A stretch of DNA of 64,000 nt from Paraburkholderia aromaticivorans (GTDB taxonomy: Bacteria > Pseudomonadota > Gammaproteobacteria > Burkholderiales > Burkholderiaceae), in assembly GCF_002278075.1 (NCBI RefSeq), contig NZ_CP022990.1:1674001-1738000 (forward strand), given 5' to 3'. Numbering within the stretch: the first letter of the stretch is position 1; each line of letters starts with the position of its first letter. Below, piece after piece: positions 1-64,000 of this stretch. A program made the translations under genes and the position numbers. A model generated the notes under the pieces. It saw only the letters and a program-made list of their open reading frames with translations. It made no database searches and was not told the DNA's origin.

Positions 1-241
1 CATCGAGGTACTGATTCATATCCGTCGCGCGATGCAAGCCGCGCACCCGGCGGAATTGATCGGCGCGTTCCTGGATTTCATCCGCGCTCACGGTCAAGCC
101 CTGCTTCTTCGCCGCATGCACCGTGAGCTTGTCGCGCACGATCTGCTCGATCAGGCTCTCGAACTGGCCGGTCAATTTCAGAAGACGAATGAACTCGGCC
201 ACGTCCACGACTTCGTCGTCGATTCGTACTATCGCGGTCAT
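1..241 (-). CDS. SurA/PpiC-type peptidyl-prolyl isomerase-like chaperone, N-terminal part (truncated by window edge)
   Basis: Only the first 80 codons are visible; the gene runs off the left edge. The ATG at 241 is preceded by AAAGGAG at a good distance. The visible part is helical and resembles the SurA_N chaperone segment that precedes parvulin domains: a helix containing FESLIEQIVRDKL, then AAKKQGLTVSADEI, the usual SurA-like pattern in which a buried helix is followed by 'x-x-x-G-(I/L)-x-V-(S/T)-x-x-E/D-(I/V)'. I see no signal peptide in the visible N-terminus, so cytoplasmic action before or during export is possible. It starts 37 bp after the HlyD gene and looks like the third gene of an FHA-HlyD-PPIase operon. 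The catalytic domain cannot be seen, so whether it is an isomerase or only a chaperone is open. Confidence 0.7.
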   Translation of the reverse strand, partial: MTAIVRIDDEVVDVAEFIRLLKLTGQFESLIEQIVRDKLTVHAAKKQGLTVSADEIQERADQFRRVRGLHRATDMNQYLD

Positions 242-278
242 CTCGTTCGCTCCTTTAATTGATGTGGGATCCGCGTGG

Positions 279-1652
279 TCAACCCGCCACCTGCCTGAAC
301 GGATCGAGACCCAGATCGATCAGGCGGCGCTCACGCACCACGATCTCGGCGCTTGCCGTCATGCCGTAGCGCAACGGGTAGCGCGTGTCGGCAATCTGGT
401 AGTAATCCTTGTCGAGCGTGACGCGGCCTTCGTAGACCGGCTGCTTGTCCGTCGCCGACGGCTTGGTGGCCGGCGAGATATAGGCCAGCGTGCCGCTGAT
501 CAGCCCATAGCGCTGATACGGAAAGGCGTTGAATTTGAGCTTGACGGGCAGACCCTCGTGCAGAAAAGCACGGTCGTGTTCGGCAATTTCGATTTTAAGC
601 ACGGGCCGCGCGTCTTTGGGCGCAATGCCCCCGAGCGGCGCGTTGGCCTGAATCTTGTCGCCGCGCTGGGTCGATGTCACGTCGGTGATGACGCCCGAGA
701 CCGGCGCGAGAATCAGCAGGAAATTGTCCTTGTCGATGTTCTCGAAGCGAATCCGCGCGGCCGCTTCGGAGACCAGCCGCGCGCTTTGCAGTTGCAGGCG
801 CAACTTGTCTTCCGCGTCGGTAATGTCGCGCACTGCCGAATCGTATTGAAGCTGCAGGTCGGTGGTTTGCTGACCGCTGGTTTCCAGTTGCGCATTGGCC
901 TGCGCATATTCGTGGCTGAGGCGGAAATCCAGCTCCGCGAGCTTCGATTGCGCGACCCGGTATGCGTTATCCGCTTCCATCGCCGCGGTGCGCTTCTGCT
1001 CCACCTGCAATTCGGCAATGCCGCCGCCGCCCGGTTGCGCGAATAGCCGCGAATAGCGATCCAGTTCCTGACGCGCCGCTTCGCGCGTGCGCCGGGCGTT
1101 GTCGAGCACGCTGCGAGCTTCGTCGAGTTCGGCCTTCTGCCCTTCCGCGAGTTTGGTCGTGCCTTCGGAGACGCGATTTTCGTGCTGGCGTGCTTCCACT
1201 TCCATCTGCGCCTTGAGCGCGGCGGCTTTACGCTCCATGAGCGCCTTCTTCTCGGGAAACTGCTTCCAGTCGCGCTCGGCGTCTTCCAGTTTGAGTTGCG
1301 CTTGCAGCGCGTTGCTGGCGGCCTCGATCGCACCGCGCGCATTCAGCCGCGCCAGCACGTCGCCTTTCGACACGGGTTGGCCCTCGGCGATATAGAGGTC
1401 CGCGAGCTCGCCGTCGATCGGCGCGTAGATCCGGCGCACCTCCGATTCCGGCGACAATGTGCCTTGCGCGCTGACGATCACGTCCGCCCGTCCCACGAAC
1501 GACCACAGCAGACCGACCACGACGAGCGCGACCATCGCCCAGATCAGCGCGCGCGCGAGCCGCACCGGTTCCGCCGTCAGAATCGCAATGCCTTCGACAC
1601 TGTGATCCTCCAGCGCCTCCGACAACGGTCTAGGGTGATTGTCGCGTTTCAC
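279..1652 (-). CDS. HlyD-family membrane fusion protein (type I secretion periplasmic adaptor)
   Basis: This 457-aa protein has the HlyD layout: a short cytoplasmic N-terminus, one membrane segment (about 34-54), a first half-lipoyl motif (IYAPIDGELADLYIAEGQPV, about 75-94), a long Glu/Ala/Gln-rich coiled-coil hairpin (about 105-300), a second half-lipoyl segment (APVSGVITDV, about 315), and a C-terminal beta-barrel region. Such proteins link an inner-membrane ABC exporter to an outer-membrane channel. The GTG start at 1652 has GGAGG upstream and lies inside the end of the FHA gene (23-bp overlap), indicating translational coupling. Together with the FHA protein, PPIase-like chaperone, NodT-like channel and nearby double-glycine peptides it suggests a peptide exporter. 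The ABC partner is not in the window, so substrate assignment is inference. Confidence 0.92.
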   Translation of the reverse strand: MKRDNHPRPLSEALEDHSVEGIAILTAEPVRLARALIWAMVALVVVGLLWSFVGRADVIVSAQGTLSPESEVRRIYAPIDGELADLYIAEGQPVSKGDVLARLNARGAIEAASNALQAQLKLEDAERDWKQFPEKKALMERKAAALKAQMEVEARQHENRVSEGTTKLAEGQKAELDEARSVLDNARRTREAARQELDRYSRLFAQPGGGGIAELQVEQKRTAAMEADNAYRVAQSKLAELDFRLSHEYAQANAQLETSGQQTTDLQLQYDSAVRDITDAEDKLRLQLQSARLVSEAAARIRFENIDKDNFLLILAPVSGVITDVTSTQRGDKIQANAPLGGIAPKDARPVLKIEIAEHDRAFLHEGLPVKLKFNAFPYQRYGLISGTLAYISPATKPSATDKQPVYEGRVTLDKDYYQIADTRYPLRYGMTASAEIVVRERRLIDLGLDPFRQVAG

Positions 1653-4203
1653 TCTGCTCGCCTCCGATGAGTGCCAGCTTCGCTTTCAGAAGTCCCGGAT
1701 CCAGCACCATGCGCAACTCGGTCAGCGAACGGCGCTGCAAGTTGGCTTCGGCTTCGATATCGGCGAGCAGACGGTCGAAGTCGGCGGGGTGATCGGCCTT
1801 CAGTTGCGTGTAGATGCGCATGCCCTGTTGCGCCGACGTTTGCGCCTCGGACAGCAGACGCGCCGCGCTGCGAAACCCCGGCGAGATTCCCGCTTCGAGA
1901 CGTTGCGTTCCGCCGATCGATCCGCTCGCGCGATACTGTTTCCATAGGGTCTGGGCGCGCAACAGCAGGTCTTGGGCACGCGCCAGCGCTTTGTCGTGCA
2001 AGGCGGCGACGTCTTTCTGAATCGATTGCAGGAACCAACCGTCCGTTGCCGGGACGAGGCTCGCGTAGAACGACAGCAGGCGTTGGTCGTAGTCTTTATC
2101 GCCGCGCGTCTTCTGCAATTGCGCGTACTGATCGAGCAAGGCCTTCTTGTGCGCCAGTTCCGCCGCGAGCACATCGGACCACGGCCCGGCGGGCATGGCC
2201 TGCAAACCGGCCAGCGCCTGTTGTGCATCGCCGCGCTGCCATGCCTCCGCCACCGCGTCATGGCGCGCAATGACGTCGGGTGACGGCAAACGGCTGGCCG
2301 CCAGTTGTTGAAACTGCGCCTGAAACGGCGGCGTGCTGAAATGGGCCGTTTTCAGCATCGCGAGCAATGGCGCTAGTTGCCGGCCCAGCGCGGCGTTCAG
2401 CAAGTCGGTATATTGGCGTAGATCCTGGCGCACCCGGTCGATGCCCGCGAGACGCGGATAGCGCTGCGCGTAATCGTCGAGTACCGGAGGCAGCGCATCG
2501 GGCTTGTCGCGCGCCAGCTCGGTGCGAATCGTCCCATTCAGACGGTCGATGGCGGCGAGATACACCGAGTCGTCGCTTTCCAGCTTGCGCAGATGGCTCA
2601 GCGCCAGGGCATAGGGGTCGGCGAACACGGGGACGTAGGACGCGATCCGGTCGAGCGCGCGCTGGTGGCTCTTGGCGTCGTCTTCCCAGCGTCGCAGCAA
2701 ATTGCCGATCGTGCCCTCGTCCGTGTACATTCGAATCGGCGCCTCCACGCCGCCGCGTCCCGCCACGAAGCGCTCCAGATCGCCCACCCACTGTAATTCG
2801 CCGATCAATGACGCGGCATCCGCGTTGTTTGCACTCAACGATTTCATTTCGGTGAGCAACGCGTCGGCCTGATCGAACTGCGCCTTTTCCAGCGCATTCA
2901 GCCAGTTGGGGACTTTCGCCTTCAACAGCGCTTCGCTCGCGAGCGCGCTGACTTTCGTGTCCGTGGGATGGCTCGCCAGGTAGCCCTTTGCCGTGGTAAC
3001 CGCGCTGCTGTAATCGCCGTTGGCGAGCAGGTTCTTCAACTCGCGCTCCGACGAACCGCGCATATAAAGTGTCGACGCGATTGCCACCAGCGCCGCCACG
3101 CCCACGCCGCCCCAGATCGCGATACGCCGCACGCTCGTGCGATCGCCGATTGCAAAGGCGTTACCGAGTTCGCCAGCGAGCAAGCGCCAACGTTGCGGTT
3201 TGCGCTTGCCCGCGCCGGCATGGGCGGCGCCATGCGCACCGTTCGTTCCGTTCGCGCCTTTCTCCATGCCCGTCGGCGTGTCGCGTTTCGCATGCGCGGA
3301 CGTGGGCTGCGCGGCCTCGTTGACTTCGTCTTCCCGTTGCACACCAGGGTCGACGCAAAAGATATCGAGGAAGGAATGCGCGGCGCCGACGAACGTGGTT
3401 TTGTCCTGATCGGCGGCTTCGGCGGCGGCCGGATTGAGGCATAGCTGGGTCACGGTGGGCTCGACTTCAGGGGGGTTCTGCAGCGTCACCCTGTAGACGA
3501 AGTGATCTCCGCCAAATGCAACGAGGTCTCCCTCTACGAGCGGCAGCGCGGATTCGTCCAGCCGCTTTCCGCCGACGAATGTCCCGTTGGTGCTGCCGAG
3601 ATCTTCGACATACAGTTCGCCGCCCTTCAGAAAGATGTGAGCGTGACGCCGCGAAATGTAGTTGACCTGGTGCGGGTAGCGGTCCTTGTAGCGCGAAAAC
3701 ACCTCGTCCGTTTTGCTGACGAGAAACGGAAAGGCCTGCACCTCGATGGGTTGCAGGCCGAGGTCGTCGCGCTGCGGCACCAGCAGCAATCCCGGCGCGG
3801 CGGACGAACTGGCGGCCGCCACGATACGCGCGCGAGGCTCGATGCCCACCCGGTAGCACAGCTCGCCACCGAAGCACAGTTCGTCGCCGGCACGCAGACG
3901 CGCCGGTGTTTGCCGCACCGCGACGCCGTTCACCGTCGTGCCGTTCTTGCTGCCGAGGTCGGCCACGTAGACCGCGCCATGTTCCGTGAAAATCCGCGCA
4001 TGGCGGCGGGACAGGCGCGCAATCCGTTGCGCCGGATAGTCGGTAAACGGCGCCTCGCTGCGCCCGATTGCAAAGAGGTTGTCGACGATCCGGATCGCAT
4101 CCAGCGCGGGACGTTGCGCGGACGCAGCCGGCGACAACACCACGTCGAACGCGGCGTCTTCAGTCGCGCGCATCTCAGCAATCGGAGCTTCGCCGGCGGC
4201 CAT
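1630..4203 (-). CDS. Double-FHA-domain membrane protein with large C-terminal helical domain
   Basis: This 857-aa protein carries two FHA phosphothreonine-binding domains. FHA1 (about 35-120) has the full signature GRS, SRRH, LGSKNGT, VNG. FHA2 (about 150-242) has SRRH, LGSTNGT, but VSK where GR is expected. A Gly/Ala/His-rich linker follows, then one membrane segment (about 361-381) and a 470-residue helical, TPR-like region predicted outside the cytoplasm. A DKTTFVG segment near 268-273 is a plausible phospho-acceptor, which is speculation. The gene heads the FHA-HlyD-PPIase operon behind a sigma-70-like promoter at 4321-4348. A Ser/Thr kinase is encoded 6 kb away (10086-12281), so phospho-dependent control of the export machine is a reasonable model. 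It is not similar in layout to the type VI secretion Fha proteins, which lack the large extracytoplasmic half. Confidence 0.85.
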   Translation of the reverse strand: MAAGEAPIAEMRATEDAAFDVVLSPAASAQRPALDAIRIVDNLFAIGRSEAPFTDYPAQRIARLSRRHARIFTEHGAVYVADLGSKNGTTVNGVAVRQTPARLRAGDELCFGGELCYRVGIEPRARIVAAASSSAAPGLLLVPQRDDLGLQPIEVQAFPFLVSKTDEVFSRYKDRYPHQVNYISRRHAHIFLKGGELYVEDLGSTNGTFVGGKRLDESALPLVEGDLVAFGGDHFVYRVTLQNPPEVEPTVTQLCLNPAAAEAADQDKTTFVGAAHSFLDIFCVDPGVQREDEVNEAAQPTSAHAKRDTPTGMEKGANGTNGAHGAAHAGAGKRKPQRWRLLAGELGNAFAIGDRTSVRRIAIWGGVGVAALVAIASTLYMRGSSERELKNLLANGDYSSAVTTAKGYLASHPTDTKVSALASEALLKAKVPNWLNALEKAQFDQADALLTEMKSLSANNADAASLIGELQWVGDLERFVAGRGGVEAPIRMYTDEGTIGNLLRRWEDDAKSHQRALDRIASYVPVFADPYALALSHLRKLESDDSVYLAAIDRLNGTIRTELARDKPDALPPVLDDYAQRYPRLAGIDRVRQDLRQYTDLLNAALGRQLAPLLAMLKTAHFSTPPFQAQFQQLAASRLPSPDVIARHDAVAEAWQRGDAQQALAGLQAMPAGPWSDVLAAELAHKKALLDQYAQLQKTRGDKDYDQRLLSFYASLVPATDGWFLQSIQKDVAALHDKALARAQDLLLRAQTLWKQYRASGSIGGTQRLEAGISPGFRSAARLLSEAQTSAQQGMRIYTQLKADHPADFDRLLADIEAEANLQRRSLTELRMVLDPGLLKAKLALIGGEQSETRQSP

Positions 4204-4320
4204 TTTATCTGGATCACTAAGCGTTTACCCGCGGCGGCGAGAGCGCAGCGGAAACGGGACGAAGGACTACGGCGAAAAGATATTGTTCGAGTGAGCCGTG
4301 CATGGGCCGGCCCCTTAAAG

Positions 4321-4348
4321 ATTGTAAGTCACACATGGCGGGTGTCAA
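4321..4348 (-). promoter_or_regulatory. Sigma-70-type promoter of the FHA-HlyD-PPIase operon
   Basis: On the minus strand TTGACA (4348-4343) and TACAAT (4326-4321) are separated by 16 bp. This lies about 118 bp upstream of the FHA gene start and is a near-consensus housekeeping promoter, unlike the sigma-54 promoters of the peptide genes. Confidence 0.6.
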
Positions 4349-4432
4349 TTTTCCGATCGTCGGTTATGAAGGCAACGAGTGCATCAGATACAGCCGAAAT
4401 ACCCCCTGTTGCGCGCCACATTGCGGTTTAGC

Positions 4433-5887
4433 TCAGTGTTCCTTTACTTCTGTCTGTACGTCGACGCTCGGCCAGCCCCCGCCCAGCGCTTTATAAAGCA
4501 GCACCGTGTCGGACAGAATCTGCTGATGGTTGGCGAGCAATGCCTGCTGCGCCTCCAGCAAGGTTCGCTCGGTTTCGAAAACCTCCAGTTGCGACACCAC
4601 GCCGAGGCGCAGTTGCGACTGGATCTGATCCGCCACGATTTGCAGCCGCGCCACTTCCTGCTGCAGTTCCACCCGCTGTTCCTTGTGCGAATTCACATTG
4701 ACCAACGCGTTTTCCACTTCTTCGAACGCGGCCATCACCGCCACGCGATACTGCTGCTCGGCAACCGTCGATTGCGCCTGCGTGACTTTCACGTGCGCCC
4801 GCACGCCGGGATCGAGCAGCGGAATGTTGATGCTGGGCATGAAGCCGTACGTGAACGATTTCAGCAGATCGGTCAGCGCAAAACTGGCGGTGCCGCCGTG
4901 CGCGGTCAGGCTGATGGTCGGCAGTTGCGCGAGTTTTGCCTGGCCGACGAGGTCGTACGCTTCCAGCACTCTGAACTCCGCGGCCACCACGTCGGGACGC
5001 CGCGCGAGCAGTTGTGCGGGCAGGCCGTCAGGCACGGCGGGCAGTTGCACGCGCTGCTGCAAATGTCCCTTGGGCATCTGAAACTCGCCCGCCGGCACGC
5101 CAAGCAACGTGCAGAGCGCGTTGTTGGCAAGCGCGCGCGAACGGCGCAGATCGAGCAACTGATTGGTCAGGCGGTTGATCTCGGCCTGCTGGCGCAACAC
5201 CTGGGTTTGCGGCACGAGGCCGTTGCGGCGCTGGCCGTCGTAAATCGCGAGAATCTGCCGGTTCGTTTCGAGGGTTTTCTGTTGCTGTTCGATCTGATCG
5301 TCGAATTGCAGAATCTGGAAGTACGTGCTGGACACGTTCGACACCAGTTCCAGATAGCCGGCTCGCCAGTCCGCTTCGCTGGCGTGGAATTCCGCCTTTT
5401 GCGCCTGCACGCCTTTTTCGACTTTGCCCCAGATATCGATGTCCCAGTTCACCTGCGCCGCCAGGTTGTATTGCTTGGAGAACGTTTGGTGGGTGGTCTT
5501 TTCGAAATCGGCGCCGGCGCCGAGGTCCATGGTCGGCAGGGCGCCTGCCTTGGCTTCGCCGATCTGCGTGCCGGCCACGTCGATGCGCGCGGCCAGCACC
5601 TTGATATCGAAGTTGCCGGCAATCGCCTTCGCGATCAGCGTGTCGAGATAGGGATCATGGAAGCCTTTCCACCAGTCGGGTTCGATCGTCGCCGCAGCCG
5701 AGACGGGCGAGCCCTTCTGATCCGACCACGACGCCTTGGCGGGCGTGTCGGGACGCTTGTAATCGGGCATGCTCGTATCGACGCAGGCCGTCAGCGATAG
5801 CGCGCAAACCGTTGCCGCGCAAACGCAACGCAGCGCCAGTGTCCTGCGATAAAAGCGCTGACGAGCTGATGAAAGCAACGCTGACAC
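4433..5887 (-). CDS. NodT-family outer-membrane lipoprotein channel (TolC-like factor)
   Basis: The protein resembles RND/type I efflux outer-membrane factors of the NodT family: a lipobox LTAC near residue 35, the mature start VDTSMPDYKRP, and repeated helical hairpins with DIDIWGKVE, RRNGLVPQTQVLRQQAEI, LARRPDVVAAE and LLDPGVRAHVKVTQAQ. Length (484 aa) is normal for the family. I chose GTG at 5887 because GGAGA lies 7 bp upstream; an ATG at 5914 is in frame but has no ribosome-binding site. There is no RND pump or separate adaptor next to it. Instead it follows a double-glycine peptide gene on the same strand (225-bp gap, no obvious strong terminator), so it may share the sigma-54 transcript and serve as outer-membrane exit for the HlyD-type exporter. 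Confidence 0.88.
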   Translation of the reverse strand: MSALLSSARQRFYRRTLALRCVCAATVCALSLTACVDTSMPDYKRPDTPAKASWSDQKGSPVSAAATIEPDWWKGFHDPYLDTLIAKAIAGNFDIKVLAARIDVAGTQIGEAKAGALPTMDLGAGADFEKTTHQTFSKQYNLAAQVNWDIDIWGKVEKGVQAQKAEFHASEADWRAGYLELVSNVSSTYFQILQFDDQIEQQQKTLETNRQILAIYDGQRRNGLVPQTQVLRQQAEINRLTNQLLDLRRSRALANNALCTLLGVPAGEFQMPKGHLQQRVQLPAVPDGLPAQLLARRPDVVAAEFRVLEAYDLVGQAKLAQLPTISLTAHGGTASFALTDLLKSFTYGFMPSINIPLLDPGVRAHVKVTQAQSTVAEQQYRVAVMAAFEEVENALVNVNSHKEQRVELQQEVARLQIVADQIQSQLRLGVVSQLEVFETERTLLEAQQALLANHQQILSDTVLLYKALGGGWPSVDVQTEVKEH

Positions 5888-6112
5888 AATGGTCTCCGAT
5901 GACGCCCACTTCATTGCACGAGGAGAACGCGCCCTTTAAGTAAAGCATCTCCTGCGCGGCTTCACCATCGAAGCGAGGCAAGAATGTCGGCGCGGGAATC
6001 GGGCGGTGACGCGGGGATGGCGTGGAAAGAACGATTGGTTGCGAATTCTTTTTGAGGAGCGGCCGGTAGGCGCCCGCGGAGGCCATCGGACCCCCGCGGC
6101 GGCCTGCATCGT

Positions 6113-6394
6113 TTAATGCAGGTTGATGTTGTTGCTTGCGCTCACGTGCGGATCGATCGTGGTCGAGATGCCGGAGACGAACGCTGCGTTGTTGCCGTTG
6201 GCGTTCTGGATGTCCAGCTGCGTGTTGATCAGTTGGGTGGCGTTGACCGTCTTGCTGTTGTTCGGCGCGTACATCGGCATGAAGTTGAAGTACGACGAGG
6301 ACGGATAGTAGCCGGTGCCGCCGCGCACGGCGCTCATGGCCTTGCTGTCGAGTTGTTCGGTGATGGACAGGTCTTTGATGGTCAGCGTGTTCAT
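6113..6394 (-). CDS. Double-glycine leader peptide P0
   Basis: The 93-aa precursor starts MNTLTIKDLSITEQ and has a leader ending LDSKAMSAVRGG at residue 26, followed by a 67-residue, cysteine-free mature part rich in Asn, Ser, Thr and Tyr. The ATG at 6394 has AGGAG 9 bp upstream. The leader follows the C39-peptidase pattern (hydrophobic positions, then M-x-A-V-x-G-G). The leader is identical to, and the core clearly homologous with, the two P1 copies at 12697 and 14961. It is preceded by a hairpin, sigma-54 promoter and enhancer-like dyad shared with the other peptide units. No modification enzyme of a RiPP type is nearby, so it is more likely an unmodified secreted peptide than a lanthipeptide-like product. 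Function unknown. Confidence 0.82.
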   Translation of the reverse strand: MNTLTIKDLSITEQLDSKAMSAVRGGTGYYPSSSYFNFMPMYAPNNSKTVNATQLINTQLDIQNANGNNAAFVSGISTTIDPHVSASNNINLH

Positions 6395-6439
6395 GGTAAA
6401 TCTCCTGGAAGGGAATACTGCACAGTTTGCGGTTGGGTT

Positions 6440-6458
6440 CGAGCAACTTGTCTGCTCG
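6440..6458 (-). promoter_or_regulatory. 5'-end hairpin of the P0 transcript
   Basis: CGAGCA and TGCTCG form a perfect 6-bp stem with a 7-nt loop. It begins about 13 bp after the -12 GC, so it would sit at or next to the mRNA 5' end. The same element occurs at 12634 and 14898, and a sequence-different version at 14014. Confidence 0.6.
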
Positions 6459-6469
6459 AGTGTCACTAA

Positions 6470-6485
6470 TGCATGGGCTGTGCCA
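6470..6485 (-). promoter_or_regulatory. Sigma-54 (-24/-12) promoter of P0
   Basis: On the minus strand the sequence reads TGGCACAGCCCATGCA, matching the sigma-54 consensus TGGCAC-N5-TTGCW at all fixed positions except the first T of TTGC. GG and GC have the required 10-bp separation. Confidence 0.85.
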
Positions 6486-6606
6486 GTCTTGCTTTCCTCT
6501 CCTAAGAAATTTGCCGAAGCGCTGTAGATAAAGGGTTGCGGGGTGGCCCGGGAGAACGCCCCGGCAAAGAGCAATGAGCCGGCGCGGGGAAGATGGTGGA
6601 TCGCGG

Positions 6607-6631
6607 CCAACAATCCGCGTGAAGCTGTTGG
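6607..6631. promoter_or_regulatory. Enhancer-like dyad upstream of the P0 sigma-54 promoter
   Basis: CCAACA-N13-TGTTGG is a perfect 6-bp dyad centred 134 bp upstream of the -24 element. Read from the P0 side it aligns base for base with the site at 12460-12484, including a central ACGCGG. It is a likely binding site for the sigma-54 activator. Confidence 0.65.
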
Positions 6632-6677
6632 TTGCGGCGTCACACCAGGCAGTTCGGGTGTCACGCCGCGCACGGCG

Positions 6678-7112
6678 TCATCGAGCAATGACGGTGATCT
6701 TCTTCGAGTACACGGGTGGATTGTGCGGGACATGCATGTCGTCGCCCATCAGCAACTGCAACGTGTGCTTGCCCGGCGGAAGTTGAATCGTCGTCTCCGT
6801 TTCGCCCGCGCCGAAATGCAGGTGGTTACGGTCCGACGGAATCTCCTGATCCATCGGCGGCAGATCCGTGTCGATCAGCAGATGGTGGTGGCCGGTATTC
6901 GGATACTTGACGCCTTTGGGCGCCACGCCCATATACCGAAGGCCGAACCACACCTTGAACGGCTTGTTGGCCGGTACGACCTGGCCGTCGTTGGGATAGC
7001 CGATATAGGCATGGGCGCCCGCCGGTGCCGGCGTCGTACCCGCAATGACGACATTCGGCGAAGCCAATACCGCCGACATGGCGAGCGCCGCGACCGCGAT
7101 GATCTTGTACAT
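6678..7112 (-). CDS. DUF4399 periplasmic protein A
   Basis: This 144-aa protein has a signal peptide (about 1-24, ending VVIAG) and a single DUF4399 domain with the His-rich signature NTGHHHLLIDTDLP, then DQEIPSDRNHLHFGAGETET and PPGKHTLQLLMGD. The domain is a small beta-sandwich of unknown function, often found in periplasmic proteins; the conserved histidines suggest metal binding (inference). The ATG at 7112 is preceded by GGAGAG. It lies 47 bp after a paralogue in the same direction, so the two form a pair. The P0 enhancer dyad lies just past its 3' end. Confidence 0.85.
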   Translation of the reverse strand: MYKIIAVAALAMSAVLASPNVVIAGTTPAPAGAHAYIGYPNDGQVVPANKPFKVWFGLRYMGVAPKGVKYPNTGHHHLLIDTDLPPMDQEIPSDRNHLHFGAGETETTIQLPPGKHTLQLLMGDDMHVPHNPPVYSKKITVIAR

Positions 7113-7159
7113 GGAGGTCTCTCCGTCCTGACGGATCCGCTTCGAGCGAACGGATCGCG

Positions 7160-7663
7160 CTAGTCTTTTAGCACGGTGATGGTGATCTTCTTCGAATACA
7201 CGGGCGGCACGTGCGGCACGTGGTTGTGATCGCCGAGAATGAGTTGCAGTGTGTGTTTGCCCGGCGGCAACTCGATACGCGCGTCCGTTTCACCCGCACC
7301 GAAGTGCAGGTGATTGCGATCCGATGGGATTTCCTGATCGAGCGGCGGCAGATCGGTATCGATCAGCAGATGGTGATGGCCGGTGTTCGGGAACACAACG
7401 CCTTTCGGGCACACGCCCATGTTCCGCAGGCCCATGCGCACCCACAACTTGCCGCCGTGAATCACCGCGCCATCCGGCGGCCAGATGATGTACTCCTCCG
7501 CGCCCGGCGGCGAGGCCGTCGGCTCGGCGAGCGCAAATGCGCCCGGCACCATACCGCCGAACATGAGAACGAGCGTTGCACGCAACGCCTTACGCCGCGC
7601 CTCGCGATGAGGATTCGATTCGTGACGCACGTCGAGAACAACGGGGGTAACGGTTCTTCGCAT
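7160..7663 (-). CDS. DUF4399 periplasmic protein B
   Basis: A 167-aa paralogue of the preceding protein: it shares the NTGHHHLLIDTDLPPLDQEI block and the GKHTLQLILGDHNHVPH tail almost unchanged. Its N-terminus is longer and Arg-rich before a hydrophobic segment (ATLVLMFGGMVPGAFALA, about 29-46), which looks like an atypical signal peptide or anchor. The ATG at 7663 has CGGGAGAG upstream. It is the first gene of the pair and is transcribed away from the caspase-like gene. The product is likely periplasmic; its function is unknown, and its inclusion in the peptide-export cluster rests only on position. Confidence 0.82.
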   Translation of the reverse strand: MRRTVTPVVLDVRHESNPHREARRKALRATLVLMFGGMVPGAFALAEPTASPPGAEEYIIWPPDGAVIHGGKLWVRMGLRNMGVCPKGVVFPNTGHHHLLIDTDLPPLDQEIPSDRNHLHFGAGETDARIELPPGKHTLQLILGDHNHVPHVPPVYSKKITITVLKD

Positions 7664-8030
7664 AGCGCACTCTCCCGAAGAGCGGTCATGGCCACCCCGG
7701 CTGCGCGAGGCAGGCCGGGCGTCCGGCTGGATATCGCGGGCGCGCGCACGGTTTGACGGCCACCCTGTATATAACGACCGTGCCGCCTTACTTTGTGAAT
7801 TAGCTTAGGACGTAACTTGCCAAAAAGATACGCCACACTCGTTAACCGTATAACGCGTTCGGGGCAAGTGGACGGTTGTGGCGCGCAAAGCGCGTGCTAT
7901 CGTTATTAAGAGGTTGCAGATGGATGGTCGATAGCGGCGTCGATGTTTCGCGCGACTGACTCCAGCAACGGCTGCGAGTGGCGCGGTGCCCGATTGCCTA
8001 TGTTCTGTCCGGAACAAACAGGATGTGAAG
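7664..8030. other. Divergent intergenic region between DUF4399 pair and caspase-like gene
   Basis: This 367-bp spacer separates divergently transcribed genes and must hold both promoters. I see a possible -10 (TATAAC near 7849) but no convincing paired -35, and no sigma-54 promoter that meets the spacing used by the peptide genes. No gene is supported here. Confidence 0.4.
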
Positions 8031-10028
8031 ATGTGGCGAATATTCATGCTGGTGTGCATGGCCGGGGCGATGCAGGCGCATTGGGGCAATGCCTTTGCGG
8101 CGCCGCAACGTGAGGGCGCCCAGGCGAACGCGAGTGCGGCGCCCATGGCGCAATGGCCGCTCACGCCGTTCGCGCCGCCATGGGGCAAGCCGCCGTCTCC
8201 GCGAATTGCGCTGGTGATCGGCAACGGCGCTTACGGTGCTGATCGTGCTGATCGTGCTGATCGTGCTGATCGCAATGATGCGCAAGCGGACGCGCTGCGG
8301 AAGAACGCCCCACGCGATGCCGAGGCCATGCGCGACAGGCTGAAGGCACTCGGCTTCGATGTCGTCATGCGCACGAATGCGACGCCGCAGCAAATGCGGC
8401 AGGCCATCGGCGAATTTCATGAACGCTTGCGGGCAGGCGGCGTCGGTCTCTTTTATTTCGCGGGACACGGCATGCGGATCGGCGCGCAAACAATGCTCAT
8501 TCCCGCCGGACTGGATGCTCGCTTGCCGGCCGCGGTCTTCAGCAACGCCATCGAGCTGAATACCGTGTTGCAGGCAATGCGCGCGCCGCGTGACGGCAAA
8601 TTCAACCTCGTGATCCTCGATACGTGTCTGAACAATCCGTTCTCGGCAGACGTGACGGGCGATGCATCAGCGCTTCCGGACCACACGGTAGTGGCCTACG
8701 CGACCGCACCCGGCGGCTTCGCAGCAGACGGCGCGCGTCATGGCGTCTATACGAATGCATGGCTGCACGCCCTCGACAGCGCTGCGTCACAGCCCCTGGC
8801 GAACCTTTTGCAGCGCGTCGCGGCGCAGGTTCGCGACGCGACTGGCGGCGAGCAAGCGCCGTGGCTTGCTGCGTCGCTTCCTCAATCCTTCTTCATGGCC
8901 GACGCTGCGTCCGCTGCCTGGGACAATCCCGTGGTCACACTGCACAGCCGAGGCATTCTGCCCAAAGACAGCAGCGAGCAATACGAAATCACCTTCTGGG
9001 ATTCGATCAAGGACAGCAACTACCCGGCCGACTATGAGGCGTATCTGAAGGCCTATCCGAACGGCCGCTTCGCCACGCTCGCTCATGCGCGCATCGACCG
9101 TTTGCGCGCGGCGGGCGCGTCGACTGCGCCGTCCGTGCCCACGCCCGCTGCGTCCTCGGTAACACCGGCTCATCAAACACCGGCTCCGCAAACCGCGCGG
9201 CCAACGCCGCCGCCCACCGCGCCAGCGCCCAAGCCCACCGCCAGCGCCGCCCCGCCGGCCACGCCCCCCGCCGCCGCGGTCGCGCAAAAGCCCGTCACGC
9301 ACGCGCCGGTTGCCGGCGAAAGCCGCGATTGCGCCACCTGTCCGATCATGATCGCCGTGCCCGCTGGTTCGTTCTCGATGGGCAGCAGCACCGACGATCC
9401 TTCCGAAAAGCCGGTTCATCACGTGAGCATCGGCGCGCCGTTCGCGATCGGCAAGTACGAGGTGACGGTCGAACAATGGAACGCCTGCGTTGCCGCCAAT
9501 GCGTGTCAGAAGCTCACGCCCGAAAGCAATACCAACAAAGCGGCTCCCGCGCGCGACCTCAGTTGGGACGACGCGCAGCAATACGTGAAATGGTTGAGCA
9601 AGAGCACCGGCAAACCGTACCGCTTGCCCACCGAAGCGGAGTGGGAATACGCCGATCGCGGCGGCACCACGACCGCCTACTGGTGGGGCGAGCAGATGCG
9701 CAAGGGCAACGCCAATTGCAAGGACTGCGGCGACCCGTGGCACAAGGAAGGACCCGAGACCGCAGGCTCGTTCGCACCGAATCCGCTCGGCCTGTACGAC
9801 ATGAACGGCAGTGTCTGGGAATGGACCGCCGACTGCTGGCACAACTCCTACCAGGGCGCGCCGGCCGATGGCCACGCATGGGAGACCCCCGGCTGCGACA
9901 TGCGCGTGATTCGCGGCGGTTCGTGGCGTGAAGGCGGCGGCTATATGCTCAGCGCGACACGCTTCAAATACAGCTCGGGTGTGCGCCAGTCGCAGGACGG
10001 CTTCCGGGTCGTCAAAGATCTCAAGTGA
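8031..10028 (+). CDS. Caspase-like (C14) protease fused to a SUMF1/FGE-sulfatase domain
   Basis: This 665-aa protein has a signal peptide (about 1-23), a caspase-like p20 domain and a C-terminal SUMF1 domain joined by a Pro/Ala-rich linker. The caspase part shows [12 protein letters not shown] (about 58), FYFAGHG with catalytic His146, and LDTCLNNPF with catalytic Cys199. The SUMF1 part (about 435-665) shows [36 protein letters not shown] and VIRGGSW. Such fusions are often secreted or periplasmic proteins of unknown role; the SUMF1-like fold here need not generate formylglycine. I start at ATG 8031 because it opens on a signal peptide; a GTG at 7986 is in frame but adds 15 non-signal residues. 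A 9-bp tandem repeat enlarges the loop after the first strand. It is convergent with the kinase gene (58-bp gap). Confidence 0.88.
8236..8271 (+). repeat. In-frame 9-bp tandem repeat (GTGCTGATC x4)
   Basis: Four perfect copies of GTGCTGATC encode ADR repeats at residues about 70-81 of the caspase-like protein, followed by one degenerate unit. Copy-number change would keep the frame. Confidence 0.9.
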
Positions 10029-10085
10029 CTTGTGGGGCCGCGGCCGGTTCACAACCGGCCCGCAGGCCGCGCTCACACTTCGCGC

Positions 10086-12281
10086 TCAGGGCGAGCGCGG
10101 CTTCGTCGTAATCGGCGCGAAATCGGCGACGATGTGGTCGCGCCCATATTTGCCGCCGATCTGCGCGAGCCGCGCGTCGAGTGCGTGCAGGTAATCGGCG
10201 CGCGATTCGCTTTCGGGACGCGGCTTGTCAAATAGCGGTGCTGGCGTAATCAGCAGCACCACCATCTCCGATCCGAACGGCTTTGAAATGATCCAGTCGC
10301 CGGCGCCGCCGATCGTCGCGGCATAGTGCGGCGGCGCCTGATTGTCCTTTGCGCGCGGGCTCGGCACCATGTGCACGACGCTGCCGTCGAGCTGGTAGTA
10401 GTCGAGGTTCACATACGAGTCGTAGCCCGGCGTGGTGACGTCGACGACCAACGGGTCGCCGTCGCTCAACTGACCGCCTGGCGGCCGCACGTGCAAGGCG
10501 GCAACATGGCCGGCTTGCATATTGGCCACCCAGTAGGACGCGAGCGCTTTGACGGTGTCGCACTTATCGTCGGCGAGCGGGTCGACGGCAAGCGTCAGCG
10601 TATCGACGCCCGGCAGGGCCGCCAGCGTGTCCTTCAAATGCGGCGTGCCGTAGCGTTGCGAAACATAGCCCCGCACCGTCAGCGAGTGGTCCTGTACAGA
10701 GGCCGACAGTGCTGAACAGGGCACTTGCGTCAGCGCGGATGTGACGGCGGCGAGAGTCAGCGCCGGCTTCGGCGCGGGCGGCGACACCGACGGCGTGACG
10801 GGCACGGCCGCGACCGGACTTGCCGGCGGTGGCGTGGCGGGCGCCGCAGCGACCGGACTTGCCGGCGGTGACGGCGCGGGCGCGACAACCGGGCCCGACA
10901 CGGTTTCCCCCGAAGCCGACGAAGCCGCCTGCTCCGCCAGGGCCTGCGACGCGCCCGCCTGCGTCTGTGCCCCGTTCTGCCGGTTCGGCGCCGAGCGGAA
11001 CGCGTACACGCCGACCGCGGCCGCGCACACCACCGCGAAACTCGCGAGTCCCACCTTCGCCAACGTGCCCGACTTCTCCGCGCGCGCTTCGTTATCAAAC
11101 TCCGCGATGAAGCGCTCCACGCTCGGCATGCGCGTATTGCGATCGAACGATAGCGCCGAGCGCAACGCGCGCCACTGTCTCGCGTCGAGATTGGGCGGCC
11201 GCTGCGGCTTGAAATCGGCATTGCGGGCTTGCGTCGCCGACAAGCGGTCGAACGGATGGTGGCCGGTCAGCAACTCATACGTGATGCAGCCGAGTGCGTA
11301 GATATCGTCGCGTGGATCCGGCTCGCGGTGCTCGATCATTTCCGGGCTGGCATATGCGGGCGTCAATGCGCCGAGGCTGCCGGGATCGAAAACGGTTGCG
11401 TCGCTCTCCTCTTCCGGACGCTGGAACACACGGGCGATGCCGAAGTCGATGACTTTCACTTCGGCATTCGTCGTGAGAAACACGTTGGCGGGTTTGAAGT
11501 CGCAATGCACGAAGCCGCGCTCGTGCGCGTAGGCGAGCGCGCTGCTCATGCCGCGCACGATCGGCAGCGCCGCGCGCACCGGCATGCCCTGGTAGCCCGG
11601 CGTGCGCAGCAACTGGCTGAGCGGTTTGCCGGACAGGTACTCCATCGTCAGGTAGACGATCGGCCCGTCGCGGTCGAAGTCGTACACCGTGATGATGTTG
11701 CGATGCGCGAGCACCTGCGCCTTGCGCGCCTCGCGCTGCAACGCGACGAGCGAATTCGGGTTGCCGCGGAACTGGACGTTGAGCACCTTGATCGCGAGAT
11801 ACGGCTTGCGATCCGAAGCCTCGAGCTTGCGCAGGTCGAGCGCCTTGTACACCGTGCCCATGCCGCCGACGCCCAGGCATTCCTCGAGCACGAAACGGTT
11901 ATTCAGCGTGTCGCCCGTGCCCTTGATCTGATCGTGTCCGGCCGCGCCGCCGGTGCTCGTCGCGTTGGACGCACTGCTCGAATGGTTCCCGCTGCCCGCG
12001 CTGGCCGAGCGCACCGACGGAAGCTCGACCGTGGTCTGGATGCCGGTCTCGTCGCCGCCGGCCGCCACGTTCGAAACGCGCAACTGTTCGATGCGCCGCC
12101 GCACTTCCACATAGAGATCGTCGGGGAGCGGCGCTTTGCGATGTGCCGCGCCGAGCATATCCAGCAGCTGCGTGGGACCGAGTCCTTCGGTCGTCAACGT
12201 GCTGTCGAGTTGGGCCACGAACTCGTCACGGGACAGCTCGCCGTTCTGAAAGTCGTGAATCACACGCGCAAGGCTAGCCAT
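10086..12281 (-). CDS. Membrane Ser/Thr protein kinase with C-terminal DUF4384-like domain
   Basis: This 731-aa protein has an N-terminal helical segment (1-75), a Ser/Thr/Gly-rich linker and a Hanks-type kinase domain (about 130-395). Visible elements are the glycine loop GVGGMGTVYKA, VAIK-type Lys165, Glu184, catalytic loop HCDFKPANV (Asp261; a non-RD kinase because Arg is replaced by Cys), DFG at 279-281 and SPE near 312. A membrane segment (about 409-427) and a Pro/Ala-rich spacer precede a C-terminal domain (about 510-731) with BON-like and DUF4384-like stretches, probably periplasmic. The core catalytic residues are intact. It could phosphorylate the double-FHA protein at 1630-4203; that is inference from co-location. 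The start at 12281 has only a weak ribosome-binding site. Confidence 0.9.
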   Translation of the reverse strand: MASLARVIHDFQNGELSRDEFVAQLDSTLTTEGLGPTQLLDMLGAAHRKAPLPDDLYVEVRRRIEQLRVSNVAAGGDETGIQTTVELPSVRSASAGSGNHSSSASNATSTGGAAGHDQIKGTGDTLNNRFVLEECLGVGGMGTVYKALDLRKLEASDRKPYLAIKVLNVQFRGNPNSLVALQREARKAQVLAHRNIITVYDFDRDGPIVYLTMEYLSGKPLSQLLRTPGYQGMPVRAALPIVRGMSSALAYAHERGFVHCDFKPANVFLTTNAEVKVIDFGIARVFQRPEEESDATVFDPGSLGALTPAYASPEMIEHREPDPRDDIYALGCITYELLTGHHPFDRLSATQARNADFKPQRPPNLDARQWRALRSALSFDRNTRMPSVERFIAEFDNEARAEKSGTLAKVGLASFAVVCAAAVGVYAFRSAPNRQNGAQTQAGASQALAEQAASSASGETVSGPVVAPAPSPPASPVAAAPATPPPASPVAAVPVTPSVSPPAPKPALTLAAVTSALTQVPCSALSASVQDHSLTVRGYVSQRYGTPHLKDTLAALPGVDTLTLAVDPLADDKCDTVKALASYWVANMQAGHVAALHVRPPGGQLSDGDPLVVDVTTPGYDSYVNLDYYQLDGSVVHMVPSPRAKDNQAPPHYAATIGGAGDWIISKPFGSEMVVLLITPAPLFDKPRPESESRADYLHALDARLAQIGGKYGRDHIVADFAPITTKPRSP

Positions 12282-12357
12282 TTGTGCGAAGCACCGCCGC
12301 TGCCGTTGGGCCGGATCGCACGCGATCCGAGACTCTCGGGCCGATAGAAAACCTGTC

Positions 12358-12369
12358 GTAACCGGTTAC
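12358..12369. promoter_or_regulatory. Perfect 12-bp palindrome upstream of the kinase gene
   Basis: GTAACCGGTTAC is a perfect palindrome 77 bp upstream of the kinase start. A second perfect inverted repeat (GGATCGC-N2-GCGATCC, about 12313-12328) lies between it and the start. These may be operator or 5'-UTR elements; there is no direct evidence of a binding protein. Confidence 0.35.
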
Positions 12370-12459
12370 ATGTGCCGCTTCGATACTAGCTCCAGGCCCG
12401 TGCTTTCGCAAACCAGGATTGGCCCGCTGCCTGCGAGGCGGGCGTGTGTCGTGCGCTAT

Positions 12460-12484
12460 CCAACAGCGTAACGCGGTTTGTCGG
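12460..12484. promoter_or_regulatory. Enhancer-like dyad upstream of the P1-P2 sigma-54 promoter (copy 1)
   Basis: CCAACA-N13-TGTCGG is centred 135 bp upstream of the -24 element. It differs from the P0 site at only a few positions over 25 bp and keeps the central ACGCGG. Confidence 0.65.
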
Positions 12485-12606
12485 GCGCGCGCCGTCAGCC
12501 TCGCATCCCGCAGGCACGGCAGCACGTCTTCGCCCATCCGGCACGGCGGCGCGAAAGCCTTATTCGGCAAGCCTTCTCCCACTTTCTTAGGAACCTTGAA
12601 TAAAAC

Positions 12607-12622
12607 TGGCACAGCCCGTGCA
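12607..12622 (+). promoter_or_regulatory. Sigma-54 promoter of P1-P2 (copy 1)
   Basis: TGGCACAGCCCGTGCA carries GG and GC with 10-bp separation and matches the sigma-54 consensus except for G in place of the first T of the -12 element. Confidence 0.85.
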
Positions 12623-12633
12623 TTAGTGACACT

Positions 12634-12652
12634 CGAGCAGACAAGTTGCTCG
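12634..12652 (+). promoter_or_regulatory. 5'-end hairpin of the P1-P2 transcript (copy 1)
   Basis: CGAGCA-N7-TGCTCG starts 13 bp after the -12 GC, where sigma-54 transcription is expected to begin. It is identical to the element in front of P0. Confidence 0.6.
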
Positions 12653-12696
12653 CAATCCACCCCAAGCCAGTGACCCTTACCTCCAGGAGTTTCACC

Positions 12697-12975
12697 ATGA
12701 ACACGCTGACCATCAAAGACCTGTCCATCACCGAACAACTCGACAGCAAGGCCATGAGCGCCGTGCGCGGCGGCACCGGCTACTATCCGTCCACCTCGTA
12801 CTTCAACTTCAGCCCCGTCTACGCCCCGAACAACAGCAAGAAAGTCGATGCCACCCAGCTGATCAACAACGAACTGAATCTCCAGAGCGCCAACGGCAAC
12901 AACGTCGCGTTCGCCTCCGGCATCCACTCGACGGTCAACCCCTACGTCACCACGAGCAACAACATCCACGTGTAA
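12697..12975 (+). CDS. Double-glycine leader peptide P1 (copy 1)
   Basis: This 92-aa precursor has a leader ending LDSKAMSAVRGG at residue 26 and a 66-residue cysteine-free core rich in Asn, Ser, Thr, Val and Tyr (TGYYPSTSYFNFSPVYAPNN at its start, ending TTSNNIHV). The ATG at 12697 has CAGGAG 8 bp upstream. An upstream in-frame start at 12646 lies inside the 5' UTR and has no ribosome-binding site. The leader is identical to that of P0, and the core is about two-thirds identical. It is the first gene of a sigma-54 transcript with P2 88 bp downstream. The encoded protein is identical to the second copy at 14961 although the DNA differs at three synonymous positions. Likely a secreted peptide of unknown activity. 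Confidence 0.85.
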   Translation: MNTLTIKDLSITEQLDSKAMSAVRGGTGYYPSTSYFNFSPVYAPNNSKKVDATQLINNELNLQSANGNNVAFASGIHSTVNPYVTTSNNIHV

Positions 12976-13063
12976 TTCGTGACGCGGCAAGGCGCCCGGC
13001 TTCCCGGCGCGCTTTGCCGCCCGCCGATTACCCGCGTCCCGCGCGCACCTTTGGAGAAGCACC

Positions 13064-13348
13064 ATGTCATCCCTCATGATTCGCGATCTGTCCGGCACCC
13101 GCGAGCTCGACCGCCGCGCCATGTCGGCGGTGGCCGGCGGCACCGGCAGCAGCGTACCCGGCCTGCCCTCGGTCGCCGGCCTTGGCGGCATTGCCAACGT
13201 CAACGTCTCGGTGAACCAGAACCTCAACCAGTTGCAGTACGTCAATGTGGCGGCGCTGAACAACGTCGGCGTGATCGGCGCGGGCTTCGTGCCGCTGCAC
13301 CTGAACGTCAGCCCGTCGCTGTGGGGCGCCAACTACGCCAACGTCTGA
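13064..13348 (+). CDS. Double-glycine leader peptide P2 (copy 1)
   Basis: This 94-aa precursor has a leader ending LDRRAMSAVAGG at residue 26, matching the P1 leader at the key positions. The 68-residue core has no Cys and contains a strikingly alternating stretch (NVNVSVNQNLNQLQYVNV, about 45-62) that should form beta strands, then Gly/Ala/Val and aromatic residues. TTTGGAG lies 10 bp before the ATG. It follows P1 in the same transcript and is itself followed by a strong hairpin (13355-13387). The second copy at 15328 encodes the same protein. The Asn/Gln/Val composition resembles self-assembling or surface-coating peptides more than pore-forming bacteriocins, but this is only inference from composition. 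Confidence 0.85.
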   Translation: MSSLMIRDLSGTRELDRRAMSAVAGGTGSSVPGLPSVAGLGGIANVNVSVNQNLNQLQYVNVAALNNVGVIGAGFVPLHLNVSPSLWGANYANV

Positions 13349-13354
13349 GCGCTC

Positions 13355-13387
13355 GCGGTAGCGAGGCCCGGGGGGCCTCGCTACCGC
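13355..13387 (+). terminator. Strong hairpin after P2 (copy 1), possible terminator or processing barrier
   Basis: GCGGTAGCGAGGCC and GGCCTCGCTACCGC form a perfect 14-bp stem with a 5-nt loop, starting 6 bp after the P2 stop. No U-run follows, so it may be an mRNA 3'-end stabiliser or partial terminator. Confidence 0.6.
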
Positions 13388-13531
13388 CGGCAGGCCATCG
13401 CCGGCCGGCGAGCCACGAGCAGATTTCCTATACTGATAGTGCGAGGAGACCTCAGCACATTTCACGATATACCCGAGCGACAGCCGGTGCTTTCCACCGG
13501 CCAGCCGCTCGACTTCTTTCCTGGAGCCACC

Positions 13532-13741
13532 ATGGCGAATCTCATCATCAGGGACCTCTCCGACAGCATCGAACTCGACCGCCAGGCAATGGCGGCCATT
13601 GTCGGCGGCGCCAGGATTGGCGCACGGCTGAATGTGGCCGTGCCGCTGGTGCCGGTTTCGGCACGTGTTGTCGAATATCCGCCCGGATTTCCCGCAGCGC
13701 ACCAGACCATTGCCCGGGCGGCCATGCAGCGCAAACCGTAG
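13532..13741 (+). CDS. Double-glycine leader peptide P3
   Basis: The 69-aa precursor starts MANLIIRDLSDS and has a 26-residue leader ending LDRQAMAAIVGG, clearly homologous to the P2 leader. The core is only 43 residues, basic (several Arg, one Lys) and Val/Pro-rich, unlike the neutral cores of P1 and P2. CCTGGAG lies upstream of the ATG at 13532. It sits behind the post-P2 hairpin; a TATACT at about 13431 could be the -10 of a separate promoter, but no clear -35 is visible. The gene is missing after the second P1-P2 copy, where homology stops just before its start region. Confidence 0.78.
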   Translation: MANLIIRDLSDSIELDRQAMAAIVGGARIGARLNVAVPLVPVSARVVEYPPGFPAAHQTIARAAMQRKP

Positions 13742-13831
13742 CGCGGCCGCCCGCGGCGCTGCAGGTTCACAGCAGCGGCACGCGTCACACACGCATGCCG
13801 TTTGCTTGTGTCGCGAGGGGAGCGCCGTTAG

Positions 13832-13857
13832 CCGACAACCCGCACGCGGTTGGTCGG
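13832..13857. promoter_or_regulatory. Enhancer-like dyad upstream of the P4 sigma-54 promoter
   Basis: CCGACA-N14-GGTCGG with inner ACC/GGT extends to an imperfect longer dyad and keeps the central CACGCGGTT seen at the P0 and P1 sites. Its centre is about 142 bp upstream of the -24 element. Confidence 0.6.
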
Positions 13858-13986
13858 CGCTCACCGAACACTTCGATCCCGCCTCACCTTCACCGGGCCT
13901 CATGGCGGATAAGCGCATGACGCCTCTCCCTTGCAGGCCTTGCGTTGCCGGCTCGCATACGGTTTCCTCGCGCATCGCGCGCAATT

Positions 13987-14002
13987 TGGCATAGCCCTTG
14001 CA
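13987..14002 (+). promoter_or_regulatory. Sigma-54 promoter of P4
   Basis: TGGCATAGCCCTTGCA has a perfect -12 element (TTGCA), GG/GC at 10-bp separation and one deviation (T for C) in the -24 box. It shares the AGCCC spacer with the other three promoters. Confidence 0.87.
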
Positions 14003-14013
14003 GAACATGGCTT

Positions 14014-14031
14014 GAGCACCGCACTGTGCTC
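14014..14031 (+). promoter_or_regulatory. 5'-end hairpin of the P4 transcript
   Basis: GAGCAC-N6-GTGCTC is a perfect 6-bp stem at the same offset from the -12 element as the hairpins of P0 and P1 but with changed loop and closing base pairs, as expected for structure conservation. Confidence 0.55.
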
Positions 14032-14057
14032 GCCCATCCAACTTCAGGAGTAACGCC

Positions 14058-14264
14058 ATGAAATCCACACTCATCCTCAAGGACCTGCCGCGCTCCGCGG
14101 AACATGCACATGACGACATGACGCTCACCGCCGAGCAGATGAAGGCGCTGCGCGGCGGCCGTTCCGTCGTCGTCACCGTGGACCGCGGCGGGTTAGGCCA
14201 TGTCGACGACTTTGAGATCAACACCGCCATCTTCGAAGGACGCATTGGCGGGACCTACCTGTAG
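14058..14264 (+). CDS. Double-glycine leader peptide P4 (divergent)
   Basis: The 68-aa precursor begins MKSTLILKDLPRS and has a longer, 34-residue leader ending LTAEQMKALRGG; the 34-residue core is RSVVVTVDRGG followed by an acidic segment and GGTYL. It shares the L-I-K-D-L motif and the M-x-A-(L/V)-R-G-G cleavage region with P0 and P1 but otherwise differs. TTCAGGAG lies 10 bp upstream of the ATG. It has its own complete sigma-54 unit, so it is co-regulated with P0-P2. No Cys, so no disulfide or thioether chemistry. A GG pair inside the core and another near its end are not in leader context. Confidence 0.78.
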   Translation: MKSTLILKDLPRSAEHAHDDMTLTAEQMKALRGGRSVVVTVDRGGLGHVDDFEINTAIFEGRIGGTYL

Positions 14265-14293
14265 GACGCGCGAGATGTCCGCAATTGGAAACG

Positions 14294-14326
14294 GGCCCCT
14301 TGCGCGTCTTCGCCGTGAAGGGGGCC
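14294..14326 (+). terminator. Possible terminator after P4
   Basis: GGCCCCTT pairs with AAGGGGGCC (one bulged G) across a 16-nt loop, 29 bp after the P4 stop, and is followed by TGTTCATTT. It is a moderate terminator candidate. The sequence 14308-14352 is homologous to 15856-15899. Confidence 0.4.
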
Positions 14327-14353
14327 TGTTCATTTGATCTGGTGAATGTCCGG

Positions 14354-14709
14354 CCCTGTCGTTCATTAATGCGCCCCGTCCTTTCATGCAACCCCTTTCA
14401 AGCAGCGTCGCCTCGACGCTCACGCTTCGGTTCTCCGACGTTGAACGACGTTCATTAGACGGCCGCTCGTCGAAACCGTCAAAGCCGATGATCTCCTCAC
14501 GCGAAGTCATCTGGTCCGCGATTGCATCGGACGATCACGGTTAAGCGATCCGTGCTGACAACAGTGCGACAGCAGGATTGCAAGGCATCCAGTCGCCTTG
14601 CCGCGAATCTCGCACGCTCCGTCTGCCCTCCGTTCGACATCTTCCACCGGCTTCGCATCCTCGAAGTCTGAACACGCGCACGTCAATGCAGCGCGATTCA
14701 ACGGTGTCA
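14354..14709. other. Gene-free spacer between P4 and the second repeat copy
   Basis: No supported gene, promoter or repeat is visible in these 356 bp; short open frames lack ribosome-binding sites. Confidence 0.5.
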
Positions 14710-14723
14710 GTGTCGTGCGCTAT

Positions 14724-14748
14724 CCAACAGCGTAACGCGGTTTGTCGG
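14724..14748. promoter_or_regulatory. Enhancer-like dyad (copy 2)
   Basis: Identical to 12460-12484 and at the same distance from its promoter. Confidence 0.65.
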
Positions 14749-14870
14749 GCGCGCGCCGTCAGCCTCGCATCCCGCAGGCACGGCAGCACGTCTTCGCCCA
14801 TCCGGCACGGCGGCGCGAAAGCCTTATTCGGCAAGCCTTCTCCCACTTTCTTAGGAACCTTGAATAAAAC

Positions 14871-14886
14871 TGGCACAGCCCGTGCA
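14871..14886 (+). promoter_or_regulatory. Sigma-54 promoter of P1-P2 (copy 2)
   Basis: Identical to 12607-12622, so the second copy is a complete transcription unit rather than a promoterless duplicate. Confidence 0.85.
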
Positions 14887-14897
14887 TTAGTGACACT

Positions 14898-14916
14898 CGA
14901 GCAGACAAGTTGCTCG
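14898..14916 (+). promoter_or_regulatory. 5'-end hairpin of the P1-P2 transcript (copy 2)
   Basis: Identical to 12634-12652. Confidence 0.6.
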
Positions 14917-14960
14917 CAATCCACCCCAAGCCAGTGACCCTTACCTCCAGGAGTTTCACC

Positions 14961-15239
14961 ATGAACACGCTGACCATCAAAGACCTGTCCATCACCGAAC
15001 AGCTCGACAGCAAGGCCATGAGCGCCGTGCGCGGCGGCACCGGCTACTATCCGTCCACCTCGTACTTCAACTTCAGCCCCGTCTACGCCCCGAACAACAG
15101 CAAGAAGGTCGATGCCACCCAGTTGATCAACAACGAACTGAATCTCCAGAGCGCCAACGGCAACAACGTCGCGTTCGCCTCCGGCATCCACTCGACGGTC
15201 AACCCCTACGTCACCACGAGCAACAACATCCACGTGTAA
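14961..15239 (+). CDS. Double-glycine leader peptide P1 (copy 2)
   Basis: The 92-aa product is identical to the copy at 12697, although the DNA differs at three third-codon positions. Same ribosome-binding site and 5' UTR. Retention of the exact protein sequence suggests either very recent duplication with gene conversion or purifying selection on both copies. Confidence 0.85.
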   Translation: MNTLTIKDLSITEQLDSKAMSAVRGGTGYYPSTSYFNFSPVYAPNNSKKVDATQLINNELNLQSANGNNVAFASGIHSTVNPYVTTSNNIHV

Positions 15240-15327
15240 TTCGTGACGCGGCAAGGCGCCCGGCTTCCCGGCGCGCTTTGCCGCCCGCCGATTACCCGCG
15301 TCCCGCGCGCACCTTTGGAGAAGCACC

Positions 15328-15612
15328 ATGTCATCCCTCATGATTCGCGATCTGTCCGGCACCCGCGAGCTCGACCGCCGCGCCATGTCGGCGGTGGCCG
15401 GCGGCACCGGCAGCAGCGTACCCGGCCTGCCCTCGGTCGCCGGCCTTGGCGGCATTGCCAACGTCAACGTCTCGGTGAACCAGAACCTCAACCAGTTGCA
15501 GTACGTCAATGTGGCGGCGCTGAACAACGTCGGCGTGATCGGCGCGGGCTTCGTGCCGCTGCACCTGAACGTCAGCCCGTCGCTGTGGGGCGCCAACTAC
15601 GCCAACGTCTGA
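15328..15612 (+). CDS. Double-glycine leader peptide P2 (copy 2)
   Basis: The 94-aa product and the DNA match the copy at 13064. It is again followed by the 14-bp hairpin, but no P3 follows it, so this transcript encodes only P1 and P2. Confidence 0.85.
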   Translation: MSSLMIRDLSGTRELDRRAMSAVAGGTGSSVPGLPSVAGLGGIANVNVSVNQNLNQLQYVNVAALNNVGVIGAGFVPLHLNVSPSLWGANYANV

Positions 15613-15618
15613 GCGCTC

Positions 15619-15651
15619 GCGGTAGCGAGGCCCGGGGGGCCTCGCTACCGC
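15619..15651 (+). terminator. Strong hairpin after P2 (copy 2)
   Basis: Second copy of the perfect 14-bp stem at 13355-13387. Confidence 0.6.
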
Positions 15652-15774
15652 CGGCAGGCCATCGCCGGCCGGCGAGCCACGAGCAGATTTCCTATACTGA
15701 TAGTGCGAAGAGACCTCAGCACATTTCACGATATACCCGAGCGGCAGCCGGTGCTTTCCACCGGCCAGCCGCTC

Positions 15775-16111
15775 ATTTCATTTCGGGCGGAGCGTCGTCA
15801 GCCTGTCACTAACAACGCCGGAGATACCGGCGCCCGGGAACATTCCTCTTCGCTGCTTCGCCATGAAAGGGCTTTTTCATTTAGCCTGGTGAATGTCCGC
15901 ACGCGGCGACGCCGCATGCCGCGCGCTCGCCTATGATGCTTAGGACGCCACGTGGTTTCTCATTGCCGTCCGCCAATAGCACGTACTATCCGGACAGCTT
16001 GCTGGCGCAGCAGTGATCGCGACGCGCCGCAGCCACGACGCGCCGCCCACCATCAGCGACGATGGCAGCGCGCCACGAGCCGGCATCGCCCATTCGGATT
16101 GGAGACGCGCA
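15775..16111 (+). other. Gene-free region with a remnant of the post-P4 sequence
   Basis: No gene is supported. Bases 15856-15899 resemble 14308-14352 (about 80% by eye, including a shared CTGGTGAATGTCCG), suggesting the second copy once had the downstream P3-P4 part and lost it by deletion. Confidence 0.5.
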
Positions 16112-16399
16112 ATGAAATTCATCGTCCAATGGAACGGTCTGCCGACCGCCGAGAGTTCCGTCATCGAACGCTTCATGAAGACCGGCGGCCAACCGCCGGA
16201 CGGGATCAAATTGCTGGGGCGTTGGCACGCCATCGGCGGATTGCACGGCTTTGCGGTCGTCGAAGCGGACGACACCCCCGGCATCTCAGCACTGGCGCTC
16301 GAATGGGGCGACCTGCTTACCATGAGCATCTTCCCGGCCATGACCGACGAAGAACTCGGCGCCGCCCTCGGCAAACATCTGGCCGCTCGCAACAAGTAG
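16112..16399 (+). CDS. DUF3303 family protein
   Basis: This 95-aa protein starts MKFIVQWNG and matches the small DUF3303 (ferredoxin-like alpha/beta barrel) proteins: conserved WNG, a central GRWH and a closing segment near MSIFPAMTDEE. GGAGACGC lies just before the ATG at 16112; an upstream frame from 16013 is open but has no ribosome-binding site. It ends 7 bp before a DHA2-type exporter and probably shares its transcript. Function unknown. Confidence 0.8.
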   Translation: MKFIVQWNGLPTAESSVIERFMKTGGQPPDGIKLLGRWHAIGGLHGFAVVEADDTPGISALALEWGDLLTMSIFPAMTDEELGAALGKHLAARNK

Positions 16400-16406
16400 G
16401 CACGCC

Positions 16407-18044
16407 ATGAGCACCGGGCTCGCCGCGCCGCTTCCGAGCGGGCAACTGCTGCCGTTCCGCGAATCGCTGCTGGCGATGCTCGGCATCGCGTTCGTCGCGA
16501 TGCTGGTGGCGCTGGATCAAACCATCGTCGGCACCGCACTGCCGCGCATCGTCGCCGAACTGAAGGGCTTCGATCTGTACGCGTGGGTCGCCACGTCGTA
16601 CATGCTGGCCTCCGTCATCACGATTCCCATCTTCGGGCGGCTGGGCGATCTGTACGGCCGCAAGCGGTTTCTGATCGCCGCGATCCTTCTGTTTACCGGC
16701 GCTTCGGTCCTGTGCGGGCTCGCTGGCAGCATGTTGCTGCTGGTGGTTGCGCGCGGCCTGCAAGGGATCGGCGGCGGCATTCTGATCGGCACGGTGTTCG
16801 CCACTGTCGCCGACCTGTTCCCGAATCCGAAACTGCGGTTGCGCTGGCTGGTGTTCGTCACGTCCGCCTTCGGCATCGCCAACATGATCGGGCCGACGCT
16901 CGGCGGCATGTTGACGCAATATGGCGGGTGGCGGCTGGTGTTTTTCGTCAATGTGCCGGTCGGACTCGTGTCGCTGCTGTTCGTGCAGCGCTTTCTGCCG
17001 CCGCTCCTTCATCTGCGGCGCAAGGGTCCGGTTCGGCTCGACTGGCTCGGCGCGTTCGTGCTCGCGGTCACATTCGGCGCGGTGCAACTGCTGATCGAAC
17101 TGCTTCCGAGGCGCGGCCTCGACGCCACGACCATCGTGCTGGCCATTCTGAGCGCAACCTGCGGACTCATTCTCTGGCTATGGGAGCGGCGCGTCGGCTA
17201 TCCGATCGTGCCGGTGGACATGCTCATGGACCGCAAACTTTCCGCGCTCTTCGCGATGTCGGTGCTCGGCGGTTTCGCGCTCTTTTCGCTGGTGTTTTAC
17301 GTGCCGCTGCTGTTTCAGGGCGGCTACGCGATGTCCGCGCATGACTCGGGCATGTTGATCACGCCGCTGCTGCTCGGCACGACGGTGGGCAGCGTGGTCA
17401 ACAACCGCATCGTCACACGAATCCACCGCGCAAACGGCATCATGTATGTCGGCTTTGCGCTGTCCGCGCTCGCCTGTCTCAGCGTGGTCGTCTTGCGGGG
17501 CACGGAGCCGCGTCTGGTGTGGATGTCGTGCATGGGTATCAGCGGCATCGGGCTCGGTCTGGTCGCAACCAGCCTGACGGTCTGTTCGCAGCAGATCGTC
17601 GCGCGGGATCACGTCGGCGCGGCCACCGCGCTGCTTCAATCGCTGAGGACGTTCGGCGGCATGCTCGGCACCGTGATGACCGGCGCGTTGCTCGGCCATC
17701 TCTATTCGCGCGGGGTGCATCGCTCGCTCGACTCCTATCAGGCGACGCAGTGGTTCAAATCGTTCGCCAGTCCTGAACTGCTGGTGGACCGCGCGGAACA
17801 GGCCGCGCTGATCAATCGTCTGGTGAGCGCGGGCCAGGCGGGAGACGCCATGATGAAGTCCGCACGCGAAGCACTGGTGCAGTCGATTCACATCGGCATT
17901 CTGGTGGCCGGCGCCGCCGCGCTGATCGGACTGTGTCTCGCGTGGTTCGTGCCGCCCGTGCGAATCAGCTATCAGGACGCTGAACTCACGCCGGACGGAC
18001 AATCCCCGGCAGACGCCCTTCCATCGCGCCGCAGCGCGCTGTAG
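16407..18044 (+). CDS. MFS drug exporter, DHA2 (EmrB/QacA) family
   Basis: The 545-aa protein has about 14 hydrophobic segments and DHA2 signatures: LDQTIVGTALPRI in TM1, the loop motif GRLGDLYGRKR between TM2 and TM3, and GGILIGTVFATVADLF with the Gly-rich antiporter motif. Members export toxic organic compounds by proton antiport across the inner membrane. It directly follows the DUF3303 gene (7-bp gap). The next gene is a TetR-type regulator, but the operator visible there lies after this gene, so control of the exporter by it would need a second site. Confidence 0.92.
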   Translation: MSTGLAAPLPSGQLLPFRESLLAMLGIAFVAMLVALDQTIVGTALPRIVAELKGFDLYAWVATSYMLASVITIPIFGRLGDLYGRKRFLIAAILLFTGASVLCGLAGSMLLLVVARGLQGIGGGILIGTVFATVADLFPNPKLRLRWLVFVTSAFGIANMIGPTLGGMLTQYGGWRLVFFVNVPVGLVSLLFVQRFLPPLLHLRRKGPVRLDWLGAFVLAVTFGAVQLLIELLPRRGLDATTIVLAILSATCGLILWLWERRVGYPIVPVDMLMDRKLSALFAMSVLGGFALFSLVFYVPLLFQGGYAMSAHDSGMLITPLLLGTTVGSVVNNRIVTRIHRANGIMYVGFALSALACLSVVVLRGTEPRLVWMSCMGISGIGLGLVATSLTVCSQQIVARDHVGAATALLQSLRTFGGMLGTVMTGALLGHLYSRGVHRSLDSYQATQWFKSFASPELLVDRAEQAALINRLVSAGQAGDAMMKSAREALVQSIHIGILVAGAAALIGLCLAWFVPPVRISYQDAELTPDGQSPADALPSRRSAL

Positions 18045-18075
18045 AGGCCTTGCCTGGCGCCACGCCATGTTCTTC

Positions 18076-18103
18076 TTGCATTCTGTATCGGTCGATATAT
18101 AAT
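18076..18103 (+). promoter_or_regulatory. Promoter of the TetR-type regulator
   Basis: TTGCAT (18076-18081) and a consensus TATAAT (18098-18103) are separated by 16 bp. The left operator arm fills the spacer, which implies steric autorepression. Confidence 0.7.
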
Positions 18104-18129
18104 CGCTTTCTATATCGACCGATACAGAA
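18081..18129. promoter_or_regulatory. TetR-type operator: perfect 19-bp inverted repeat
   Basis: The arms TTCTGTATCGGTCGATATA (18081-18099) and its exact reverse complement (18111-18129) flank an 11-bp spacer. Each arm contains its own dyad TATCG-N2-CGATA, so two regulator dimers may bind side by side. Confidence 0.85.
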
Positions 18130-18161
18130 CGGTCGTCAGCTATGCAGGAAGGACCTACACC

Positions 18162-18776
18162 ATGGCAAGACCCCGCGAATTCGACGAGCACGAGGTGCTG
18201 GAAGCCGCAAGCGCGGCCTTCTGGACCAAAGGCTATGAGGCGACCACCACGCGCGACCTGGTGAAATCCACCGGTCTGACGCAGCCGAGCCTCTACAACG
18301 CGTTCGGCGACAAGCGCACGCTTTATCTGCGCGCGCTGGAGCATTACCTCGAGCACACGTTGCGCGAGCGGATCAACCGCCTGGAACGCACCGTGTCGCC
18401 GGCTCAAGGCGTCACCCTGTTCTTCCACGAGATTCTGGAGAGAACGCTCGCCGACCCCGGCAAGCGCGGCTGCATGCTGGTCAATTCGGCGCTGGAAACT
18501 TCATCGGACGACGAAGCATTTCGTGAAATCGTCGCCACGGAATTCGCCGAAGTCCGCGCGTTCTTCTACCGCCGCATGGTCGCGGCGAGCGAGAGCGGCG
18601 AGATCACCGCCGTCGTTTCCGCCGATGACGCCGCCACCCATCTGCTGGCCACGTTGATCGGCGTTCGCGTCCTCGCGCGGGTCAATCCGCAACCGGCGCT
18701 GCTGGTCGGCGCGATTGCGCCCGCTTTGCTGCTGCTCGGTTTGCCTGCTCTACCGGCGCAAGACCCGCACGTCTGA
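18162..18776 (+). CDS. TetR/AcrR-family transcriptional regulator
   Basis: The 204-aa protein has an N-terminal helix-turn-helix (about 9-55: FDEHEVLEAASAAFWTKGYE, then TRDLVKSTGLTQPSLYNAFG) typical of TetR regulators, and a C-terminal ligand-binding helical domain. AGGAAGG precedes the ATG. A 49-bp perfect inverted repeat straddles its own promoter, so autoregulation is expected. Adjacent MFS genes on either side are its likely targets. The RGCMLVNSALE segment places it with the subgroup common next to exporters and oxidoreductases. Confidence 0.92.
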   Translation: MARPREFDEHEVLEAASAAFWTKGYEATTTRDLVKSTGLTQPSLYNAFGDKRTLYLRALEHYLEHTLRERINRLERTVSPAQGVTLFFHEILERTLADPGKRGCMLVNSALETSSDDEAFREIVATEFAEVRAFFYRRMVAASESGEITAVVSADDAATHLLATLIGVRVLARVNPQPALLVGAIAPALLLLGLPALPAQDPHV

Positions 18777-18871
18777 GCCCGGCGCCTGACTGGGCGCGCC
18801 CCTTCACATCGATTTCACCACCGACATCCGGCAGCGCCGCCATTCGCGCGCGCACCGGTAAAGGAACCGTC

Positions 18872-20098
18872 ATGTCCGCTGCACCCATAACATCCGCCAG
18901 TCCGGTCTCACTGGATGCCCGCGCGCTCTTCGCAACACTCGCCGGACTGTGCGGCAGTCTCGTCGCCATCGGACTCGCCCGCTTCGCCTACACGCCGTTG
19001 ATTCCCTCACTGATCCAGGCCCACTGGTTCACCTCGTCGCAAGCGGTAACGCTCGGCGCGGCGAACTTCGCCGGCTATCTGGTCGGCGCGTTGATCGGCA
19101 GGCCGCTCGCCTCCGCGCTGTCGAACCGCAGCGCGTTGCGCATCCTGATGGTTGTGGTGACAGCCGCCTTCTTCGCCTGCGCGTATCCGCTTTCGGTGAG
19201 CTGGTTCTTTACGTGGCGTTTGCTGTCGGGCATTTCCGGCGGCGCGATCATGGTGCTGGTGGCCACGTCGATTCTTCCGCATATTCCGGCACCGCGCCGT
19301 GGCTTCGTGAGCGGCATGATCTTTCTCGGACTCGGCCTGGGCATCGCGGCATCCGGCACGTTGATTCCGAAGTTGCTCCACTTCGGCTTGCAGACCACGT
19401 GGATCGGCCTGGGCGGCGTGGCGCTGGCGCTCACAGCCGTGAGCTGGTTCGGCTGGCCCGCAACGAATCCGCCCGCGGTGCTCGCGCCGGCCGGCGCGCA
19501 TCACGCGGTGCGCGTTCAAGGCTTGACGCTGCGCGTGCTGTACGCCCAATACGCGGCGAACGCCCTCGGCCTCGTCCCGGCGATGGTGCTGCTCGTCGAC
19601 TACGTCGCCCGTGGCTTGGGACGCGGCGCTGCGATCGGCGCCGACTACTGGGTCCTGTACGGCCTCGCTGCGATCGTCGGCCCGGTGATCTGCGGCAACG
19701 TTGCCGATCGCATCGGCTTCGGCAACGCGTATCGCGTCGGACTGGTTCTGCAAGCCGGCGCCGTCGGCCTGCTCGCCTTGTCAGGCGGCCCGGCGGCGCT
19801 GGCTGTCTCGACCGTGATTCTCGGCATTTTCACACCGGGCATCGTGCCGCTCGTGCTCGGACGCATTCACGAACTCGTGCCGCACGATCACACCGAACAG
19901 CGCGCAGCGTGGAGCCGCGCGACGACCGCCTTCGCGCTCTTCCAGGCGCTGGGTGGCTACGGCTATTCGTACCTGTTCTCGCATACGCATAACGATTACA
20001 CGTTGATCTTCACTTGCGGAGCGATAGCGCTGAGTCTCGCGTTCGTCGCGGATCTGGTTGCGCCGCGTCCCGGCGCTGCACGCAATCCGGCGCAGTAA
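18872..20098 (+). CDS. MFS transporter, YbfB/YjiJ family
   Basis: A 408-aa, 12-TM protein beginning with the YbfB/YjiJ signature GLARFAYTPLIPSL and containing GYLVGALIGRPLA and RLLSGISGGAIMVL. Substrates of this family are mostly unknown. It lies 95 bp after the TetR gene on the same strand and is probably controlled by the same operator. A GTAAAGGAACC ribosome-binding site precedes the ATG. A second YbfB-type transporter occurs at 30400-31629. Confidence 0.88.
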   Translation: MSAAPITSASPVSLDARALFATLAGLCGSLVAIGLARFAYTPLIPSLIQAHWFTSSQAVTLGAANFAGYLVGALIGRPLASALSNRSALRILMVVVTAAFFACAYPLSVSWFFTWRLLSGISGGAIMVLVATSILPHIPAPRRGFVSGMIFLGLGLGIAASGTLIPKLLHFGLQTTWIGLGGVALALTAVSWFGWPATNPPAVLAPAGAHHAVRVQGLTLRVLYAQYAANALGLVPAMVLLVDYVARGLGRGAAIGADYWVLYGLAAIVGPVICGNVADRIGFGNAYRVGLVLQAGAVGLLALSGGPAALAVSTVILGIFTPGIVPLVLGRIHELVPHDHTEQRAAWSRATTAFALFQALGGYGYSYLFSHTHNDYTLIFTCGAIALSLAFVADLVAPRPGAARNPAQ

Positions 20099-20250
20099 CC
20101 GGGCTAGCCGATTTCCAGCTCGCCCCTTCGCCTTAGGCATGCGGTTTGCTCAACCATGACATCGATACTGCCGTACGCAGAAGCGCCCACACCGGGCCCT
20201 GCGTGGCTGTCGTGAAGACAGATCTTATCAACCAGGCGGAGGTCATTCAT

Positions 20251-20406
20251 ATGTTGGGAACTATTCTTCTAGTCGTGCTGATTCTTCTCCTGATCGGAGC
20301 GCTTCCCTCGTGGCCGCATAGCCGTTCGTGGGGCTATGGTCCGACCGGCGGTATCGGCCTTGTCGTGATCGTGGTGATCGTGTTGCTGATCGTCGGCGTC
20401 ATATAG
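20251..20406 (+). CDS. DUF3309 small membrane protein
   Basis: The 51-aa protein consists of two hydrophobic helices (MLGTILLVVLILLLIGALP and GLVVIVVIVLLIVGVI) around SWGYGPTGGIG, the typical DUF3309 layout. GGCGGAGG lies 8 bp upstream of the ATG at 20251, which is why I reject the longer frame from 20146. It is followed by a strong hairpin. Such proteins are widespread and of unknown role, sometimes stress-related. Confidence 0.85.
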   Translation: MLGTILLVVLILLLIGALPSWPHSRSWGYGPTGGIGLVVIVVIVLLIVGVI

Positions 20407-20457
20407 TCTTCGCCGCCGCAGCATTTCGGAGTATCCGTATTTTCCAGGCTGGGTCGC

Positions 20458-20505
20458 AGGCCGCCGGCTATCCCTGCAGTTTGCTGCACGGATAGCCGGC
20501 GGCCT
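20458..20505 (+). terminator. Strong hairpin terminator after the DUF3309 gene
   Basis: A perfect 16-bp stem (AGGCCGCCGGCTATCC with its reverse complement) with a 16-nt loop lies about 50 bp after the stop. The 3' tail is T-poor. Confidence 0.65.
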
Positions 20506-20557
20506 TGCTATGTCGACGCTCGACCCATCTTGCCGCTGTGTCACGCCGGGAGAAGCG

Positions 20558-20956
20558 ATGGAAAAATTACTCGCAAATCAGGTCGCTCTAGTCACGGGCG
20601 GCAGTTCGGGCATTGGTTACGGTGTCGCCAAGGCGCTCGCCGACGCAGGCGCGGTTGTCGTCGTGAACTATCACTCGCAAGCCGAAGCGGCGCAACAGCT
20701 TGCCGGCGAGATCGAGAAAGCAGGCGGCGCCGCGCTCGCGGTTCAGGCCGACGTCTCCGATCCGTTACAGGTCGAGAAGATGTTCGCGGCATGCCGTGCG
20801 CGCTTCGAAAGCGTCGACATCGTGGTCGCGAACTCGGGTTTGCAAAAAGACAGCGCGTTTGCCGAAATGACGCTGGAAGATTGGCAGAAGATCGGCACGA
20901 CGTTGTTCGTCGACGGCGGCATGACGCTCTACCCCGGTTTCGGCGACAACGGCTAG
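20558..20956 (+). pseudogene. Internally deleted short-chain dehydrogenase (glucose 1-dehydrogenase-like)
   Basis: The 132-aa product has the SDR cofactor motif TGGSSGIG, the ADV and NSG positions and TLEDWQKI, then jumps directly to the C-terminal signature GTTLFVDGGMTLYPGF. A normal relative has about 260 residues; the missing 125 or so include the catalytic Ser and YxxxK. The reading frame is kept across the deletion, so a protein could still be made, but it cannot be a functional SDR enzyme. The ATG at 20558 has GGGAGAAG upstream. Its stop codon overlaps that of the convergent kinase gene within CTAG. Confidence 0.8.
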
Positions 20957-22302
20957 CCGTTGCCGGCGATCAGTTGTTCGAAGAGATCCGTATCGCCCAT
21001 CTGGCCGCCTTTAAGCATGATCTCCATGCCGTCGAGTTCCGCGCGATCGGCGTGAAGCCGGCACACGGTGACGCCCGCCGATAGCGGCGCGAGATACGAC
21101 AGGCCCCATGCGCCCAGCGCGCGCACGGCAAGACTCGACGTGTCGCCACCCGCAATGCCGATGCGCTGCAAGCGCACGGCGCCGAGCACCTGTTGCAACA
21201 GCGACGCACAGGCGTGCGCGAGCCGGGGCAACGCACCGCCTTCGCCCGACGGGCGGCGCGTCGTGTACGCGAGTACGTTGCGTCCGTCGCGCAAGGGGCC
21301 GGCGATTGCCGCCACACGCGTCGCCAGATAATCGGACGCCGCCTCGCCGGTCATTTGCAACGGATCCAGTTCCACGCGCAGATAGGACTGCGCCGCGCCG
21401 ATCTGCACCTCGGTCAATGGAGAGAGGCTGCCCGCCAACACGAACACGGGGCCGCGCGCACGCGCCAGCGGTGGCGTGGCGCGCTCAGCAGCGGCGCATT
21501 CGGCAGTACGCTTGCGCGCCAGTGCGTAAGCCTGCGCGACGCTGCTCGCACCTACCGCAAGCAACGGCGCCGACGCTGCGGCGTGGCGCGCGATCACGCG
21601 GCCAATCGCTTGCAGATGCGAATCGTCGAGGACGTCGAACAGCAACGCGTCGGGTTTCGAATCGAGCCGGCGCCGCACTTGTGCTTCAAGCGCTGACTCA
21701 CCGGCGGCATAGCAGCGCCAGTCGATCGATTGCACATTGTCCAGCCCCTGGCGCCGCAGATGCACACACAAGTCCGCTTCGTTCATCGGCGTGACGGGAT
21801 GGCGGCTCATGGTCGGATGGCGGTCGATGCGATAGATCGACTGCGCGCTATCGTCCGCGCCGGCTGCCGCGAACAGTTCGCCGAACACGCAATAGCGCCG
21901 CAAATTCGGCTGACCGCCGATCACCGCGACGAGTTCGTTCGCACAGTACTCGCGCAAGGTGCGAAGCGCCACGCCGATGCTGCCGGTTTCCGGCGCGCTA
22001 TCGAACGTCGAGCACACCTTATAGTGCATCACCTGCACACCGAGTGCGGCAAAAGCGGCGCCGGCCTGCTGAAGTTCCTGCCGCTGCGCGGCGGGCGCCA
22101 TGGTCCGCGCGGCGCCCGCCACGCCGATCGCATCGAGCCGGCCGAGCATGGCGAGACGCGCGGCATCCGGCGGGGAAAAGAACAGCATGGTGCGCAAACC
22201 CGCGCGAGCGAGATGGGCCAGCGTGTCGGTTGCGCCGGTGAAGTCATCGCCGTAGAACGCGTAAGCCGGCCCGTGGCCGTTCATTCCGCGCACGCCGTTC
22301 AT
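20953..22302 (-). CDS. Four-carbon acid sugar kinase family protein (DUF1537), 3-oxo-isoapionate kinase-like
   Basis: The 449-aa protein has the DUF1537 N-terminal motif YGDDFTGATDTLAHL and C-terminal nucleotide-binding motif GIAGGDTSS followed by LAPLSAGVTVCRL and LKGGQMGDTDLF. These kinases phosphorylate C4-C6 sugar acids or keto-sugar acids. Directly upstream is a RuBisCO-like protein, the arrangement seen in 3-oxo-isoapionate catabolism (OiaK-OiaX), which is my working assignment. I start at ATG 22302; a GTG at 22332 overlapping the RuBisCO-like stop is in frame and would couple translation. Last gene of the TRAP/RLP operon. Confidence 0.85.
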   Translation of the reverse strand: MNGVRGMNGHGPAYAFYGDDFTGATDTLAHLARAGLRTMLFFSPPDAARLAMLGRLDAIGVAGAARTMAPAAQRQELQQAGAAFAALGVQVMHYKVCSTFDSAPETGSIGVALRTLREYCANELVAVIGGQPNLRRYCVFGELFAAAGADDSAQSIYRIDRHPTMSRHPVTPMNEADLCVHLRRQGLDNVQSIDWRCYAAGESALEAQVRRRLDSKPDALLFDVLDDSHLQAIGRVIARHAAASAPLLAVGASSVAQAYALARKRTAECAAAERATPPLARARGPVFVLAGSLSPLTEVQIGAAQSYLRVELDPLQMTGEAASDYLATRVAAIAGPLRDGRNVLAYTTRRPSGEGGALPRLAHACASLLQQVLGAVRLQRIGIAGGDTSSLAVRALGAWGLSYLAPLSAGVTVCRLHADRAELDGMEIMLKGGQMGDTDLFEQLIAGNG

Positions 22303-22328
22303 CGTGTGTTCGGTCCCGTGTGCGGTGT

Positions 22329-23627
22329 TCACGTGCGGCTGCCGAAAAACGCCAACGCGCGCCGCAACTCCGGCATGTGCTCGGCGTACACCGGCAGCGG
22401 CGTGCCGGCCTGCACGGCCGCCCACGCCTGGCGCACGCTCGTGACGCCCGCGGCGGGGCCGTCCGGATGCGCGAGAATGCCGCCGCCCGACATGAACAGC
22501 AAGTCGGTCGAGCGCACCGCGTCGAAGGTCGCTTGCACGGTGCCGGCGCACTGCCCTGACGAAAACGCGGGCAGTACGACATCGTCGCAGCCGGGCGCGA
22601 GCGGGGTCGCGCAATCGCGCGCCGACTCGATCACCTCGGCGTCGCTCTGGGCGAATTTGCCGGCGAGACCGTGCACGTGCATATGATCGACGCCGCTCAA
22701 ACGCCACAACGTTTGATACGCCTGGAACGACATGCCGAGCGCCGGGTCGCGTGACATCATGCCGTAGCCGTTGCGGTGCGCGTGAAGCACCAGCGGCGTC
22801 GCGCGGCGCAGCGACTGGATCGCGGAAAAGCCGCACCAGTTGATGCTCGCCATCACACAACTGCCGCCTTCGCGTTCGACCAGTTCCGCGTGACGGCGCA
22901 TGGCGTCGAGCTCGTCGGTGATATTGAACGCGACCATCACGGGCCGGCCGCTGCGTTCACGATAGCCGCGCACTTCGGACATCACCGCCCGCACGCGCTC
23001 GGCAAGCGGCGCATGCGCGGGGTTCGCGCACACCTCGTCGTCCTTGATGAAATCGACGCCGGCTTCGCACAGGTCGCGCACCAGCGCCGCCGTTTCCGCC
23101 GCGCTCAAGCCGACGTTCGGCTTGATGATGGTGCCGATCAGCGGCCTGTCGCTGACTTCCGTCAGCGCGCGCGTCCCCGCCACGCCATGCCGGGGCAATG
23201 CAAAACGCGCACGGTACGAAGCCGGCAAGCGCAGCGACAGAAGCCGCATGCCGGTCACTTCGCCGAGATCGTACAGATTGCCCGCGACGGTCGCGGCCAG
23301 CGTGGGCAGATTCGCGTCGATATTGGCGAGCGGAAACGACAGCGTGACGCGCGCGCGCCGCCACGGCCCCGGCGTGCCTTGACGCTCGAGCCATGCGTTC
23401 GGCAAGCTGGGCCGTGCCGCCGCCTCCAGCGCTTCGACACGCAGCACGCTCGCGCGGCTGCGTGCCCGCAGCGCATCGGATTCGTTGGCGACGCGCACGA
23501 ACGTGCCGCTCGACTGCTCGCCGGCCATGACGTCGGCAACGCGCGCGGGGTCGAGCGGCGTCTCGATCAGATAGTCCGCCTCGAGCGTGTCGTCGCAGAC
23601 GGTCTGCGATTGCAGCGCCGCGCTCAT
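22329..23627 (-). CDS. RuBisCO-like protein (form IV type), probable 3-oxo-isoapionate-4-phosphate pathway enzyme
   Basis: The 432-aa protein is a RuBisCO large-subunit homologue: GTIIKPNVGLS (Lys169 equals the catalytic Lys of KPK in RuBisCO; the second Lys is Asn), and DFIKDDE with the carbamylated Lys195 and metal ligands Asp197/Glu198. HVHGLAGKF and MSGGGILAHPDG correspond to the phosphate-binding loops. The metal site is therefore intact, unlike in some catalytically inert homologues, while the changed KPN argues against true CO2 fixation. Neighbouring DUF1537 kinase and TRAP transporter point to an apiose/isoapionate-type decarboxylase or transcarboxylase role (OiaX-like). It overlaps the VOC gene by 4 bp (ATGA). 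Confidence 0.88.
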   Translation of the reverse strand: MSAALQSQTVCDDTLEADYLIETPLDPARVADVMAGEQSSGTFVRVANESDALRARSRASVLRVEALEAAARPSLPNAWLERQGTPGPWRRARVTLSFPLANIDANLPTLAATVAGNLYDLGEVTGMRLLSLRLPASYRARFALPRHGVAGTRALTEVSDRPLIGTIIKPNVGLSAAETAALVRDLCEAGVDFIKDDEVCANPAHAPLAERVRAVMSEVRGYRERSGRPVMVAFNITDELDAMRRHAELVEREGGSCVMASINWCGFSAIQSLRRATPLVLHAHRNGYGMMSRDPALGMSFQAYQTLWRLSGVDHMHVHGLAGKFAQSDAEVIESARDCATPLAPGCDDVVLPAFSSGQCAGTVQATFDAVRSTDLLFMSGGGILAHPDGPAAGVTSVRQAWAAVQAGTPLPVYAEHMPELRRALAFFGSRT

Positions 23628-24163
23628 AGCGTGCCCAGATCGGGAAAGCGGCGCACGGGCTCACGTCCGTCCCAGTCGCGCGACGCCGCGTAGATCATGT
23701 CGAAGAGCTTGCCCTTGGGGCCGGCGATCTCGGACAACTCGATCACCGTTCCGGGATGATTCTCCGTGTCGAAGTAGACAAAGCGACCGTTGCGCCCCAC
23801 TTCGCCGCTCATCGCGACTTTGAAGCCCTGCTCCTGCAGGCGCGCGAGATCCGCGTCGAACGAGGTGGTCCAGTACGCGTTGTGTTGCAAACCGGTATGG
23901 CCGGCGGCGAGAAAGTCGCGATACATCGAGGGCGCGTCGTTACGCGTCTGGATCAGTTCGACCTGCAGCGGTCCGGAGTTCGCCAGCGCAACCGAGTTAT
24001 GCACCTCATACGTTTGTCCACGGTACGTATAGTTTTCAATCGGCACGCGTTCGTTATAAAACCATGGGCCCACGCCGAGCACGCGGCTCCAATAGTCCAT
24101 GGCGGCCTCGATATCCCGAACCACGTAGCCTGCCTGCCGGATTTCGCCAAAGAAACGACTCAT
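23624..24163 (-). CDS. VOC (glyoxalase/extradiol dioxygenase fold) superfamily protein
   Basis: The 179-aa protein shows two beta-alpha-beta-beta-beta modules: QAGYVVRDIEAAMDYW..LGVGPW, and LQHNAYWTTSFDADLARLQEQGF with FVYFDTENHPGTVIELSE. His (GLQHNAYW) and Glu (VIELSE) can serve as metal ligands. The ATG at 24163 follows GGGAGAG. It sits between the transporter and the RuBisCO-like gene in the same operon, so it may act as an epimerase, isomerase or lyase in the same pathway, as other VOC enzymes do; the reaction is unknown. Confidence 0.85.
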   Translation of the reverse strand: MSRFFGEIRQAGYVVRDIEAAMDYWSRVLGVGPWFYNERVPIENYTYRGQTYEVHNSVALANSGPLQVELIQTRNDAPSMYRDFLAAGHTGLQHNAYWTTSFDADLARLQEQGFKVAMSGEVGRNGRFVYFDTENHPGTVIELSEIAGPKGKLFDMIYAASRDWDGREPVRRFPDLGTL

Positions 24164-24267
24164 GAAACTCTCCCGATGCTGCGGGTTTGAAAAGACGAGC
24201 GACACCCCGGCGCGGCGAGGACGCAGCGCCCGAAGGTCGAACCTGTTAATCAACTTGAGAGACCGGC

Positions 24268-26154
24268 TTAGAGAAACCCGATCGAAATCCAGGGAATTGC
24301 GGCGACCAGCATCAGGCCGACGAGCAACGCGCCCATATAGCCGACAATCGGCCGAATGCCGGCGTCCGGATTGACCTTGCTGATCGCGCAGGCCGAGTAG
24401 TAGCCCACGCCGAACGGCGGCGAAAAGAGGCCCACGCCCATCGAGAGAATCACCACGATCGCGTAATGCACTTCGTGCACGCCCGCGAGCCGCGCGATGG
24501 GAAAGAGCAGCGGCCCGAACAGCACGATCGCGGGAATTCCCTCGAGCACGCTGCCGAGCATCACGAACACGACGATCGACACCGCGAGAAAACCGTATGC
24601 GCCGCCGGGCATCGAGCCCATGAGTTGCGCGAGATCCTGCGAAAAGCCCGATTGCGTGAGCGCCCACGCCATCGCAGTGGCACAGCCGATGATGAAGAGA
24701 ATCGCGCCCGACAGCGTCGCCGCATCCACCAGCATGCGGCCAAGCCGCCGCCATTCGAAGCGGCGATACACCAGCAGGCCGATCAGCGTCGAATAGGCAA
24801 TGCCGATGGTCGACACCTCCGTCGCCGTCGCCACACCTTCGACCACCGCCATGCGAATCACGAACGGCAACGCCAGCGCGGGCAGCGACACGATGAACAA
24901 CCGCCCGATCTGACGCTTGCTGAAACGCTGCGCGCCGCTCAGGTCTTCCTTGCGATAGCGCCACCACACCACCACGCACAGAATCAGCGCGAGCACCGCG
25001 CCCGGCAGCATGCCCGCAGTGAAGAGCGCGGATATCGACAGACCCGTTACCGAACCGATCGTGATCAGCACGATGCTCGGGGGAATGGTCTCGCTTTGTG
25101 CGCCTGTGGTGGCGAGCAGCGCGACGAGATCGCCCTCGGAAGCGCCGCGCTTTTTCATTTCCGGAAACAGCACCGGTGCGATCGCCGCCATGTCCGCCAC
25201 TTTCGAACCGGAAATGCCCGACACCAGATACATCGCGCCGATCAGCACGAACGACAGGCCGCCATGCACATGACCGACGAGGCTCGCGAGGAACTCGATC
25301 ATTGCGCGCGCCATGCCGGTCATCTCGATCAGCAAGCCGAGAAAGACGAAGAGCGGCACGGCCAGCAGCACGAGATGCGACATGCCCTCGTCCATGCGGC
25401 CGACCACGACTTCGAGCGGCGTAAAGGTGGAAAGGCCCAGATAACCGAACGTGGCAAGCGCAAACGAGAAGCCGATGGGCACGCCGGAAAAAATCCCGAC
25501 CGCCACCACGCCGACGAAAAAGATCACCAGATTGGTCTTGCCGAGCGTCTGAAACCACGGCCCGGCGAACACCACCACGGCGGCAAGCAATGCCGTCATC
25601 GCGAGCACGATCACGACGTCGCGCGACCGGCTTACCTGGGCGAGGCGCATCAGGCCGACCAGCAGCATGAGCGCCGCGCCGATCGGCAAGGCGAGCGCGC
25701 GCCACGCGTTGCTGATCTGCAAGGCGGGCGTGACGATCGCCGCCTCGCCGGATGCATAGTCGTACGCGGGCGCGATCAGCAGCGCGAGCAACGCGATCGA
25801 GGCCGCGATCGCCAGCGTATCGACGAACGCGCGCCGTTGCGGCGAGAGGCGGCTGACCAGCGCCGTCATCCGCATATGTTCGCCGCGCCGCAACGCGAGC
25901 ACGGCGCCGAGCATGGCAAGCCACAGGAACAGAATGCCGGCCAGTTCATCGGACCAGACGAGCGGTTGATGCAGCACGTAGCGGCTCACGACGCCGGCAA
26001 GCATCACGACGATCTCCACGGCGAGCAGCGCCGCCGCGCACACTTCGACGAGCGCCATCAGACCGCGATCGAAACTCCTCAGCCAGCGGCGCGGCGTGCT
26101 CGCGGCATGCAACGGCACGCCCGCCTCCGCCGGATTCAATGCGTGATTCGACAT
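24268..26154 (-). CDS. TRAP transporter, fused small (DctQ) and large (DctM) membrane subunits
   Basis: The 628-aa protein combines a four-helix DctQ-like N-terminus (about 25-175, containing WSDELAGILFLWLAMLGAVLALRR split over two helices) with a DctM-like domain (about 200-628; GVPIGFSFALATFGYLGL, SGISGSKVADMAAIAPVL, PFGVGYYSACAI). TRAP transporters take up organic or sugar acids using sodium gradients. GAGGAGG precedes the ATG at 26154. Downstream of the periplasmic binding protein gene and upstream of the catabolic enzymes. Confidence 0.9.
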   Translation of the reverse strand: MSNHALNPAEAGVPLHAASTPRRWLRSFDRGLMALVEVCAAALLAVEIVVMLAGVVSRYVLHQPLVWSDELAGILFLWLAMLGAVLALRRGEHMRMTALVSRLSPQRRAFVDTLAIAASIALLALLIAPAYDYASGEAAIVTPALQISNAWRALALPIGAALMLLVGLMRLAQVSRSRDVVIVLAMTALLAAVVVFAGPWFQTLGKTNLVIFFVGVVAVGIFSGVPIGFSFALATFGYLGLSTFTPLEVVVGRMDEGMSHLVLLAVPLFVFLGLLIEMTGMARAMIEFLASLVGHVHGGLSFVLIGAMYLVSGISGSKVADMAAIAPVLFPEMKKRGASEGDLVALLATTGAQSETIPPSIVLITIGSVTGLSISALFTAGMLPGAVLALILCVVVWWRYRKEDLSGAQRFSKRQIGRLFIVSLPALALPFVIRMAVVEGVATATEVSTIGIAYSTLIGLLVYRRFEWRRLGRMLVDAATLSGAILFIIGCATAMAWALTQSGFSQDLAQLMGSMPGGAYGFLAVSIVVFVMLGSVLEGIPAIVLFGPLLFPIARLAGVHEVHYAIVVILSMGVGLFSPPFGVGYYSACAISKVNPDAGIRPIVGYMGALLVGLMLVAAIPWISIGFL

Positions 26155-26216
26155 CCTGCTGCCTCCTCGCGGCCGCTCGCCGCGCTTCGTCTCAGGCTCA
26201 TCCGTATGCAACACGC

Positions 26217-27242
26217 TCAGGCCAGCTTGCCGACCGATTGTTCGAGCAGGTCCCACGCCTGATTGCCGAACCTGCTTTTCCATTCGGCATAAAAGCCCGC
26301 CTGGCGCAGCGCTGCCCGAAACGTGTCCGGCGCGGGACGGTTGATCGACAAACCCTTGCTTTGCAGATCCGCGACCGCCGCATCGTTCAGCTTGCGCACG
26401 TCTTCACGCTGCTTGAGCGCCGACTGGTTGAACGCGTCGCTGGCAATGCCCTGCAAATCTTTGGGCAAGCGTTGCCACGCGCGCGGGTTCAGCACGAACC
26501 AGTAGCCGTCCCACATGTGATTGGTCAGCGAACAGTATTTCTGCACTTCGTAGAGCTTGGCGACCTGCACGATCGGCAGCGGATTTTCCTGCGCATCGAC
26601 GATATGCGTTTGCAGCGACGAGTAGACTTCGCTGAACTGCAGGCTGGTCGGCGCGGCGCCGAGCCCTTTGAACATATCGATACTGAGCGGACTCACCGGC
26701 ACGCGAATCTTCAGACCGCGCATGGTCTGCGCGCTCGTGATCGGGCCATTGCTCGTCGTGGTCTGACGAAAACCGTTGTCCCACATCTTCTCGAACGATT
26801 CGAGGCCGGCCTTCTGCATCGCCGCGCGAACGTATGCGCCGAGCTTGCCGTCCATCGCGCTCCACACCTGGTTGTAGTCGCTGAACGCAAAGCCGACCGC
26901 GTTGATCGCAACCGACGGCGCCAGCGTCGACACCACGAGCGCCGACGGCGTGAACATCTCGATGCCGCCGCTGCGCACCTGCGCGAGCATGTCGGTGTCG
27001 CCGCCCAACTGGTTGTTGGGGAATATCCGGATCTCCATGCGCCCTTTCGACGCCTCTTTGATCTGATTCGCGGCTTCCTGCGAGCGCACGTTCAACGGAT
27101 GCGTGAGCGGCAGGTTGTTGCCGTACTTGAACACGAACTCCGGGCCGGACGCGGCGCGCACGATCGCCGGAAAGCCCAGCGCGCCGGCTACCGGCACAGC
27201 GGCTGCCGCACGCAGAACGGTGCGTCTCGCGAGGTTGGTCAT
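26217..27242 (-). CDS. TRAP transporter periplasmic substrate-binding protein (DctP family)
   Basis: The 341-aa protein starts with a Tat-like signal (ARRTVLRAAAAVPVAGALG, ending AAS) and continues with a DctP fold: FVFKYGNNLPLTHPLN, IFPNNQLGGDTDMLAQVRSGGIEM, LKIRVPVSPLSIDMFKGLGAAPT and QENPLPIV. The Arg in LKIRVP is the conserved carboxylate-binding residue of the family, supporting an acid substrate. AAGGAG lies upstream of the ATG at 27242. First gene of the operon, divergent from the LacI regulator. Confidence 0.9.
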   Translation of the reverse strand: MTNLARRTVLRAAAAVPVAGALGFPAIVRAASGPEFVFKYGNNLPLTHPLNVRSQEAANQIKEASKGRMEIRIFPNNQLGGDTDMLAQVRSGGIEMFTPSALVVSTLAPSVAINAVGFAFSDYNQVWSAMDGKLGAYVRAAMQKAGLESFEKMWDNGFRQTTTSNGPITSAQTMRGLKIRVPVSPLSIDMFKGLGAAPTSLQFSEVYSSLQTHIVDAQENPLPIVQVAKLYEVQKYCSLTNHMWDGYWFVLNPRAWQRLPKDLQGIASDAFNQSALKQREDVRKLNDAAVADLQSKGLSINRPAPDTFRAALRQAGFYAEWKSRFGNQAWDLLEQSVGKLA

Positions 27243-27282
27243 TTGAGCGTCTCCTTGCTTATAATTGATGTGACTGTCGAAT

Positions 27283-27415
27283 CCATCAAAAACCATCATC
27301 GCCTGTTCAACCACCTTGATTTCCAGTCGCCGGTGTTGAGTCGTCGCGTGATAGCTGCAAGACTAGGGGTGCGCGGCAAGCGCTGTCAAACCGCGGACTT
27401 GATGTTTTTTGATGG
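27283..27415. promoter_or_regulatory. Candidate operator pair in the TRAP/LacI divergent region
   Basis: CCATCAAAAA (27283-27292) and its reverse complement within TTTTTTGATGG (27405-27415) face each other 112 bp apart, one near each gene start. Paired sites would suit a LacI-type looping repressor; the motif is low-complexity, so confidence is limited. Confidence 0.35.
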
Positions 27416-27439
27416 ACTTCCCTTCTATGAAGGACGGCT

Positions 27440-28495
27440 ATGTCCGAAACGGTTCACCTCACCGCCGCCGCGCGCGCGCGCATTCCCGACATTGCGCGCA
27501 CCGCCGGTGTTTCAACCGCCACGGTGGACCGCGTGCTCAATGGGCGCGAAGGCGTGCGCGCCGTGACCGCGCAACGCGTCCTGCAAGCGGCCGCTCAACT
27601 CGGCTATCTGCTCACGCCGCAGGCGCCTGCCGTGCCCGCCTCGAAACCGATGCGCATCGCGTTTCTGCTGCCCGCCGGCACCAATCGCTACTTGCGCATG
27701 CTCGGCGACTACATCGACTTCGCCCACGATCAGTGGAACGCATTGGACATGAAGTGCCGCGTGCACTATGTCGAGAGTTTCAACCCGAAGGAACTGGCCG
27801 ACCGTCTGTTGCACTACGGACAGCGTGCGGACGGCGTGGTGTTCATGGCGCTCGAACACCCCGTGGTGCGCGATGCCGTGAATGCGTTGGCCGGTCAGGG
27901 AGTGCCGGCCATCACGTTGATTTCGGATTTATCGAACGCGCGGCGGCTGGCTTATGTGGGTATCGACAATCGTGCGGCAGGACGCACGGCCGCGCTGCTG
28001 CTCGGGCGCTTCATGGGCCCCCGTCCGAGCGGAAAGATCGCGATGCTCGCGGGCAGCCTCAACTATCGTGGGCATGAGGAACGCGAAATCGGCTTTCTGC
28101 ATTTGATCGAATCGACGTTTCCACAAGTGCGCGTGATCGGCTTGCGCGAAGGACACGACGACAGCGAGCGCAACTATATGCAGACGCGCAAGCTACTGGA
28201 ACAACATCCGGATTTAGCCGGCATCTACAACAGCGGCGGAGGATCGGATGGCGTGGCGCGCGCGCTTGTCGAAGCACGCTCTGAACAGAAGATTCTGTTC
28301 GTCGGTCACGGCTTGACGCCGGACACGCGCGCATTGTTGATCGACGGCACCATGGATGCGCTGATCACTCAAACGCCGCAAGCCATGGTGGGAAATTGTT
28401 TGCGCATTTTCCGCAACGTACGCGAGAAGCGCGACCCATTGAGCGACGTGAAGCCGGTGCAATTCAGCATTGTTCTGCGGGAAAATTTGCCCTGA
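27440..28495 (+). CDS. LacI-family transcriptional regulator
   Basis: The 351-aa protein has a LacI helix-turn-helix (IPDIARTAGVSTATVDRVLNGREGV, given here in two halves as helix 2 up to GVSTATVD and helix 3 from RVLNG), a hinge region and a periplasmic-binding-protein-like sensor domain (about 65-340; MRIAFLLPAG, YVGIDNRAAGRTAALLLGRF, IYNSGGGSDGVARAL). The DRVLNGR wording and sensor type match the subgroup controlling sugar-acid catabolism. It is divergent from the TRAP/RLP operon, its likely target. ATG 27440 is preceded by GAAGGACGG. Confidence 0.9.
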   Translation: MSETVHLTAAARARIPDIARTAGVSTATVDRVLNGREGVRAVTAQRVLQAAAQLGYLLTPQAPAVPASKPMRIAFLLPAGTNRYLRMLGDYIDFAHDQWNALDMKCRVHYVESFNPKELADRLLHYGQRADGVVFMALEHPVVRDAVNALAGQGVPAITLISDLSNARRLAYVGIDNRAAGRTAALLLGRFMGPRPSGKIAMLAGSLNYRGHEEREIGFLHLIESTFPQVRVIGLREGHDDSERNYMQTRKLLEQHPDLAGIYNSGGGSDGVARALVEARSEQKILFVGHGLTPDTRALLIDGTMDALITQTPQAMVGNCLRIFRNVREKRDPLSDVKPVQFSIVLRENLP

Positions 28496-28596
28496 CATTG
28501 CCACGACGCTACCGGCTGGTCACGCATGGCAGGTCAGGCACGCGGGATGCTCAATCACTTTCGTATTCATACTTCGATACGAAAGGAGATTTCACC

Positions 28597-28671
28597 ATGC
28601 CTTACCTTCTCGGCTGGCTGCTTGGCGTCCCGTTGATCGTACTGGTCATCCTGTACCTCATCTTCCATTAA
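28597..28671 (+). CDS. 24-residue hydrophobic mini-protein
   Basis: The peptide MPYLLGWLLGVPLIVLVILY plus four residues (LIFH) forms one transmembrane helix. A strong GAAAGGAG 9 bp upstream of the ATG argues that it is truly translated. A perfect 6-bp dyad (TCGTAT-N10-ATACGA) lies just upstream and a very strong hairpin about 74 bp downstream, so it looks like its own transcription unit. Function unknown; similar tiny membrane proteins occur in Burkholderia-type genomes. Confidence 0.65.
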   Translation: MPYLLGWLLGVPLIVLVILYLIFH

Positions 28672-28744
28672 TCCTTGCGACTTCACCATTTATGCAGTTG
28701 AACTGAACTTCCGTTCCGGTGCGCCGCGGCCTCGCGGGGCTGCG

Positions 28745-28786
28745 GCGCGAAAGGCGACACCGGCGTCAGGGTGTCGCCTTTCGCGC
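28745..28786. terminator. 17-bp perfect hairpin, probable bidirectional terminator
   Basis: GCGCGAAAGGCGACACC and its reverse complement enclose an 8-nt loop. It lies between the mini-protein gene and the next gene; no long U-run on either side. Confidence 0.6.
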
Positions 28787-28951
28787 GTCCGCGCGATGCC
28801 CGCATGCCGACGCGCCGGCGGCCGCAGCCGGCGGCCGCATCTTTCCGCTTGCACTGTCGGGAATGGCGCGTAAAACTAACCTTCGCTAGTCCTCGCGAAA
28901 TGCCATATCTGCATACGTATGGCCGCAATGCGTGCGAGTGAGGAGGGACCG

Positions 28952-29323
28952 ATGGCAAGCAACGAGTACACGCTGTCACACCAGGACGTGGTGAGAGCCG
29001 TCATTATTCATCAGGGCATTCACGAGGGGTTCTGGACGCTGAACATCAATTTCGACGTTGCGGCCGGCCACGGCGCGCAAGCATCCGATCCATGCCTTGC
29101 GGTCACCATTAAGGGGATCGGCATCATGCGCGCGTCGCCTGCTGATCCGTTCGCGATCGACGCCGCCCTCGTCAATCCGCCGGCGCCCCAGCGTGTCGAG
29201 GGGACAGTGCATGTCGCGGCGGCCGTCAACGGTACGCACGAGCGCGGCGTGCAATTTTGTCGCGACGTCTATCGCAATATTGCGGTACAGAGCGCGGTCA
29301 AAGCGCCGATCAAACCGACCTGA
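28952..29323 (+). CDS. Hypothetical protein
   Basis: The 123-aa product begins MASNEYTLSHQDVVRAVII and has an AGGAGGG ribosome-binding site 4-10 bp upstream of ATG 28952, which supports it over the frame opening at 28919. It reads as a small alpha/beta protein (HEGFWTLNINFDVAAGHG, CLAVTIKGIGIM) without signal peptide or membrane segment. I do not recognise a family. Stand-alone gene followed by a 537-bp gap. Confidence 0.7.
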   Translation: MASNEYTLSHQDVVRAVIIHQGIHEGFWTLNINFDVAAGHGAQASDPCLAVTIKGIGIMRASPADPFAIDAALVNPPAPQRVEGTVHVAAAVNGTHERGVQFCRDVYRNIAVQSAVKAPIKPT

Positions 29324-29859
29324 GCAGGCGGAAACGCCTGGCGGCTTTTTCGAATCGCCATTGTGGCCGTTGCGCTTTGCGGTCGATGCGTGCGGTTCAG
29401 CGCACCGTTGCCCTCAGCGCGTCGAAGCCGAGCAGCGAACTATCCATTGAAAAATTCGACGCGCAAACGCCTTTGCAACCGCTGTAAAACAGTTCGCAAG
29501 CGACGCGAAAAAACTGCCAACGGATGCCACGCTCAATGCAAGACGCGACCGTACATGCGTTCGGACGAGAACATGCGTTCATGCCCGGCGAGCGCGCCTT
29601 CCGGCGCGGGTAACACCGGAATTCGCCCGCCTGCCGCCTTCCCGTGAAGGCAGCAAGACACCGGATGGCAGCTTGTGGCCGCTTCAGGCCGCAGGCACGA
29701 GGCCCACGACCCGGACGGTTGTCCCGGGCATGAATGCATGTGGAAAATATACCCGGAGGCAAGCTGGATAGGCTTCCTAAAGCGATAGCCCGCATCCCGT
29801 GTCTCGGGACGATATTCCGCTAGAATGACATTCTCAAGAACAATCTTCCACTCTCGCCC
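29324..29859. other. Gene-free region upstream of the Lrp/AsnC gene
   Basis: Short open frames on both strands lack ribosome-binding sites and have uncharacteristic composition. A small hairpin (GCCTTC-N4-GAAGGC, about 29636-29651) and the AsnC promoter region are the only structures I see. Confidence 0.5.
29822..29834. promoter_or_regulatory. Palindrome at the AsnC promoter
   Basis: AGAATGACATTCT is a 13-bp perfect dyad overlapping a TAGAAT -10-like hexamer, 26 bp before the AsnC-family start. Likely autoregulatory site. Confidence 0.45.
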
Positions 29860-30333
29860 ATGACCACCCGTAACCGCCCGCTCGACAATCAGGATCGCAA
29901 GATCCTGCGTGAGCTGCAGAAAAACGCGCGCCTGAGCAATGCCGAACTAGCGGAACTGGTCGGCATGTCGACCACCGCATGCTGGAACCGCACGCGTCAA
30001 TTGGAAACGGAGGGGTATATCCGCGGCTACGTCGCGCTGCTCGATCAGCAGAAGCTGGGCTTCGCGGACGTGGTCCTGCTCGAGGTGACGCTAGACCGTC
30101 ACGACGACGACGCCCTCGCCCGCTTCGGCGCCGAGCTGGCAACGCTCACGGAGGTGCTCGAAGCCTATCTCGTGTCGGGCGACTACGACTATCTGGTGAA
30201 GGTGGCGGTTGACGGTACAGCGGGCTACGAGCGCTTCCTGCGCGAGAAGCTCTACAAGATCGCCGGCATCCGTCATAGCCGCTCGATGTTCGCCTTGCGT
30301 TGCATGAAGAGCATCCCGTCCGTGCAGGTGTGA
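29860..30333 (+). CDS. Lrp/AsnC-family transcriptional regulator
   Basis: The 157-aa protein has the Lrp helix-turn-helix (LDNQDRKILRELQKNARLSN, AELAELVGMSTTACWNRTRQ) and a C-terminal RAM/AsnC sensing domain (VVLLEVTLDRHDDDALARF, ending in LRCMKSIPSVQV). Regulators of this type usually sense amino acids. Convergent with a YbfB-type MFS 66 bp downstream. The target cannot be inferred from position. Confidence 0.92.
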   Translation: MTTRNRPLDNQDRKILRELQKNARLSNAELAELVGMSTTACWNRTRQLETEGYIRGYVALLDQQKLGFADVVLLEVTLDRHDDDALARFGAELATLTEVLEAYLVSGDYDYLVKVAVDGTAGYERFLREKLYKIAGIRHSRSMFALRCMKSIPSVQV

Positions 30334-30399
30334 GGTATGAGGCGCGAAGTGTGTAGTGCGAGGCGTGAGGCGCACTCGCCTGCGAGCGCGCCCCCACAT

Positions 30400-31629
30400 T
30401 CAGCGCAGCGGCTTCTGACACGCCGCCAGCGCCGCGCCCGCCGCGAGCAACGCCGCGGAATACACCAGCCCCCGCGCGAGGCCCGCGCCGTCGGAAACCC
30501 AGCCGATCACCATCGGCCCGACGATCTGCCCGAACGCGAACACGATCGTGAATGCGCTGATGCCCTTGGCCCAGTGACTCACGGGCAGGTTGTGGCGCAC
30601 GAAGGCCGTGGTCGACGCCACGGCGGAAAGGAACGTCGCGCCAAACAGCGCACCGGACACGAATGCCACCCACGGCTGCGTGAACAGCGCGGGCAGCAGC
30701 GTCGCGATCGCGAGCAAAGTGTTGAGGACCGCGAGCGCCTCGCCGCCGCGCATGCGGTCGAGCAGGCTCGACCACACGCGAGCCGAGACCACGGTCGCCA
30801 CGCCGAGCAGCAGATAGAAGCCCGTGACGACAGCCGCGCTCATCCCAGCATTGCGCAGCAACGCCACGATGAACGTCATGTAGCCGATATAGCCGACGCC
30901 GAACAATCCATAGCCCGCCAGCGCCACGCTGAAGCGCGGCCAGCGGGGCGCATCGGCGGCAGGGTGCGATTGCGCCGCCGCGGACACCGTCACGTGCACG
31001 CTTTCGATTGTTCGCGCGGCGCCGACGGCCACCGCGGCGAATAACGCGCACGCCAGCGCGAGTGCGAACCATGCGAACTGCCAGCCGTGCGGGACGTTGA
31101 AAATGGTCAGCGGCACCAGTACCGACGACACCACGATGCCCCATCCCGTGCCGCCGTAATACAGGCCGAGGACGAGCCCTGCGTCGCGCGGCCTTGCCGA
31201 CGCAAGCCGCGCCGCCAGCACGCCGCCGCTGATGAAGATGGCCGCACTGCTCGCACCGGTGACCACGCGCAACGCGAGCAGCGAGTGCGTGTCGGCAAGC
31301 AGGCCGCTGCCGGCCATCAGGAGCGCGGTCGCCACGCAACCGCCGCCGAACAGCGCGCCGGCCGACCAGCGGCGCGCAAGGCGCGGAAAAGCCAGCGCGC
31401 CGAGCAGATAACCCAGCGCGTTCGCCGTGTTCATCGCGCCGGCTTGGGCGAAACTCCAGCCGAGGTCGAGTTTCATCGACGGCAGCAGCAGTGCATACGC
31501 GAACCGGGCAAGCCCGAGCGCGATCGCGCTTCCTAGCGAAAGCGTCGCGGCAAGCTTCAGCGTGGGCAGGCGCCGCGCCGCTGCGGTAGGGTTGGAAGTC
31601 GATGCGGCGTCGAGTGTTTTTGTCGGCAT
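30400..31629 (-). CDS. MFS transporter, YbfB/YjiJ family (second)
   Basis: The 409-aa, 12-TM protein has the family signature GLARFAYALLLPSM and GYLLGALAFPRLA. It resembles the transporter at 18872-20098 in layout but is clearly divergent. The ATG at 31629 gives a sensible N-terminus (MPTKTLDAAS); upstream in-frame starts add 60 atypical residues. Its ribosome-binding site is weak. A Fur-like box lies between it and the divergent gene at 32039. Confidence 0.85.
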   Translation of the reverse strand: MPTKTLDAASTSNPTAAARRLPTLKLAATLSLGSAIALGLARFAYALLLPSMKLDLGWSFAQAGAMNTANALGYLLGALAFPRLARRWSAGALFGGGCVATALLMAGSGLLADTHSLLALRVVTGASSAAIFISGGVLAARLASARPRDAGLVLGLYYGGTGWGIVVSSVLVPLTIFNVPHGWQFAWFALALACALFAAVAVGAARTIESVHVTVSAAAQSHPAADAPRWPRFSVALAGYGLFGVGYIGYMTFIVALLRNAGMSAAVVTGFYLLLGVATVVSARVWSSLLDRMRGGEALAVLNTLLAIATLLPALFTQPWVAFVSGALFGATFLSAVASTTAFVRHNLPVSHWAKGISAFTIVFAFGQIVGPMVIGWVSDGAGLARGLVYSAALLAAGAALAACQKPLR

Positions 31630-32038
31630 GGGGGTGGCGAAAGTGGGCAAGTCGGCTGCAAACCGTTTGTGCCACAAAGGCTGAATCCGGCACTTCGCCA
31701 TCATATCCGGGGACGCTCGGAGGGGCTGACCGTTAGTTGCGATATGACGCCAATGGTCAGCCGCACGGCTGCCCCACTCCTGCGTCAAGCACCGGAGATG
31801 CGTCAATTTCACGCTGCGTCCAAATGAGAATGATTTGCATTTAGACGAAAATTAGCTCATCATCCATCTCAGCCAGTTCAAGGTGAAGGAAACGCCTGAT
31901 GCCGGCACCCGAGATAAGCACCTGACGCCGGCTTTGCGTCATCGCCCATCCGTCGCACGACATGCGCTGGCCTGCGACGCGGCACCCGTCCCATGTGGCC
32001 GGCGCGATTCATTGGACCGTGTCCACCCAGGAGCATCG
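31630..32038. other. Divergent intergenic region with Fur-like box
   Basis: No gene is supported in these 409 bp apart from the regulatory element at 31826-31844. The 150 bp nearest the 32039 start show no further structure. Confidence 0.5.
31826..31844. promoter_or_regulatory. Fur-box-like site
   Basis: GAGAATGATTTGCATTTAG matches 12 of 19 positions of the Fur consensus GATAATGATAATCATTATC, including the strong GA-AATGAT and CATT blocks. It lies about 195 bp before the 32039 gene and about 200 bp before the divergent MFS gene. Confidence 0.5.
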
Positions 32039-32518
32039 ATGAACTTTCGCTCTCAACACGCCGGCCGCCCGGAACTGATCGACGATCATCCGACCGATTC
32101 CGCCGACGCCCCCGAACGCACCGTGCTGAGCGCCGTGCGCACCTGGCTGCGGCCCGCCTGCGAAACGGCGAGCGGCGGCATGCAATGGCGCGACATTCTG
32201 GGCTGCGTCGGCTTGCGTCAGGACGGCATTGAACACTTCGATCTGCTGATGCGTTCGCTGATGCACGTGTCGTACCGTCCGCTCGACATGCGCTGCCGCT
32301 GCGCCACCGAGCTCGGCAAGGACGAAGCGGTGATTTTGCAAACCATCGCTTTGCTGCAAAAAACGCATAGCGGCGCCGCGTTGCGCCTGCTGAACGAGTG
32401 GCTGCCGGCGCCCGCGGTAAGTGGCGTGCTGAAGCTGCTTCGCTGGTTCGCCATCGACCTGCTCGACGCCGGTGTCGAACTCGACGTGCAAGCACGGCGC
32501 GTCACGTACATGCATTGA
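32039..32518 (+). CDS. Hypothetical protein preceding the transferase-like gene
   Basis: The 159-aa cytoplasmic protein begins MNFRSQHAGRPELID and is mainly helical (DILGCVGLRQDGIEHFDLLM, MRCRCATELGKDEAVILQTI, SGVLKLLRWFAIDLL). CCAGGAG lies 8 bp upstream of the ATG. It ends 12 bp before the pseudo-transferase gene, so the two are co-transcribed, possibly under iron control from the Fur-like box. I do not recognise the family. Two Cys at RCRC could bind metal, but there is no other sign of it. Confidence 0.7.
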   Translation: MNFRSQHAGRPELIDDHPTDSADAPERTVLSAVRTWLRPACETASGGMQWRDILGCVGLRQDGIEHFDLLMRSLMHVSYRPLDMRCRCATELGKDEAVILQTIALLQKTHSGAALRLLNEWLPAPAVSGVLKLLRWFAIDLLDAGVELDVQARRVTYMH

Positions 32519-32530
32519 GGAAGCCGGCTT

Positions 32531-33406
32531 ATGTCATTGGAACCGGACCAGGTGTGTCCAGCGACTTTGCGCGGAAGCGGAAGCGGAAGCGGAAGCCTAA
32601 GCGGGAGCGGCACGGCGCGCGAACTTGAAGGCGCTGTTGAACGCATCGCCGAAGGCGCCGCTGGCCACACTGCCGTGCACGCACTCCGCATCGCGGACAC
32701 GGCTGTCGCGGCACCGGCGTTCCGGTGCCATCCGCTGACACGCAACCGGCCGTACGACGTTACGGCACCGCGCGGCGGCGAGTTGCATCTGTGGCGATTC
32801 CGCTGCGAATGGCTGCCCGTGCCCGTACAGGAAGGCGATAGCTGGCTTTCGAAAACCGAGCGCGAGCGCGCGCGGCTGCATCCCAACGCCGCGCTGCGCA
32901 AACGCTTTGTCGGCGCGCGCGTGGTGGTGCGCTGGATCGTCGGGAACCTGTTCGACACCGCGCCGCACGCCGTCGATCTGCAAGACGACGGCAACGAGAA
33001 ACTGCGTGCGCGTCATCCCGGCGACGGCCGCGGCATCACGATCGATATCGCGTACGGCGGTATCTGGATCATGATCGGCGTTGCGTCGGCGACGCTCGGA
33101 TTGGGTGTCGTCGTGCCCTCGCCCGGCGCGGCCCCCGACGAGACGCCGCAAGCATCGCGCCGGCGTGCTCGCTATGCCAGCCTGTGCAACGCGTTGCGCT
33201 ACGCGCCTGTCGATATCGATACCGAAATGCTGTTCAGTCCCACCGCAACCGGTGCGTTCGATCTCGCGGAATATGGCCGCTGGCACGTGCTCGACGTGCC
33301 GATGGCCGGCAAGATTCGTGCGGCGGTCGCAGTGGCTCAACCGCTCATCCAGGTGCACACGTTTGGCTGGCCGAAGACTTTGGTATTCGGAGACGCAATC
33401 GCGTAA
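32531..33406 (+). CDS. Phosphopantetheinyl-transferase-like protein lacking catalytic residues
   Basis: In this 291-aa protein residues 85-195 follow the Sfp-type transferase pattern: LHLWRFRCEW, SKTERERARLHPNAALRKRF, VGARVVVRWIVGNLF. The two positions that define activity are replaced: DIAYGG (172-177) stands where NVSHSG is expected and GVVVP (192-196) where GVDIE is expected, and no W-x-x-K-E-A follows. The N-terminus has a low-complexity GSGSGSGSLSGSG tract encoded by a hexanucleotide repeat. It is therefore a probable pseudoenzyme or carrier-binding protein. An intact transferase is encoded convergently 18 bp away. The link to the family is my reading of a weak similarity. Confidence 0.6.
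   Translation: MSLEPDQVCPATLRGSGSGSGSLSGSGTARELEGAVERIAEGAAGHTAVHALRIADTAVAAPAFRCHPLTRNRPYDVTAPRGGELHLWRFRCEWLPVPVQEGDSWLSKTERERARLHPNAALRKRFVGARVVVRWIVGNLFDTAPHAVDLQDDGNEKLRARHPGDGRGITIDIAYGGIWIMIGVASATLGLGVVVPSPGAAPDETPQASRRRARYASLCNALRYAPVDIDTEMLFSPTATGAFDLAEYGRWHVLDVPMAGKIRAAVAVAQPLIQVHTFGWPKTLVFGDAIA
32573..32596 (+). repeat. Hexanucleotide tandem repeat (GGAAGC x4)
   Basis: Four perfect GGAAGC units encode part of the Gly-Ser tract of the transferase-like protein, followed by degenerate copies. Length changes keep the frame. Confidence 0.85.
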
Positions 33407-33424
33407 TGCATGGCGCGGCCGCGA

Positions 33425-34120
33425 TTACCGGAGCGCGATCTCCGACCATGCGACGCAAGCGGCGTAACCGCCCGGCGCCGCCAGCCAGTGCGCGCCGACT
33501 TCACGCATGTCGTCGGGAATCCGGTTGCGCAGCGTCACGCGCGTGCTTTCGCGCGGCAGCACCGTCAGATGTTGCAGTCCACGCGTGATGCCAACGCCTG
33601 TTGTCTTGACGAGCGCCTCCTTGGCGACCCATGCGTCGTAAAACGCAGCAGCTTGCCAGGCGGCGTCGAGCCGTTCTATCCATGCGGCTTCCTCCGGATC
33701 GAGCGTCAAGGCCGCAATCGAATGCCAATCGAATCTGTCGCTGTGCAGTTCGATATCGACGCCGACGCGCCGAACCGGCGACATTGCAACCAGGCCATGC
33801 GCGCCCGCATGCGACACGTTGAAATCGACACGATTCGAATCCGCGAGATGAGGACGGTGGTTGACATCGACTGTAAAACGCACGGCATGTGCCGCAATGC
33901 CGAGCGCTTGCGCGAGTCGTTCTCGCAGCGCGGCACGCACGGTGGCGAAACGCAACGCGTCTTCATGGCGGCGAAAGTTGCGGGCTCGCGTGCGTTCGTC
34001 GTCGCTAAGCGACGAGAAAAACGGCGCGTCCAGCGACACAGCGAAGTCGATGTCGATTCGCCACAAGGCAATGTCGGACGGGCCGTCGTGCGGCAGCGGA
34101 ACAGGGTCGATGGAAGGCAT
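33425..34120 (-). CDS. 4'-phosphopantetheinyl transferase, Sfp type
   Basis: The 231-aa enzyme shows all motifs: NVSHAGAHGLVAMS (101-114), VGVDIE with metal ligands Asp122/Glu124, and WVAKEALVKTTGVG (164-177) with the catalytic Glu-Ala context. It transfers phosphopantetheine from CoA to carrier proteins of non-ribosomal peptide, polyketide or related systems. No carrier-protein gene is in the window. Convergent with the pseudo-transferase gene, separated by 18 bp. Confidence 0.92.
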   Translation of the reverse strand: MPSIDPVPLPHDGPSDIALWRIDIDFAVSLDAPFFSSLSDDERTRARNFRRHEDALRFATVRAALRERLAQALGIAAHAVRFTVDVNHRPHLADSNRVDFNVSHAGAHGLVAMSPVRRVGVDIELHSDRFDWHSIAALTLDPEEAAWIERLDAAWQAAAFYDAWVAKEALVKTTGVGITRGLQHLTVLPRESTRVTLRNRIPDDMREVGAHWLAAPGGYAACVAWSEIALR

Positions 34121-34205
34121 CGTGAAGATTCGGACGGTCTACGGGCTGTCGCGACAGACTACACGCGACTCTACCCGATTATCCCGTCCGATCCGGCACG
34201 CGTCT

Positions 34206-35534
34206 TCACGCGCGCTCGACGTTTTTCGGTACGCCGAGCAACATGGCCACGCCGCTGACGAACAGCAACGCGGTCAGTACATACAGCGCGTTGTCCATGC
34301 TGCCGGTGTGCACCTTGATCAGACCGATCACCCACGGGCTGACAATACCGCTGGTAATGCCGATGCTGCTGATCAGCGCGATCCCGGCCGCCGCCGCGGC
34401 GCCGGACAGATAGCCCGACGGCACCGTCCAGAAAATCGGCAACGCGGCGAAGATCAACACTGCGGCCAGCGAGAGAATCGCGAGCATCGCGGGAAAGCTG
34501 CTCAGATGAAGCGTCAGCAACGAGAGCGCCACGCCGCCGCCAATCGTGCAAACCGCGAAATGCCGGCGACGTTCACCCCGGCGGTCCGAATGACGCGCGA
34601 TCAGAATCAGCCCCACCGCGCCGATCGCATTGGGAATCACCGTGTACAGGCTGATGGCGAGGACGTCGTGAACGCCGAAGTCGCGAATCATCAGCGGCAT
34701 CCAGAAGTTCAGCGTGAGCGAGGCGCAGGTCAGCGAAAAGTACACGAACGCGAACAGGTACACCCGCGGATTGCGCAACGCCTCCATGAACGAGCGGGAC
34801 GAATGCGCTTCAGTCGAAGGACGGCGCTCTTCGTCGCGTTGCGCAATCAACTGCGCCTTTTCCGCGGCGGTAAGCCATGCGGCGTGCTGCGGGCCGTCCA
34901 CCAGATAGAACGCGGCCAGCAGACCGAGCACGATGGCGGGCGCGCCTTCGATCGCGAACATCCATTGCCAGCCGAACAAGCCCAGCACCCCGCCCATATC
35001 GCGCATGATCCAGCCGGACACCAGTCCGCCCAGCACCCCGGCCACCGCCACGCCGGCAAAGAAGATCGACAGCACGGCCGCGCGCCGCCGCGCCGGATAC
35101 CAGTAGGTCAGATACAGCACGATGCCGGGAAAGAAGCCTGCTTCGAACACGCCGAGCATGAAGCGCAACACATAGAAGTGCGTGGGCCTCGACACCAGCA
35201 TCATGCCGACCGACGCGATGCCCCACAGCAACATGATCCGCGTGAACGTGCGGCGTGCGCCGAAACGCGCGAGCAGCATGTTGCTCGGCACTTCGCACAG
35301 CACGTATCCAACGTAGAAGACCGCCGCGCCGAGCCCGTACATCGCATCGCTGAAGCCGAGGTCGTGCTTCATCTGCAATTGCGCAAAACCGATATTGATG
35401 CGATCGAGAAACGACACGACATAGCAGAGAAACAGAAAAGGAATGATCCGTAACGAGACCTTGCGATACAACAGGTCGTCGTGCGCGGCAGCGGATGCGC
35501 CCGGCTCGAGCGCGCGGGCGAGGGATTGGCTCAT
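34206..35534 (-). CDS. MFS transporter, anion:cation symporter (ACS) family
   Basis: A 442-aa, 12-TM protein with ACS signatures: FLFLCYVVSFLDRINIGFAQ in TM1, VPSNMLLARFGARR and RFMLGVFEAGFFPGIVLYLT. Members import organic anions such as aromatic acids, tartrate or glucarate. TTTGGAG precedes the ATG. It is the last gene of the MBL-FAD-DUF2783-MFS set, 193 bp after the DUF2783 gene, and probably brings in the substrate of the monooxygenase. Confidence 0.9.
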   Translation of the reverse strand: MSQSLARALEPGASAAAHDDLLYRKVSLRIIPFLFLCYVVSFLDRINIGFAQLQMKHDLGFSDAMYGLGAAVFYVGYVLCEVPSNMLLARFGARRTFTRIMLLWGIASVGMMLVSRPTHFYVLRFMLGVFEAGFFPGIVLYLTYWYPARRRAAVLSIFFAGVAVAGVLGGLVSGWIMRDMGGVLGLFGWQWMFAIEGAPAIVLGLLAAFYLVDGPQHAAWLTAAEKAQLIAQRDEERRPSTEAHSSRSFMEALRNPRVYLFAFVYFSLTCASLTLNFWMPLMIRDFGVHDVLAISLYTVIPNAIGAVGLILIARHSDRRGERRRHFAVCTIGGGVALSLLTLHLSSFPAMLAILSLAAVLIFAALPIFWTVPSGYLSGAAAAAGIALISSIGITSGIVSPWVIGLIKVHTGSMDNALYVLTALLFVSGVAMLLGVPKNVERA

Positions 35535-35727
35535 CGGTTATCTCCAAACGTGAGGGTCCAACGGACCCGTTGGGTCCGGCGTCTTGATGCGCCGCGTTGT
35601 TGTCTGTTACTGAAAAAAGGCAGGCGAGCTTGTCGATACGCCGCGTTGCCTTGTTGGATTGCGTGGCTCGAACGGCCACGCGTGTTTTCCGTTGACTCGT
35701 ACGGGTTCGAGTTCGCCCAGACCCGGC

Positions 35728-35967
35728 TCAGGCCGCCAACGGATGCGCCTGCGCGTCTTGAACCGCCGGAACGTCGACCACGCCCGCGCGGGCATACCGC
35801 ATCGCTTCGAGCAGCGTGGCGTGATCGCCGATATGGTTGGCGAGCAGCAGGATCAGTTGCGCATTCGCCGACTGGCTCTGCGCATCGTCCAGATCCCGAT
35901 GCATGTCGATCAGCGCCTCGTAGAAATCGTCGGGGCGGGCGAGATTCGGTTGCGTGTTCAGTGCCAT
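35728..35967 (-). CDS. DUF2783 small protein
   Basis: The 79-aa helical protein (RPDDFYEALIDMHRDLDDAQ, SANAQLILLLANHIGDHATL) matches DUF2783, a family found beside FAD-dependent aromatic monooxygenases. AGGAGACAG precedes the ATG. It starts 63 bp after the monooxygenase gene on the same strand. It could be an accessory or regulatory subunit; its role is unknown. Confidence 0.85.
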   Translation of the reverse strand: MALNTQPNLARPDDFYEALIDMHRDLDDAQSQSANAQLILLLANHIGDHATLLEAMRYARAGVVDVPAVQDAQAHPLAA

Positions 35968-36030
35968 GTCTGTCTCCTGCTATTTTTTTCCGATGCGGCG
36001 CGTGCTACGCGAGCCGCTTTTGCCGTACGT

Positions 36031-37740
36031 TCAAGCCGTGCCTTCGACGTACAACGCGCGTTTCAATGCGGACTCGACATCGACCGCGGCGAGTTGCCGC
36101 CAGCGCGCGCAAACGTGCTGATCCGGACGAATCAGGTAGAACGTGCCCGGCTTCGCGTCATAGCGCGAGTGAGCCAGCCCTTCGATGTCGTGCGCGACCT
36201 GAGCGCCGGCAGGCGCGCCGTGCTGCTCGACGTCGCGCGTCACCACGACGAGCTTCACCGGAATCGGTCCGCTACGCAACGCATCCAATGCGGCCTGCGT
36301 AGCCTGATCGACGCCTTGCTCGCCGCAGAACAGCACACCCGTGAATTGCTGGCCGAGTTGCTGCAGCAGCCACGCCGGCTGTCCCGCCACCTGCACCGGC
36401 GCATCCACGCACGACGCGCCCGGCACCATCGCCCCTTCGAAGGGGTCACTGTCCGGTGTATTCAGCGGCGAATCGCGTAACACCGCCGGCACCGACAGCC
36501 GGCCGCTGTTGGTCAATTGCCGCGCGAACGGATGATGACGCGAGAGCTTCAGCACCGCGTCGCGAAATACGCGGCTCACGGGGCTCTTCGGTGTAATGAA
36601 ATCGGTGGAACGCGTGGAATTGCGGATGTTTTCGTCAGCCGCGAATTCGCGCTCGCTGGCATAGGTGTCGAGCAAAGCGTCGGAGGCTTTGCCTTCGAGC
36701 ACCATCGCCAGTTTCCACGCGAGGTTTTCCGCGTCCTGCACGCCGCTATTCGCACCGCGTGCGCCGAACGGCGACACGCCATGCGCCGAGTCACCGGCGA
36801 ACAGCACGTTGCCATGACGGAAGCGGTCCATGCGCAAACACGAAAAGGTGTAGACGCTGACCCATTCCAGCTCGAACTTCGCGTCCGGCCCGAGCAACGC
36901 GCGCACACGCGGGATCACGCGCTCCGGCGTTTTTTCCAGCACCGGATCCGCGTCCCAGCCCAACTGGAAATCGATCCGCCACACGTTATCCGGCTGACGA
37001 TGCAGCAGCACCGATTGATTCGGATGAAACGGCGGATCGAACCAGAACCACCGTTCAGTGGGAAACTCGGCTTCCATCTTGACGTCGGCGATCAGGAAGC
37101 GGTCTTTGAACGTCACGCCTTTGCTGTCGAGTCCCATCAGGTTGCGGATCGGGCTGCGCGAGCCGTCGGCGGCGACCACATAGCGGCCGCGCAACGCATA
37201 TTGACCGTGAGGCGTCTCGACGGTCAGCGTCACGCTGGTGTCCTCAGTGCCGGACGTACCGTTCTGCTGCACGCCCACCACTTTGCTTTTCCAGCGGATC
37301 TCGAGATTGGGCATCTCCTGCGCGCGTTCGAGCAGAAAGCCTTCGACGTAGTACTGCTGCAGGTTGATGAACGCGGGCCGGTTGTGGCCCGCTTCCGGTT
37401 GCAGATTGAACGTGTAGACCAACTCGTCTTTCAGGAACACCTTGCCGACATTCCAGCTGACGCCCTTGTCCACCATTCGCTGACCGCAACCCAGGCGGTC
37501 GAAAATATCGAGCGAGCGCTTCGAAAAGCAGATCGCGCGCGAGCCGGTGGACAGCGAACAGTCGTCGTCGACCAGCACGACCGGCACGCCCTGCTGCGCG
37601 ATATCGATCGCGGTGGCGAGACCCACCGGGCCCGCGCCGACCACGATCACGGGATAGACCGTCTGCTCCGCGCCGTCTTGCGCGCTTTGTTCGCGGCACG
37701 GCTGGTATTCGAACGACAGCGTCTGGTAGTTGGTGCTCAT
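36031..37740 (-). CDS. FAD-dependent aromatic monooxygenase (MhpA/PheA-like)
   Basis: The 569-aa protein has the dinucleotide-binding motif VVGAGPVGLATAIDIAQQG (about 33-51), the DG-type motif VVAADGSRSPIRNLMGLD, and GDSAHGVSPFGARGANSGVQ (the GD motif binding FAD ribityl). It has the length and C-terminal thioredoxin-like extension of phenol/3-(3-hydroxyphenyl)propionate hydroxylases. Likely reaction: NAD(P)H-dependent ring hydroxylation. GGACGGAG precedes the ATG. The actual substrate cannot be told; no ring-cleavage gene is adjacent. Confidence 0.9.
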   Translation of the reverse strand: MSTNYQTLSFEYQPCREQSAQDGAEQTVYPVIVVGAGPVGLATAIDIAQQGVPVVLVDDDCSLSTGSRAICFSKRSLDIFDRLGCGQRMVDKGVSWNVGKVFLKDELVYTFNLQPEAGHNRPAFINLQQYYVEGFLLERAQEMPNLEIRWKSKVVGVQQNGTSGTEDTSVTLTVETPHGQYALRGRYVVAADGSRSPIRNLMGLDSKGVTFKDRFLIADVKMEAEFPTERWFWFDPPFHPNQSVLLHRQPDNVWRIDFQLGWDADPVLEKTPERVIPRVRALLGPDAKFELEWVSVYTFSCLRMDRFRHGNVLFAGDSAHGVSPFGARGANSGVQDAENLAWKLAMVLEGKASDALLDTYASEREFAADENIRNSTRSTDFITPKSPVSRVFRDAVLKLSRHHPFARQLTNSGRLSVPAVLRDSPLNTPDSDPFEGAMVPGASCVDAPVQVAGQPAWLLQQLGQQFTGVLFCGEQGVDQATQAALDALRSGPIPVKLVVVTRDVEQHGAPAGAQVAHDIEGLAHSRYDAKPGTFYLIRPDQHVCARWRQLAAVDVESALKRALYVEGTA

Positions 37741-37794
37741 CTTGTGTCTCCGTCCTTCTCCGCTCTGCCTTGTATTGCGATGCGTCCGTTCCGG

Positions 37795-38754
37795 TCAGGC
37801 TTGCAGCGCGTCCCACATTTCCTTGTCGCGTTGCGCGGTCCAGATGCGCGGATGCGTGATGCCGCTCGCCTCGTCGAATGCACGCGACACGTCGAACGGC
37901 AGGCAGTGCTCGTAGATGAACACGTGGCCGAACTTCGGATCCATCGCCTTGCGCGTATGCGCCATCGCGGCCTTCAGATCGAGTTTCTGTTCGACGGCTT
38001 CACGGCCTTGCTGCAGCAACGTGGTGACGAAGTCCTTCGTGTAATCCAGACCCTTGTTGACGTCTTCCGGCGTGGTCAGCGCGGGACCGCGGCCCGGCAC
38101 GAGCTTCTCGGCCTTCAGCGCGCGCAACGCTTCGAGCGTGGCCGGCCATTGTTCGAGTTGTGCGTCGCCGCAGTAGCAGGCTGCGTCGTACTCGACCAGG
38201 TCGCCGGAGAACAGCACCTTCTGCGACGGCAGCCACACCACCGTATCGCCCTTGGTGTGACCCGCGCCGAGATGCGCGATACGCACTTCGAGCTTGCCGA
38301 GAAACAGCGTCATTTCCTTTTCGAACACGAGCGTGGGCCACGTCAAACCCGGCACCGTTTCGACACCCGCGAACAGACGCGGGAAGCGCTCGATCTCCGA
38401 TTTCATGTCCGCTTCGCCGCGCTCGACGATCATTTCGTACGTGCCGCGGCTCGCGATCACTTCCTGCGCGCCTTCCTCGAAGTATGCCGACGCGCCGAGC
38501 ACGCGCACCGCGTGGTAATGCGACAGCACCACGTACTTGATCGGTTTATCCGTGACGCTGCGAATCTTCGCGATGAGGTCTTGCGCCATGGCCGGCGTAG
38601 CGGTGGTGTCGACGATCAGCACGCCGTCGTCGCCGATGATCACGCCCGAATTCGGGTCGCCTTCAGCGGTGTACGCGTACGCGTTCTCGGACAACCTGGT
38701 CCACGTGACTTTCTTGACTTCCAGATCGGCCTGGGATGCGAATGCCTTTGCCAT
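37795..38754 (-). CDS. MBL-fold metallo-hydrolase with altered metal motif
   Basis: The 319-aa protein follows the metallo-beta-lactamase fold (VLIVDTTATPAMA, VVLSHYHAVRVLGAS, IAHLGAGHTKGDTVVWLP, VLFSGDLVEYDAACY). In place of HxHxDH it has HYHAVR (79-84): both His of the first pair are present, but the Asp and the third His are absent. The later His and Asp ligands are retained. It may bind a single metal or act differently. GGGAGACAC lies upstream of ATG 38754. First gene of the monooxygenase operon, behind a consensus promoter and an IclR-type operator. Confidence 0.88.
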   Translation of the reverse strand: MAKAFASQADLEVKKVTWTRLSENAYAYTAEGDPNSGVIIGDDGVLIVDTTATPAMAQDLIAKIRSVTDKPIKYVVLSHYHAVRVLGASAYFEEGAQEVIASRGTYEMIVERGEADMKSEIERFPRLFAGVETVPGLTWPTLVFEKEMTLFLGKLEVRIAHLGAGHTKGDTVVWLPSQKVLFSGDLVEYDAACYCGDAQLEQWPATLEALRALKAEKLVPGRGPALTTPEDVNKGLDYTKDFVTTLLQQGREAVEQKLDLKAAMAHTRKAMDPKFGHVFIYEHCLPFDVSRAFDEASGITHPRIWTAQRDKEMWDALQA

Positions 38755-38890
38755 GATGCGTGTCTCCCTCAAAAGTTGGACGTGAGGCGAGACGGCCGGC
38801 TGCGCGCATGCCGCGCGGGCTGACGGTGTTGGAAGATTGTCTCGCCCCGTATTGGATTCTGTAACTGCGCCGGTGTGTCGGGGTGAATGC

Positions 38891-38920
38891 ATCTTAGGAC
38901 GGCGCCAGTTTATTTGTCAA
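38891..38920 (-). promoter_or_regulatory. Sigma-70 promoter of the MBL-FAD operon
   Basis: On the minus strand a perfect TTGACA (38920-38915) and TAAGAT (38896-38891) are separated by 18 bp. The operator dyad covers the -35. Confidence 0.75.
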
Positions 38921-38947
38921 TAGCGAAATGTATCGCTATACGCAAAT
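38912..38947. promoter_or_regulatory. Extended dyad operator, probable IclR-type site
   Basis: ATTTG-N3-ATAGCGA-N6-TCGCTAT-N3-CAAAT is perfectly symmetrical over 36 bp (12 bp per arm). It lies between the divergent IclR genes and the MBL operon and overlaps the -35 of the latter. Confidence 0.75.
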
Positions 38948-39037
38948 TCTCAGAAGCCTAGGATGTGGGCAGACAGGTGCGGTCCTTGGCCGAGGCCTTC
39001 GGTTAACATGAACCCTTTTTAACGGACGAGCGCAGGT

Positions 39038-39895
39038 GTGAGCAAAGCAGCGAAATCGGCCACAAGCCAAGGCACGGGCGGCCGCGAGACGGCGGACGGC
39101 GGCAAGACGCAGCGTGGCATCCAGAGCGTCGAAGTGGGCGGCCGCGTGTTGCTGGCGCTCGCGCAGGCGCGCGCGCCGCTCGCCTTGTCCGACCTCGCCA
39201 CCGCCGCGCAGATCGCGCCGGGGCAAGCGCATGCGTACCTGGTGAGCTTGAGCCGGCTCGGTCTGATCAAGCGCGACGAGCTGTCGGGCCGGTATGAACC
39301 CGGTCCCCTGGCGCTGCGGCTCGGCTTGCTGCATCTGGAGAATCAGCCGGCGTTCCGCGCCGCCGTGCCGCGCGTGGCCGCGTTGGCCGAAGCGATCGGC
39401 TTCAGCGTCGCGATCTGTATTGCCGGGCCGCAAGGGCCGACCATCGTCCGCTATGAGCACGCGGGCTTTCCGCTGCACGTCAATTTGCACGTGGGTACGG
39501 TCATGTCGCTGCCGGCTACCTCGACGGGACGCGTGTTTTGCGCGTTTCTGCCGCGCGAGGTGCGCGACGGCATGTGGGCGAATCAGTCCGGTGCGGCCAA
39601 TCGCGCCATGACGCCGCCTGATGAAAGCGCCGCCTTCGAGGCCGCCCTGGACGCGATCCGCGCGCGCGGCCTGGAAAGCAGCGTGGATGCGCCAAGTCCG
39701 GGTATCAGCAGTCTGAGTGCGCCGGTGCTGGACGCCGACGGCCGCCTGTCGCTCGCGCTGACGGTGATCGGCTCGAGCGGCGTTATCGACGTCGCCGCCG
39801 ACGGTCCGATCGCGCGTGCGCTGCTGGCCACGGCGCGCGAGATCGGCGCCCGGTTGGCGACTCAAACCTCCTTGTTAGCGTCTTCCGCAACGTGA
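39038..39895 (+). CDS. IclR-family transcriptional regulator 1
   Basis: The 285-aa protein has an IclR winged helix (GIQSVEVGGRVLLALAQARA, LSDLATAAQIAPGQAHAYLV) and a GAF-like effector domain (about 105-270). GTG 39038 is the start; a moderate GCAGG lies upstream. It overlaps the second IclR gene by 4 bp (GTGA). Divergent from the monooxygenase operon, with the operator in between, so it probably controls that operon in response to its aromatic substrate or product. Confidence 0.9.
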   Translation: MSKAAKSATSQGTGGRETADGGKTQRGIQSVEVGGRVLLALAQARAPLALSDLATAAQIAPGQAHAYLVSLSRLGLIKRDELSGRYEPGPLALRLGLLHLENQPAFRAAVPRVAALAEAIGFSVAICIAGPQGPTIVRYEHAGFPLHVNLHVGTVMSLPATSTGRVFCAFLPREVRDGMWANQSGAANRAMTPPDESAAFEAALDAIRARGLESSVDAPSPGISSLSAPVLDADGRLSLALTVIGSSGVIDVAADGPIARALLATAREIGARLATQTSLLASSAT

Positions 39896-40788
39896 CCGAT
39901 TCTCTCGACACCCCTCACGCCACCTCCGCCGACGCGAAACCGCAGCGCGGCATCCAGTCGCTCGATAGCACCGGCGAACTGCTGGCGGCGCTGGTCGCGG
40001 CGGCGCGGCCATTGAGCCTGCGCGATCTTGCGGCGGCGGCCGGCATGCCGCCGGCGAAGGCGTTTCCGCACCTGGTGAGTCTGCTAAAAATCGGCTTGCT
40101 CGATCGCGATGCGTCCGGCTGCTTCGAAGCCGGGCCGCTCGCGCTGGAGCTGGGACTGATCGGATTGCAGCGCTTGTCGCCGACACGCGAAGCGGAACCC
40201 GAGGTGGTCGAGCTCGCGGCGTCGACGGGCATGAGCGTGGCGATGGCGGTGCTCGGGCCGCTTGGGCCGACCGTCGTGCGTCTGGAGGAATCGGCGCGGC
40301 CGTTGCACGTGAGCCTGCGGGTCGGGACGGTGATGTCGCTGGTGAATACGGCGATAGGCCGCGTGTTTGCCGCCTATGTCGCGGACGACGTGCGCGCCGG
40401 TTTGCTCGCGCAGGATCATCTGCGGTTGGCGGGAGCGGAGACGGCGGAGGTTTTTGCCGGGAACGCCGCGTCAGCGGGCGAAGCTCAGGTCCGGGGCGGC
40501 ACGGACGCAGCGTGCGCGCCGCCGCCGCTGACTCGCGCCTACGCGCAGCGGCTTGCGCAAGTCCGCGCGGACGGGATCGATACGGCGCTCAGCCGCCCCG
40601 TGCCGGGCATCGACACGCTGGCCGCGCCGGTGCTGGATCATACGGGCAGCATCTGCCTCGTTCTCGCGTTGATGGGGCCGAGCGGCAGCTTTGACAGTGA
40701 ATTGGCCGGCGGGCCGGCGCAGACGTTGCGCGCCGCGACAATGCGGTTATCGCGGCGCTTTGGATGGATGGCGGCCCCCGTCGAATAA
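39892..40788 (+). CDS. IclR-family transcriptional regulator 2
   Basis: The 298-aa paralogue of the preceding protein shares GIQSLDSTGELLAALVAAAR, LRDLAAAAGMPPAKAFPHLV and the PLHVSLRVGTVMSL core. An Ala/Gly-rich insert near 180-205 (AEVFAGNAASAGEAQVRGGT) lies between the effector-domain halves. Its GTG start overlaps the upstream stop, so the two are translationally coupled. The pair could form heteromers on the long operator. Confidence 0.88.
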   Translation: MTDSLDTPHATSADAKPQRGIQSLDSTGELLAALVAAARPLSLRDLAAAAGMPPAKAFPHLVSLLKIGLLDRDASGCFEAGPLALELGLIGLQRLSPTREAEPEVVELAASTGMSVAMAVLGPLGPTVVRLEESARPLHVSLRVGTVMSLVNTAIGRVFAAYVADDVRAGLLAQDHLRLAGAETAEVFAGNAASAGEAQVRGGTDAACAPPPLTRAYAQRLAQVRADGIDTALSRPVPGIDTLAAPVLDHTGSICLVLALMGPSGSFDSELAGGPAQTLRAATMRLSRRFGWMAAPVE

Positions 40789-40912
40789 TCGCTTTTCTGG
40801 AGAACTGCCTGTTTGCAATCGTGTTGCGAGCCGGTTAAACGAAACTGCGGGAGCTTTGGTCCTGCCTTCCCGCCGGCACGCGCATGGATCACCACCACGG
40901 CGCCGCCCTCCC

Positions 40913-41776
40913 TCAATCCCCCGCCGCCTCCGGCTCATGCGACGCCAGCCTCGCCTTCGCATGCCGCATTTTTTCGAGCGTCTTCGGCCCCGCCTTGAGC
41001 GCGACGCCGATAGCCAGCGCGTCCATGATGCAAAGATGCACGAGCCGCGACACGCCCGGCGTATTCGGATCGATCGGACTCGGCACGCGCAGCAGCAGCG
41101 CAATATCCACCAGCCACGCCAGGCGCGAGCCGACGTTGGTCAGCGCAATGGTGGTCGCGCCGCGTTCCTTGGCAATCTGAATGCTCTCGTTCACTTCGAC
41201 GCTGCGGCCCGAATGCGAAATCGCGAAAGCCACATCGCCTGGTTCCATGAGGCCTGCGTACAGACGCTGAAGATGTCCGTCCACAAACGCGGTGGACGCA
41301 ATATCGAGCCGCAGAAACCGCAGCGCCGCATCTTGCGCGACCAGTCCCGAGCCCGATCCCACGCCGAAGAAAAACACCCGCCGCGCGCTCGACAACGCGC
41401 CGATCGCACTCTCCACCACCGCCGGGTCCAGCGCGCCACGCGCATGCGTAATGCCGTCGATAGCCGCCTCGCCCACCTTGTCCATGAGCGTTTGCACGTC
41501 GTCGTCGCGCGCCACCGCCGTGGACGCGTACGGCATGCCGCCCGCCACGCTCTGCGCCAATTGCATCTTGAAGTCGCGCAACCCATGCGCGCCGATCGCG
41601 CGGCAAAAACGCGTGACGGACGGCTCGGACACCTCCGCGCGCTGCGCGAGTTCGGTGATGCTTGCGCGCATCGCGAAGTCGACATCGCTCAAGACCATGT
41701 CGGCGACCTTGCGCTCGGCGGGCCGCAAACTGGCAAGCGCGCTGCGAATATGGGGAATCAAGTTTGGTGCGGACAC
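40913..41776 (-). CDS. MurR/RpiR-family regulator with SIS domain
   Basis: The 287-aa protein has an N-terminal RpiR helix-turn-helix (SLRPAERKVADMVLSDVDFA, ITELAQRAEVSEPSVTRFCR) and a SIS phosphosugar-binding domain (about 120-260; VFFFGVGSGSGLVAQDAALR, FAISHSGRSVEVNESIQIAK). I choose GTG 41776 because AAGGAA lies 8 bp upstream; ATG 41800 and TTG 41803 are in frame without ribosome-binding sites. Last gene of the SDR-ATPase-regulator operon, divergent from the sugar permease genes it probably controls. Confidence 0.88.
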   Translation of the reverse strand: MSAPNLIPHIRSALASLRPAERKVADMVLSDVDFAMRASITELAQRAEVSEPSVTRFCRAIGAHGLRDFKMQLAQSVAGGMPYASTAVARDDDVQTLMDKVGEAAIDGITHARGALDPAVVESAIGALSSARRVFFFGVGSGSGLVAQDAALRFLRLDIASTAFVDGHLQRLYAGLMEPGDVAFAISHSGRSVEVNESIQIAKERGATTIALTNVGSRLAWLVDIALLLRVPSPIDPNTPGVSRLVHLCIMDALAIGVALKAGPKTLEKMRHAKARLASHEPEAAGD

Positions 41777-41850
41777 CCGGTGTTCCTTACGTGGCACCAT
41801 CAATCATGCGAGAGGCAAACCTGGATCGGCCTCAAAAGACCACACACGGT

Positions 41851-42933
<1,083 letters not shown>

Positions 42934-42996
42934 GCTGTCCTCATCGTGTTCTTTCGTTGACCCGATTTCGTGCCGCCCGCATGTCGCTTCGAGCGG

Positions 42997-43770
42997 TCAG
43001 ATCGACTCGAGCGTCAGTTCCTGCGCCATCAGACGGTTGCCGGCCATCAGGCCGCCGTCCACCGGCAACGCGACGCCGGTAATCACGCGCGCCATCGGCG
43101 AGGCGAGAAACAGGACCGCGTCGGCGATGTCGTCGGGCGTCGCGAAATCGCGCAACGGGTACCACTTTTTCAGATCCTCGAAGACCTGCGGATTCTTGTC
43201 GACACGCGCCTGCCACGCCTGCGTCTTGACCGTGCCCGGACACACGATGTTGGCGCGAATGCCATAGCGGCCGAGTTCGAGCGCGAGCGCCTTCGTATAA
43301 CTGATGAGCCCGGCTTTCGCCGCGCTGTAAGCCGGATGTCCGAGCGCGGCCATGCCGTTGACCGAACCGATCAGCACCAGCGCGCCTTGCTGCCGCTCGA
43401 TCATCGACGCGCGCACGGCTTCGACCGTGTGATACGTGCCGTTCAGATTCAGATGGATGTCGCGCTGCCAGCTCGCGACATCGGTCGTGGCAAGCGTCAG
43501 ACCGTCTGCCGCGCCGGCGTTGGCGACCAGCACGTCCACCGGAGCGCGCACCGCGACCGCGGCGGCCACCGCTTGCTGCACCGCGGCGGCATCGCCGAGA
43601 TCGACCGCGATCGGCGTGACGTGCGCCTCGCCGAGTTGCGCGGTCAACGCTTTCAGCGCGGCGGCGTCGATGTCGAGCGCCAGCACCGTATCGCCCTGCT
43701 CCACGAAGCGTTTGCACAACACGCTGCCGATGCCGCCGCAAGCGCCCGTTACCAACACCACACGATTCAT
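42997..43770 (-). CDS. Short-chain dehydrogenase/reductase (SDR)
   Basis: The 257-aa enzyme has TGACGGIG (cofactor), NAGAAD, catalytic Ser (LIGSVNG) and YSAAK, and an intact C-terminus (VDGGLMAGNRLM). Alcohol or polyol oxidation is likely, given its place with a carbohydrate ABC transporter. First gene of the minus-strand operon next to the divergent control region. Confidence 0.9.
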   Translation of the reverse strand: MNRVVLVTGACGGIGSVLCKRFVEQGDTVLALDIDAAALKALTAQLGEAHVTPIAVDLGDAAAVQQAVAAAVAVRAPVDVLVANAGAADGLTLATTDVASWQRDIHLNLNGTYHTVEAVRASMIERQQGALVLIGSVNGMAALGHPAYSAAKAGLISYTKALALELGRYGIRANIVCPGTVKTQAWQARVDKNPQVFEDLKKWYPLRDFATPDDIADAVLFLASPMARVITGVALPVDGGLMAGNRLMAQELTLESI

Positions 43771-43954
43771 TGTCCGCCTCGCTCTTCTACCGCGCCGCCA
43801 GCACCGAACTGTCCTGTAAATTTCTTACAAACCCGGTTTCGCGGCATTGTCCAGTGATCCCGAAGATTGGGTATCCGTGACATCACGCCGCGCAGAATAC
43901 CCCTGCTTTACAGCATGTTATGCACAAAACCAGCTGAGAAAAAATATGGCAGAC

Positions 43955-43986
43955 CCTACGTGACAAGCTATTTTTCGTCATGTAGG
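43955..43986. promoter_or_regulatory. Candidate RpiR operator
   Basis: CCTACGTGAC and GTCATGTAGG (one mismatch) form a 10-bp dyad around a 12-bp AT-rich spacer in the divergent SDR/ABC region, 68 bp before the binding-protein start. TGTAG-type half-sites are common for RpiR regulators. Confidence 0.6.
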
Positions 43987-44053
43987 ATTTTTTCAAACAA
44001 TTCAACCCGAAGCGGCCGGCGACGGCAGCGAACCATCCCCAGGAGAGAGAGAA

Positions 44054-45286
44054 ATGTCGTTGCATGCCCGTGCTTCCCTCGCGCTCGGCAAAGTTGCCGT
44101 GGCGCTCGCGTTTGCAGGTATCGCCGTCGCGGCACACGCCGACACGGTCCGCGTGACCGTCGCGCATTACAGCGACGCGACCGCGCCGTACTTCGAAAAA
44201 ATGGCCCGCAACTTCGAGAAGGCCAATCCCGGCACGACCATCAAGATCGAAGACGTGAACTGGGACACGCTGCAACAGAAACTGCAAACCGACATTTCCG
44301 GCAACGCGAACGCCGACCTCGCGATCGTCGGCACGCGCTGGCTGCTCGACTTCGTGAAGGACGACGTGGCGGAGCCGCTCGACGGCTATATGGACGCGAG
44401 CTTCAAGGGCCGCTTCATCGGCCCGTTCCTCGCACCGGGTGAAATCAACGGCAAGGTGTACGGCCTGCCGATCGCCGCTTCGGCGCGCGCGCTGTACTAC
44501 AACAAGGATCTGCTCGCGAAGGTCGGCTATCCCGACGGCCCGAAGACCTGGAACGACGTGATCGAAGCGTCGAAGAAACTGAAGGCGCAGGGCATTGCCG
44601 GCTTCGGTTTGCAAGGCAAGGAGATCGAAACGGACGTCTACTATTACTACGCCCTGTGGACCAATGGGGGCGACGTGGTCGGCAAGGACAACAAGGCAGC
44701 GTTCAATTCGGCGGCCGGCATCAAGGCAGCCACGCTATACAAATCGATGATCGATCAGGGTCTGACGCAACCCGGCGTGACCGGCTATAGCCGTGAAGAC
44801 GTGCAGAACCTCTTCAAGCAAGGCCGCGTTGCCATGGTGATTTCGGCGCCGTTCCTGTCGAAGCAGATCAAGAAGGAAGCACCGAACCTGAAATACGGCA
44901 TCGATCCGATTCCGATGGGCACGACGCACGCCACGTACGCCGTCACGGACTCGATCGTGATGTTCAAGAACTCGAAGGTGAAGAAGTCGGCATGGAAGTT
45001 CCTCGACTATCTGTTCACGAAGGAACCGCGCGTGGAGTTCACCACGACCGAAGGCTTCCTGCCGACCACCAAGGCCGAATCGACGGATCCGGCGTTCAAC
45101 GATCCGGACACGAAAGCGTTCGTCGCGCTGCTGCCGACGGCCCGCTTCGCGCCGACGGTGACGGGCTGGGAAGATACCGCCAAGGCCGTGACCGACGCAA
45201 TGCAGTCGATCTATCTGGGCAAGGCGAAGCCGGCTGACGCATTGAACGCGGCGGCCACCCAGGCGAACAAGTCGCTCGGTCATTGA
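44054..45286 (+). CDS. Sugar ABC transporter periplasmic substrate-binding protein
   Basis: The 410-aa protein has a signal peptide (about 1-29, ending VAAHA), then a family-1 binding-protein fold (VRVTVAHYSDATAPYFEKMA, NANADLAIVGTRWLLDFVKD, GLPIAASARALYYNKDLL). AGGAGAGAGAG precedes the ATG. It is first in a plus-strand operon with two permeases and uses the ATPase encoded divergently. Polyol or sugar substrate is inferred; its identity is not. Confidence 0.9.
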   Translation: MSLHARASLALGKVAVALAFAGIAVAAHADTVRVTVAHYSDATAPYFEKMARNFEKANPGTTIKIEDVNWDTLQQKLQTDISGNANADLAIVGTRWLLDFVKDDVAEPLDGYMDASFKGRFIGPFLAPGEINGKVYGLPIAASARALYYNKDLLAKVGYPDGPKTWNDVIEASKKLKAQGIAGFGLQGKEIETDVYYYYALWTNGGDVVGKDNKAAFNSAAGIKAATLYKSMIDQGLTQPGVTGYSREDVQNLFKQGRVAMVISAPFLSKQIKKEAPNLKYGIDPIPMGTTHATYAVTDSIVMFKNSKVKKSAWKFLDYLFTKEPRVEFTTTEGFLPTTKAESTDPAFNDPDTKAFVALLPTARFAPTVTGWEDTAKAVTDAMQSIYLGKAKPADALNAAATQANKSLGH

Positions 45287-45421
45287 TCCCGCGGTGATCC
45301 GCTGAACCCGGCACGCGCGCCGCCACTCGCAAGGCGGCGCGCGTGCCGGCCGTAATGCACTATCCGGCCCATCCCGTCGCGCCCGCCGGTCAACGCGGAC
45401 GCGACTTACGATCGAGCACGC

Positions 45422-46312
45422 ATGAGCCGTTCCGCTTCTACGCGCCTGCAAGCGCCCTGGTTGCTGATAGCGCCGAGCCTGATACTGGCGCTCTTCATCA
45501 TCAGCTATCCGATCTTCAACATCGTGTGGCAATCGCTGCACGAGGTCTCGCGCTTCGGCGCAATTCGCGATTTCACCGGTCTGCAGAATTTCTATACGAT
45601 CTTCGGCGACCCCGCGTTTCTCGCCGCCGCCAAACGCACCCTTGTCTGGACCGTGTGCGTGGTCGGCGGCACGGTGCTGATTTCGGTGCCGGTAGCGCTG
45701 GTGCTGAATCAGGATTTTTATGGACGCGGCGTGGCGCGCACGATCGTGATGCTGCCGTGGTCCGTCTCGCTGACCATGACCGCCGTAGTCTGGCGCTGGG
45801 CCTTCAATGACGACTACGGCATGGTCAACGTCACGCTGCAGAGGCTGGGGTTGATCAGCGGTCCGATCCATTGGCTGGCCACACCGGAGCTCGCGTTTCC
45901 GGTCGAAATCGCGGTCGGCATTCTGGTCTCGATCCCATTCACGGTGACGATTCTGCTCGGCGGATTGTCGTCGGTGCCCGGCGATATTTACGAAGCCGCG
46001 CGCATGGACGGCGCAAGCGCCTGGCAGCAGTTTCGCAAGCTCACCATGCCGCTGTTGCGGCCGTTCATCAACATGACGATCCTGTTGAACGTGATCTACG
46101 TGTTCAACTCGTTTCCGATCATCTGGGTAATGACACAGGGCGGGCCCGATAACAGCACGCACATTCTCGTGACCTATCTCTATGAGCTTGGCTTCCGGCT
46201 CGGACGCCCCGGCGAAGCGGCAGCGGTGTCGCTGATCATGCTCGTCATGCTGTTCGTGTTTTCGATCGCCTATCTGCGCCTGCAGCCCGCGAAAGAAGGA
46301 GATCCGTCATGA
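45422..46312 (+). CDS. Sugar ABC transporter permease (MalF type)
   Basis: The 296-aa protein has six membrane segments and the ATPase-coupling EAA loop EAARMDGASAWQQFRKLTMP (about 195-214). It follows the binding protein after 135 bp and overlaps the next permease by 4 bp (ATGA), so the two are made together. Confidence 0.92.
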   Translation: MSRSASTRLQAPWLLIAPSLILALFIISYPIFNIVWQSLHEVSRFGAIRDFTGLQNFYTIFGDPAFLAAAKRTLVWTVCVVGGTVLISVPVALVLNQDFYGRGVARTIVMLPWSVSLTMTAVVWRWAFNDDYGMVNVTLQRLGLISGPIHWLATPELAFPVEIAVGILVSIPFTVTILLGGLSSVPGDIYEAARMDGASAWQQFRKLTMPLLRPFINMTILLNVIYVFNSFPIIWVMTQGGPDNSTHILVTYLYELGFRLGRPGEAAAVSLIMLVMLFVFSIAYLRLQPAKEGDPS

Positions 46313-47160
46313 GTCTGAGCGTCAAGATGAAGCGTTCGCTGTGGTGCTGGCTCGCGCTGTCGCCGTTGGTTGTCGTGGTGCTGTTTCCGTTTGCCATCAT
46401 GCTATTCACGGCATTGAAACCGGCTTCCGAGATCTTTGTCTATCCGGCGCGGTGGCTGCCGGTGCATTGGCAGTGGAGTAATTTCTCCGACATGTGGGTG
46501 GCCGCCAATTTCGGCGTGGCGCTGCGCAACAGCACGGTGATCAGCTTGCTCTCGACCGCCCTCGCGCTGGCCGTCAGTCTGCCGGCGGCTTATGCATTGG
46601 CCAGGTTTCCGTTTCGTGGCCGCGGGTTCTATCGCCAGTTTCTGCTCGTCACGCAGATGCTCTCGCCTATCCTGCTCGTAGTCGGCCTGTTCCGCCTCGC
46701 CGCGATGATTCCCTATGGCGACGGAAACCTGGTCGACTCAAGGATCGGCGTGATCGTTTCTTACGCAGCGTTCAATATCGCGTTCGCCGTGTGGATGCTG
46801 TCTTCGTATTTTCAGACGGTGCCGCGAGATCTGGAAGAGTCGGCGTGGCTCGAAGGATGTGGACGGACCAAGGCGGTCTTCAAGGTGTTCCTGCCGCTCG
46901 CGGTGCCTGCGATCGTCGTCACCGCGATCTTCACGTTCATCAACGCGTGGAACGAATTCGCGGTCGTTTATACGTTGATCCGTTCACCGGAAAACAAGAC
47001 GTTGACCGTGCAGGTAACCGACATGGTCGCCGGAAAGTACGTCGTGGAGTGGCATCTGGTGATGGCCGCCACGCTCTGCGCGACGCTGCCGGTCTCGGTT
47101 GTGTTCGCGTGGCTGCAGCGGTATCTGGTGAAGGGGCTCGCGCTGGGAGCGGTCAAGTAG
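46309..47160 (+). CDS. Sugar ABC transporter permease (MalG type)
   Basis: The 283-aa protein has six membrane segments and the EAA-type loop EESAWLEGCGRTKAVFKVFL, in which the second residue of the consensus Ala-Ala is Ser, as is common. AAGGAG lies 7 bp upstream of the ATG within the previous gene. Last gene of the operon. Confidence 0.92.
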   Translation: MSLSVKMKRSLWCWLALSPLVVVVLFPFAIMLFTALKPASEIFVYPARWLPVHWQWSNFSDMWVAANFGVALRNSTVISLLSTALALAVSLPAAYALARFPFRGRGFYRQFLLVTQMLSPILLVVGLFRLAAMIPYGDGNLVDSRIGVIVSYAAFNIAFAVWMLSSYFQTVPRDLEESAWLEGCGRTKAVFKVFLPLAVPAIVVTAIFTFINAWNEFAVVYTLIRSPENKTLTVQVTDMVAGKYVVEWHLVMAATLCATLPVSVVFAWLQRYLVKGLALGAVK

Positions 47161-47272
47161 CGTTCGGGGGCCAGCGCGACAGATGGCGGGCTGCCATCCG
47201 CACTCACCATGCCGCGTGCCGCCCGGGAGGGTGCGACTCTGGCAAACAGGTCACGCTCGCCCCTCCTTCGTA

Positions 47273-47566
47273 TTACTCGGTGCCGCGCACAATCCGCAGA
47301 TCGCGCTCGACGCCGTCACCCAACGCTTCCAGCGCTTTCTTGTAGGGTTCGCTATCGTACGCCGCGACGGCCGCTTCGTAGGTCGGAAACTCGATCACGA
47401 CCGTACGCTCCTTCAAACCTTGCTCACGCGCCTCGTCCGCCACGCCACGCACGACGAACTTGCCGCCGGCGGCCGCCACGGCGGGCGCGGCGAGCTGCGC
47501 ATACGCGGCCAGTTTGGCCGCGTCTTTGGTGGCGCGATATGACGTCACCCAATATCCCTTGCTCAT
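47273..47566 (-). CDS. DUF1330 family protein
   Basis: The 97-aa protein MSKGYWVTSYRATKDAAKLA shows the DUF1330 dimeric alpha/beta-barrel layout, with VVIEFPTYEAAVAAYDSEPY as the family hallmark. AAAGGAG precedes the ATG. Stand-alone cytoplasmic protein of unknown function. Confidence 0.9.
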   Translation of the reverse strand: MSKGYWVTSYRATKDAAKLAAYAQLAAPAVAAAGGKFVVRGVADEAREQGLKERTVVIEFPTYEAAVAAYDSEPYKKALEALGDGVERDLRIVRGTE

Positions 47567-47812
47567 TTGAAACTCCTTTCAATGTTGGAAAAGCAGCCGT
47601 TGCCGCAGACGACGGATTATGACGCTTGCCGGCATCCCTGTTGCTCGCGAAGTCGATCATTCTCACCGCAGTGGTGAATTGTAAGTCCCCGGCTCGCACT
47701 CCGTCACGAGCGCGGTCCTGCAAATACCGGCAATTCGGGTTACGCTGTTCGCGGCTGCCGAGCTGGCACCGGGTCGGCCATGCAACAGATCATCCCCATC
47801 AGGAACACAGCA

Positions 47813-48478
47813 ATGACACAAGCGCTCACGATTGATTTTGTCTCCGATATCGCCTGCCCGTGGTGCGCGATCGGCCTTTCCTCGCTCCAACGCGCGCTAG
47901 CGAATCTCGGCGACGCGGTCGACGCCCGGATCGTCGTGCATCCGTTCGAGTTGAATCCGGAGATGGGGCCGGACGGCGAGACGATTGTGGACTATCTCGG
48001 CAAAAAATATGGGCGCACGCCGGAGCAGATCGCCGAAACGCAAGCGGCGATTCGCGAGCGTGGCGCGAGCGCAGGTTTTACTTTTGGCCCGCGCACGCAT
48101 GTTTACAACACCTTCGACGCGCACCGTCTGTTGCATTGGGCCGGCCTCAAGGGCGAGCAGTTGCCGCTCAAGCTCGCGCTGCTGCAGGCCTATCACTCCA
48201 ACGGCAAGGATACGAGCGACCACGAAGTCCTGATCGAAGCGGCCCAATCCGTCGGACTCGACGCCACGGAGGCTCGCGACGTGTTGCGAAACGGCACGTA
48301 CGCTGCCGAGGTTCGGGCGGAGGAGCGCAAAAACGAGGCGATGGGCATCCAGTCGGTGCCGGCCATTATCTTCAACCGTCGCTACCTGGTGAGCGGCGGA
48401 CAACCCGTGGAAACTTTCGAGCAAGCCATCCAGCAGATTCTGGCCGAAGCGAAGAACGACGATTCACACGGCACGTAA
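47813..48478 (+). CDS. DsbA-family (FrnE-like) thiol oxidoreductase
   Basis: The 221-aa protein has a thioredoxin fold with CPWC (15-18) and the inserted helical domain of FrnE/HCCA isomerase-like proteins (NTFDAHRLLHWAGLKG, AYHSNGKDTSDHEVLIEAAQ, and cis-Pro region GIQSVPAIIFNRRYLVSGGQ). It lacks a signal peptide, so it acts in the cytoplasm. The ATG at 47813 has AGGAA upstream; the frame opening at 47780 does not. Confidence 0.9.
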   Translation: MTQALTIDFVSDIACPWCAIGLSSLQRALANLGDAVDARIVVHPFELNPEMGPDGETIVDYLGKKYGRTPEQIAETQAAIRERGASAGFTFGPRTHVYNTFDAHRLLHWAGLKGEQLPLKLALLQAYHSNGKDTSDHEVLIEAAQSVGLDATEARDVLRNGTYAAEVRAEERKNEAMGIQSVPAIIFNRRYLVSGGQPVETFEQAIQQILAEAKNDDSHGT

Positions 48479-48663
48479 GGGCACGTAACACTGAACGTTG
48501 CTCATGCAACGGCCACGCCGCGCGCGTGGCGGGAGACGGGACGACTGCGCTTTGAAGTCGGACTGCTCCGTCCGACTGAGGCAAGGTGCGCGCGCTTGCA
48601 CGATAGCGTATGCCCGGCAGATGCCAGGCATACGCGTCTATACATCACTCAACGCCACAAAAC

Positions 48664-49824
48664 TTAGAACGCGTGACGCATACCCACGGTGACCGCCACT
48701 TGCGTGTTGGTCGCCGACGGCGACAACGTGTTGATCATGGCATGCGAGAGCACGGAGTCCGCCGGCGCGCCGTGCACGTTCTGATAGACGCCTTCCAGAT
48801 AGAAGTCCGTGCGCTTGCTGATCGCGTAATCGGTCTGCAGCATGGCCGTGTTCCATCCCGGCGCCGAACCGTTATACGCGCCGTGCGTATACGTGTACGC
48901 ACCCGATACGGTTACCGCCGACGTGAGCGCGTACTTGGCGTTCACTTCGTAGTTGTCGAGGCGCAGGGAACCGTTCAGCGATCCGGCAGAGGTGTCGCCC
49001 GCGCCAAGGTAGCTGCCGGTGCCGAAGGAGAACACACCCGATGCGTTGTCGATCTGAGAATGGCTCCAGACCAGCCCGACGGTAGCGGGCCCGAACGTGT
49101 AGTTTCCACCCAGCGACCAGATACGCTGGCGTTGCGCGAGGAAGTTCGCGCTCGCATCGCCCGACGTCACCGCGCCGCTGCCGTTACCCGCGTTGTTCAG
49201 TTGCAGGTAGCCCGCAGCGAGATTGAGCGGACCTTGTGCATAGGAAATGCCGAATCCATATGAGCGGTTATTGCCGAAGTCGCCCGCCTTGTTGCTGAAC
49301 GAATACATCGTTTCGAACGTGACGCCGCGGTAGGTCGGGCTTGCGTACTTGACCGAATTGTTGATCACGACGGAATTCGCAGCGAGGTTGTCGTTTTCGA
49401 ACGGATGCGCGGCCATGCTGCCGCCCCACGTATTGAACTCCGCCGTGAGCGGTCCGACGAGGTCGTTCATCACGTCGAACTGGCGGCCGAACGTCAAGGT
49501 GCCGTAAGGATCGCTTTGCAGACCGACCCACGCCTGAGAGCCGAAGCCATCGCCGGAGAATGCCTGGGCGCCGTTGTTCAGCAGGAAGCCTTGCTCGAGC
49601 TTGAAGATCGCGTGCAAGCCGCCGCCCAGGTCCTCCGAGCCTTTGAGGCCGAAGACCGTGTTCTGCGTCGAACTGCTCACTTCCTGCCAATTACTGTGTC
49701 CAAGCTGATTGTTCGTGTAGACCAATCCAGCATCGATGAGGCCATAGAGGGTCACGCTGCTTTGCGCATGCGCCTGCATCGTCAATGCGCCGAAGAGCGC
49801 GACCGCGAGTAAAGACTTTTTCAT
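48664..49824 (-). CDS. Gram-negative general porin (Burkholderia OmpC-like)
   Basis: The 386-aa precursor has a signal peptide MKKSLLAVALFGALTMQAHA and the typical mature start QSSVTLYGLIDAGLVYTNN; FGLKGSEDLGGGLHAIFKLE, FGRQFD and the C-terminal GMRHAF with the terminal Phe needed for outer-membrane assembly. The 16-strand trimeric porin admits small hydrophilic solutes. Starts upstream of 49824 are excluded by the signal peptide. Confidence 0.95.
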   Translation of the reverse strand: MKKSLLAVALFGALTMQAHAQSSVTLYGLIDAGLVYTNNQLGHSNWQEVSSSTQNTVFGLKGSEDLGGGLHAIFKLEQGFLLNNGAQAFSGDGFGSQAWVGLQSDPYGTLTFGRQFDVMNDLVGPLTAEFNTWGGSMAAHPFENDNLAANSVVINNSVKYASPTYRGVTFETMYSFSNKAGDFGNNRSYGFGISYAQGPLNLAAGYLQLNNAGNGSGAVTSGDASANFLAQRQRIWSLGGNYTFGPATVGLVWSHSQIDNASGVFSFGTGSYLGAGDTSAGSLNGSLRLDNYEVNAKYALTSAVTVSGAYTYTHGAYNGSAPGWNTAMLQTDYAISKRTDFYLEGVYQNVHGAPADSVLSHAMINTLSPSATNTQVAVTVGMRHAF

Positions 49825-50446
49825 ACTTGTTGGCTCCGTGATCGTGATCAAGCAGTAATTGAGGGTGTCAATTGCTCTTTCCGCCAGCGCCATGACCGTG
49901 CATGCAATACGTTTTTTGCAACCGTTGTTGCGCAAACTGCGAGAAGCATAAGGTGTTGTTTGATGTTTATTGCGCGCAACGCTATTTCAATGGCTTCGCC
50001 ATCGTGCGCGCTGTTTTATTGCATGGCTTTTCAGATCGCTCAGTGAGCGCGTACCAGCCGGTGCGGCGAGAAAACGAGCAGCCCAATCATAGGACGATGA
50101 AAATAAACGAGGCGTCAAAAAAATAAACGGCGTGGCGTCAAAAGAACAACGGGGCACGAAGCTTAACGTTTTCCGGCGCGAGCGGGGAGGCGGTGTGGCA
50201 GGATTTAGACAGAGAAGAGGCTGGCGAAACCGGTTTTATTATTGATTCGAAATGGATTGGAAAGCCTTGTGTAACGGGGGATCCTCCACGGACGAATCGG
50301 CATTGGTATCGGCACGCCGAAAAACCGGGGCACGCGCATAGGCGCTTTTCCCCTCATGCCGCAAACAGAACAGGCCGATTCAAGCGCTGACTCCACCGCA
50401 CCGAGGTGATGCTCCAGTTAGAGCGCCTGCCTCGCAGGCATCGGCC
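49825..50446. other. Gene-free region upstream of the porin
   Basis: These 622 bp hold no supported gene. The part nearest the porin contains repeated TTGCG/TTGCA patches and a TTGACA without a matching -10. A palindromic stretch at about 50414-50445 resembles a tRNA arm superficially but is not a tRNA. Confidence 0.45.
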
Positions 50447-51034
50447 TTATGGCTTTTTGAAAGCGCTATACAGCGTCTTTGCGAGCGCGCTCAACTCGCC
50501 GCCACCCTCGCGAAGCGCAGCGATCCGCGCACCGCGCTCCAATGTCCGCTCGACTCCGTGGCTCCGATCTCGCGCCACGGCTTCTAAAACGGCCTGCGGC
50601 AGCGCGGCCAGATGATCGATCACCTCGAAATCACCTAAACCGGTCAGCATCGGATTATCCGACCCGCTGAGCATGGACCGTGCGTCAGCCTTGAACAGCA
50701 CAAGCGGCTTGCCCGCGTGCCACGCCAGCGACGCCTCGACCACCGTGCCCTCATCGGCAACGCGGCCGTTGAGATTGGCAACGACTGCGTCGCAGCGCCT
50801 GAGCAACTGATACGTATCGAGACTGAAGATTGCGCGCTCGAGCATGTGCGCCGCTTCTTCGACCGAGGCGCCGAGCTTCTCGAGTTCCGGCTTGAGCTTC
50901 GCGAACTCCAGACCGTCGCGATGCGGAAGAAATGTCGTCAAACCCGCGGCCTCCAGCGCGGCTGCAATCGAATCCATCTCCGATCGCTCGGCTGCGTTGA
51001 AGAGCGGCCCTGCGCAATACACTCGTAGCATCAT
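50447..51034 (-). CDS. Nucleoside 2-deoxyribosyltransferase family protein
   Basis: The 195-aa protein starts MMLRVYCAGPLFNAAERSEM, with YxAGPLF and the active-site block DAVVANLNGRVADEGTVVEA (Asp and Glu as nucleophile and partner). Members transfer or hydrolyse deoxyribosyl groups of nucleosides. The tail beyond residue 150 is helical and unusual. Start by analogy with the conserved N-terminus; weak ribosome-binding site. Confidence 0.87.
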   Translation of the reverse strand: MMLRVYCAGPLFNAAERSEMDSIAAALEAAGLTTFLPHRDGLEFAKLKPELEKLGASVEEAAHMLERAIFSLDTYQLLRRCDAVVANLNGRVADEGTVVEASLAWHAGKPLVLFKADARSMLSGSDNPMLTGLGDFEVIDHLAALPQAVLEAVARDRSHGVERTLERGARIAALREGGGELSALAKTLYSAFKKP

Positions 51035-51229
51035 TCTGCGTCCCGTGAGGATGGTGGAAGTCGTGAAGCATTCCCGCAGCGGGAGAGCCGGCAATCGGGC
51101 TGCGAGGAGCCTTTACGATATCGGCGCGCGAACGAATGTCAATGCAGGGCGTCGGACAGGTGTCGCCCGAAGCGATCCGCGCGCGGGCAAGCAGATGATC
51201 TGCGAGCCCACCCGCCCTTCACGCGGCAT

Positions 51230-51673
51230 TCAGTCGTCGTGCCGATGCTTGTGATGATGCTTGCGCGACCGATAGCCTCCTCGGGAATAGTCGTCCGCGT
51301 ACGAATTGGAGCGCGAGATGTTGCCGCCGAGCGCCGATCCCGCGCCGCCACCCAACGCGGCGCCGACGAGGCCGCCGCCGCGCCCGCCCATCGCATTGCC
51401 TGCCGCGGTGCCCGCACCGCCGCCAAGCGCGCCGCCGATGATGGCGCCCGTGCGCTCCCTGCGGTTCGACGTGACCGCGCCACCCGCGCCGCCGCCCACT
51501 GCTCCACCCAGCACGGCGCCCGTGCTGCCGCCTAACGCGCCACCCACTGCCGCCCCCGCGACACCGCCGAGCGCGCCGCCAAGCGCGTTATTCATATCGC
51601 CGGCCAGCGCCGACAACGATGCCGAAGCGGTGAGCACCGCAACGGCAATAACCTGGAGGATTCTCTTCGACAT
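51230..51673 (-). CDS. Glycine-zipper protein with His/Arg-rich tail
   Basis: The 147-aa protein has a signal peptide (MSKRILQVIAVAVLTASASL, ending LSALA), then a long run of glycine-zipper repeats (LGGALGGVAGAAVGGALGG and similar, 27-110) that form membrane-embedded helices, and a basic, His-rich tail (RSRKHHHKHRHDD). AAGGAC precedes the ATG. Probably envelope-associated; function unknown. The DNA is highly repetitive in GGC/GCC codons. Confidence 0.85.
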   Translation of the reverse strand: MSKRILQVIAVAVLTASASLSALAGDMNNALGGALGGVAGAAVGGALGGSTGAVLGGAVGGGAGGAVTSNRRERTGAIIGGALGGGAGTAAGNAMGGRGGGLVGAALGGGAGSALGGNISRSNSYADDYSRGGYRSRKHHHKHRHDD

Positions 51674-51999
51674 AACAAGTCCTTTCATTGTTTGGGACGG
51701 CGCCGAGTATAAACGCACTTCTGAAAGGCGTTTGTAACCACGTCGCTTCGCACCCGTAAGACGTGTAACAAAATAATCCGGGAGAAGTCGAGGGGGCGCG
51801 TTTCGTGGGGCCGAACGAGGCAATGCCGACGCGCACGGTGTTGGGCACACGGGTTTGAATGGCCTCGGACTGAACACGAAAAGAAGGTCGCCGGCTACTT
51901 TGCCGGCGATCTTATGGATAGCGAATCATTCAGTCTGGCGTGGCCGCGCGACGGGCGGCCCATCGTGGACCGCCGGCCCGCCAACCGCGTGTTCAAAAC
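51674..51999. other. Intergenic region holding the phosphatase terminator
   Basis: 326 bp without a gene; contains the terminator of the upstream phosphatase gene (51886-51911) and presumably the glycine-zipper promoter, for which I see no clear boxes. Confidence 0.45.
51886..51911 (-). terminator. Intrinsic terminator of the purple acid phosphatase gene
   Basis: On the minus strand a GC-rich stem (GCCGGCGAC with its complement, one G-U pair, 6-nt loop) is followed by TTCTTTTCG. Confidence 0.75.
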
Positions 52000-53691
52000 T
52001 TATCTGCGCCGCGTCTTCTTCAGTTCGATGGTCTCGAACAATTCGTAGTTCTGGGTCGGTGTCTGATCCGCGCCGGGCGCGTGATAGTAGTTCATCGTAA
52101 TCGTGGTCTCGCCACCGGGATGTCCGGGATCATGATCGAACACCGCAATGCCGTAACCGGTGCCGGTGTCGCGTTGTGCCGACCAGATCGCATCCTCCAC
52201 GGCGTCCGCGCCCGCGCGCACGAATGTCCCGGCCGTCGCCCCTGCCACCGGGCGGTTGGGCCGCGTGAAGATGCGCGCTTGCGGCAGCCCCGTGCCGGCA
52301 TCCACGCCATACACATCCAGCGGCGCGCTCGTGCCGCCGCCGCCGAGGATCAGGTGAATCGTGCCGTGGCTCGTATCGAACGTCGACGCGCCCGAAGACA
52401 CGGCGGACATCACCGGCTTCGGCTGCAACGTATCCACTGGCTGGCCCGTCGCGATGTCGGTGCCCCTGTTGTGATTGCAGCCACGCACAGGGAAACTCCG
52501 CTCATAGTCGTGATCGTGGCCGCACAGCACCAGGTCGACGCCGTAGCGGTCGAACAGCGGCAGCCAGGCTTCGCGAATGCCTTTGTCGGAACCGTTGCCG
52601 GTCTTCGATGAACTCAGCGCATCCTGATGCATCTGGACGACGATCCAGTCGACCTCGTCGTCTTCGGCCGCGCGGCGCAACGTCCTCTCGAGCCATCGCG
52701 TCTGCTCGCCGGCGCTATATCCGCGCACATAGAGCGACGTGCCGGGTTGAATGGGCGGATTGCCGGTGCGGGCAACCGGCACCAAAGGATCCGGGCCGGC
52801 GACGAAGGCGGCCGCGTCCTGATACACGACATCGTCCGCATCGAGCGAAATGAAGAGTACGGAGCTCACGCGAAAGCTGTACCAGCGGCCCTGAAAGCGC
52901 GTGTGATTGTCCGGCAGCGTATAGCGCGAAAGATACGAGGCAAGGCCTTGCTCACCGTTATTGAACTCGAGTTCGTGGTTGCCCGGACACGGCATCCACG
53001 GCCGGTTCGAGGCCGATGTCTGGCAGTTGTTGCCAAAATCACGCCACACTTCCGGCTGGTGCGCCGGATTCAGGTTGGCATAGCACAGGTCGCCATTGAG
53101 CAGGTGGAACAGCGGTTGAAACCGCTCGACCGCCTGCACCGCGAAGCGGCTTTGCGGCGACGACAACACCCAGCCGGTATTCGGCGTCGCGAGATCGCCA
53201 TAGCTCGTCCAGCGGAATGGCGCGCGTCCGCGCGGCGCAGTGCGAAAGCTTGCCGTGAATGGCTGAGCCGCATTGCTGTCGTTGTCCGCGCTCACGTGGT
53301 ATTCGTAGCTCGTATCGGGCTTCAGATCCCGCAAACGTGCGTGATATGTGAATACGACCTCGCCGTTCAGGCCGTCCGTATAGGTGGCCTGGACGCCATG
53401 CACCGCATGTTTGGCCGCACCCGCGCCGCCCACGCGTACTTGCGGGTTCACCGCGGGCGCCAGCGACGCCCACGAGACAGTCACCTCGCTGGTCGGATCG
53501 TTGCCCCAGGTCAGATGGACCTGCTCGGGTGTGCCGTCAGGTGCGCTGTTCGCCGCGCGCGTCGCGGATGAAAGCGTGCCTGCCGCCGTGGCGAGACTGG
53601 ATGCGCCGGCCAACTTCAGGAAGCCACGGCGCGAGACGATGGAAGCACCGTGATCGGTCGGTGATGCCTTGGGGATTTTGCTGTTCGACAT
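52000..53691 (-). CDS. Tat-exported purple acid phosphatase / metallophosphoesterase
   Basis: The 563-aa protein has a Tat signal (SRRGFLKLAGASSLATAAGT, about 20-39), a fibronectin-like purple-acid-phosphatase N-terminal domain (VHLTWGNDPTSEVTVSWAS), and a metallophosphatase domain with SYGDLA, NGDLCYAN, PCPGNHELEF, VQMHQDA and LCGHDHDYERSF, the dinuclear metal ligands. It should be a periplasmic or secreted phosphatase acting on phosphate esters. A Pho-box-like sequence lies about 75-92 bp upstream. Single-gene unit ending in an intrinsic terminator. Confidence 0.92.
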   Translation of the reverse strand: MSNSKIPKASPTDHGASIVSRRGFLKLAGASSLATAAGTLSSATRAANSAPDGTPEQVHLTWGNDPTSEVTVSWASLAPAVNPQVRVGGAGAAKHAVHGVQATYTDGLNGEVVFTYHARLRDLKPDTSYEYHVSADNDSNAAQPFTASFRTAPRGRAPFRWTSYGDLATPNTGWVLSSPQSRFAVQAVERFQPLFHLLNGDLCYANLNPAHQPEVWRDFGNNCQTSASNRPWMPCPGNHELEFNNGEQGLASYLSRYTLPDNHTRFQGRWYSFRVSSVLFISLDADDVVYQDAAAFVAGPDPLVPVARTGNPPIQPGTSLYVRGYSAGEQTRWLERTLRRAAEDDEVDWIVVQMHQDALSSSKTGNGSDKGIREAWLPLFDRYGVDLVLCGHDHDYERSFPVRGCNHNRGTDIATGQPVDTLQPKPVMSAVSSGASTFDTSHGTIHLILGGGGTSAPLDVYGVDAGTGLPQARIFTRPNRPVAGATAGTFVRAGADAVEDAIWSAQRDTGTGYGIAVFDHDPGHPGGETTITMNYYHAPGADQTPTQNYELFETIELKKTRRR

Positions 53692-54070
53692 GTCTGGTGT
53701 TGTTGTACGGAGGTGGAAGGACGCCGGCGCATGAGCCTGACGACAACCATCCTAGGCGCCAGGTTATGACACCCGGATGAAACCGCTCAAAGCAGACAAT
53801 CTCATCCGTCCACTCCGCATTGCAATTCAGACGATCGACGGTTTGGCAAACCGATAGATATTTTATTATTAAGAACGCAAAGGGCGCCTATTAAGATTAT
53901 TCATCCACAGGTCATCCTTTAGTGCGGGGCAATGGAATAACCAACAGGGCTGGCGATAATTGCCGAATGGGCGCATGCGGCAATCTTTTCCCGCGAGCGA
54001 ATAAACGAAATGGCAATGAACTGACACCGCGCAGAACCGGCGCAGATTTCATATTTGGCAAGCGCAACGG
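53692..54070. other. Intergenic region upstream of the phosphatase
   Basis: 379 bp with no gene. Contains the Pho-box-like site (53762-53783), a dyad GGTTTG-N0-GCAAACC region near 53839, and AT-rich sequence; no further assignment. Confidence 0.45.
53762..53783 (-). promoter_or_regulatory. Pho-box-like direct repeat
   Basis: On the minus strand GTTTCAT-N4-GTGTCAT-AACC reproduces the 11-bp phased CTGTCAT repeats of a PhoB box with 5 of 7 and 6 of 7 matches, upstream of a phosphatase gene. Confidence 0.45.
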
Positions 54071-54490
54071 CTAGCGTCCCGGCGGTTGCGGATTATTCGC
54101 GGGATTGGTGTCGAATCTGGAGATGCGCTGTATTCCCTCCTGGCTGACCAGTTCCGATAGTTGGCTCTCCATGAGATCCGTGACCTCCTTGCCGTAAACC
54201 TCGCCGCCGTTCACGTAGACGGTAAACGAGCGCAAGTACCTGGCTTTCTTCTCCGCGTTCTCGATCGTCTCGCGGGTCCACTGATAGAGCGGATAATTTT
54301 CCGTGCCCTGCCGTTCCGCTTCGCGCACATAGTCGGCGAATGCGTCGAACTGACATTTCAGCGTTGCGTCGTGTCTGCGCAGCACCTCATGAAGCGCGCT
54401 ATGCGAAGCACCCGCCGGATCAGCACGCAAAGCGTCGGCCAGTTCCGGCGAAACGGTAAGACGCAGCTGGAATTGCAGAGTGGGCTCCAT
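54071..54490 (-). CDS. Hypothetical protein paired with the GGDEF-EAL gene
   Basis: The 139-aa cytoplasmic protein reads as LQFQLRLTVSPELADALRAD, then HDATLKCQFDAFADYVREAE and YLRSFTVYVNGGEVYGKEVT. No signal peptide or membrane segment. It begins 30 bp after the GGDEF-EAL gene on the same strand, so it is likely co-expressed with it and could be a partner or regulator. I do not recognise the family; the ribosome-binding site is moderate. Confidence 0.7.
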   Translation of the reverse strand: MEPTLQFQLRLTVSPELADALRADPAGASHSALHEVLRRHDATLKCQFDAFADYVREAERQGTENYPLYQWTRETIENAEKKARYLRSFTVYVNGGEVYGKEVTDLMESQLSELVSQEGIQRISRFDTNPANNPQPPGR

Positions 54491-54520
54491 ATCGGCCTCG
54501 GTGTCGGAATTGACGGACGC

Positions 54521-56452
54521 TCATTCCTTCGCGGAATGCGCTGCGGTTTTTTCTTCGATCCGCGCGATCTCGTGCCCCTGCACTGGCTTGCCAAGCAGAA
54601 AACCCTGAGCATGCGTGCATCCGCACAAGCGCACGAAATCCAGCTGTTCTTGCGTCTCGATGCCCTCCGCCGTGGTCGGCATACCGATTTCGCGCGCCAA
54701 TGCCACGATCCCACGCACCACCGCAGCCGACTCCCGGCGATGCACGGACTCCTTGACGAAAGAACTATCGATTTTGAGCTTGTCGAACGAAAAACGCACG
54801 AGGGTCGACATGGTCGAAAAGCCGGTGCCGAAATCGTCGAGCGCGAGACCGATGCCCATGGCTTGCAGCCTCGCGATGTTGCGCCGGGTGACGACATCGT
54901 CGTTCAACAGCACCGTTTCCGTGACCTCGATATTCAGCCGCTGCGGCGCAAGCCTGGTCTTGCGCAGAATCCCCGCGACGGTCGAGGCAAACGACTCCTC
55001 GCGCAATTGCACGGGCGACACATTGACGGCGACCGTAACCTTGTCTTGCCAGGTCACCGCTTCCTTGCACGATTGCAGCAATGCCCATTGACCCAAGGCC
55101 AGAATGAGGCCGGTACGTTCGGCGGTGGGGATGAATGATGACGGCGCAAGCTCGCCCCGGGTCGGGTGGGTCCAGCGTATCAGCGCCTCGCGGCCGCAGA
55201 CCGCGCCGCTGCTGAGATCGACGATAGGCTGATATTCCATGCGCAAGCCGCTGAACGAATGCAGCGCGCCCTCCAGATCGCTGCGCAGAAGGCTCAGGCT
55301 TTCATCCGACGCGTGCCTCGCGGCATCGAAAATGGCGAACGCGCTCTTGCCGCTGCGTTTCACCGCATATAACGCACGATCGGCGCAAATCAGCAATTGC
55401 GGGCCGGTTCTCGCGTGTTCGGGATAGAGCGAAACCCCGACGCTCGCGCCGATATGCACGAGCGCCTCGCGCAGCGCGAACGGGCGCGCCAGGGTCTTCA
55501 CAATGCGGTCGGCCAGGATCCGGACGTCGCGGGCCTGGCCGCCACCATCGGAAAACGCCACGAACTCATCGCCGGCCAGGCGTCCTACGAGATCGCAGCT
55601 CGGCAAGATTTCGCGCAACCGGATTGCGGCTTCCTGAAGGATTTGATCGCCGGCGGCATGGCCGAGACTGTCGTTGATAGCCTTGAATCCGTCCAGATCG
55701 ATCAGTAGAACAGCGAACGATTCGTCTTTGCGTAACGCGCCCTTCTCCGTGCGTTCCAGCAGAAGCTCGCTGATACGCGTGCGATTAGGCAGGCCCGTGA
55801 GGCTGTCGTGATGGGCGAGCCGATGGCTGTTTTCCCGCGCGAGAAGCAGCGCAACCGTGTCGCGATTGCTGCGCACAGCAACCGTGAAAAAACCGGCCGC
55901 GCAAAAGGGCGCCTGAAACAGCAACACCAGTTTGCCGGACCCCGGAGAGAGCGCCGCGCCGAGCGCGAGGGGCACGAGAATAAAGGTGATCTGCAGCATG
56001 ACGAGCCGGGGCGTGCCGGCATTGCGTCCCGCCAATCCGCCGATAACGCCCACGGCGCAAACGTTGCCGAGCAGAAAAAGTGTTTGATCGCCGCTGATGT
56101 TGCAGAGCAATGCGCCGAAACCGAATAGCAGGCTCCAGAGCAGGCTCGCGAACAGAAACGCGGAGGTTGGAGTGGGCTGGCTGCTGGCGCTGCGCGAGCA
56201 GTTCAGCCAGATCAACGCGAGCCGTGCCATTAGCAGCGCGACAACGGCGGCGCCCCAGCTTGCGTAAAGAGGTTGGGGATGGAGATAGTACGCGGTCGCG
56301 CAGACGCTGATTTCGCAAACCGACGCAAACACGATCGACGAGGTGCGCGTGAACAGATTCGCAAGCAATATCTGCCGGTTGTCCGCGCTCAGGCCTTCAG
56401 AGGATGAGACGACCCACTTGAAAAATGGAGACCTTGGTTCGCTGAAAGCCAT
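54521..56452 (-). CDS. Membrane GGDEF-EAL protein (cyclic-di-GMP turnover)
   Basis: The 643-aa protein has an N-terminal membrane sensor of about six helices (25-195, MASE-like), a GGDEF domain (about 215-375) with the active-site variant AGDEF (GRLAGDEFVAF), and an EAL domain (about 385-635) with EALIRW, DDFGTGFSTMS and KIDSSFV. Both active sites look capable: AGDEF is tolerated in active cyclases, and all EAL metal ligands are visible. Product direction cannot be told. Start at ATG 56452; a frame from 56515 lacks a ribosome-binding site. Confidence 0.9.
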   Translation of the reverse strand: MAFSEPRSPFFKWVVSSSEGLSADNRQILLANLFTRTSSIVFASVCEISVCATAYYLHPQPLYASWGAAVVALLMARLALIWLNCSRSASSQPTPTSAFLFASLLWSLLFGFGALLCNISGDQTLFLLGNVCAVGVIGGLAGRNAGTPRLVMLQITFILVPLALGAALSPGSGKLVLLFQAPFCAAGFFTVAVRSNRDTVALLLARENSHRLAHHDSLTGLPNRTRISELLLERTEKGALRKDESFAVLLIDLDGFKAINDSLGHAAGDQILQEAAIRLREILPSCDLVGRLAGDEFVAFSDGGGQARDVRILADRIVKTLARPFALREALVHIGASVGVSLYPEHARTGPQLLICADRALYAVKRSGKSAFAIFDAARHASDESLSLLRSDLEGALHSFSGLRMEYQPIVDLSSGAVCGREALIRWTHPTRGELAPSSFIPTAERTGLILALGQWALLQSCKEAVTWQDKVTVAVNVSPVQLREESFASTVAGILRKTRLAPQRLNIEVTETVLLNDDVVTRRNIARLQAMGIGLALDDFGTGFSTMSTLVRFSFDKLKIDSSFVKESVHRRESAAVVRGIVALAREIGMPTTAEGIETQEQLDFVRLCGCTHAQGFLLGKPVQGHEIARIEEKTAAHSAKE

Positions 56453-56619
56453 GACCTGCGCATTTTTATGGTTGGTGGACCGAAAACGGGTTGTTTTGCA
56501 ATTCTTGATTTGCAATTATTACGCAAGCATAAAGTAGCAGGTTTATTCGACTGAGGAAATGCCCCCGGTCACGGGCAAGGAGAAAAATTTACGGATCGGC
56601 GCGGTTGATTGCCTGCGAT

Positions 56620-57558
56620 TTACCGCGCTCCACGCGGCTTGCGCTTCACCCTTGCGTGTTCACGATGCGCGGCGGCGTACTCGCGCATCATGTCGATGAG
56701 CGCCCGTAACCCGGCAGGCGCATGACGACGGCCGGGATAGTACAAACACAGACCGTCCAGCGGCGGCGTCCAGTCCTCCAGCACGCGCACCAGTGTACCC
56801 GCCTCCAGATCCGCGGCGACATTCCATTCCGTCAGATACGTCACACCGAGACCGGCGCGCGCCGCTTCCAGCATCAAGCTCGGTTCGTCGAGCGTCAGCG
56901 CGCCTTTTCCGTCGATACGCATGGTTTCGCCGCGGCGCTCGAATTCCCATTGATACATCGCGCCGCTCGGCATGCGCGTGCGGATACAACGGTGCGCGAG
57001 CAGATCGGCAGGCGTGCGCGGCGCTTTGTGCTGCGCGAAATAAGCGGGACTGCCGACGACAGCGAAGCGTTGCCTGTCGCCGAACGGCACCGCAATCATG
57101 TCCTGCGGCACCGTTTCGGCCAGACGGATCCCTGCGTCGAAACCTTCCACGACGATGTCGATCAGTCTGCCCTCGGTCACGAGATCGATCTTCATCTCGG
57201 GGTACCGCTGCAAGAATGCGATGAAGACCGGCATGGCCTGCCTCGCCGCGCCCACCGACGCATTGATGCGCAACGTGCCCGATAGCGTGTCGCGAAAGCT
57301 GCCGGCCTGTTCGATCGCGACGCGGATCGTCGATAGCGCGGGCGCGACGCTGTCGACGAACTGCGCGCCCGCCTCCGAAAGCGCCACGCTGCGGGTCGTA
57401 CGATTGAAGAGCCGCACGCCGATGCGCGCTTCGAGCGCCGCAACCGCGTGACTGAGCGCCGACGTCGACACGCCCAGCTCAGTCGCGGCCGCCCGGAAGC
57501 TACGATGCCGCGCCACAGCCAGTACGGCCTCCAGTTCGCCCAAACCCGATGTTTTCAT
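56620..57558 (-). CDS. LysR-family transcriptional regulator
   Basis: The 312-aa protein has the LysR winged helix (LEAVLAVARHRSFRAAATEL, GVSTSALSHAVAALEARIGV, RLFNRTTRSVALSEAG) and an effector domain. It is divergent from the aldehyde dehydrogenase gene across 99 bp, the usual arrangement for a direct activator. The basic tail (RVKRKPRGAR) is a minor oddity. Confidence 0.93.
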   Translation of the reverse strand: MKTSGLGELEAVLAVARHRSFRAAATELGVSTSALSHAVAALEARIGVRLFNRTTRSVALSEAGAQFVDSVAPALSTIRVAIEQAGSFRDTLSGTLRINASVGAARQAMPVFIAFLQRYPEMKIDLVTEGRLIDIVVEGFDAGIRLAETVPQDMIAVPFGDRQRFAVVGSPAYFAQHKAPRTPADLLAHRCIRTRMPSGAMYQWEFERRGETMRIDGKGALTLDEPSLMLEAARAGLGVTYLTEWNVAADLEAGTLVRVLEDWTPPLDGLCLYYPGRRHAPAGLRALIDMMREYAAAHREHARVKRKPRGAR

Positions 57559-57657
57559 TGTCCTGAATTGCTCAATATGACGTGCACGATTGTACGGCTA
57601 GTCAACTCAATGGCATCGGTCTATCGTGATTCGTTCGGAGCCTTCCTCGGAGCAATC

Positions 57658-59079
57658 ATGCGGATCATCGACCAGATTTATATCGACGGCGCGTTCGTCA
57701 CGCCGCACGGCAGCGACATGTTCGACCTCTTCAATCCGGCGACGGAGCAGGTGATCGGCCGCGTCCGCCTTGCAAACGCACAGGACGCGCGCGATGCCAT
57801 CGCCGCCGCGAAACGCGCGTTTCCCGCCTTCTCACGCACCAGCAAGCGTGAACGCATCGACATGCTGAAGCGGATGCATGAAGCCGTCGTGGCAAAAGAA
57901 AACGAGCTTTACGAAGCGATCACCGACGAATACGGCGCACCGGTGTCGCGCGGCCGCTGGATGGCGCGGCACGCGAGCAGCGTGTTGCTCGAAGCGGCGA
58001 AGGTATTGCAGGACTATGCATTCACGCGCCGCGCGGGCAGCGCCGAGGTCGTGATGCAACCGTTGGGCGTCGCCGGTTTGATCACCCCGTGGAATAGCGA
58101 CGCGGGCTTCATTTGCGGCAAGCTCGCCGCCGCTCTGGCCGCCGGCTGCACGGCCGTCGTCAAGCCGAGCGAGATGAGCGCGATCCAGACGCGCATCGTG
58201 ACCGAGGCATTGCATGACGCGGGCTTGCCCGCGGGCGTGTTCAACATCGTGACAGGGCGCGGGGACACCACAGGCGCGGAAATCAGCTCGCATCCCGACG
58301 TGGCCAAGCTGTCGTTCACCGGATCGACAGCTGTCGGCAAGACGATTCTGCGCGCGGCGTCCGACACATTGAAGCGGGTGACGCTCGAACTCGGCGGCAA
58401 GTCGCCCGTGATCGTGCTCGACGACGCGAACTTCGATGAAGCCGTGCCGCTCGCGATTCAGGCCGGCTTCATCAATAGCGGGCAGGCATGTATCGCGGGC
58501 ACTCGCATTCTGGTGCCGCTGCGACGGCTGCCGGAGTTCGAAGCGCGCGTGCAGGAAGAGGTCGCGCGCACCCGCGCCGGCGCTCCGCGCGATCCGAAAA
58601 CCACCGTTGGCCCGATGGTCAGCCAGAAGCAGTGGGAGCGCGTGCAGCGCTATATCCGCATCGGCATCGACGAAGGCGCGCGTCTGATTGCCGGCGGCCC
58701 GGGACGTCCGGAAGGCATGGACGCCGGTTGGTTCGTGCGCCCGACCGTGTTCAGCGACGTCACGAACGACATGACGATTGCGCGTGAGGAAATTTTCGGC
58801 CCCGTGCTGTCGATCATCGGCTATCGTGACACCGAAGAAGCCATCGCGATTGCCAACGATACGAGCTATGGCTTGCAGGCTTATGTGTTGTCGGGTGACA
58901 ACGAGCGGGCGCATGAGGTTGCGTCGAGAATCGAAGCGGGGCGCGTACTCGTCAACACGCTGGCTCATGAGCCGGCCGCGCCGTTCGGCGGCTTCAAGCA
59001 ATCCGGCATCGGGCGCGAATACGGTACGTTCGGGCTGGAAGCGTTTCTGGAGCCAAAGTCCGTGCTTGGCGTTCTCTGA
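57658..59079 (+). CDS. Aldehyde dehydrogenase family protein
   Basis: The 473-aa enzyme starts MRIIDQIYIDGAFVTPHG and contains GVAGLITPWNSDAGFICGKL, the NAD-binding FTGSTAVGK, catalytic Glu in LELGGKSP and catalytic Cys in NSGQACIAGTR. NAD(P)-dependent oxidation of an aldehyde to the acid. ATG 57658 has GGAGC upstream; the frame is open far upstream into the LysR gene, but that extension has no homology. The likely target of the divergent LysR regulator. Confidence 0.93.
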   Translation: MRIIDQIYIDGAFVTPHGSDMFDLFNPATEQVIGRVRLANAQDARDAIAAAKRAFPAFSRTSKRERIDMLKRMHEAVVAKENELYEAITDEYGAPVSRGRWMARHASSVLLEAAKVLQDYAFTRRAGSAEVVMQPLGVAGLITPWNSDAGFICGKLAAALAAGCTAVVKPSEMSAIQTRIVTEALHDAGLPAGVFNIVTGRGDTTGAEISSHPDVAKLSFTGSTAVGKTILRAASDTLKRVTLELGGKSPVIVLDDANFDEAVPLAIQAGFINSGQACIAGTRILVPLRRLPEFEARVQEEVARTRAGAPRDPKTTVGPMVSQKQWERVQRYIRIGIDEGARLIAGGPGRPEGMDAGWFVRPTVFSDVTNDMTIAREEIFGPVLSIIGYRDTEEAIAIANDTSYGLQAYVLSGDNERAHEVASRIEAGRVLVNTLAHEPAAPFGGFKQSGIGREYGTFGLEAFLEPKSVLGVL

Positions 59080-59244
59080 CGCGCAGCGTGCGGAAAAACG
59101 CCGGCTCGCATTGGTTTCCAAACGCACACGGTATCTTGCGCGACATTCTGGACGAGTCGAGTATCGCGGTACGATGCCGTATAGTGGATGCACCGCTGAT
59201 CTCCAGCGGACTGCCCGCACTTTGGCGCGATGGGGGACCACAAA

Positions 59245-59583
59245 ATGACAGTCGCAAGTACATCGATGAACGGCTCTCACGAACCCGTGCCGGAATCGCT
59301 GCAGACCTTGGTCGAGTATCTCGAACTTTCGCTCGACAAGGCGGCGAGCGTGGTCATGACACGCCATACCACCGACGCCTGCACGGTCTACCTGGGCGAC
59401 CCGGCCGGCCTGCTCGACGAAATGAAGAAGGTCGGCACGATCTCCATTCCGCTCGCCAATGACATGCTGGAGCTGACCCGCTCGGGCGTCAACGAGATGG
59501 AAATCGGCGGGCAAGCCTACCGCTTCGTGCGCACTTTCACGCAAGTCGAGAACGCCGCAGCGGTTGTTTTCTCCGCGGCTTAG
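59245..59583 (+). CDS. Hypothetical protein
   Basis: The 112-aa protein MTVASTSMNGSHEPVPESLQ is a small alpha/beta protein with AASVVMTRHTTDACTVYLGD and EIGGQAYRFVRTFTQVENAA. GGGGGA lies 9 bp upstream of ATG 59245. No signal peptide or membrane segment. It lies between the dehydrogenase and the trpS attenuator and is probably its own unit. Family not recognised. Confidence 0.65.
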   Translation: MTVASTSMNGSHEPVPESLQTLVEYLELSLDKAASVVMTRHTTDACTVYLGDPAGLLDEMKKVGTISIPLANDMLELTRSGVNEMEIGGQAYRFVRTFTQVENAAAVVFSAA

Positions 59584-59738
59584 ACGCTAGCGCGCGACGG
59601 CGGTCTCGCGTGCGTGAGCCACATGTGGTTCGCCTATGGGCCACGTATGGGCCACGCGTTTGGGCCGTCCGCGCGCCCTGAGCGCGGCTGTCGGGAAAGC
59701 GACCGTGGCGCCGGTCAACGATGCTATCCGGTGCGCCG

Positions 59739-59769
59739 TTGACGGCACGGCGATCCGCCGCGTTATACT
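59739..59769 (+). promoter_or_regulatory. Promoter of the trpS attenuator transcript
   Basis: TTGACG (59739-59744) and TATACT (59764-59769) are 19 bp apart. The expected start, 6-8 bp after the -10, falls on or next to the ATG of the leader peptide (59776). Confidence 0.6.
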
Positions 59770-59775
59770 CTCCTC

Positions 59776-59820
59776 ATGGATACGAAGCCGATCACGCTGA
59801 ATTGTTGGTGGCGCGCCTGA
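59776..59820 (+). CDS. trpS leader peptide with tandem Trp codons
   Basis: The 14-codon frame encodes MDTKPITLNCWWRA and ends with TGA. Two adjacent TGG codons (59806-59811) lie three codons before the stop, the hallmark of tryptophan attenuation. There is no Shine-Dalgarno sequence, and the promoter position suggests the mRNA begins at the AUG, so translation is probably leaderless. Followed by mutually exclusive antiterminator and terminator structures and then trpS. Confidence 0.85.
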   Translation: MDTKPITLNCWWRA

Positions 59821-59824
59821 TTTA

Positions 59825-59888
59825 GGCGGCCCCGTTTCCACTCGTCCATCGAAACGTGATGCCGCCAGTCCTGGCGGCATTTTCGTTT
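59825..59888 (+). promoter_or_regulatory. Transcription attenuator (antiterminator and intrinsic terminator) of trpS
   Basis: Terminator: ATGCCGCC and GGCGGCAT (59859-59880) form an 8-bp stem, extendable to 10, followed by TTTTCGTTT. Antiterminator: GGCGGC (59825-59830) can pair with GCCGCC (59861-59866) of the terminator's left arm, with CGTTTC (59833-59838) pairing with GAAACG (59851-59856) inside. CGCCT, overlapping the last leader codons (59814-59818), can pair with AGGCG (59824-59828) as the protector. A ribosome at the stop codon covers 59825-59830 and allows termination; one stalled at the Trp codons leaves it free. Confidence 0.85.
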
Positions 59889-59934
59889 CTGCGCGCTGAC
59901 GGCTGGTGGTATCGACAAACGCAGAACCCAGACC

Positions 59935-60963
59935 ATGACAGACGCAAACCAGACCACGAAACAACCCATTATCCTCACCGGCGACCGAACCACCGGCCCG
60001 CTTCATCTCGGCCACTACATCGGCTCGCTGCGCTCGCGCGTGCAGCTTCAGCACGAAGCGCAGCAATTCCTCCTGCTTGCCGATGCGCAGGCCATGACCG
60101 ATAACGTGGGCCGCCACCAGAAAGTCACTGAAAACGTTATCGAGGTGGCGCTCGACTATCTGGCGGTCGGCATCGACCCGGCCAAGTCGACCATCTTCAT
60201 CCAGTCGCAGGTGCCGGAACTGGCGGAACTGTCGCAGTATCTGCTGAATCTTGTGACGGTCGCGCGCCTCGAACGCAACCCGACCATCAAGGCGGAAATC
60301 GTGCTGCGCGGTTTCGAGCGCGACATCCCCGCCGGCTTTCTGACCTACCCGGTCAGCCAGGCTGCGGACATCACGGCGTTCAAGGCAACGCGCGTGCCGG
60401 TCGGCGACGACCAGTTGCCGATGATCGAACAAACCAATGAACTGGTGCGCCGCTTCAATAACACGGTCGACAAACAGGTGCTGGTGGAATGCGAAGCGGT
60501 GCTCTCGCACGTGGCGCGGCTGCCGGGCATAGACGGCAAAGCCAAGATGAGCAAGTCGCTGGGTAACGCCATTACGCTGGGCGCGACTCCGGACGAGATC
60601 ACCAAGGCCGTGAACAACATGTACACGGACCCCAACCATCTGCGCGTCAGCGATCCGGGCCAGGTCGAAGGCAACGTTGTGTTCGCGTTCCTCGACGCGT
60701 TCGAGCCCGACGTACCGAAGGTCGACGAACTCAAGGCACACTACCGCCGCGGCGGCCTTGGCGACAGCGTGGTCAAGCGCGCGCTCAACGAACGGCTGCA
60801 ATCGATGCTCGCCCCCATTCGCGAGCGCCGCCGCGAATTCGAGACCGACCGCGCCGAGGTGCTGAACATCCTGCGCCGCGGGACCTTGCGCGCGCGGGAA
60901 GTGGCGGGCGCGACGGTGTCGGAGGTGAAGGGCGCGCTCGGCCTGAATTATTTCCAGAACTGA
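59935..60963 (+). CDS. trpS: Tryptophanyl-tRNA synthetase
   Basis: The 342-aa class I synthetase has the HIGH motif [11 protein letters not shown] (about 20-30) and KMSKS (about 204-208) and charges tRNA-Trp with tryptophan. Its wording ([50 protein letters not shown]) is closer to TrpRS of the lactic-acid-bacteria type than to the roughly 400-aa enzyme I would expect as the housekeeping copy in Burkholderiaceae, so it may be a second, inducible TrpRS. That comparison is from memory. Expression is controlled by the leader-peptide attenuator just upstream, so it should rise when charged tRNA-Trp is low. Convergent with the gene at 61015. Confidence 0.93.
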
Positions 60964-61014
60964 GCGCCGCGCGGCGGCGGGACGCCCCATGGTCAGGGGC
61001 TCCGCCTTGCCGCC

Positions 61015-61326
61015 CTAAGGTTTGCCTTTCAGGGTGAACGGAGCCAGCAGAGACTGGACATCGATCTGCTGCCCTTGAAGCAGAAGCAGCCTCGCGTGAA
61101 GCACCGTGTTTTCGAGGACAAGCTTGGCGGTGCTGAGCAGGTACAGCGCGTGAATGTCGGACACCGACAGGTTGCCGGCTTCGACCTGGTGGTGGCGCTC
61201 GACGAGCGAGGTCATGACAAGACGCCTGAGTTCCTGCTCTCCGAAAGGCAGGTCGGCGTAGTCGATCGGGTCGTCGGCCTCGACTTCTCTCAGCATGTCA
61301 ACAAGCGCTTCCGTGCTCACTTCCAT
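61015..61326 (-). CDS. Hypothetical protein
   Basis: The 103-aa helical protein MEVSTEALVDMLREVEADDP has a GGGAG ribosome-binding site 8 bp upstream of ATG 61326. Segments EQELRRLVMTSLVERHHQVE and LLSTAKLVLENTVLHARLLL are amphipathic. No membrane segment; family not recognised. Convergent with trpS. Confidence 0.65.
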   Translation of the reverse strand: MEVSTEALVDMLREVEADDPIDYADLPFGEQELRRLVMTSLVERHHQVEAGNLSVSDIHALYLLSTAKLVLENTVLHARLLLLQGQQIDVQSLLAPFTLKGKP

Positions 61327-61499
61327 GTTTCGGCTCCCACGTTGTCCCAACGCTCTCAGACTAACGGGTCTATTTGCGCGAGTCCAGCGCGACGAGCGAT
61401 GTTATGCGATCCACGCAACGCCGGGCATAGACGATATTCGTTAGCCATGACGAGGCTCGATCCGAATCGACGCGACAACGAGTGGGCAAAGCCAGCGCT

Positions 61500-61934
61500 T
61501 CAGGTCGCTTCACCTTTGGCTGCTTTCGCTCGCGTGCTAGCAGGCGCTTTCTTCTTCTCTTTGCTCTGGTTGTAATCAATGGCGGCACGGATGAGATTTT
61601 TTAGAGCACGCGCATCGATCTTGTCGTCCTCGAAAAAATCGATCGCTCGTCTCGCGTTGCCTTCGAGGCCTGCGTTGAAAAGCTTGCCGGGATCCGCCAG
61701 CTTTGCCCCGTGGGCGAAGGTAAGCTTCACCTTGCCTTTGTGGGCGTTGGCAACCGCGATCATTCCATCCCGATACCACACCGGACTTCCCATCCACTTC
61801 CATTCCTTGATGATTTCCGGGTCGGCCTCGAGAATCGCCTTGCGCAGACTGGCGAATGTCTTGCCGCGCCAATCGGTCAGTTCTGCGATCAGCTGATCAA
61901 TGCGTTCCGATGGATTCGCTGGATCTTTCTGCAT
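61500..61934 (-). CDS. DUF1801 family protein
   Basis: The 144-aa protein matches DUF1801 (YdhG-like fold): IDQLIAELTDWRGKTFASLR, PEIIKEWKWMGSPVWYRDGM, KVKLTFAHGAKLADPGKLFN and RAIDFFEDDKIDARALKNLI. The C-terminus is Lys-rich (SKEKKKAPASTRAKAAKG), suggesting nucleic-acid or polyanion contact. Start at ATG 61934 (MQKDPANPSERI); the upstream extension to 62009 looks untranslated. Function unknown. Confidence 0.85.
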   Translation of the reverse strand: MQKDPANPSERIDQLIAELTDWRGKTFASLRKAILEADPEIIKEWKWMGSPVWYRDGMIAVANAHKGKVKLTFAHGAKLADPGKLFNAGLEGNARRAIDFFEDDKIDARALKNLIRAAIDYNQSKEKKKAPASTRAKAAKGEAT

Positions 61935-62018
61935 CGAATAGTCGTCCCGTTTGGTGCCGCCGCAATCGTTCTCAGCGATGGCAAGGTTAGACGAGCCGGC
62001 TCGAGTCATAGATGGAAA

Positions 62019-62462
62019 TCAAGCGCTTTTGTCCCGTAGCGACGCGACATATTGCCTGGCGGCTTCGTTGCCGTGGGCGATCGCCCGTGACGCAAGGGAA
62101 AATCCCAGCTGCGTTTCATGGGCCACCGCGCTGCGGTCGTCGTCGAAGACTTTCGCTGCGCGCCGCATGTGCTGCGCAGCCTGCGTGTGAAGATCCGACG
62201 CCGCGGCATGATGTTTCGCGGCAGTCAGGCCACTTTCGACGGACCCTGCCGGCAATGGCGCGGCGGTATGTTTGGCGGCGAGGTTGGCCTCTGCGATGGC
62301 AAACAACGCATGGCCTTGCGCCAATACCGCCTGGTGGGCCGCGTGATCGTAATCCTTGCCCGCCTCGTAATACTGCGAAGCCTCCCGGTGAAATTTCGCT
62401 GCCTGCTCGTGATGCGATGCAGCAGCATCGAGATGTTCCTTTTTACTTTGCTTGGTGTTCAC
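62019..62462 (-). CDS. Hypothetical helical protein, Ala/His-rich
   Basis: The 147-aa protein, GTG start at 62462 with GGAGG 7 bp upstream, consists of repeated Ala/His-rich helices (AAASHHEQAAKFHREASQYY, AAHQAVLAQGHALFAIAEAN, TAAKHHAAASDLHTQAAQHM) resembling a four-helix bundle. Similar His/Ala-rich helical proteins are found in Burkholderia-type genomes as hypothetical, possibly stress-related proteins. No signal peptide. Separate unit from its neighbours. Confidence 0.72.
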   Translation of the reverse strand: MNTKQSKKEHLDAAASHHEQAAKFHREASQYYEAGKDYDHAAHQAVLAQGHALFAIAEANLAAKHTAAPLPAGSVESGLTAAKHHAAASDLHTQAAQHMRRAAKVFDDDRSAVAHETQLGFSLASRAIAHGNEAARQYVASLRDKSA

Positions 62463-62636
62463 GGCAAATCCTCCGATAACGGTTCGTTTCTGCGGTGACC
62501 GGTTGCTCGCGGATAGGCAGCCGGACGGAATCCGTTATGGAAAGGTACTCTCTCTCGCGGTGACGTGGGCTTTCGAGGGAAAAGTCATGCCTTTACTGGC
62601 GATAGCGGTTCAGCTCGCGCAGCCAATAGCGTCCGC

Positions 62637-64000
62637 TCACGCCGACGCCGCGAGAATCGCTTCGACGATTGCTTCCCGGGCGGCCAGGTAAGCTTCGCTA
62701 CGCGGTCCTTCGTTGATCGCGGTATGGACAAATGCCCGCTTGACAGACTCATCGCCGAATCCGGCCGGGAAGATCGAATCCATATCGGAGAAGAACGTCG
62801 AGAACGGGCAGACCTGACATGCGGACGCAAGCGGAGCTTCCCAAACGGCGCCGCCCACGTTCGACGCGGACGGCGTGTTGCCGATGTCGGCAAGGCGGGT
62901 CAACGCGAGCGGGTCTTCGGACACGAGATGCAGCCGTTCCTCCCAGATCAGCAACTGCGCCAGCTTCACGAATGCGCCCTTGCGAGGGTGGCCGGCTGAC
63001 GTATCGGCGGTACGTGGGCGCGTCGCCAGCCAGTTCGTCAACTGGGCGGCCGGCATCGGCTCGGCGATAGCGTAACCCTGCACGGCATCCGCGCCCAGAA
63101 TTCCGATCGCGTCGAGCAGATCGACGTGTTCGATACCCTCGACCACCACCGACTTGCCAAGCGAGTGGCCAAGTCTCGTCAACTGATAGATGAAACGCAA
63201 TACGCTGTTGGCGTCCTGGTCGGCGAGGTTCGTGATATTGCGATCTATCTTGATCCAGTCGAACGGCAATTGCCGCAAGCGGTTCAGGCTGCTGTGACCC
63301 GAGCCCAGATCGTCCTCCGCGAGAATCACGCCCAGTGCCTTGAAGCGGTTCAATGCCTGCAGAACGTCGCTGTTCGCGGGCAGGTCGTCGGTTTCCAGCA
63401 CCTCCAGGGTGAGCACATGCGGGGCGCAGCCGTGCTGCGCGAGCGCCTGCTGCGTCGCCGTGAAATAGCGGAGATCGCTGAGCGCGGCGGGAGGAAGATT
63501 GATCGCCACGGCAAGATCGAGGTCGTCCCGCAACCACGCATTTCTTTGCGCGAGCGCCTGGTTCAGGCCGCTTACATACAGGTGAAAAAAATCGTTCGAC
63601 GACATGACCGGAAAGAAAACGGCCGGACTCAGCACACGGTCCCCGTCCCGCAGCCGGGCGAGCACTTCGATCTTCGTCACCTCCCCCGTCCGGATGTCGA
63701 GCAAGGGCTGGTAATACATCACCAACGCTTCAGAGTGAAGCAACTCCGTCCAGCGCTGCCGTTGTGTGTAAGGTACCGTGCGTGTGTGCCCTTCGGAGTT
63801 TTCGATCCGGTCGATCGCGAGACCCAGCAAGCTCTGCAGCATGGCAATGAACGCACTCTGATCTTCCGACGAATAGCCTCCCGGATAGGCGCTATACAGC
63901 GAAAGAATGGCCTTCGCCGGTTTGCCCGGCTGCCGCAGCGGAATCGCGATACTGGAGCGAAAGCCCGCCATGGCGGCCCGCTCCCGCCAGGGTTCCATGC
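62637..64000 (-). CDS. GAF-EAL domain protein (probable c-di-GMP phosphodiesterase), 5' end outside the window
   Basis: At least 454 residues are visible; the N-terminus lies beyond the right edge. The visible start is the end of a GAF-like domain (FRSSIAIPLRQPGKPAKAIL, SEDQSAFIAMLQSLLGLAID), then an EAL domain (about 95-335) with EVL in place of EAL, N in AINLPP, both Asp in AEDDLGSGHSS, Lys in WIKIDRN and Glu in VVEGIEHVD, so all catalytic residues are present. A C-terminal region of about 110 residues has a Cys pair (ACQVCPFSTF) and no recognised domain. Confidence 0.85.
   Translation of the reverse strand, partial: MEPWRERAAMAGFRSSIAIPLRQPGKPAKAILSLYSAYPGGYSSEDQSAFIAMLQSLLGLAIDRIENSEGHTRTVPYTQRQRWTELLHSEALVMYYQPLLDIRTGEVTKIEVLARLRDGDRVLSPAVFFPVMSSNDFFHLYVSGLNQALAQRNAWLRDDLDLAVAINLPPAALSDLRYFTATQQALAQHGCAPHVLTLEVLETDDLPANSDVLQALNRFKALGVILAEDDLGSGHSSLNRLRQLPFDWIKIDRNITNLADQDANSVLRFIYQLTRLGHSLGKSVVVEGIEHVDLLDAIGILGADAVQGYAIAEPMPAAQLTNWLATRPRTADTSAGHPRKGAFVKLAQLLIWEERLHLVSEDPLALTRLADIGNTPSASNVGGAVWEAPLASACQVCPFSTFFSDMDSIFPAGFGDESVKRAFVHTAINEGPRSEAYLAAREAIVEAILAASA

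Follow-up and report, generated by a model that had tools for sequence, protein, structure and literature searches.

Several described systems share parts with the locus examined here. Class II microcins leave the cell by export of the CvaA/CvaB/TolC type, in which double-glycine (GG) precursors are combined with a C39-peptidase ABC exporter (PCAT), an HlyD-type adaptor or membrane fusion protein, and an outer-membrane channel (PMC10233263). In cyanobacteria, bacteriocin clusters of groups I, II and VI pair a 'long-type' C39-ABC with a SurA-like peptidyl-prolyl isomerase (PPIase) and HlyD (PMC3140520). In the threonine-phosphorylation pathway of the type VI secretion system (T6SS; PpkA/PppA/Fha1/TagQRST), a membrane Ser/Thr kinase, an opposing phosphatase and an FHA protein control a secretion machine posttranslationally, with TagR located in the periplasm (PMC10482370, PMC4348357). 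In mycobacteria, the ABC exporter Rv1747 is under the control of a Ser/Thr kinase, PknF, and of two FHA domains (PMC3908365). The Fap functional amyloid requires a C39-family peptidase, FapD, for secretion of the fibre subunit (PMC5557850).

We analysed a 64,000-nucleotide stretch of Paraburkholderia aromaticivorans DNA, hereafter the window. An HlyD adaptor, a double-FHA protein, a NodT-type channel, a caspase+FGE fusion and a Ser/Thr kinase were identified from Pfam and NCBIfam within positions 1..15774 (Table 1). Compared with class II microcins, the locus has its own NodT channel, a PPIase, a sigma-54 activator, a kinase/phosphatase/FHA set, a caspase-FGE protein and a conserved N-rich core family, while no convincing immunity gene was seen here. 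With the cyanobacterial clusters it shares a long C39-ABC with an N-terminal extension of ~300 residues, a rotamase with HlyD, and tandem GG precursors (PMC3140520). The ABC is 43% identical to its Nostoc HK-01 plasmid5 counterpart over residues 304-1017. A tblastn search of a 14.9-kb Nostoc HK-01 stretch returned no relative of the kinase, PP2C, FHA protein, activator or NodT channel. NCBIfam contains curated NHLP and N11P leader models, and in contrast to the cyanobacterial long-type clusters, the precursors scanned here (three from the window at E<=0.1 and one from related locus L006 at E<=0.001) matched no NHLP or Nif11-type model.

The machine also differs from that of the T6SS pathway, being a C39 type I exporter with a double-FHA membrane protein in place of the cytoplasmic Fha1. 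In Rv1747 the FHA domains lie within the transporter, whereas here they form a separate protein and the ABC carries cNMP domains; the available part of the Rv1747 source names neither a C39 peptidase nor GG precursors nor a sigma-54 activator (PMC3908365). FapD is a periplasmic protein that carries a Sec signal and has no ABC exporter part, and the Fap proteins, whose channel is FapF, are without canonical C39 sites (PMC5557850). No earlier description was found of a C39 type I exporter joined to its own kinase/phosphatase/FHA module. An earlier note on this DNA had held that no described system is known to join sigma-54 control, FHA/kinase signalling and GG peptides. For the combination none was found here either, but the exporter is of a known kind, and Rv1747/PknF is a mycobacterial precedent for an ABC exporter controlled through a Ser/Thr kinase and FHA domains (PMC3908365).

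Table 1. Features of the locus, with positions in the window
Feature	Position	Strand	Evidence or remark
PPIC-type peptidyl-prolyl isomerase	1..241 (C-terminal part outside window, leftwards; whole gene G000:C2:1673489-1674241)	-	PF00639 4.1e-10
HlyD-type periplasmic adaptor	279..1652	-	PF13437 1.4e-19
Double-FHA membrane protein	1630..4203	-	PF00498 2.5e-30, two stretches
NodT-type outer-membrane channel	4433..5914	-	TIGR01845 310.7 bits, above cut-off
GG precursor, family B	6113..6394	-	26-residue leader, 67-residue core
Sigma-54-like promoter of precursor 6113-6394	6470..6485	-	2 mismatches to TGGCACGN4TTGCW
DUF4399 protein, hydrophobic N-terminus	6678..7112	-	PF14347 3.8e-37
Second DUF4399 protein	7160..7663	-	PF14347 2.6e-37
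Caspase-like (C14) + FGE/SUMF1-like fusion	7986..10028	+	PF00656 3.5e-29, PF03781 2.5e-56
Membrane Ser/Thr kinase, DUF4384-like C-terminal region	10086..12281	-	PF00069 2.2e-40
Duplication copy 1, ~1.07 kb, two precursors inside	12446..13520	+	99.26% to 14710-15784 over 1076 bp
Sigma-54-like promoter	12607..12622	+	2 mismatches
GG precursor, family B	12697..12975	+	
GG precursor, family C	13064..13348	+	N/Q-rich core
GG precursor, family D	13532..13741	+	basic core
Sigma-54-like promoter	13987..14002	+	2 mismatches
GG precursor	14058..14264	+	longer 34-residue leader
Duplication copy 2	14710..15784	+	99.26% to 12446-13520
Sigma-54-like promoter	14871..14886	+	2 mismatches
GG precursor, family B, duplicate	14961..15239	+	
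GG precursor, family C, duplicate	15328..15612	+	

The exporter and its partner proteins

It had been predicted that a C39-peptidase ABC transporter would lie to the left of position 1, and one was found 0.6 kb away on the same strand. This 1018-aa protein carries two cNMP-type domains, followed from residue 306 by the C39 domain (PF03412, 6e-39). We compared it across a related-loci set made up of the best 80 of 315 confirmed relatives. Cys317, His390 and Asp406 were kept in 80/80 of these orthologues, as were the ABC catalytic residues. The exporter gene forms one run with those for the FHA protein, HlyD, the PPIase and the sigma-54 activator, and next to it, outside the window, are the genes of a PP2C phosphatase and of one more precursor, the eighth. 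A C39 type I system requires an adaptor and an outer-membrane channel, and HlyD and NodT-type proteins are both present in the locus. As judged from sequence, the locus encodes a putative C39-peptidase type I (PCAT) double-glycine export system.

Within the same best 80 loci, the PPIase was found in 79, HlyD in 77, the FHA protein in 77 and the NodT-type channel in 76. The PPIase and HlyD proteins scored under the cut-offs of TIGR04500 (98 bits against 180) and TIGR01843 (170 bits against 208.65), respectively. The caspase/FGE gene was present in 70 of these 80 loci, with the His/Cys dyad retained in 63/63, and each DUF4399 gene in 71. It was noted that both DUF4399 genes (6678-7112 and 7160-7663) were missing from the gene list of the earlier note. 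The N-terminus of the caspase/FGE protein appears signal-peptide-like by eye, while a hydropathy test found no stretch above its limit.

The FHA protein comprises two N-terminal FHA domains, one likely transmembrane helix (hydrophobic stretch 358-376) and an all-helical C-terminal region. The first FHA domain resembles OdhI/GarA in an AlphaFold model, and the binding-site residues of this domain and of the PP2C phosphatase are conserved. FHA domains usually carry Arg at a position where the second domain has Lys in 77/77 sequences, so this second domain may not bind phosphothreonine. The kinase has a hydrophobic stretch at 410-428 and a C-terminal region beyond it. Kinase, phosphatase and FHA protein occur together at the locus, an arrangement that recurs in related loci, and the phosphatase outside the window strengthens the phospho-signalling link that had been proposed from the FHA and kinase genes. 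As a whole, the module around the exporter resembles the T6SS pathway, whose TagR is FGE/SUMF1-like, and mycobacterial PknF/Rv1747.

Distribution and co-occurrence

The gene set was next sought, as the earlier note had suggested, in other Burkholderiaceae, and it recurs in Paraburkholderia, Caballeronia, Cupriavidus, Trinickia and Aromatoleum. Paraburkholderia xenovorans LB400 (L037) is among the strains that carry this locus. The exporter, the GG precursors, the FHA C-terminal part and the kinase C-terminal part were found in an identical set of 43 of 98 genomes, and none of the 15 other genomes from this genus contained them; the precursor HMM matched exactly the 43 genomes with the exporter. 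The kinase search returned 44/98, the extra match (G073) being weak (2e-13, 25% identity) and not counted as an orthologue. In an order-wide sample the exporter was encountered in 3 of 399 genomes (E<=1e-60). Related loci are not independent of each other, and these counts therefore overstate the statistics.

The kinase was also present in 35/35 genomes or records of related loci, chosen mostly from outside Paraburkholderia, although its match was often in two pieces and in G479 lay on two contigs. GG precursors occurred within 3 kb of the kinase in 18 of the 21 neighbourhoods fetched from these 35, and in many loci a distance of ~400 bp separates the kinase from a precursor. Exporter and kinase are not adjacent in every locus. 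In Noviherbaspirillum (L105) and Herbaspirillum (L107), the 10 kb to either side of the exporter hold no HlyD, FHA or NodT. FHA and NodT were found farther off, beyond the kinase, and no HlyD was seen in the stretches retrieved, whose ends fall within the FHA gene.

Precursors and their sigma-54-like sites

All seven short GG precursors reported in 16 kb are present, one on the minus and six on the plus strand. Four of them are two recent pairs created by the duplication in Table 1, and the stretch 6119-6487 matches one of these at 85% as a further copy. A leader regular expression yielded 155 matches in 75 of the best 80 related loci and none in reversed sequences; for precursors 13064 and 15328 it puts the start at an inner Met, twelve bases downstream, and matches were absent from the flanks of L071, L088, L107, L109 and L116. 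An alignment of 34 precursors showed GG and Leu at -12 to be invariant, Met at -7 in at least 90%, and mostly V/I at -4, matching the hydrophobic spacing (-4, -7, -12) given for GG leaders in PMC3140520. The 155 precursors were sorted by simple motifs into families A (59), B (63), C (1) and D (10) and a rest class (22), with two C-like members landing in B. Precursor 14058-14264 had no match among 101 loci compared.

The cores of the window precursors are 34-68 residues long and, as had been stated, without Cys. N+Q content reaches 21-22% in families B and C and 3-7% in the other two. An AlphaFold prediction of a core gave no confident structure (mean pLDDT 60). Where the source gives the peptides a name, the 120 relatives listed are annotated as hypothetical or uncharacterized proteins. 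The reported lack of RiPP modification enzymes holds for the genes searched, the FGE-like domain excepted. The best reading of these sequences is that the peptides are unmodified and partly N/Q-rich.

Sigma-54 control had been claimed for the system at large. Four sigma-54-like sites were found in window positions 1-16000, a number within the range expected by chance (mean 2.1, maximum 7), yet each of them is placed just upstream of a precursor. In a placement test of 154 of the 155 precursors, 93 had a site within 2 mismatches, all beginning 56-113 bp upstream, against 63/3080 random positions and 4/677 starts of other genes in the same loci. Of the 61 precursors without such a site, many occupy inner positions in tandem arrays. 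Sigma-54-like sites also accompany two distant precursors of the same genome. Sigma-54 control is thus supported for the precursors, by conserved site placement and by the activator encoded with the exporter; for the machinery genes it is not supported.

Interpretation and alternatives

We consider the locus to encode dedicated type I secretion of unmodified GG peptides with its own sigma-54 and phospho-signalling control, at a probability of roughly two in three. The activator would turn on the scattered precursor genes, and the C39 domain would cleave the leader after GG. The core would then exit through ABC-HlyD-NodT, perhaps aided by the PPIase. The membrane kinase, countered by the PP2C phosphatase, would make a phosphothreonine mark, which the double-FHA protein would read and thereby assemble or gate the exporter. 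The caspase/FGE and DUF4399 proteins are likely a periplasmic input or quality control. The products probably have a structural or surface role and do not act as toxins. A more specific version is tentative: a complete T6SS-style threonine-phosphorylation module (kinase, PP2C, FHA scaffold, FGE-like input) may have become linked with a C39 type I exporter, forming a phosphothreonine switch that times export of sigma-54-induced N/Q-rich peptides into an extracellular, perhaps amyloid-like layer.

Should the GG peptides kill competitors, the locus would be a class II microcin-like bacteriocin system whose signalling module times release. The architecture of GG precursor, PCAT, membrane fusion protein and channel is shared (PMC10233263), and several paralogous precursors, a recently duplicated segment and the variability of family B cores (36% conserved, against 76% for leaders, in NodT-linked members) point the same way; such variability is more than a structural role alone would predict. 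A 57-residue ORF at 5936-6109(-) directly follows a same-strand precursor and matches 16 of 101 loci, none of them among the more distant; it has no TM-like stretch. The small ORFs near precursors that are kept in many distant loci overlap the precursors on the opposite strand, and no convincing immunity candidate emerged. PMC10233263 describes immunity genes as lacking a sequence signature and some Bacteroides double-glycine bacteriocins as having no immunity protein. In family A, core and leader are conserved to a similar degree (66% against 69%, 59 loci). We regard a bacteriocin role as rather unlikely.

The closeness of kinase and precursor in many loci, together with the kinase region beyond the hydrophobic stretch, could also indicate pheromones sensed by the kinase in a cell-cell signalling circuit; the window cores are long for pheromones and several unlike core families occur per genome, which makes this improbable. 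It is less probable still that a GG-peptide exporter merely neighbours an independent kinase/FHA/caspase system for envelope stress, defence or the T6SS. The kinase and caspase domains do resemble many general families, including defence models, and in Caballeronia sp. M1242 a distance of ~137 kb separates the kinase from the exporter. Yet that separated kinase retains GG precursors beside it, co-occurrence across the 98 genomes is all-or-none, and no VipB gene was found on the contig of the locus (C2), both T6SS VipB genes of this genome lying on C1 and C3. That the locus is a RiPP pathway, with the FGE-like domain as the enzyme that modifies the peptides, appears very improbable. The nearest solved relative of that domain is PvdO, and 9 of 155 cores hold Cys, the substrate of FGE, but Cys makes up 0.1% of residues over the 155 precursors and no other modification enzyme was among the genes searched. 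Should the caspase/FGE protein be exported, as one would judge by eye from its N-terminus, it would not come into contact with peptides passing directly through the C39 exporter.

Dedicated, phospho-controlled secretion of GG peptides would thus be encoded by a compact gene set in many soil and plant-associated Burkholderia relatives, and this module occurs widely, with relatives of the FHA C-terminal part in 157 of 398 Burkholderiaceae genomes (8 of 25 genera). If this reading is true, Hanks-type kinase/FHA gating would be a control layer shared by type I secretion too, and an exported peptide family of plant- and soil-associated bacteria would become directly testable.

Gene content of the module

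The earlier note had proposed a sigma-54-driven, phospho-signalling-linked export system for double-glycine (GG) peptides, with a C39-peptidase ABC exporter to be sought left of position 1. We examined 15 kb of DNA left of the window and found that exporter, which is 99% identical to its counterpart in Paraburkholderia xenovorans LB400. The FHA, HlyD, PPIase, exporter and activator genes form a single run with gaps of at most 62 bp.

Inside the window, all seven claimed precursors were recovered by a leader regular expression, five at their full start and those at 13064 and 15328 at an inner Met 12 bases on; the motif M-x-A-(V/I/L)-x-GG closes every leader. The claimed HlyD adaptor, double-FHA protein, NodT channel, caspase-FGE fusion and Ser/Thr kinase were all found, as were two DUF4399 proteins. 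Because 12446-13520 recurs at 14710-15784 with 99.26% identity, four of the seven precursors represent two recent pairs. The precursor with the longer leader had no match among 101 compared loci. The 57-residue ORF was matched in 16 of 101 loci, all close relatives, and no TM-like stretch was found in it.

Features of the module and its surroundings (G000, the 8.9-Mb genome under study; C2, the contig that holds the window, at 1674001-1738000; L006, fetched stretch including DNA left of the window)
Feature	Location	Strand	Remark
PPIase	G000:C2:1673489-1674241	-	
ABC exporter	G000:C2:1670370-1673426	-	1018 residues; two cNMP-binding domains and C39 peptidase
Sigma-54 activator	G000:C2:1669015-1670373	-	4-bp overlap with exporter gene
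Stp1-like PP2C phosphatase	G000:C2:1668197-1668967	+	218 bits against a cut-off of 230
Eighth precursor	G000:C2:1667904-1668191	+	
LRAT-domain gene	L006:7932-8531		Adjoins outermost precursor
ORF resembling class A beta-lactamase	L006:5714-6727		Beside LysR-type regulator ORF (by eye)
KaiC-like double ATPase	L006:2447-4342		Then response regulator; left of module
57-residue ORF	window 5936-6109	-	Directly after precursor, same strand
DUF4399 genes	window 6678-7663		Adjoining; DNA 78% identical over 258 bp
Precursor	window 14058-14264		Longer leader
Precursor-like ORF (locus L124)	G000:C2:2485425-2485559		7.8e-9
Precursor-like ORF (locus L125)	G000:C2:363448-363549		2.2e-4

Conservation and co-occurrence

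A species-genome collection was scanned with the exporter, giving 315 confirmed relatives, of which the best 80 were used. These best 80 of 315 came from Paraburkholderia, Caballeronia, Cupriavidus, Trinickia, Aromatoleum, Noviherbaspirillum and Herbaspirillum; some others had no more precise name than Burkholderia sp. or Burkholderiaceae, and one was a MAG of Oxalobacteraceae. By tblastn of the module proteins within a 10-kb flank of these 80 exporters, we detected the activator in 80/80 loci, PPIase in 79, HlyD and FHA in 77 each, NodT in 76, PP2C in 75, DUF4399 in 71, caspase-FGE in 70 and the LRAT-domain protein in 69. Contig ends account for some misses (loci L109, L111, L081, L090, L093 and L101). 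Within the flank, PP2C was absent from, for example, L042, L091 and L107, and both DUF4399 and caspase-FGE from the Aromatoleum loci L098, L108 and L114. In several cases the missing genes were found farther off beside the kinase (kinase loci L142, L147, L150 and L152): FHA and NodT for L105 and L107, PP2C for L091 and L107, and DUF4399 (in L152) and caspase-FGE for the L114 genome, where they lie near the kinase instead of the exporter. The kinase itself lay within the flank in only 6 of 80 loci and mostly beyond it, so it was searched for separately.

The co-occurrence sample comprised 98 genomes, 58 of the same genus (including this one) and 40 from other families. Matches to the exporter N-terminus, the precursor alignment and the FHA C-terminal region were each found in 43 genomes, and to the kinase C-terminal region in 44, the 44th being weak (2e-13). 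Exporter, precursors, FHA and kinase share the same 43 of 98 genomes. Because the genomes are related, this count and those that follow reflect linkage and not independent events. None of the four was found in the other 15 same-genus genomes. Exporter and kinase lie 9-20 kb apart on one contig in 40 of the 43 and on separate contigs in G023, G043 and G054. A kinase orthologue was matched over most of its length, in one or two pieces, in all 35 further genomes or records, and GG precursors lay within 3 kb of the kinase in 18 of 21 neighbourhoods fetched; none was found at that distance in L139, L141 and L149, the last a contig end. In Caballeronia sp. M1242, one replicon carries the exporter gene and, about 137 kb away from it, the kinase with three precursors. 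In a same-genus 5.2-Mb genome (G008:C6:94270-106980), the stretch holding the C39 Cys is missing from the exporter match and there are breaks in the FHA and kinase matches, a pattern resembling joint decay of the module.

The C39 Cys/His/Asp and ABC Walker residues of the exporter are invariant in 80/80, as are the tested GAFTGA residues of the activator; the PP2C metal-site Asp residues are retained in all 75 sequences, or in 74 where one has a gap, and the caspase His/Cys in 63/63. FHA1 has its Arg/Ser/Asn in 77/77 and its His in 76/77, and FHA2 carries Lys in place of Arg in 77/77. Kinase catalytic residues were present in four of six copies examined, with gaps there in the other two.

Sigma-54-like sites

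The window holds four sigma-54-like sites against a chance mean of 2.1, a number not above chance; all four are upstream of precursors. In related loci, sites with at most two mismatches precede 93 of 154 precursors, all starting 56-113 bp upstream, versus 63 of 3080 random positions and 4 of 677 other genes of the same loci (one each for FHA, NodT, caspase-FGE and kinase). As in an operon, a site is often lacking for the inner members of tandem arrays. This placement supports the proposed sigma-54 control of the precursors but gives no such support for the machinery genes. The two distant precursor-like ORFs have 1-mismatch sites 98 bp (L124) and 81 bp (L125) upstream, and the system may thus export peptides encoded elsewhere.

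Peptide cores

Across 155 precursors, the cores contain 14% Asn and 0.1% Cys, with Cys present in nine of the 155 cores. In family A (labels rest on simple motifs), mean identity was 66% for cores and 69% for leaders (1711 pairs, 59 loci), compared with 62% for FHA, 71% for the activator and 86% for the exporter. The similarity of core and leader identity suggests, for one family or more, a constraint like that on structural or housekeeping products, whereas the NodT-linked family B varies (cores 36% versus 76% over the final 22 residues of the leader; 65 loci). No convincing immunity-gene candidate was found near the precursors. The database search gave 1532 relatives; of the 120 that were listed, those with names are hypothetical or uncharacterized. 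Single in-frame TAG codons were noted in precursor matches at G021:C274:25899-26183, G042:C2:2498244-2498528 and G020:C3:827330-827614 (three compared genomes).

Relation to known systems and proposed mechanism

The exporter core resembles class II microcin systems (PMC10233263) and is closer to cyanobacterial clusters with a long-type C39 exporter, SurA and HlyD (PMC3140520), including one on a Nostoc plasmid. The kinase/PP2C/FHA triad resembles a T6SS pathway (PMC10482370), and Rv1747/PknF is a known case of an ABC exporter under kinase/FHA control (PMC3908365). In the literature searched, no description of the combination was found.

The gene anatomy is observed directly, and from the protein families we infer how it might function. 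In response to a signal, the activator would drive sigma-54 transcription of the precursor genes, and the C39 domain would cut off the leaders during export through ABC, HlyD and NodT. The kinase/phosphatase pair would set the phosphorylation of FHA1's partner, by which the exporter would be assembled or gated. The cNMP-type domains of the exporter may add nucleotide control, and the caspase-FGE and DUF4399 proteins could act in the periplasm.
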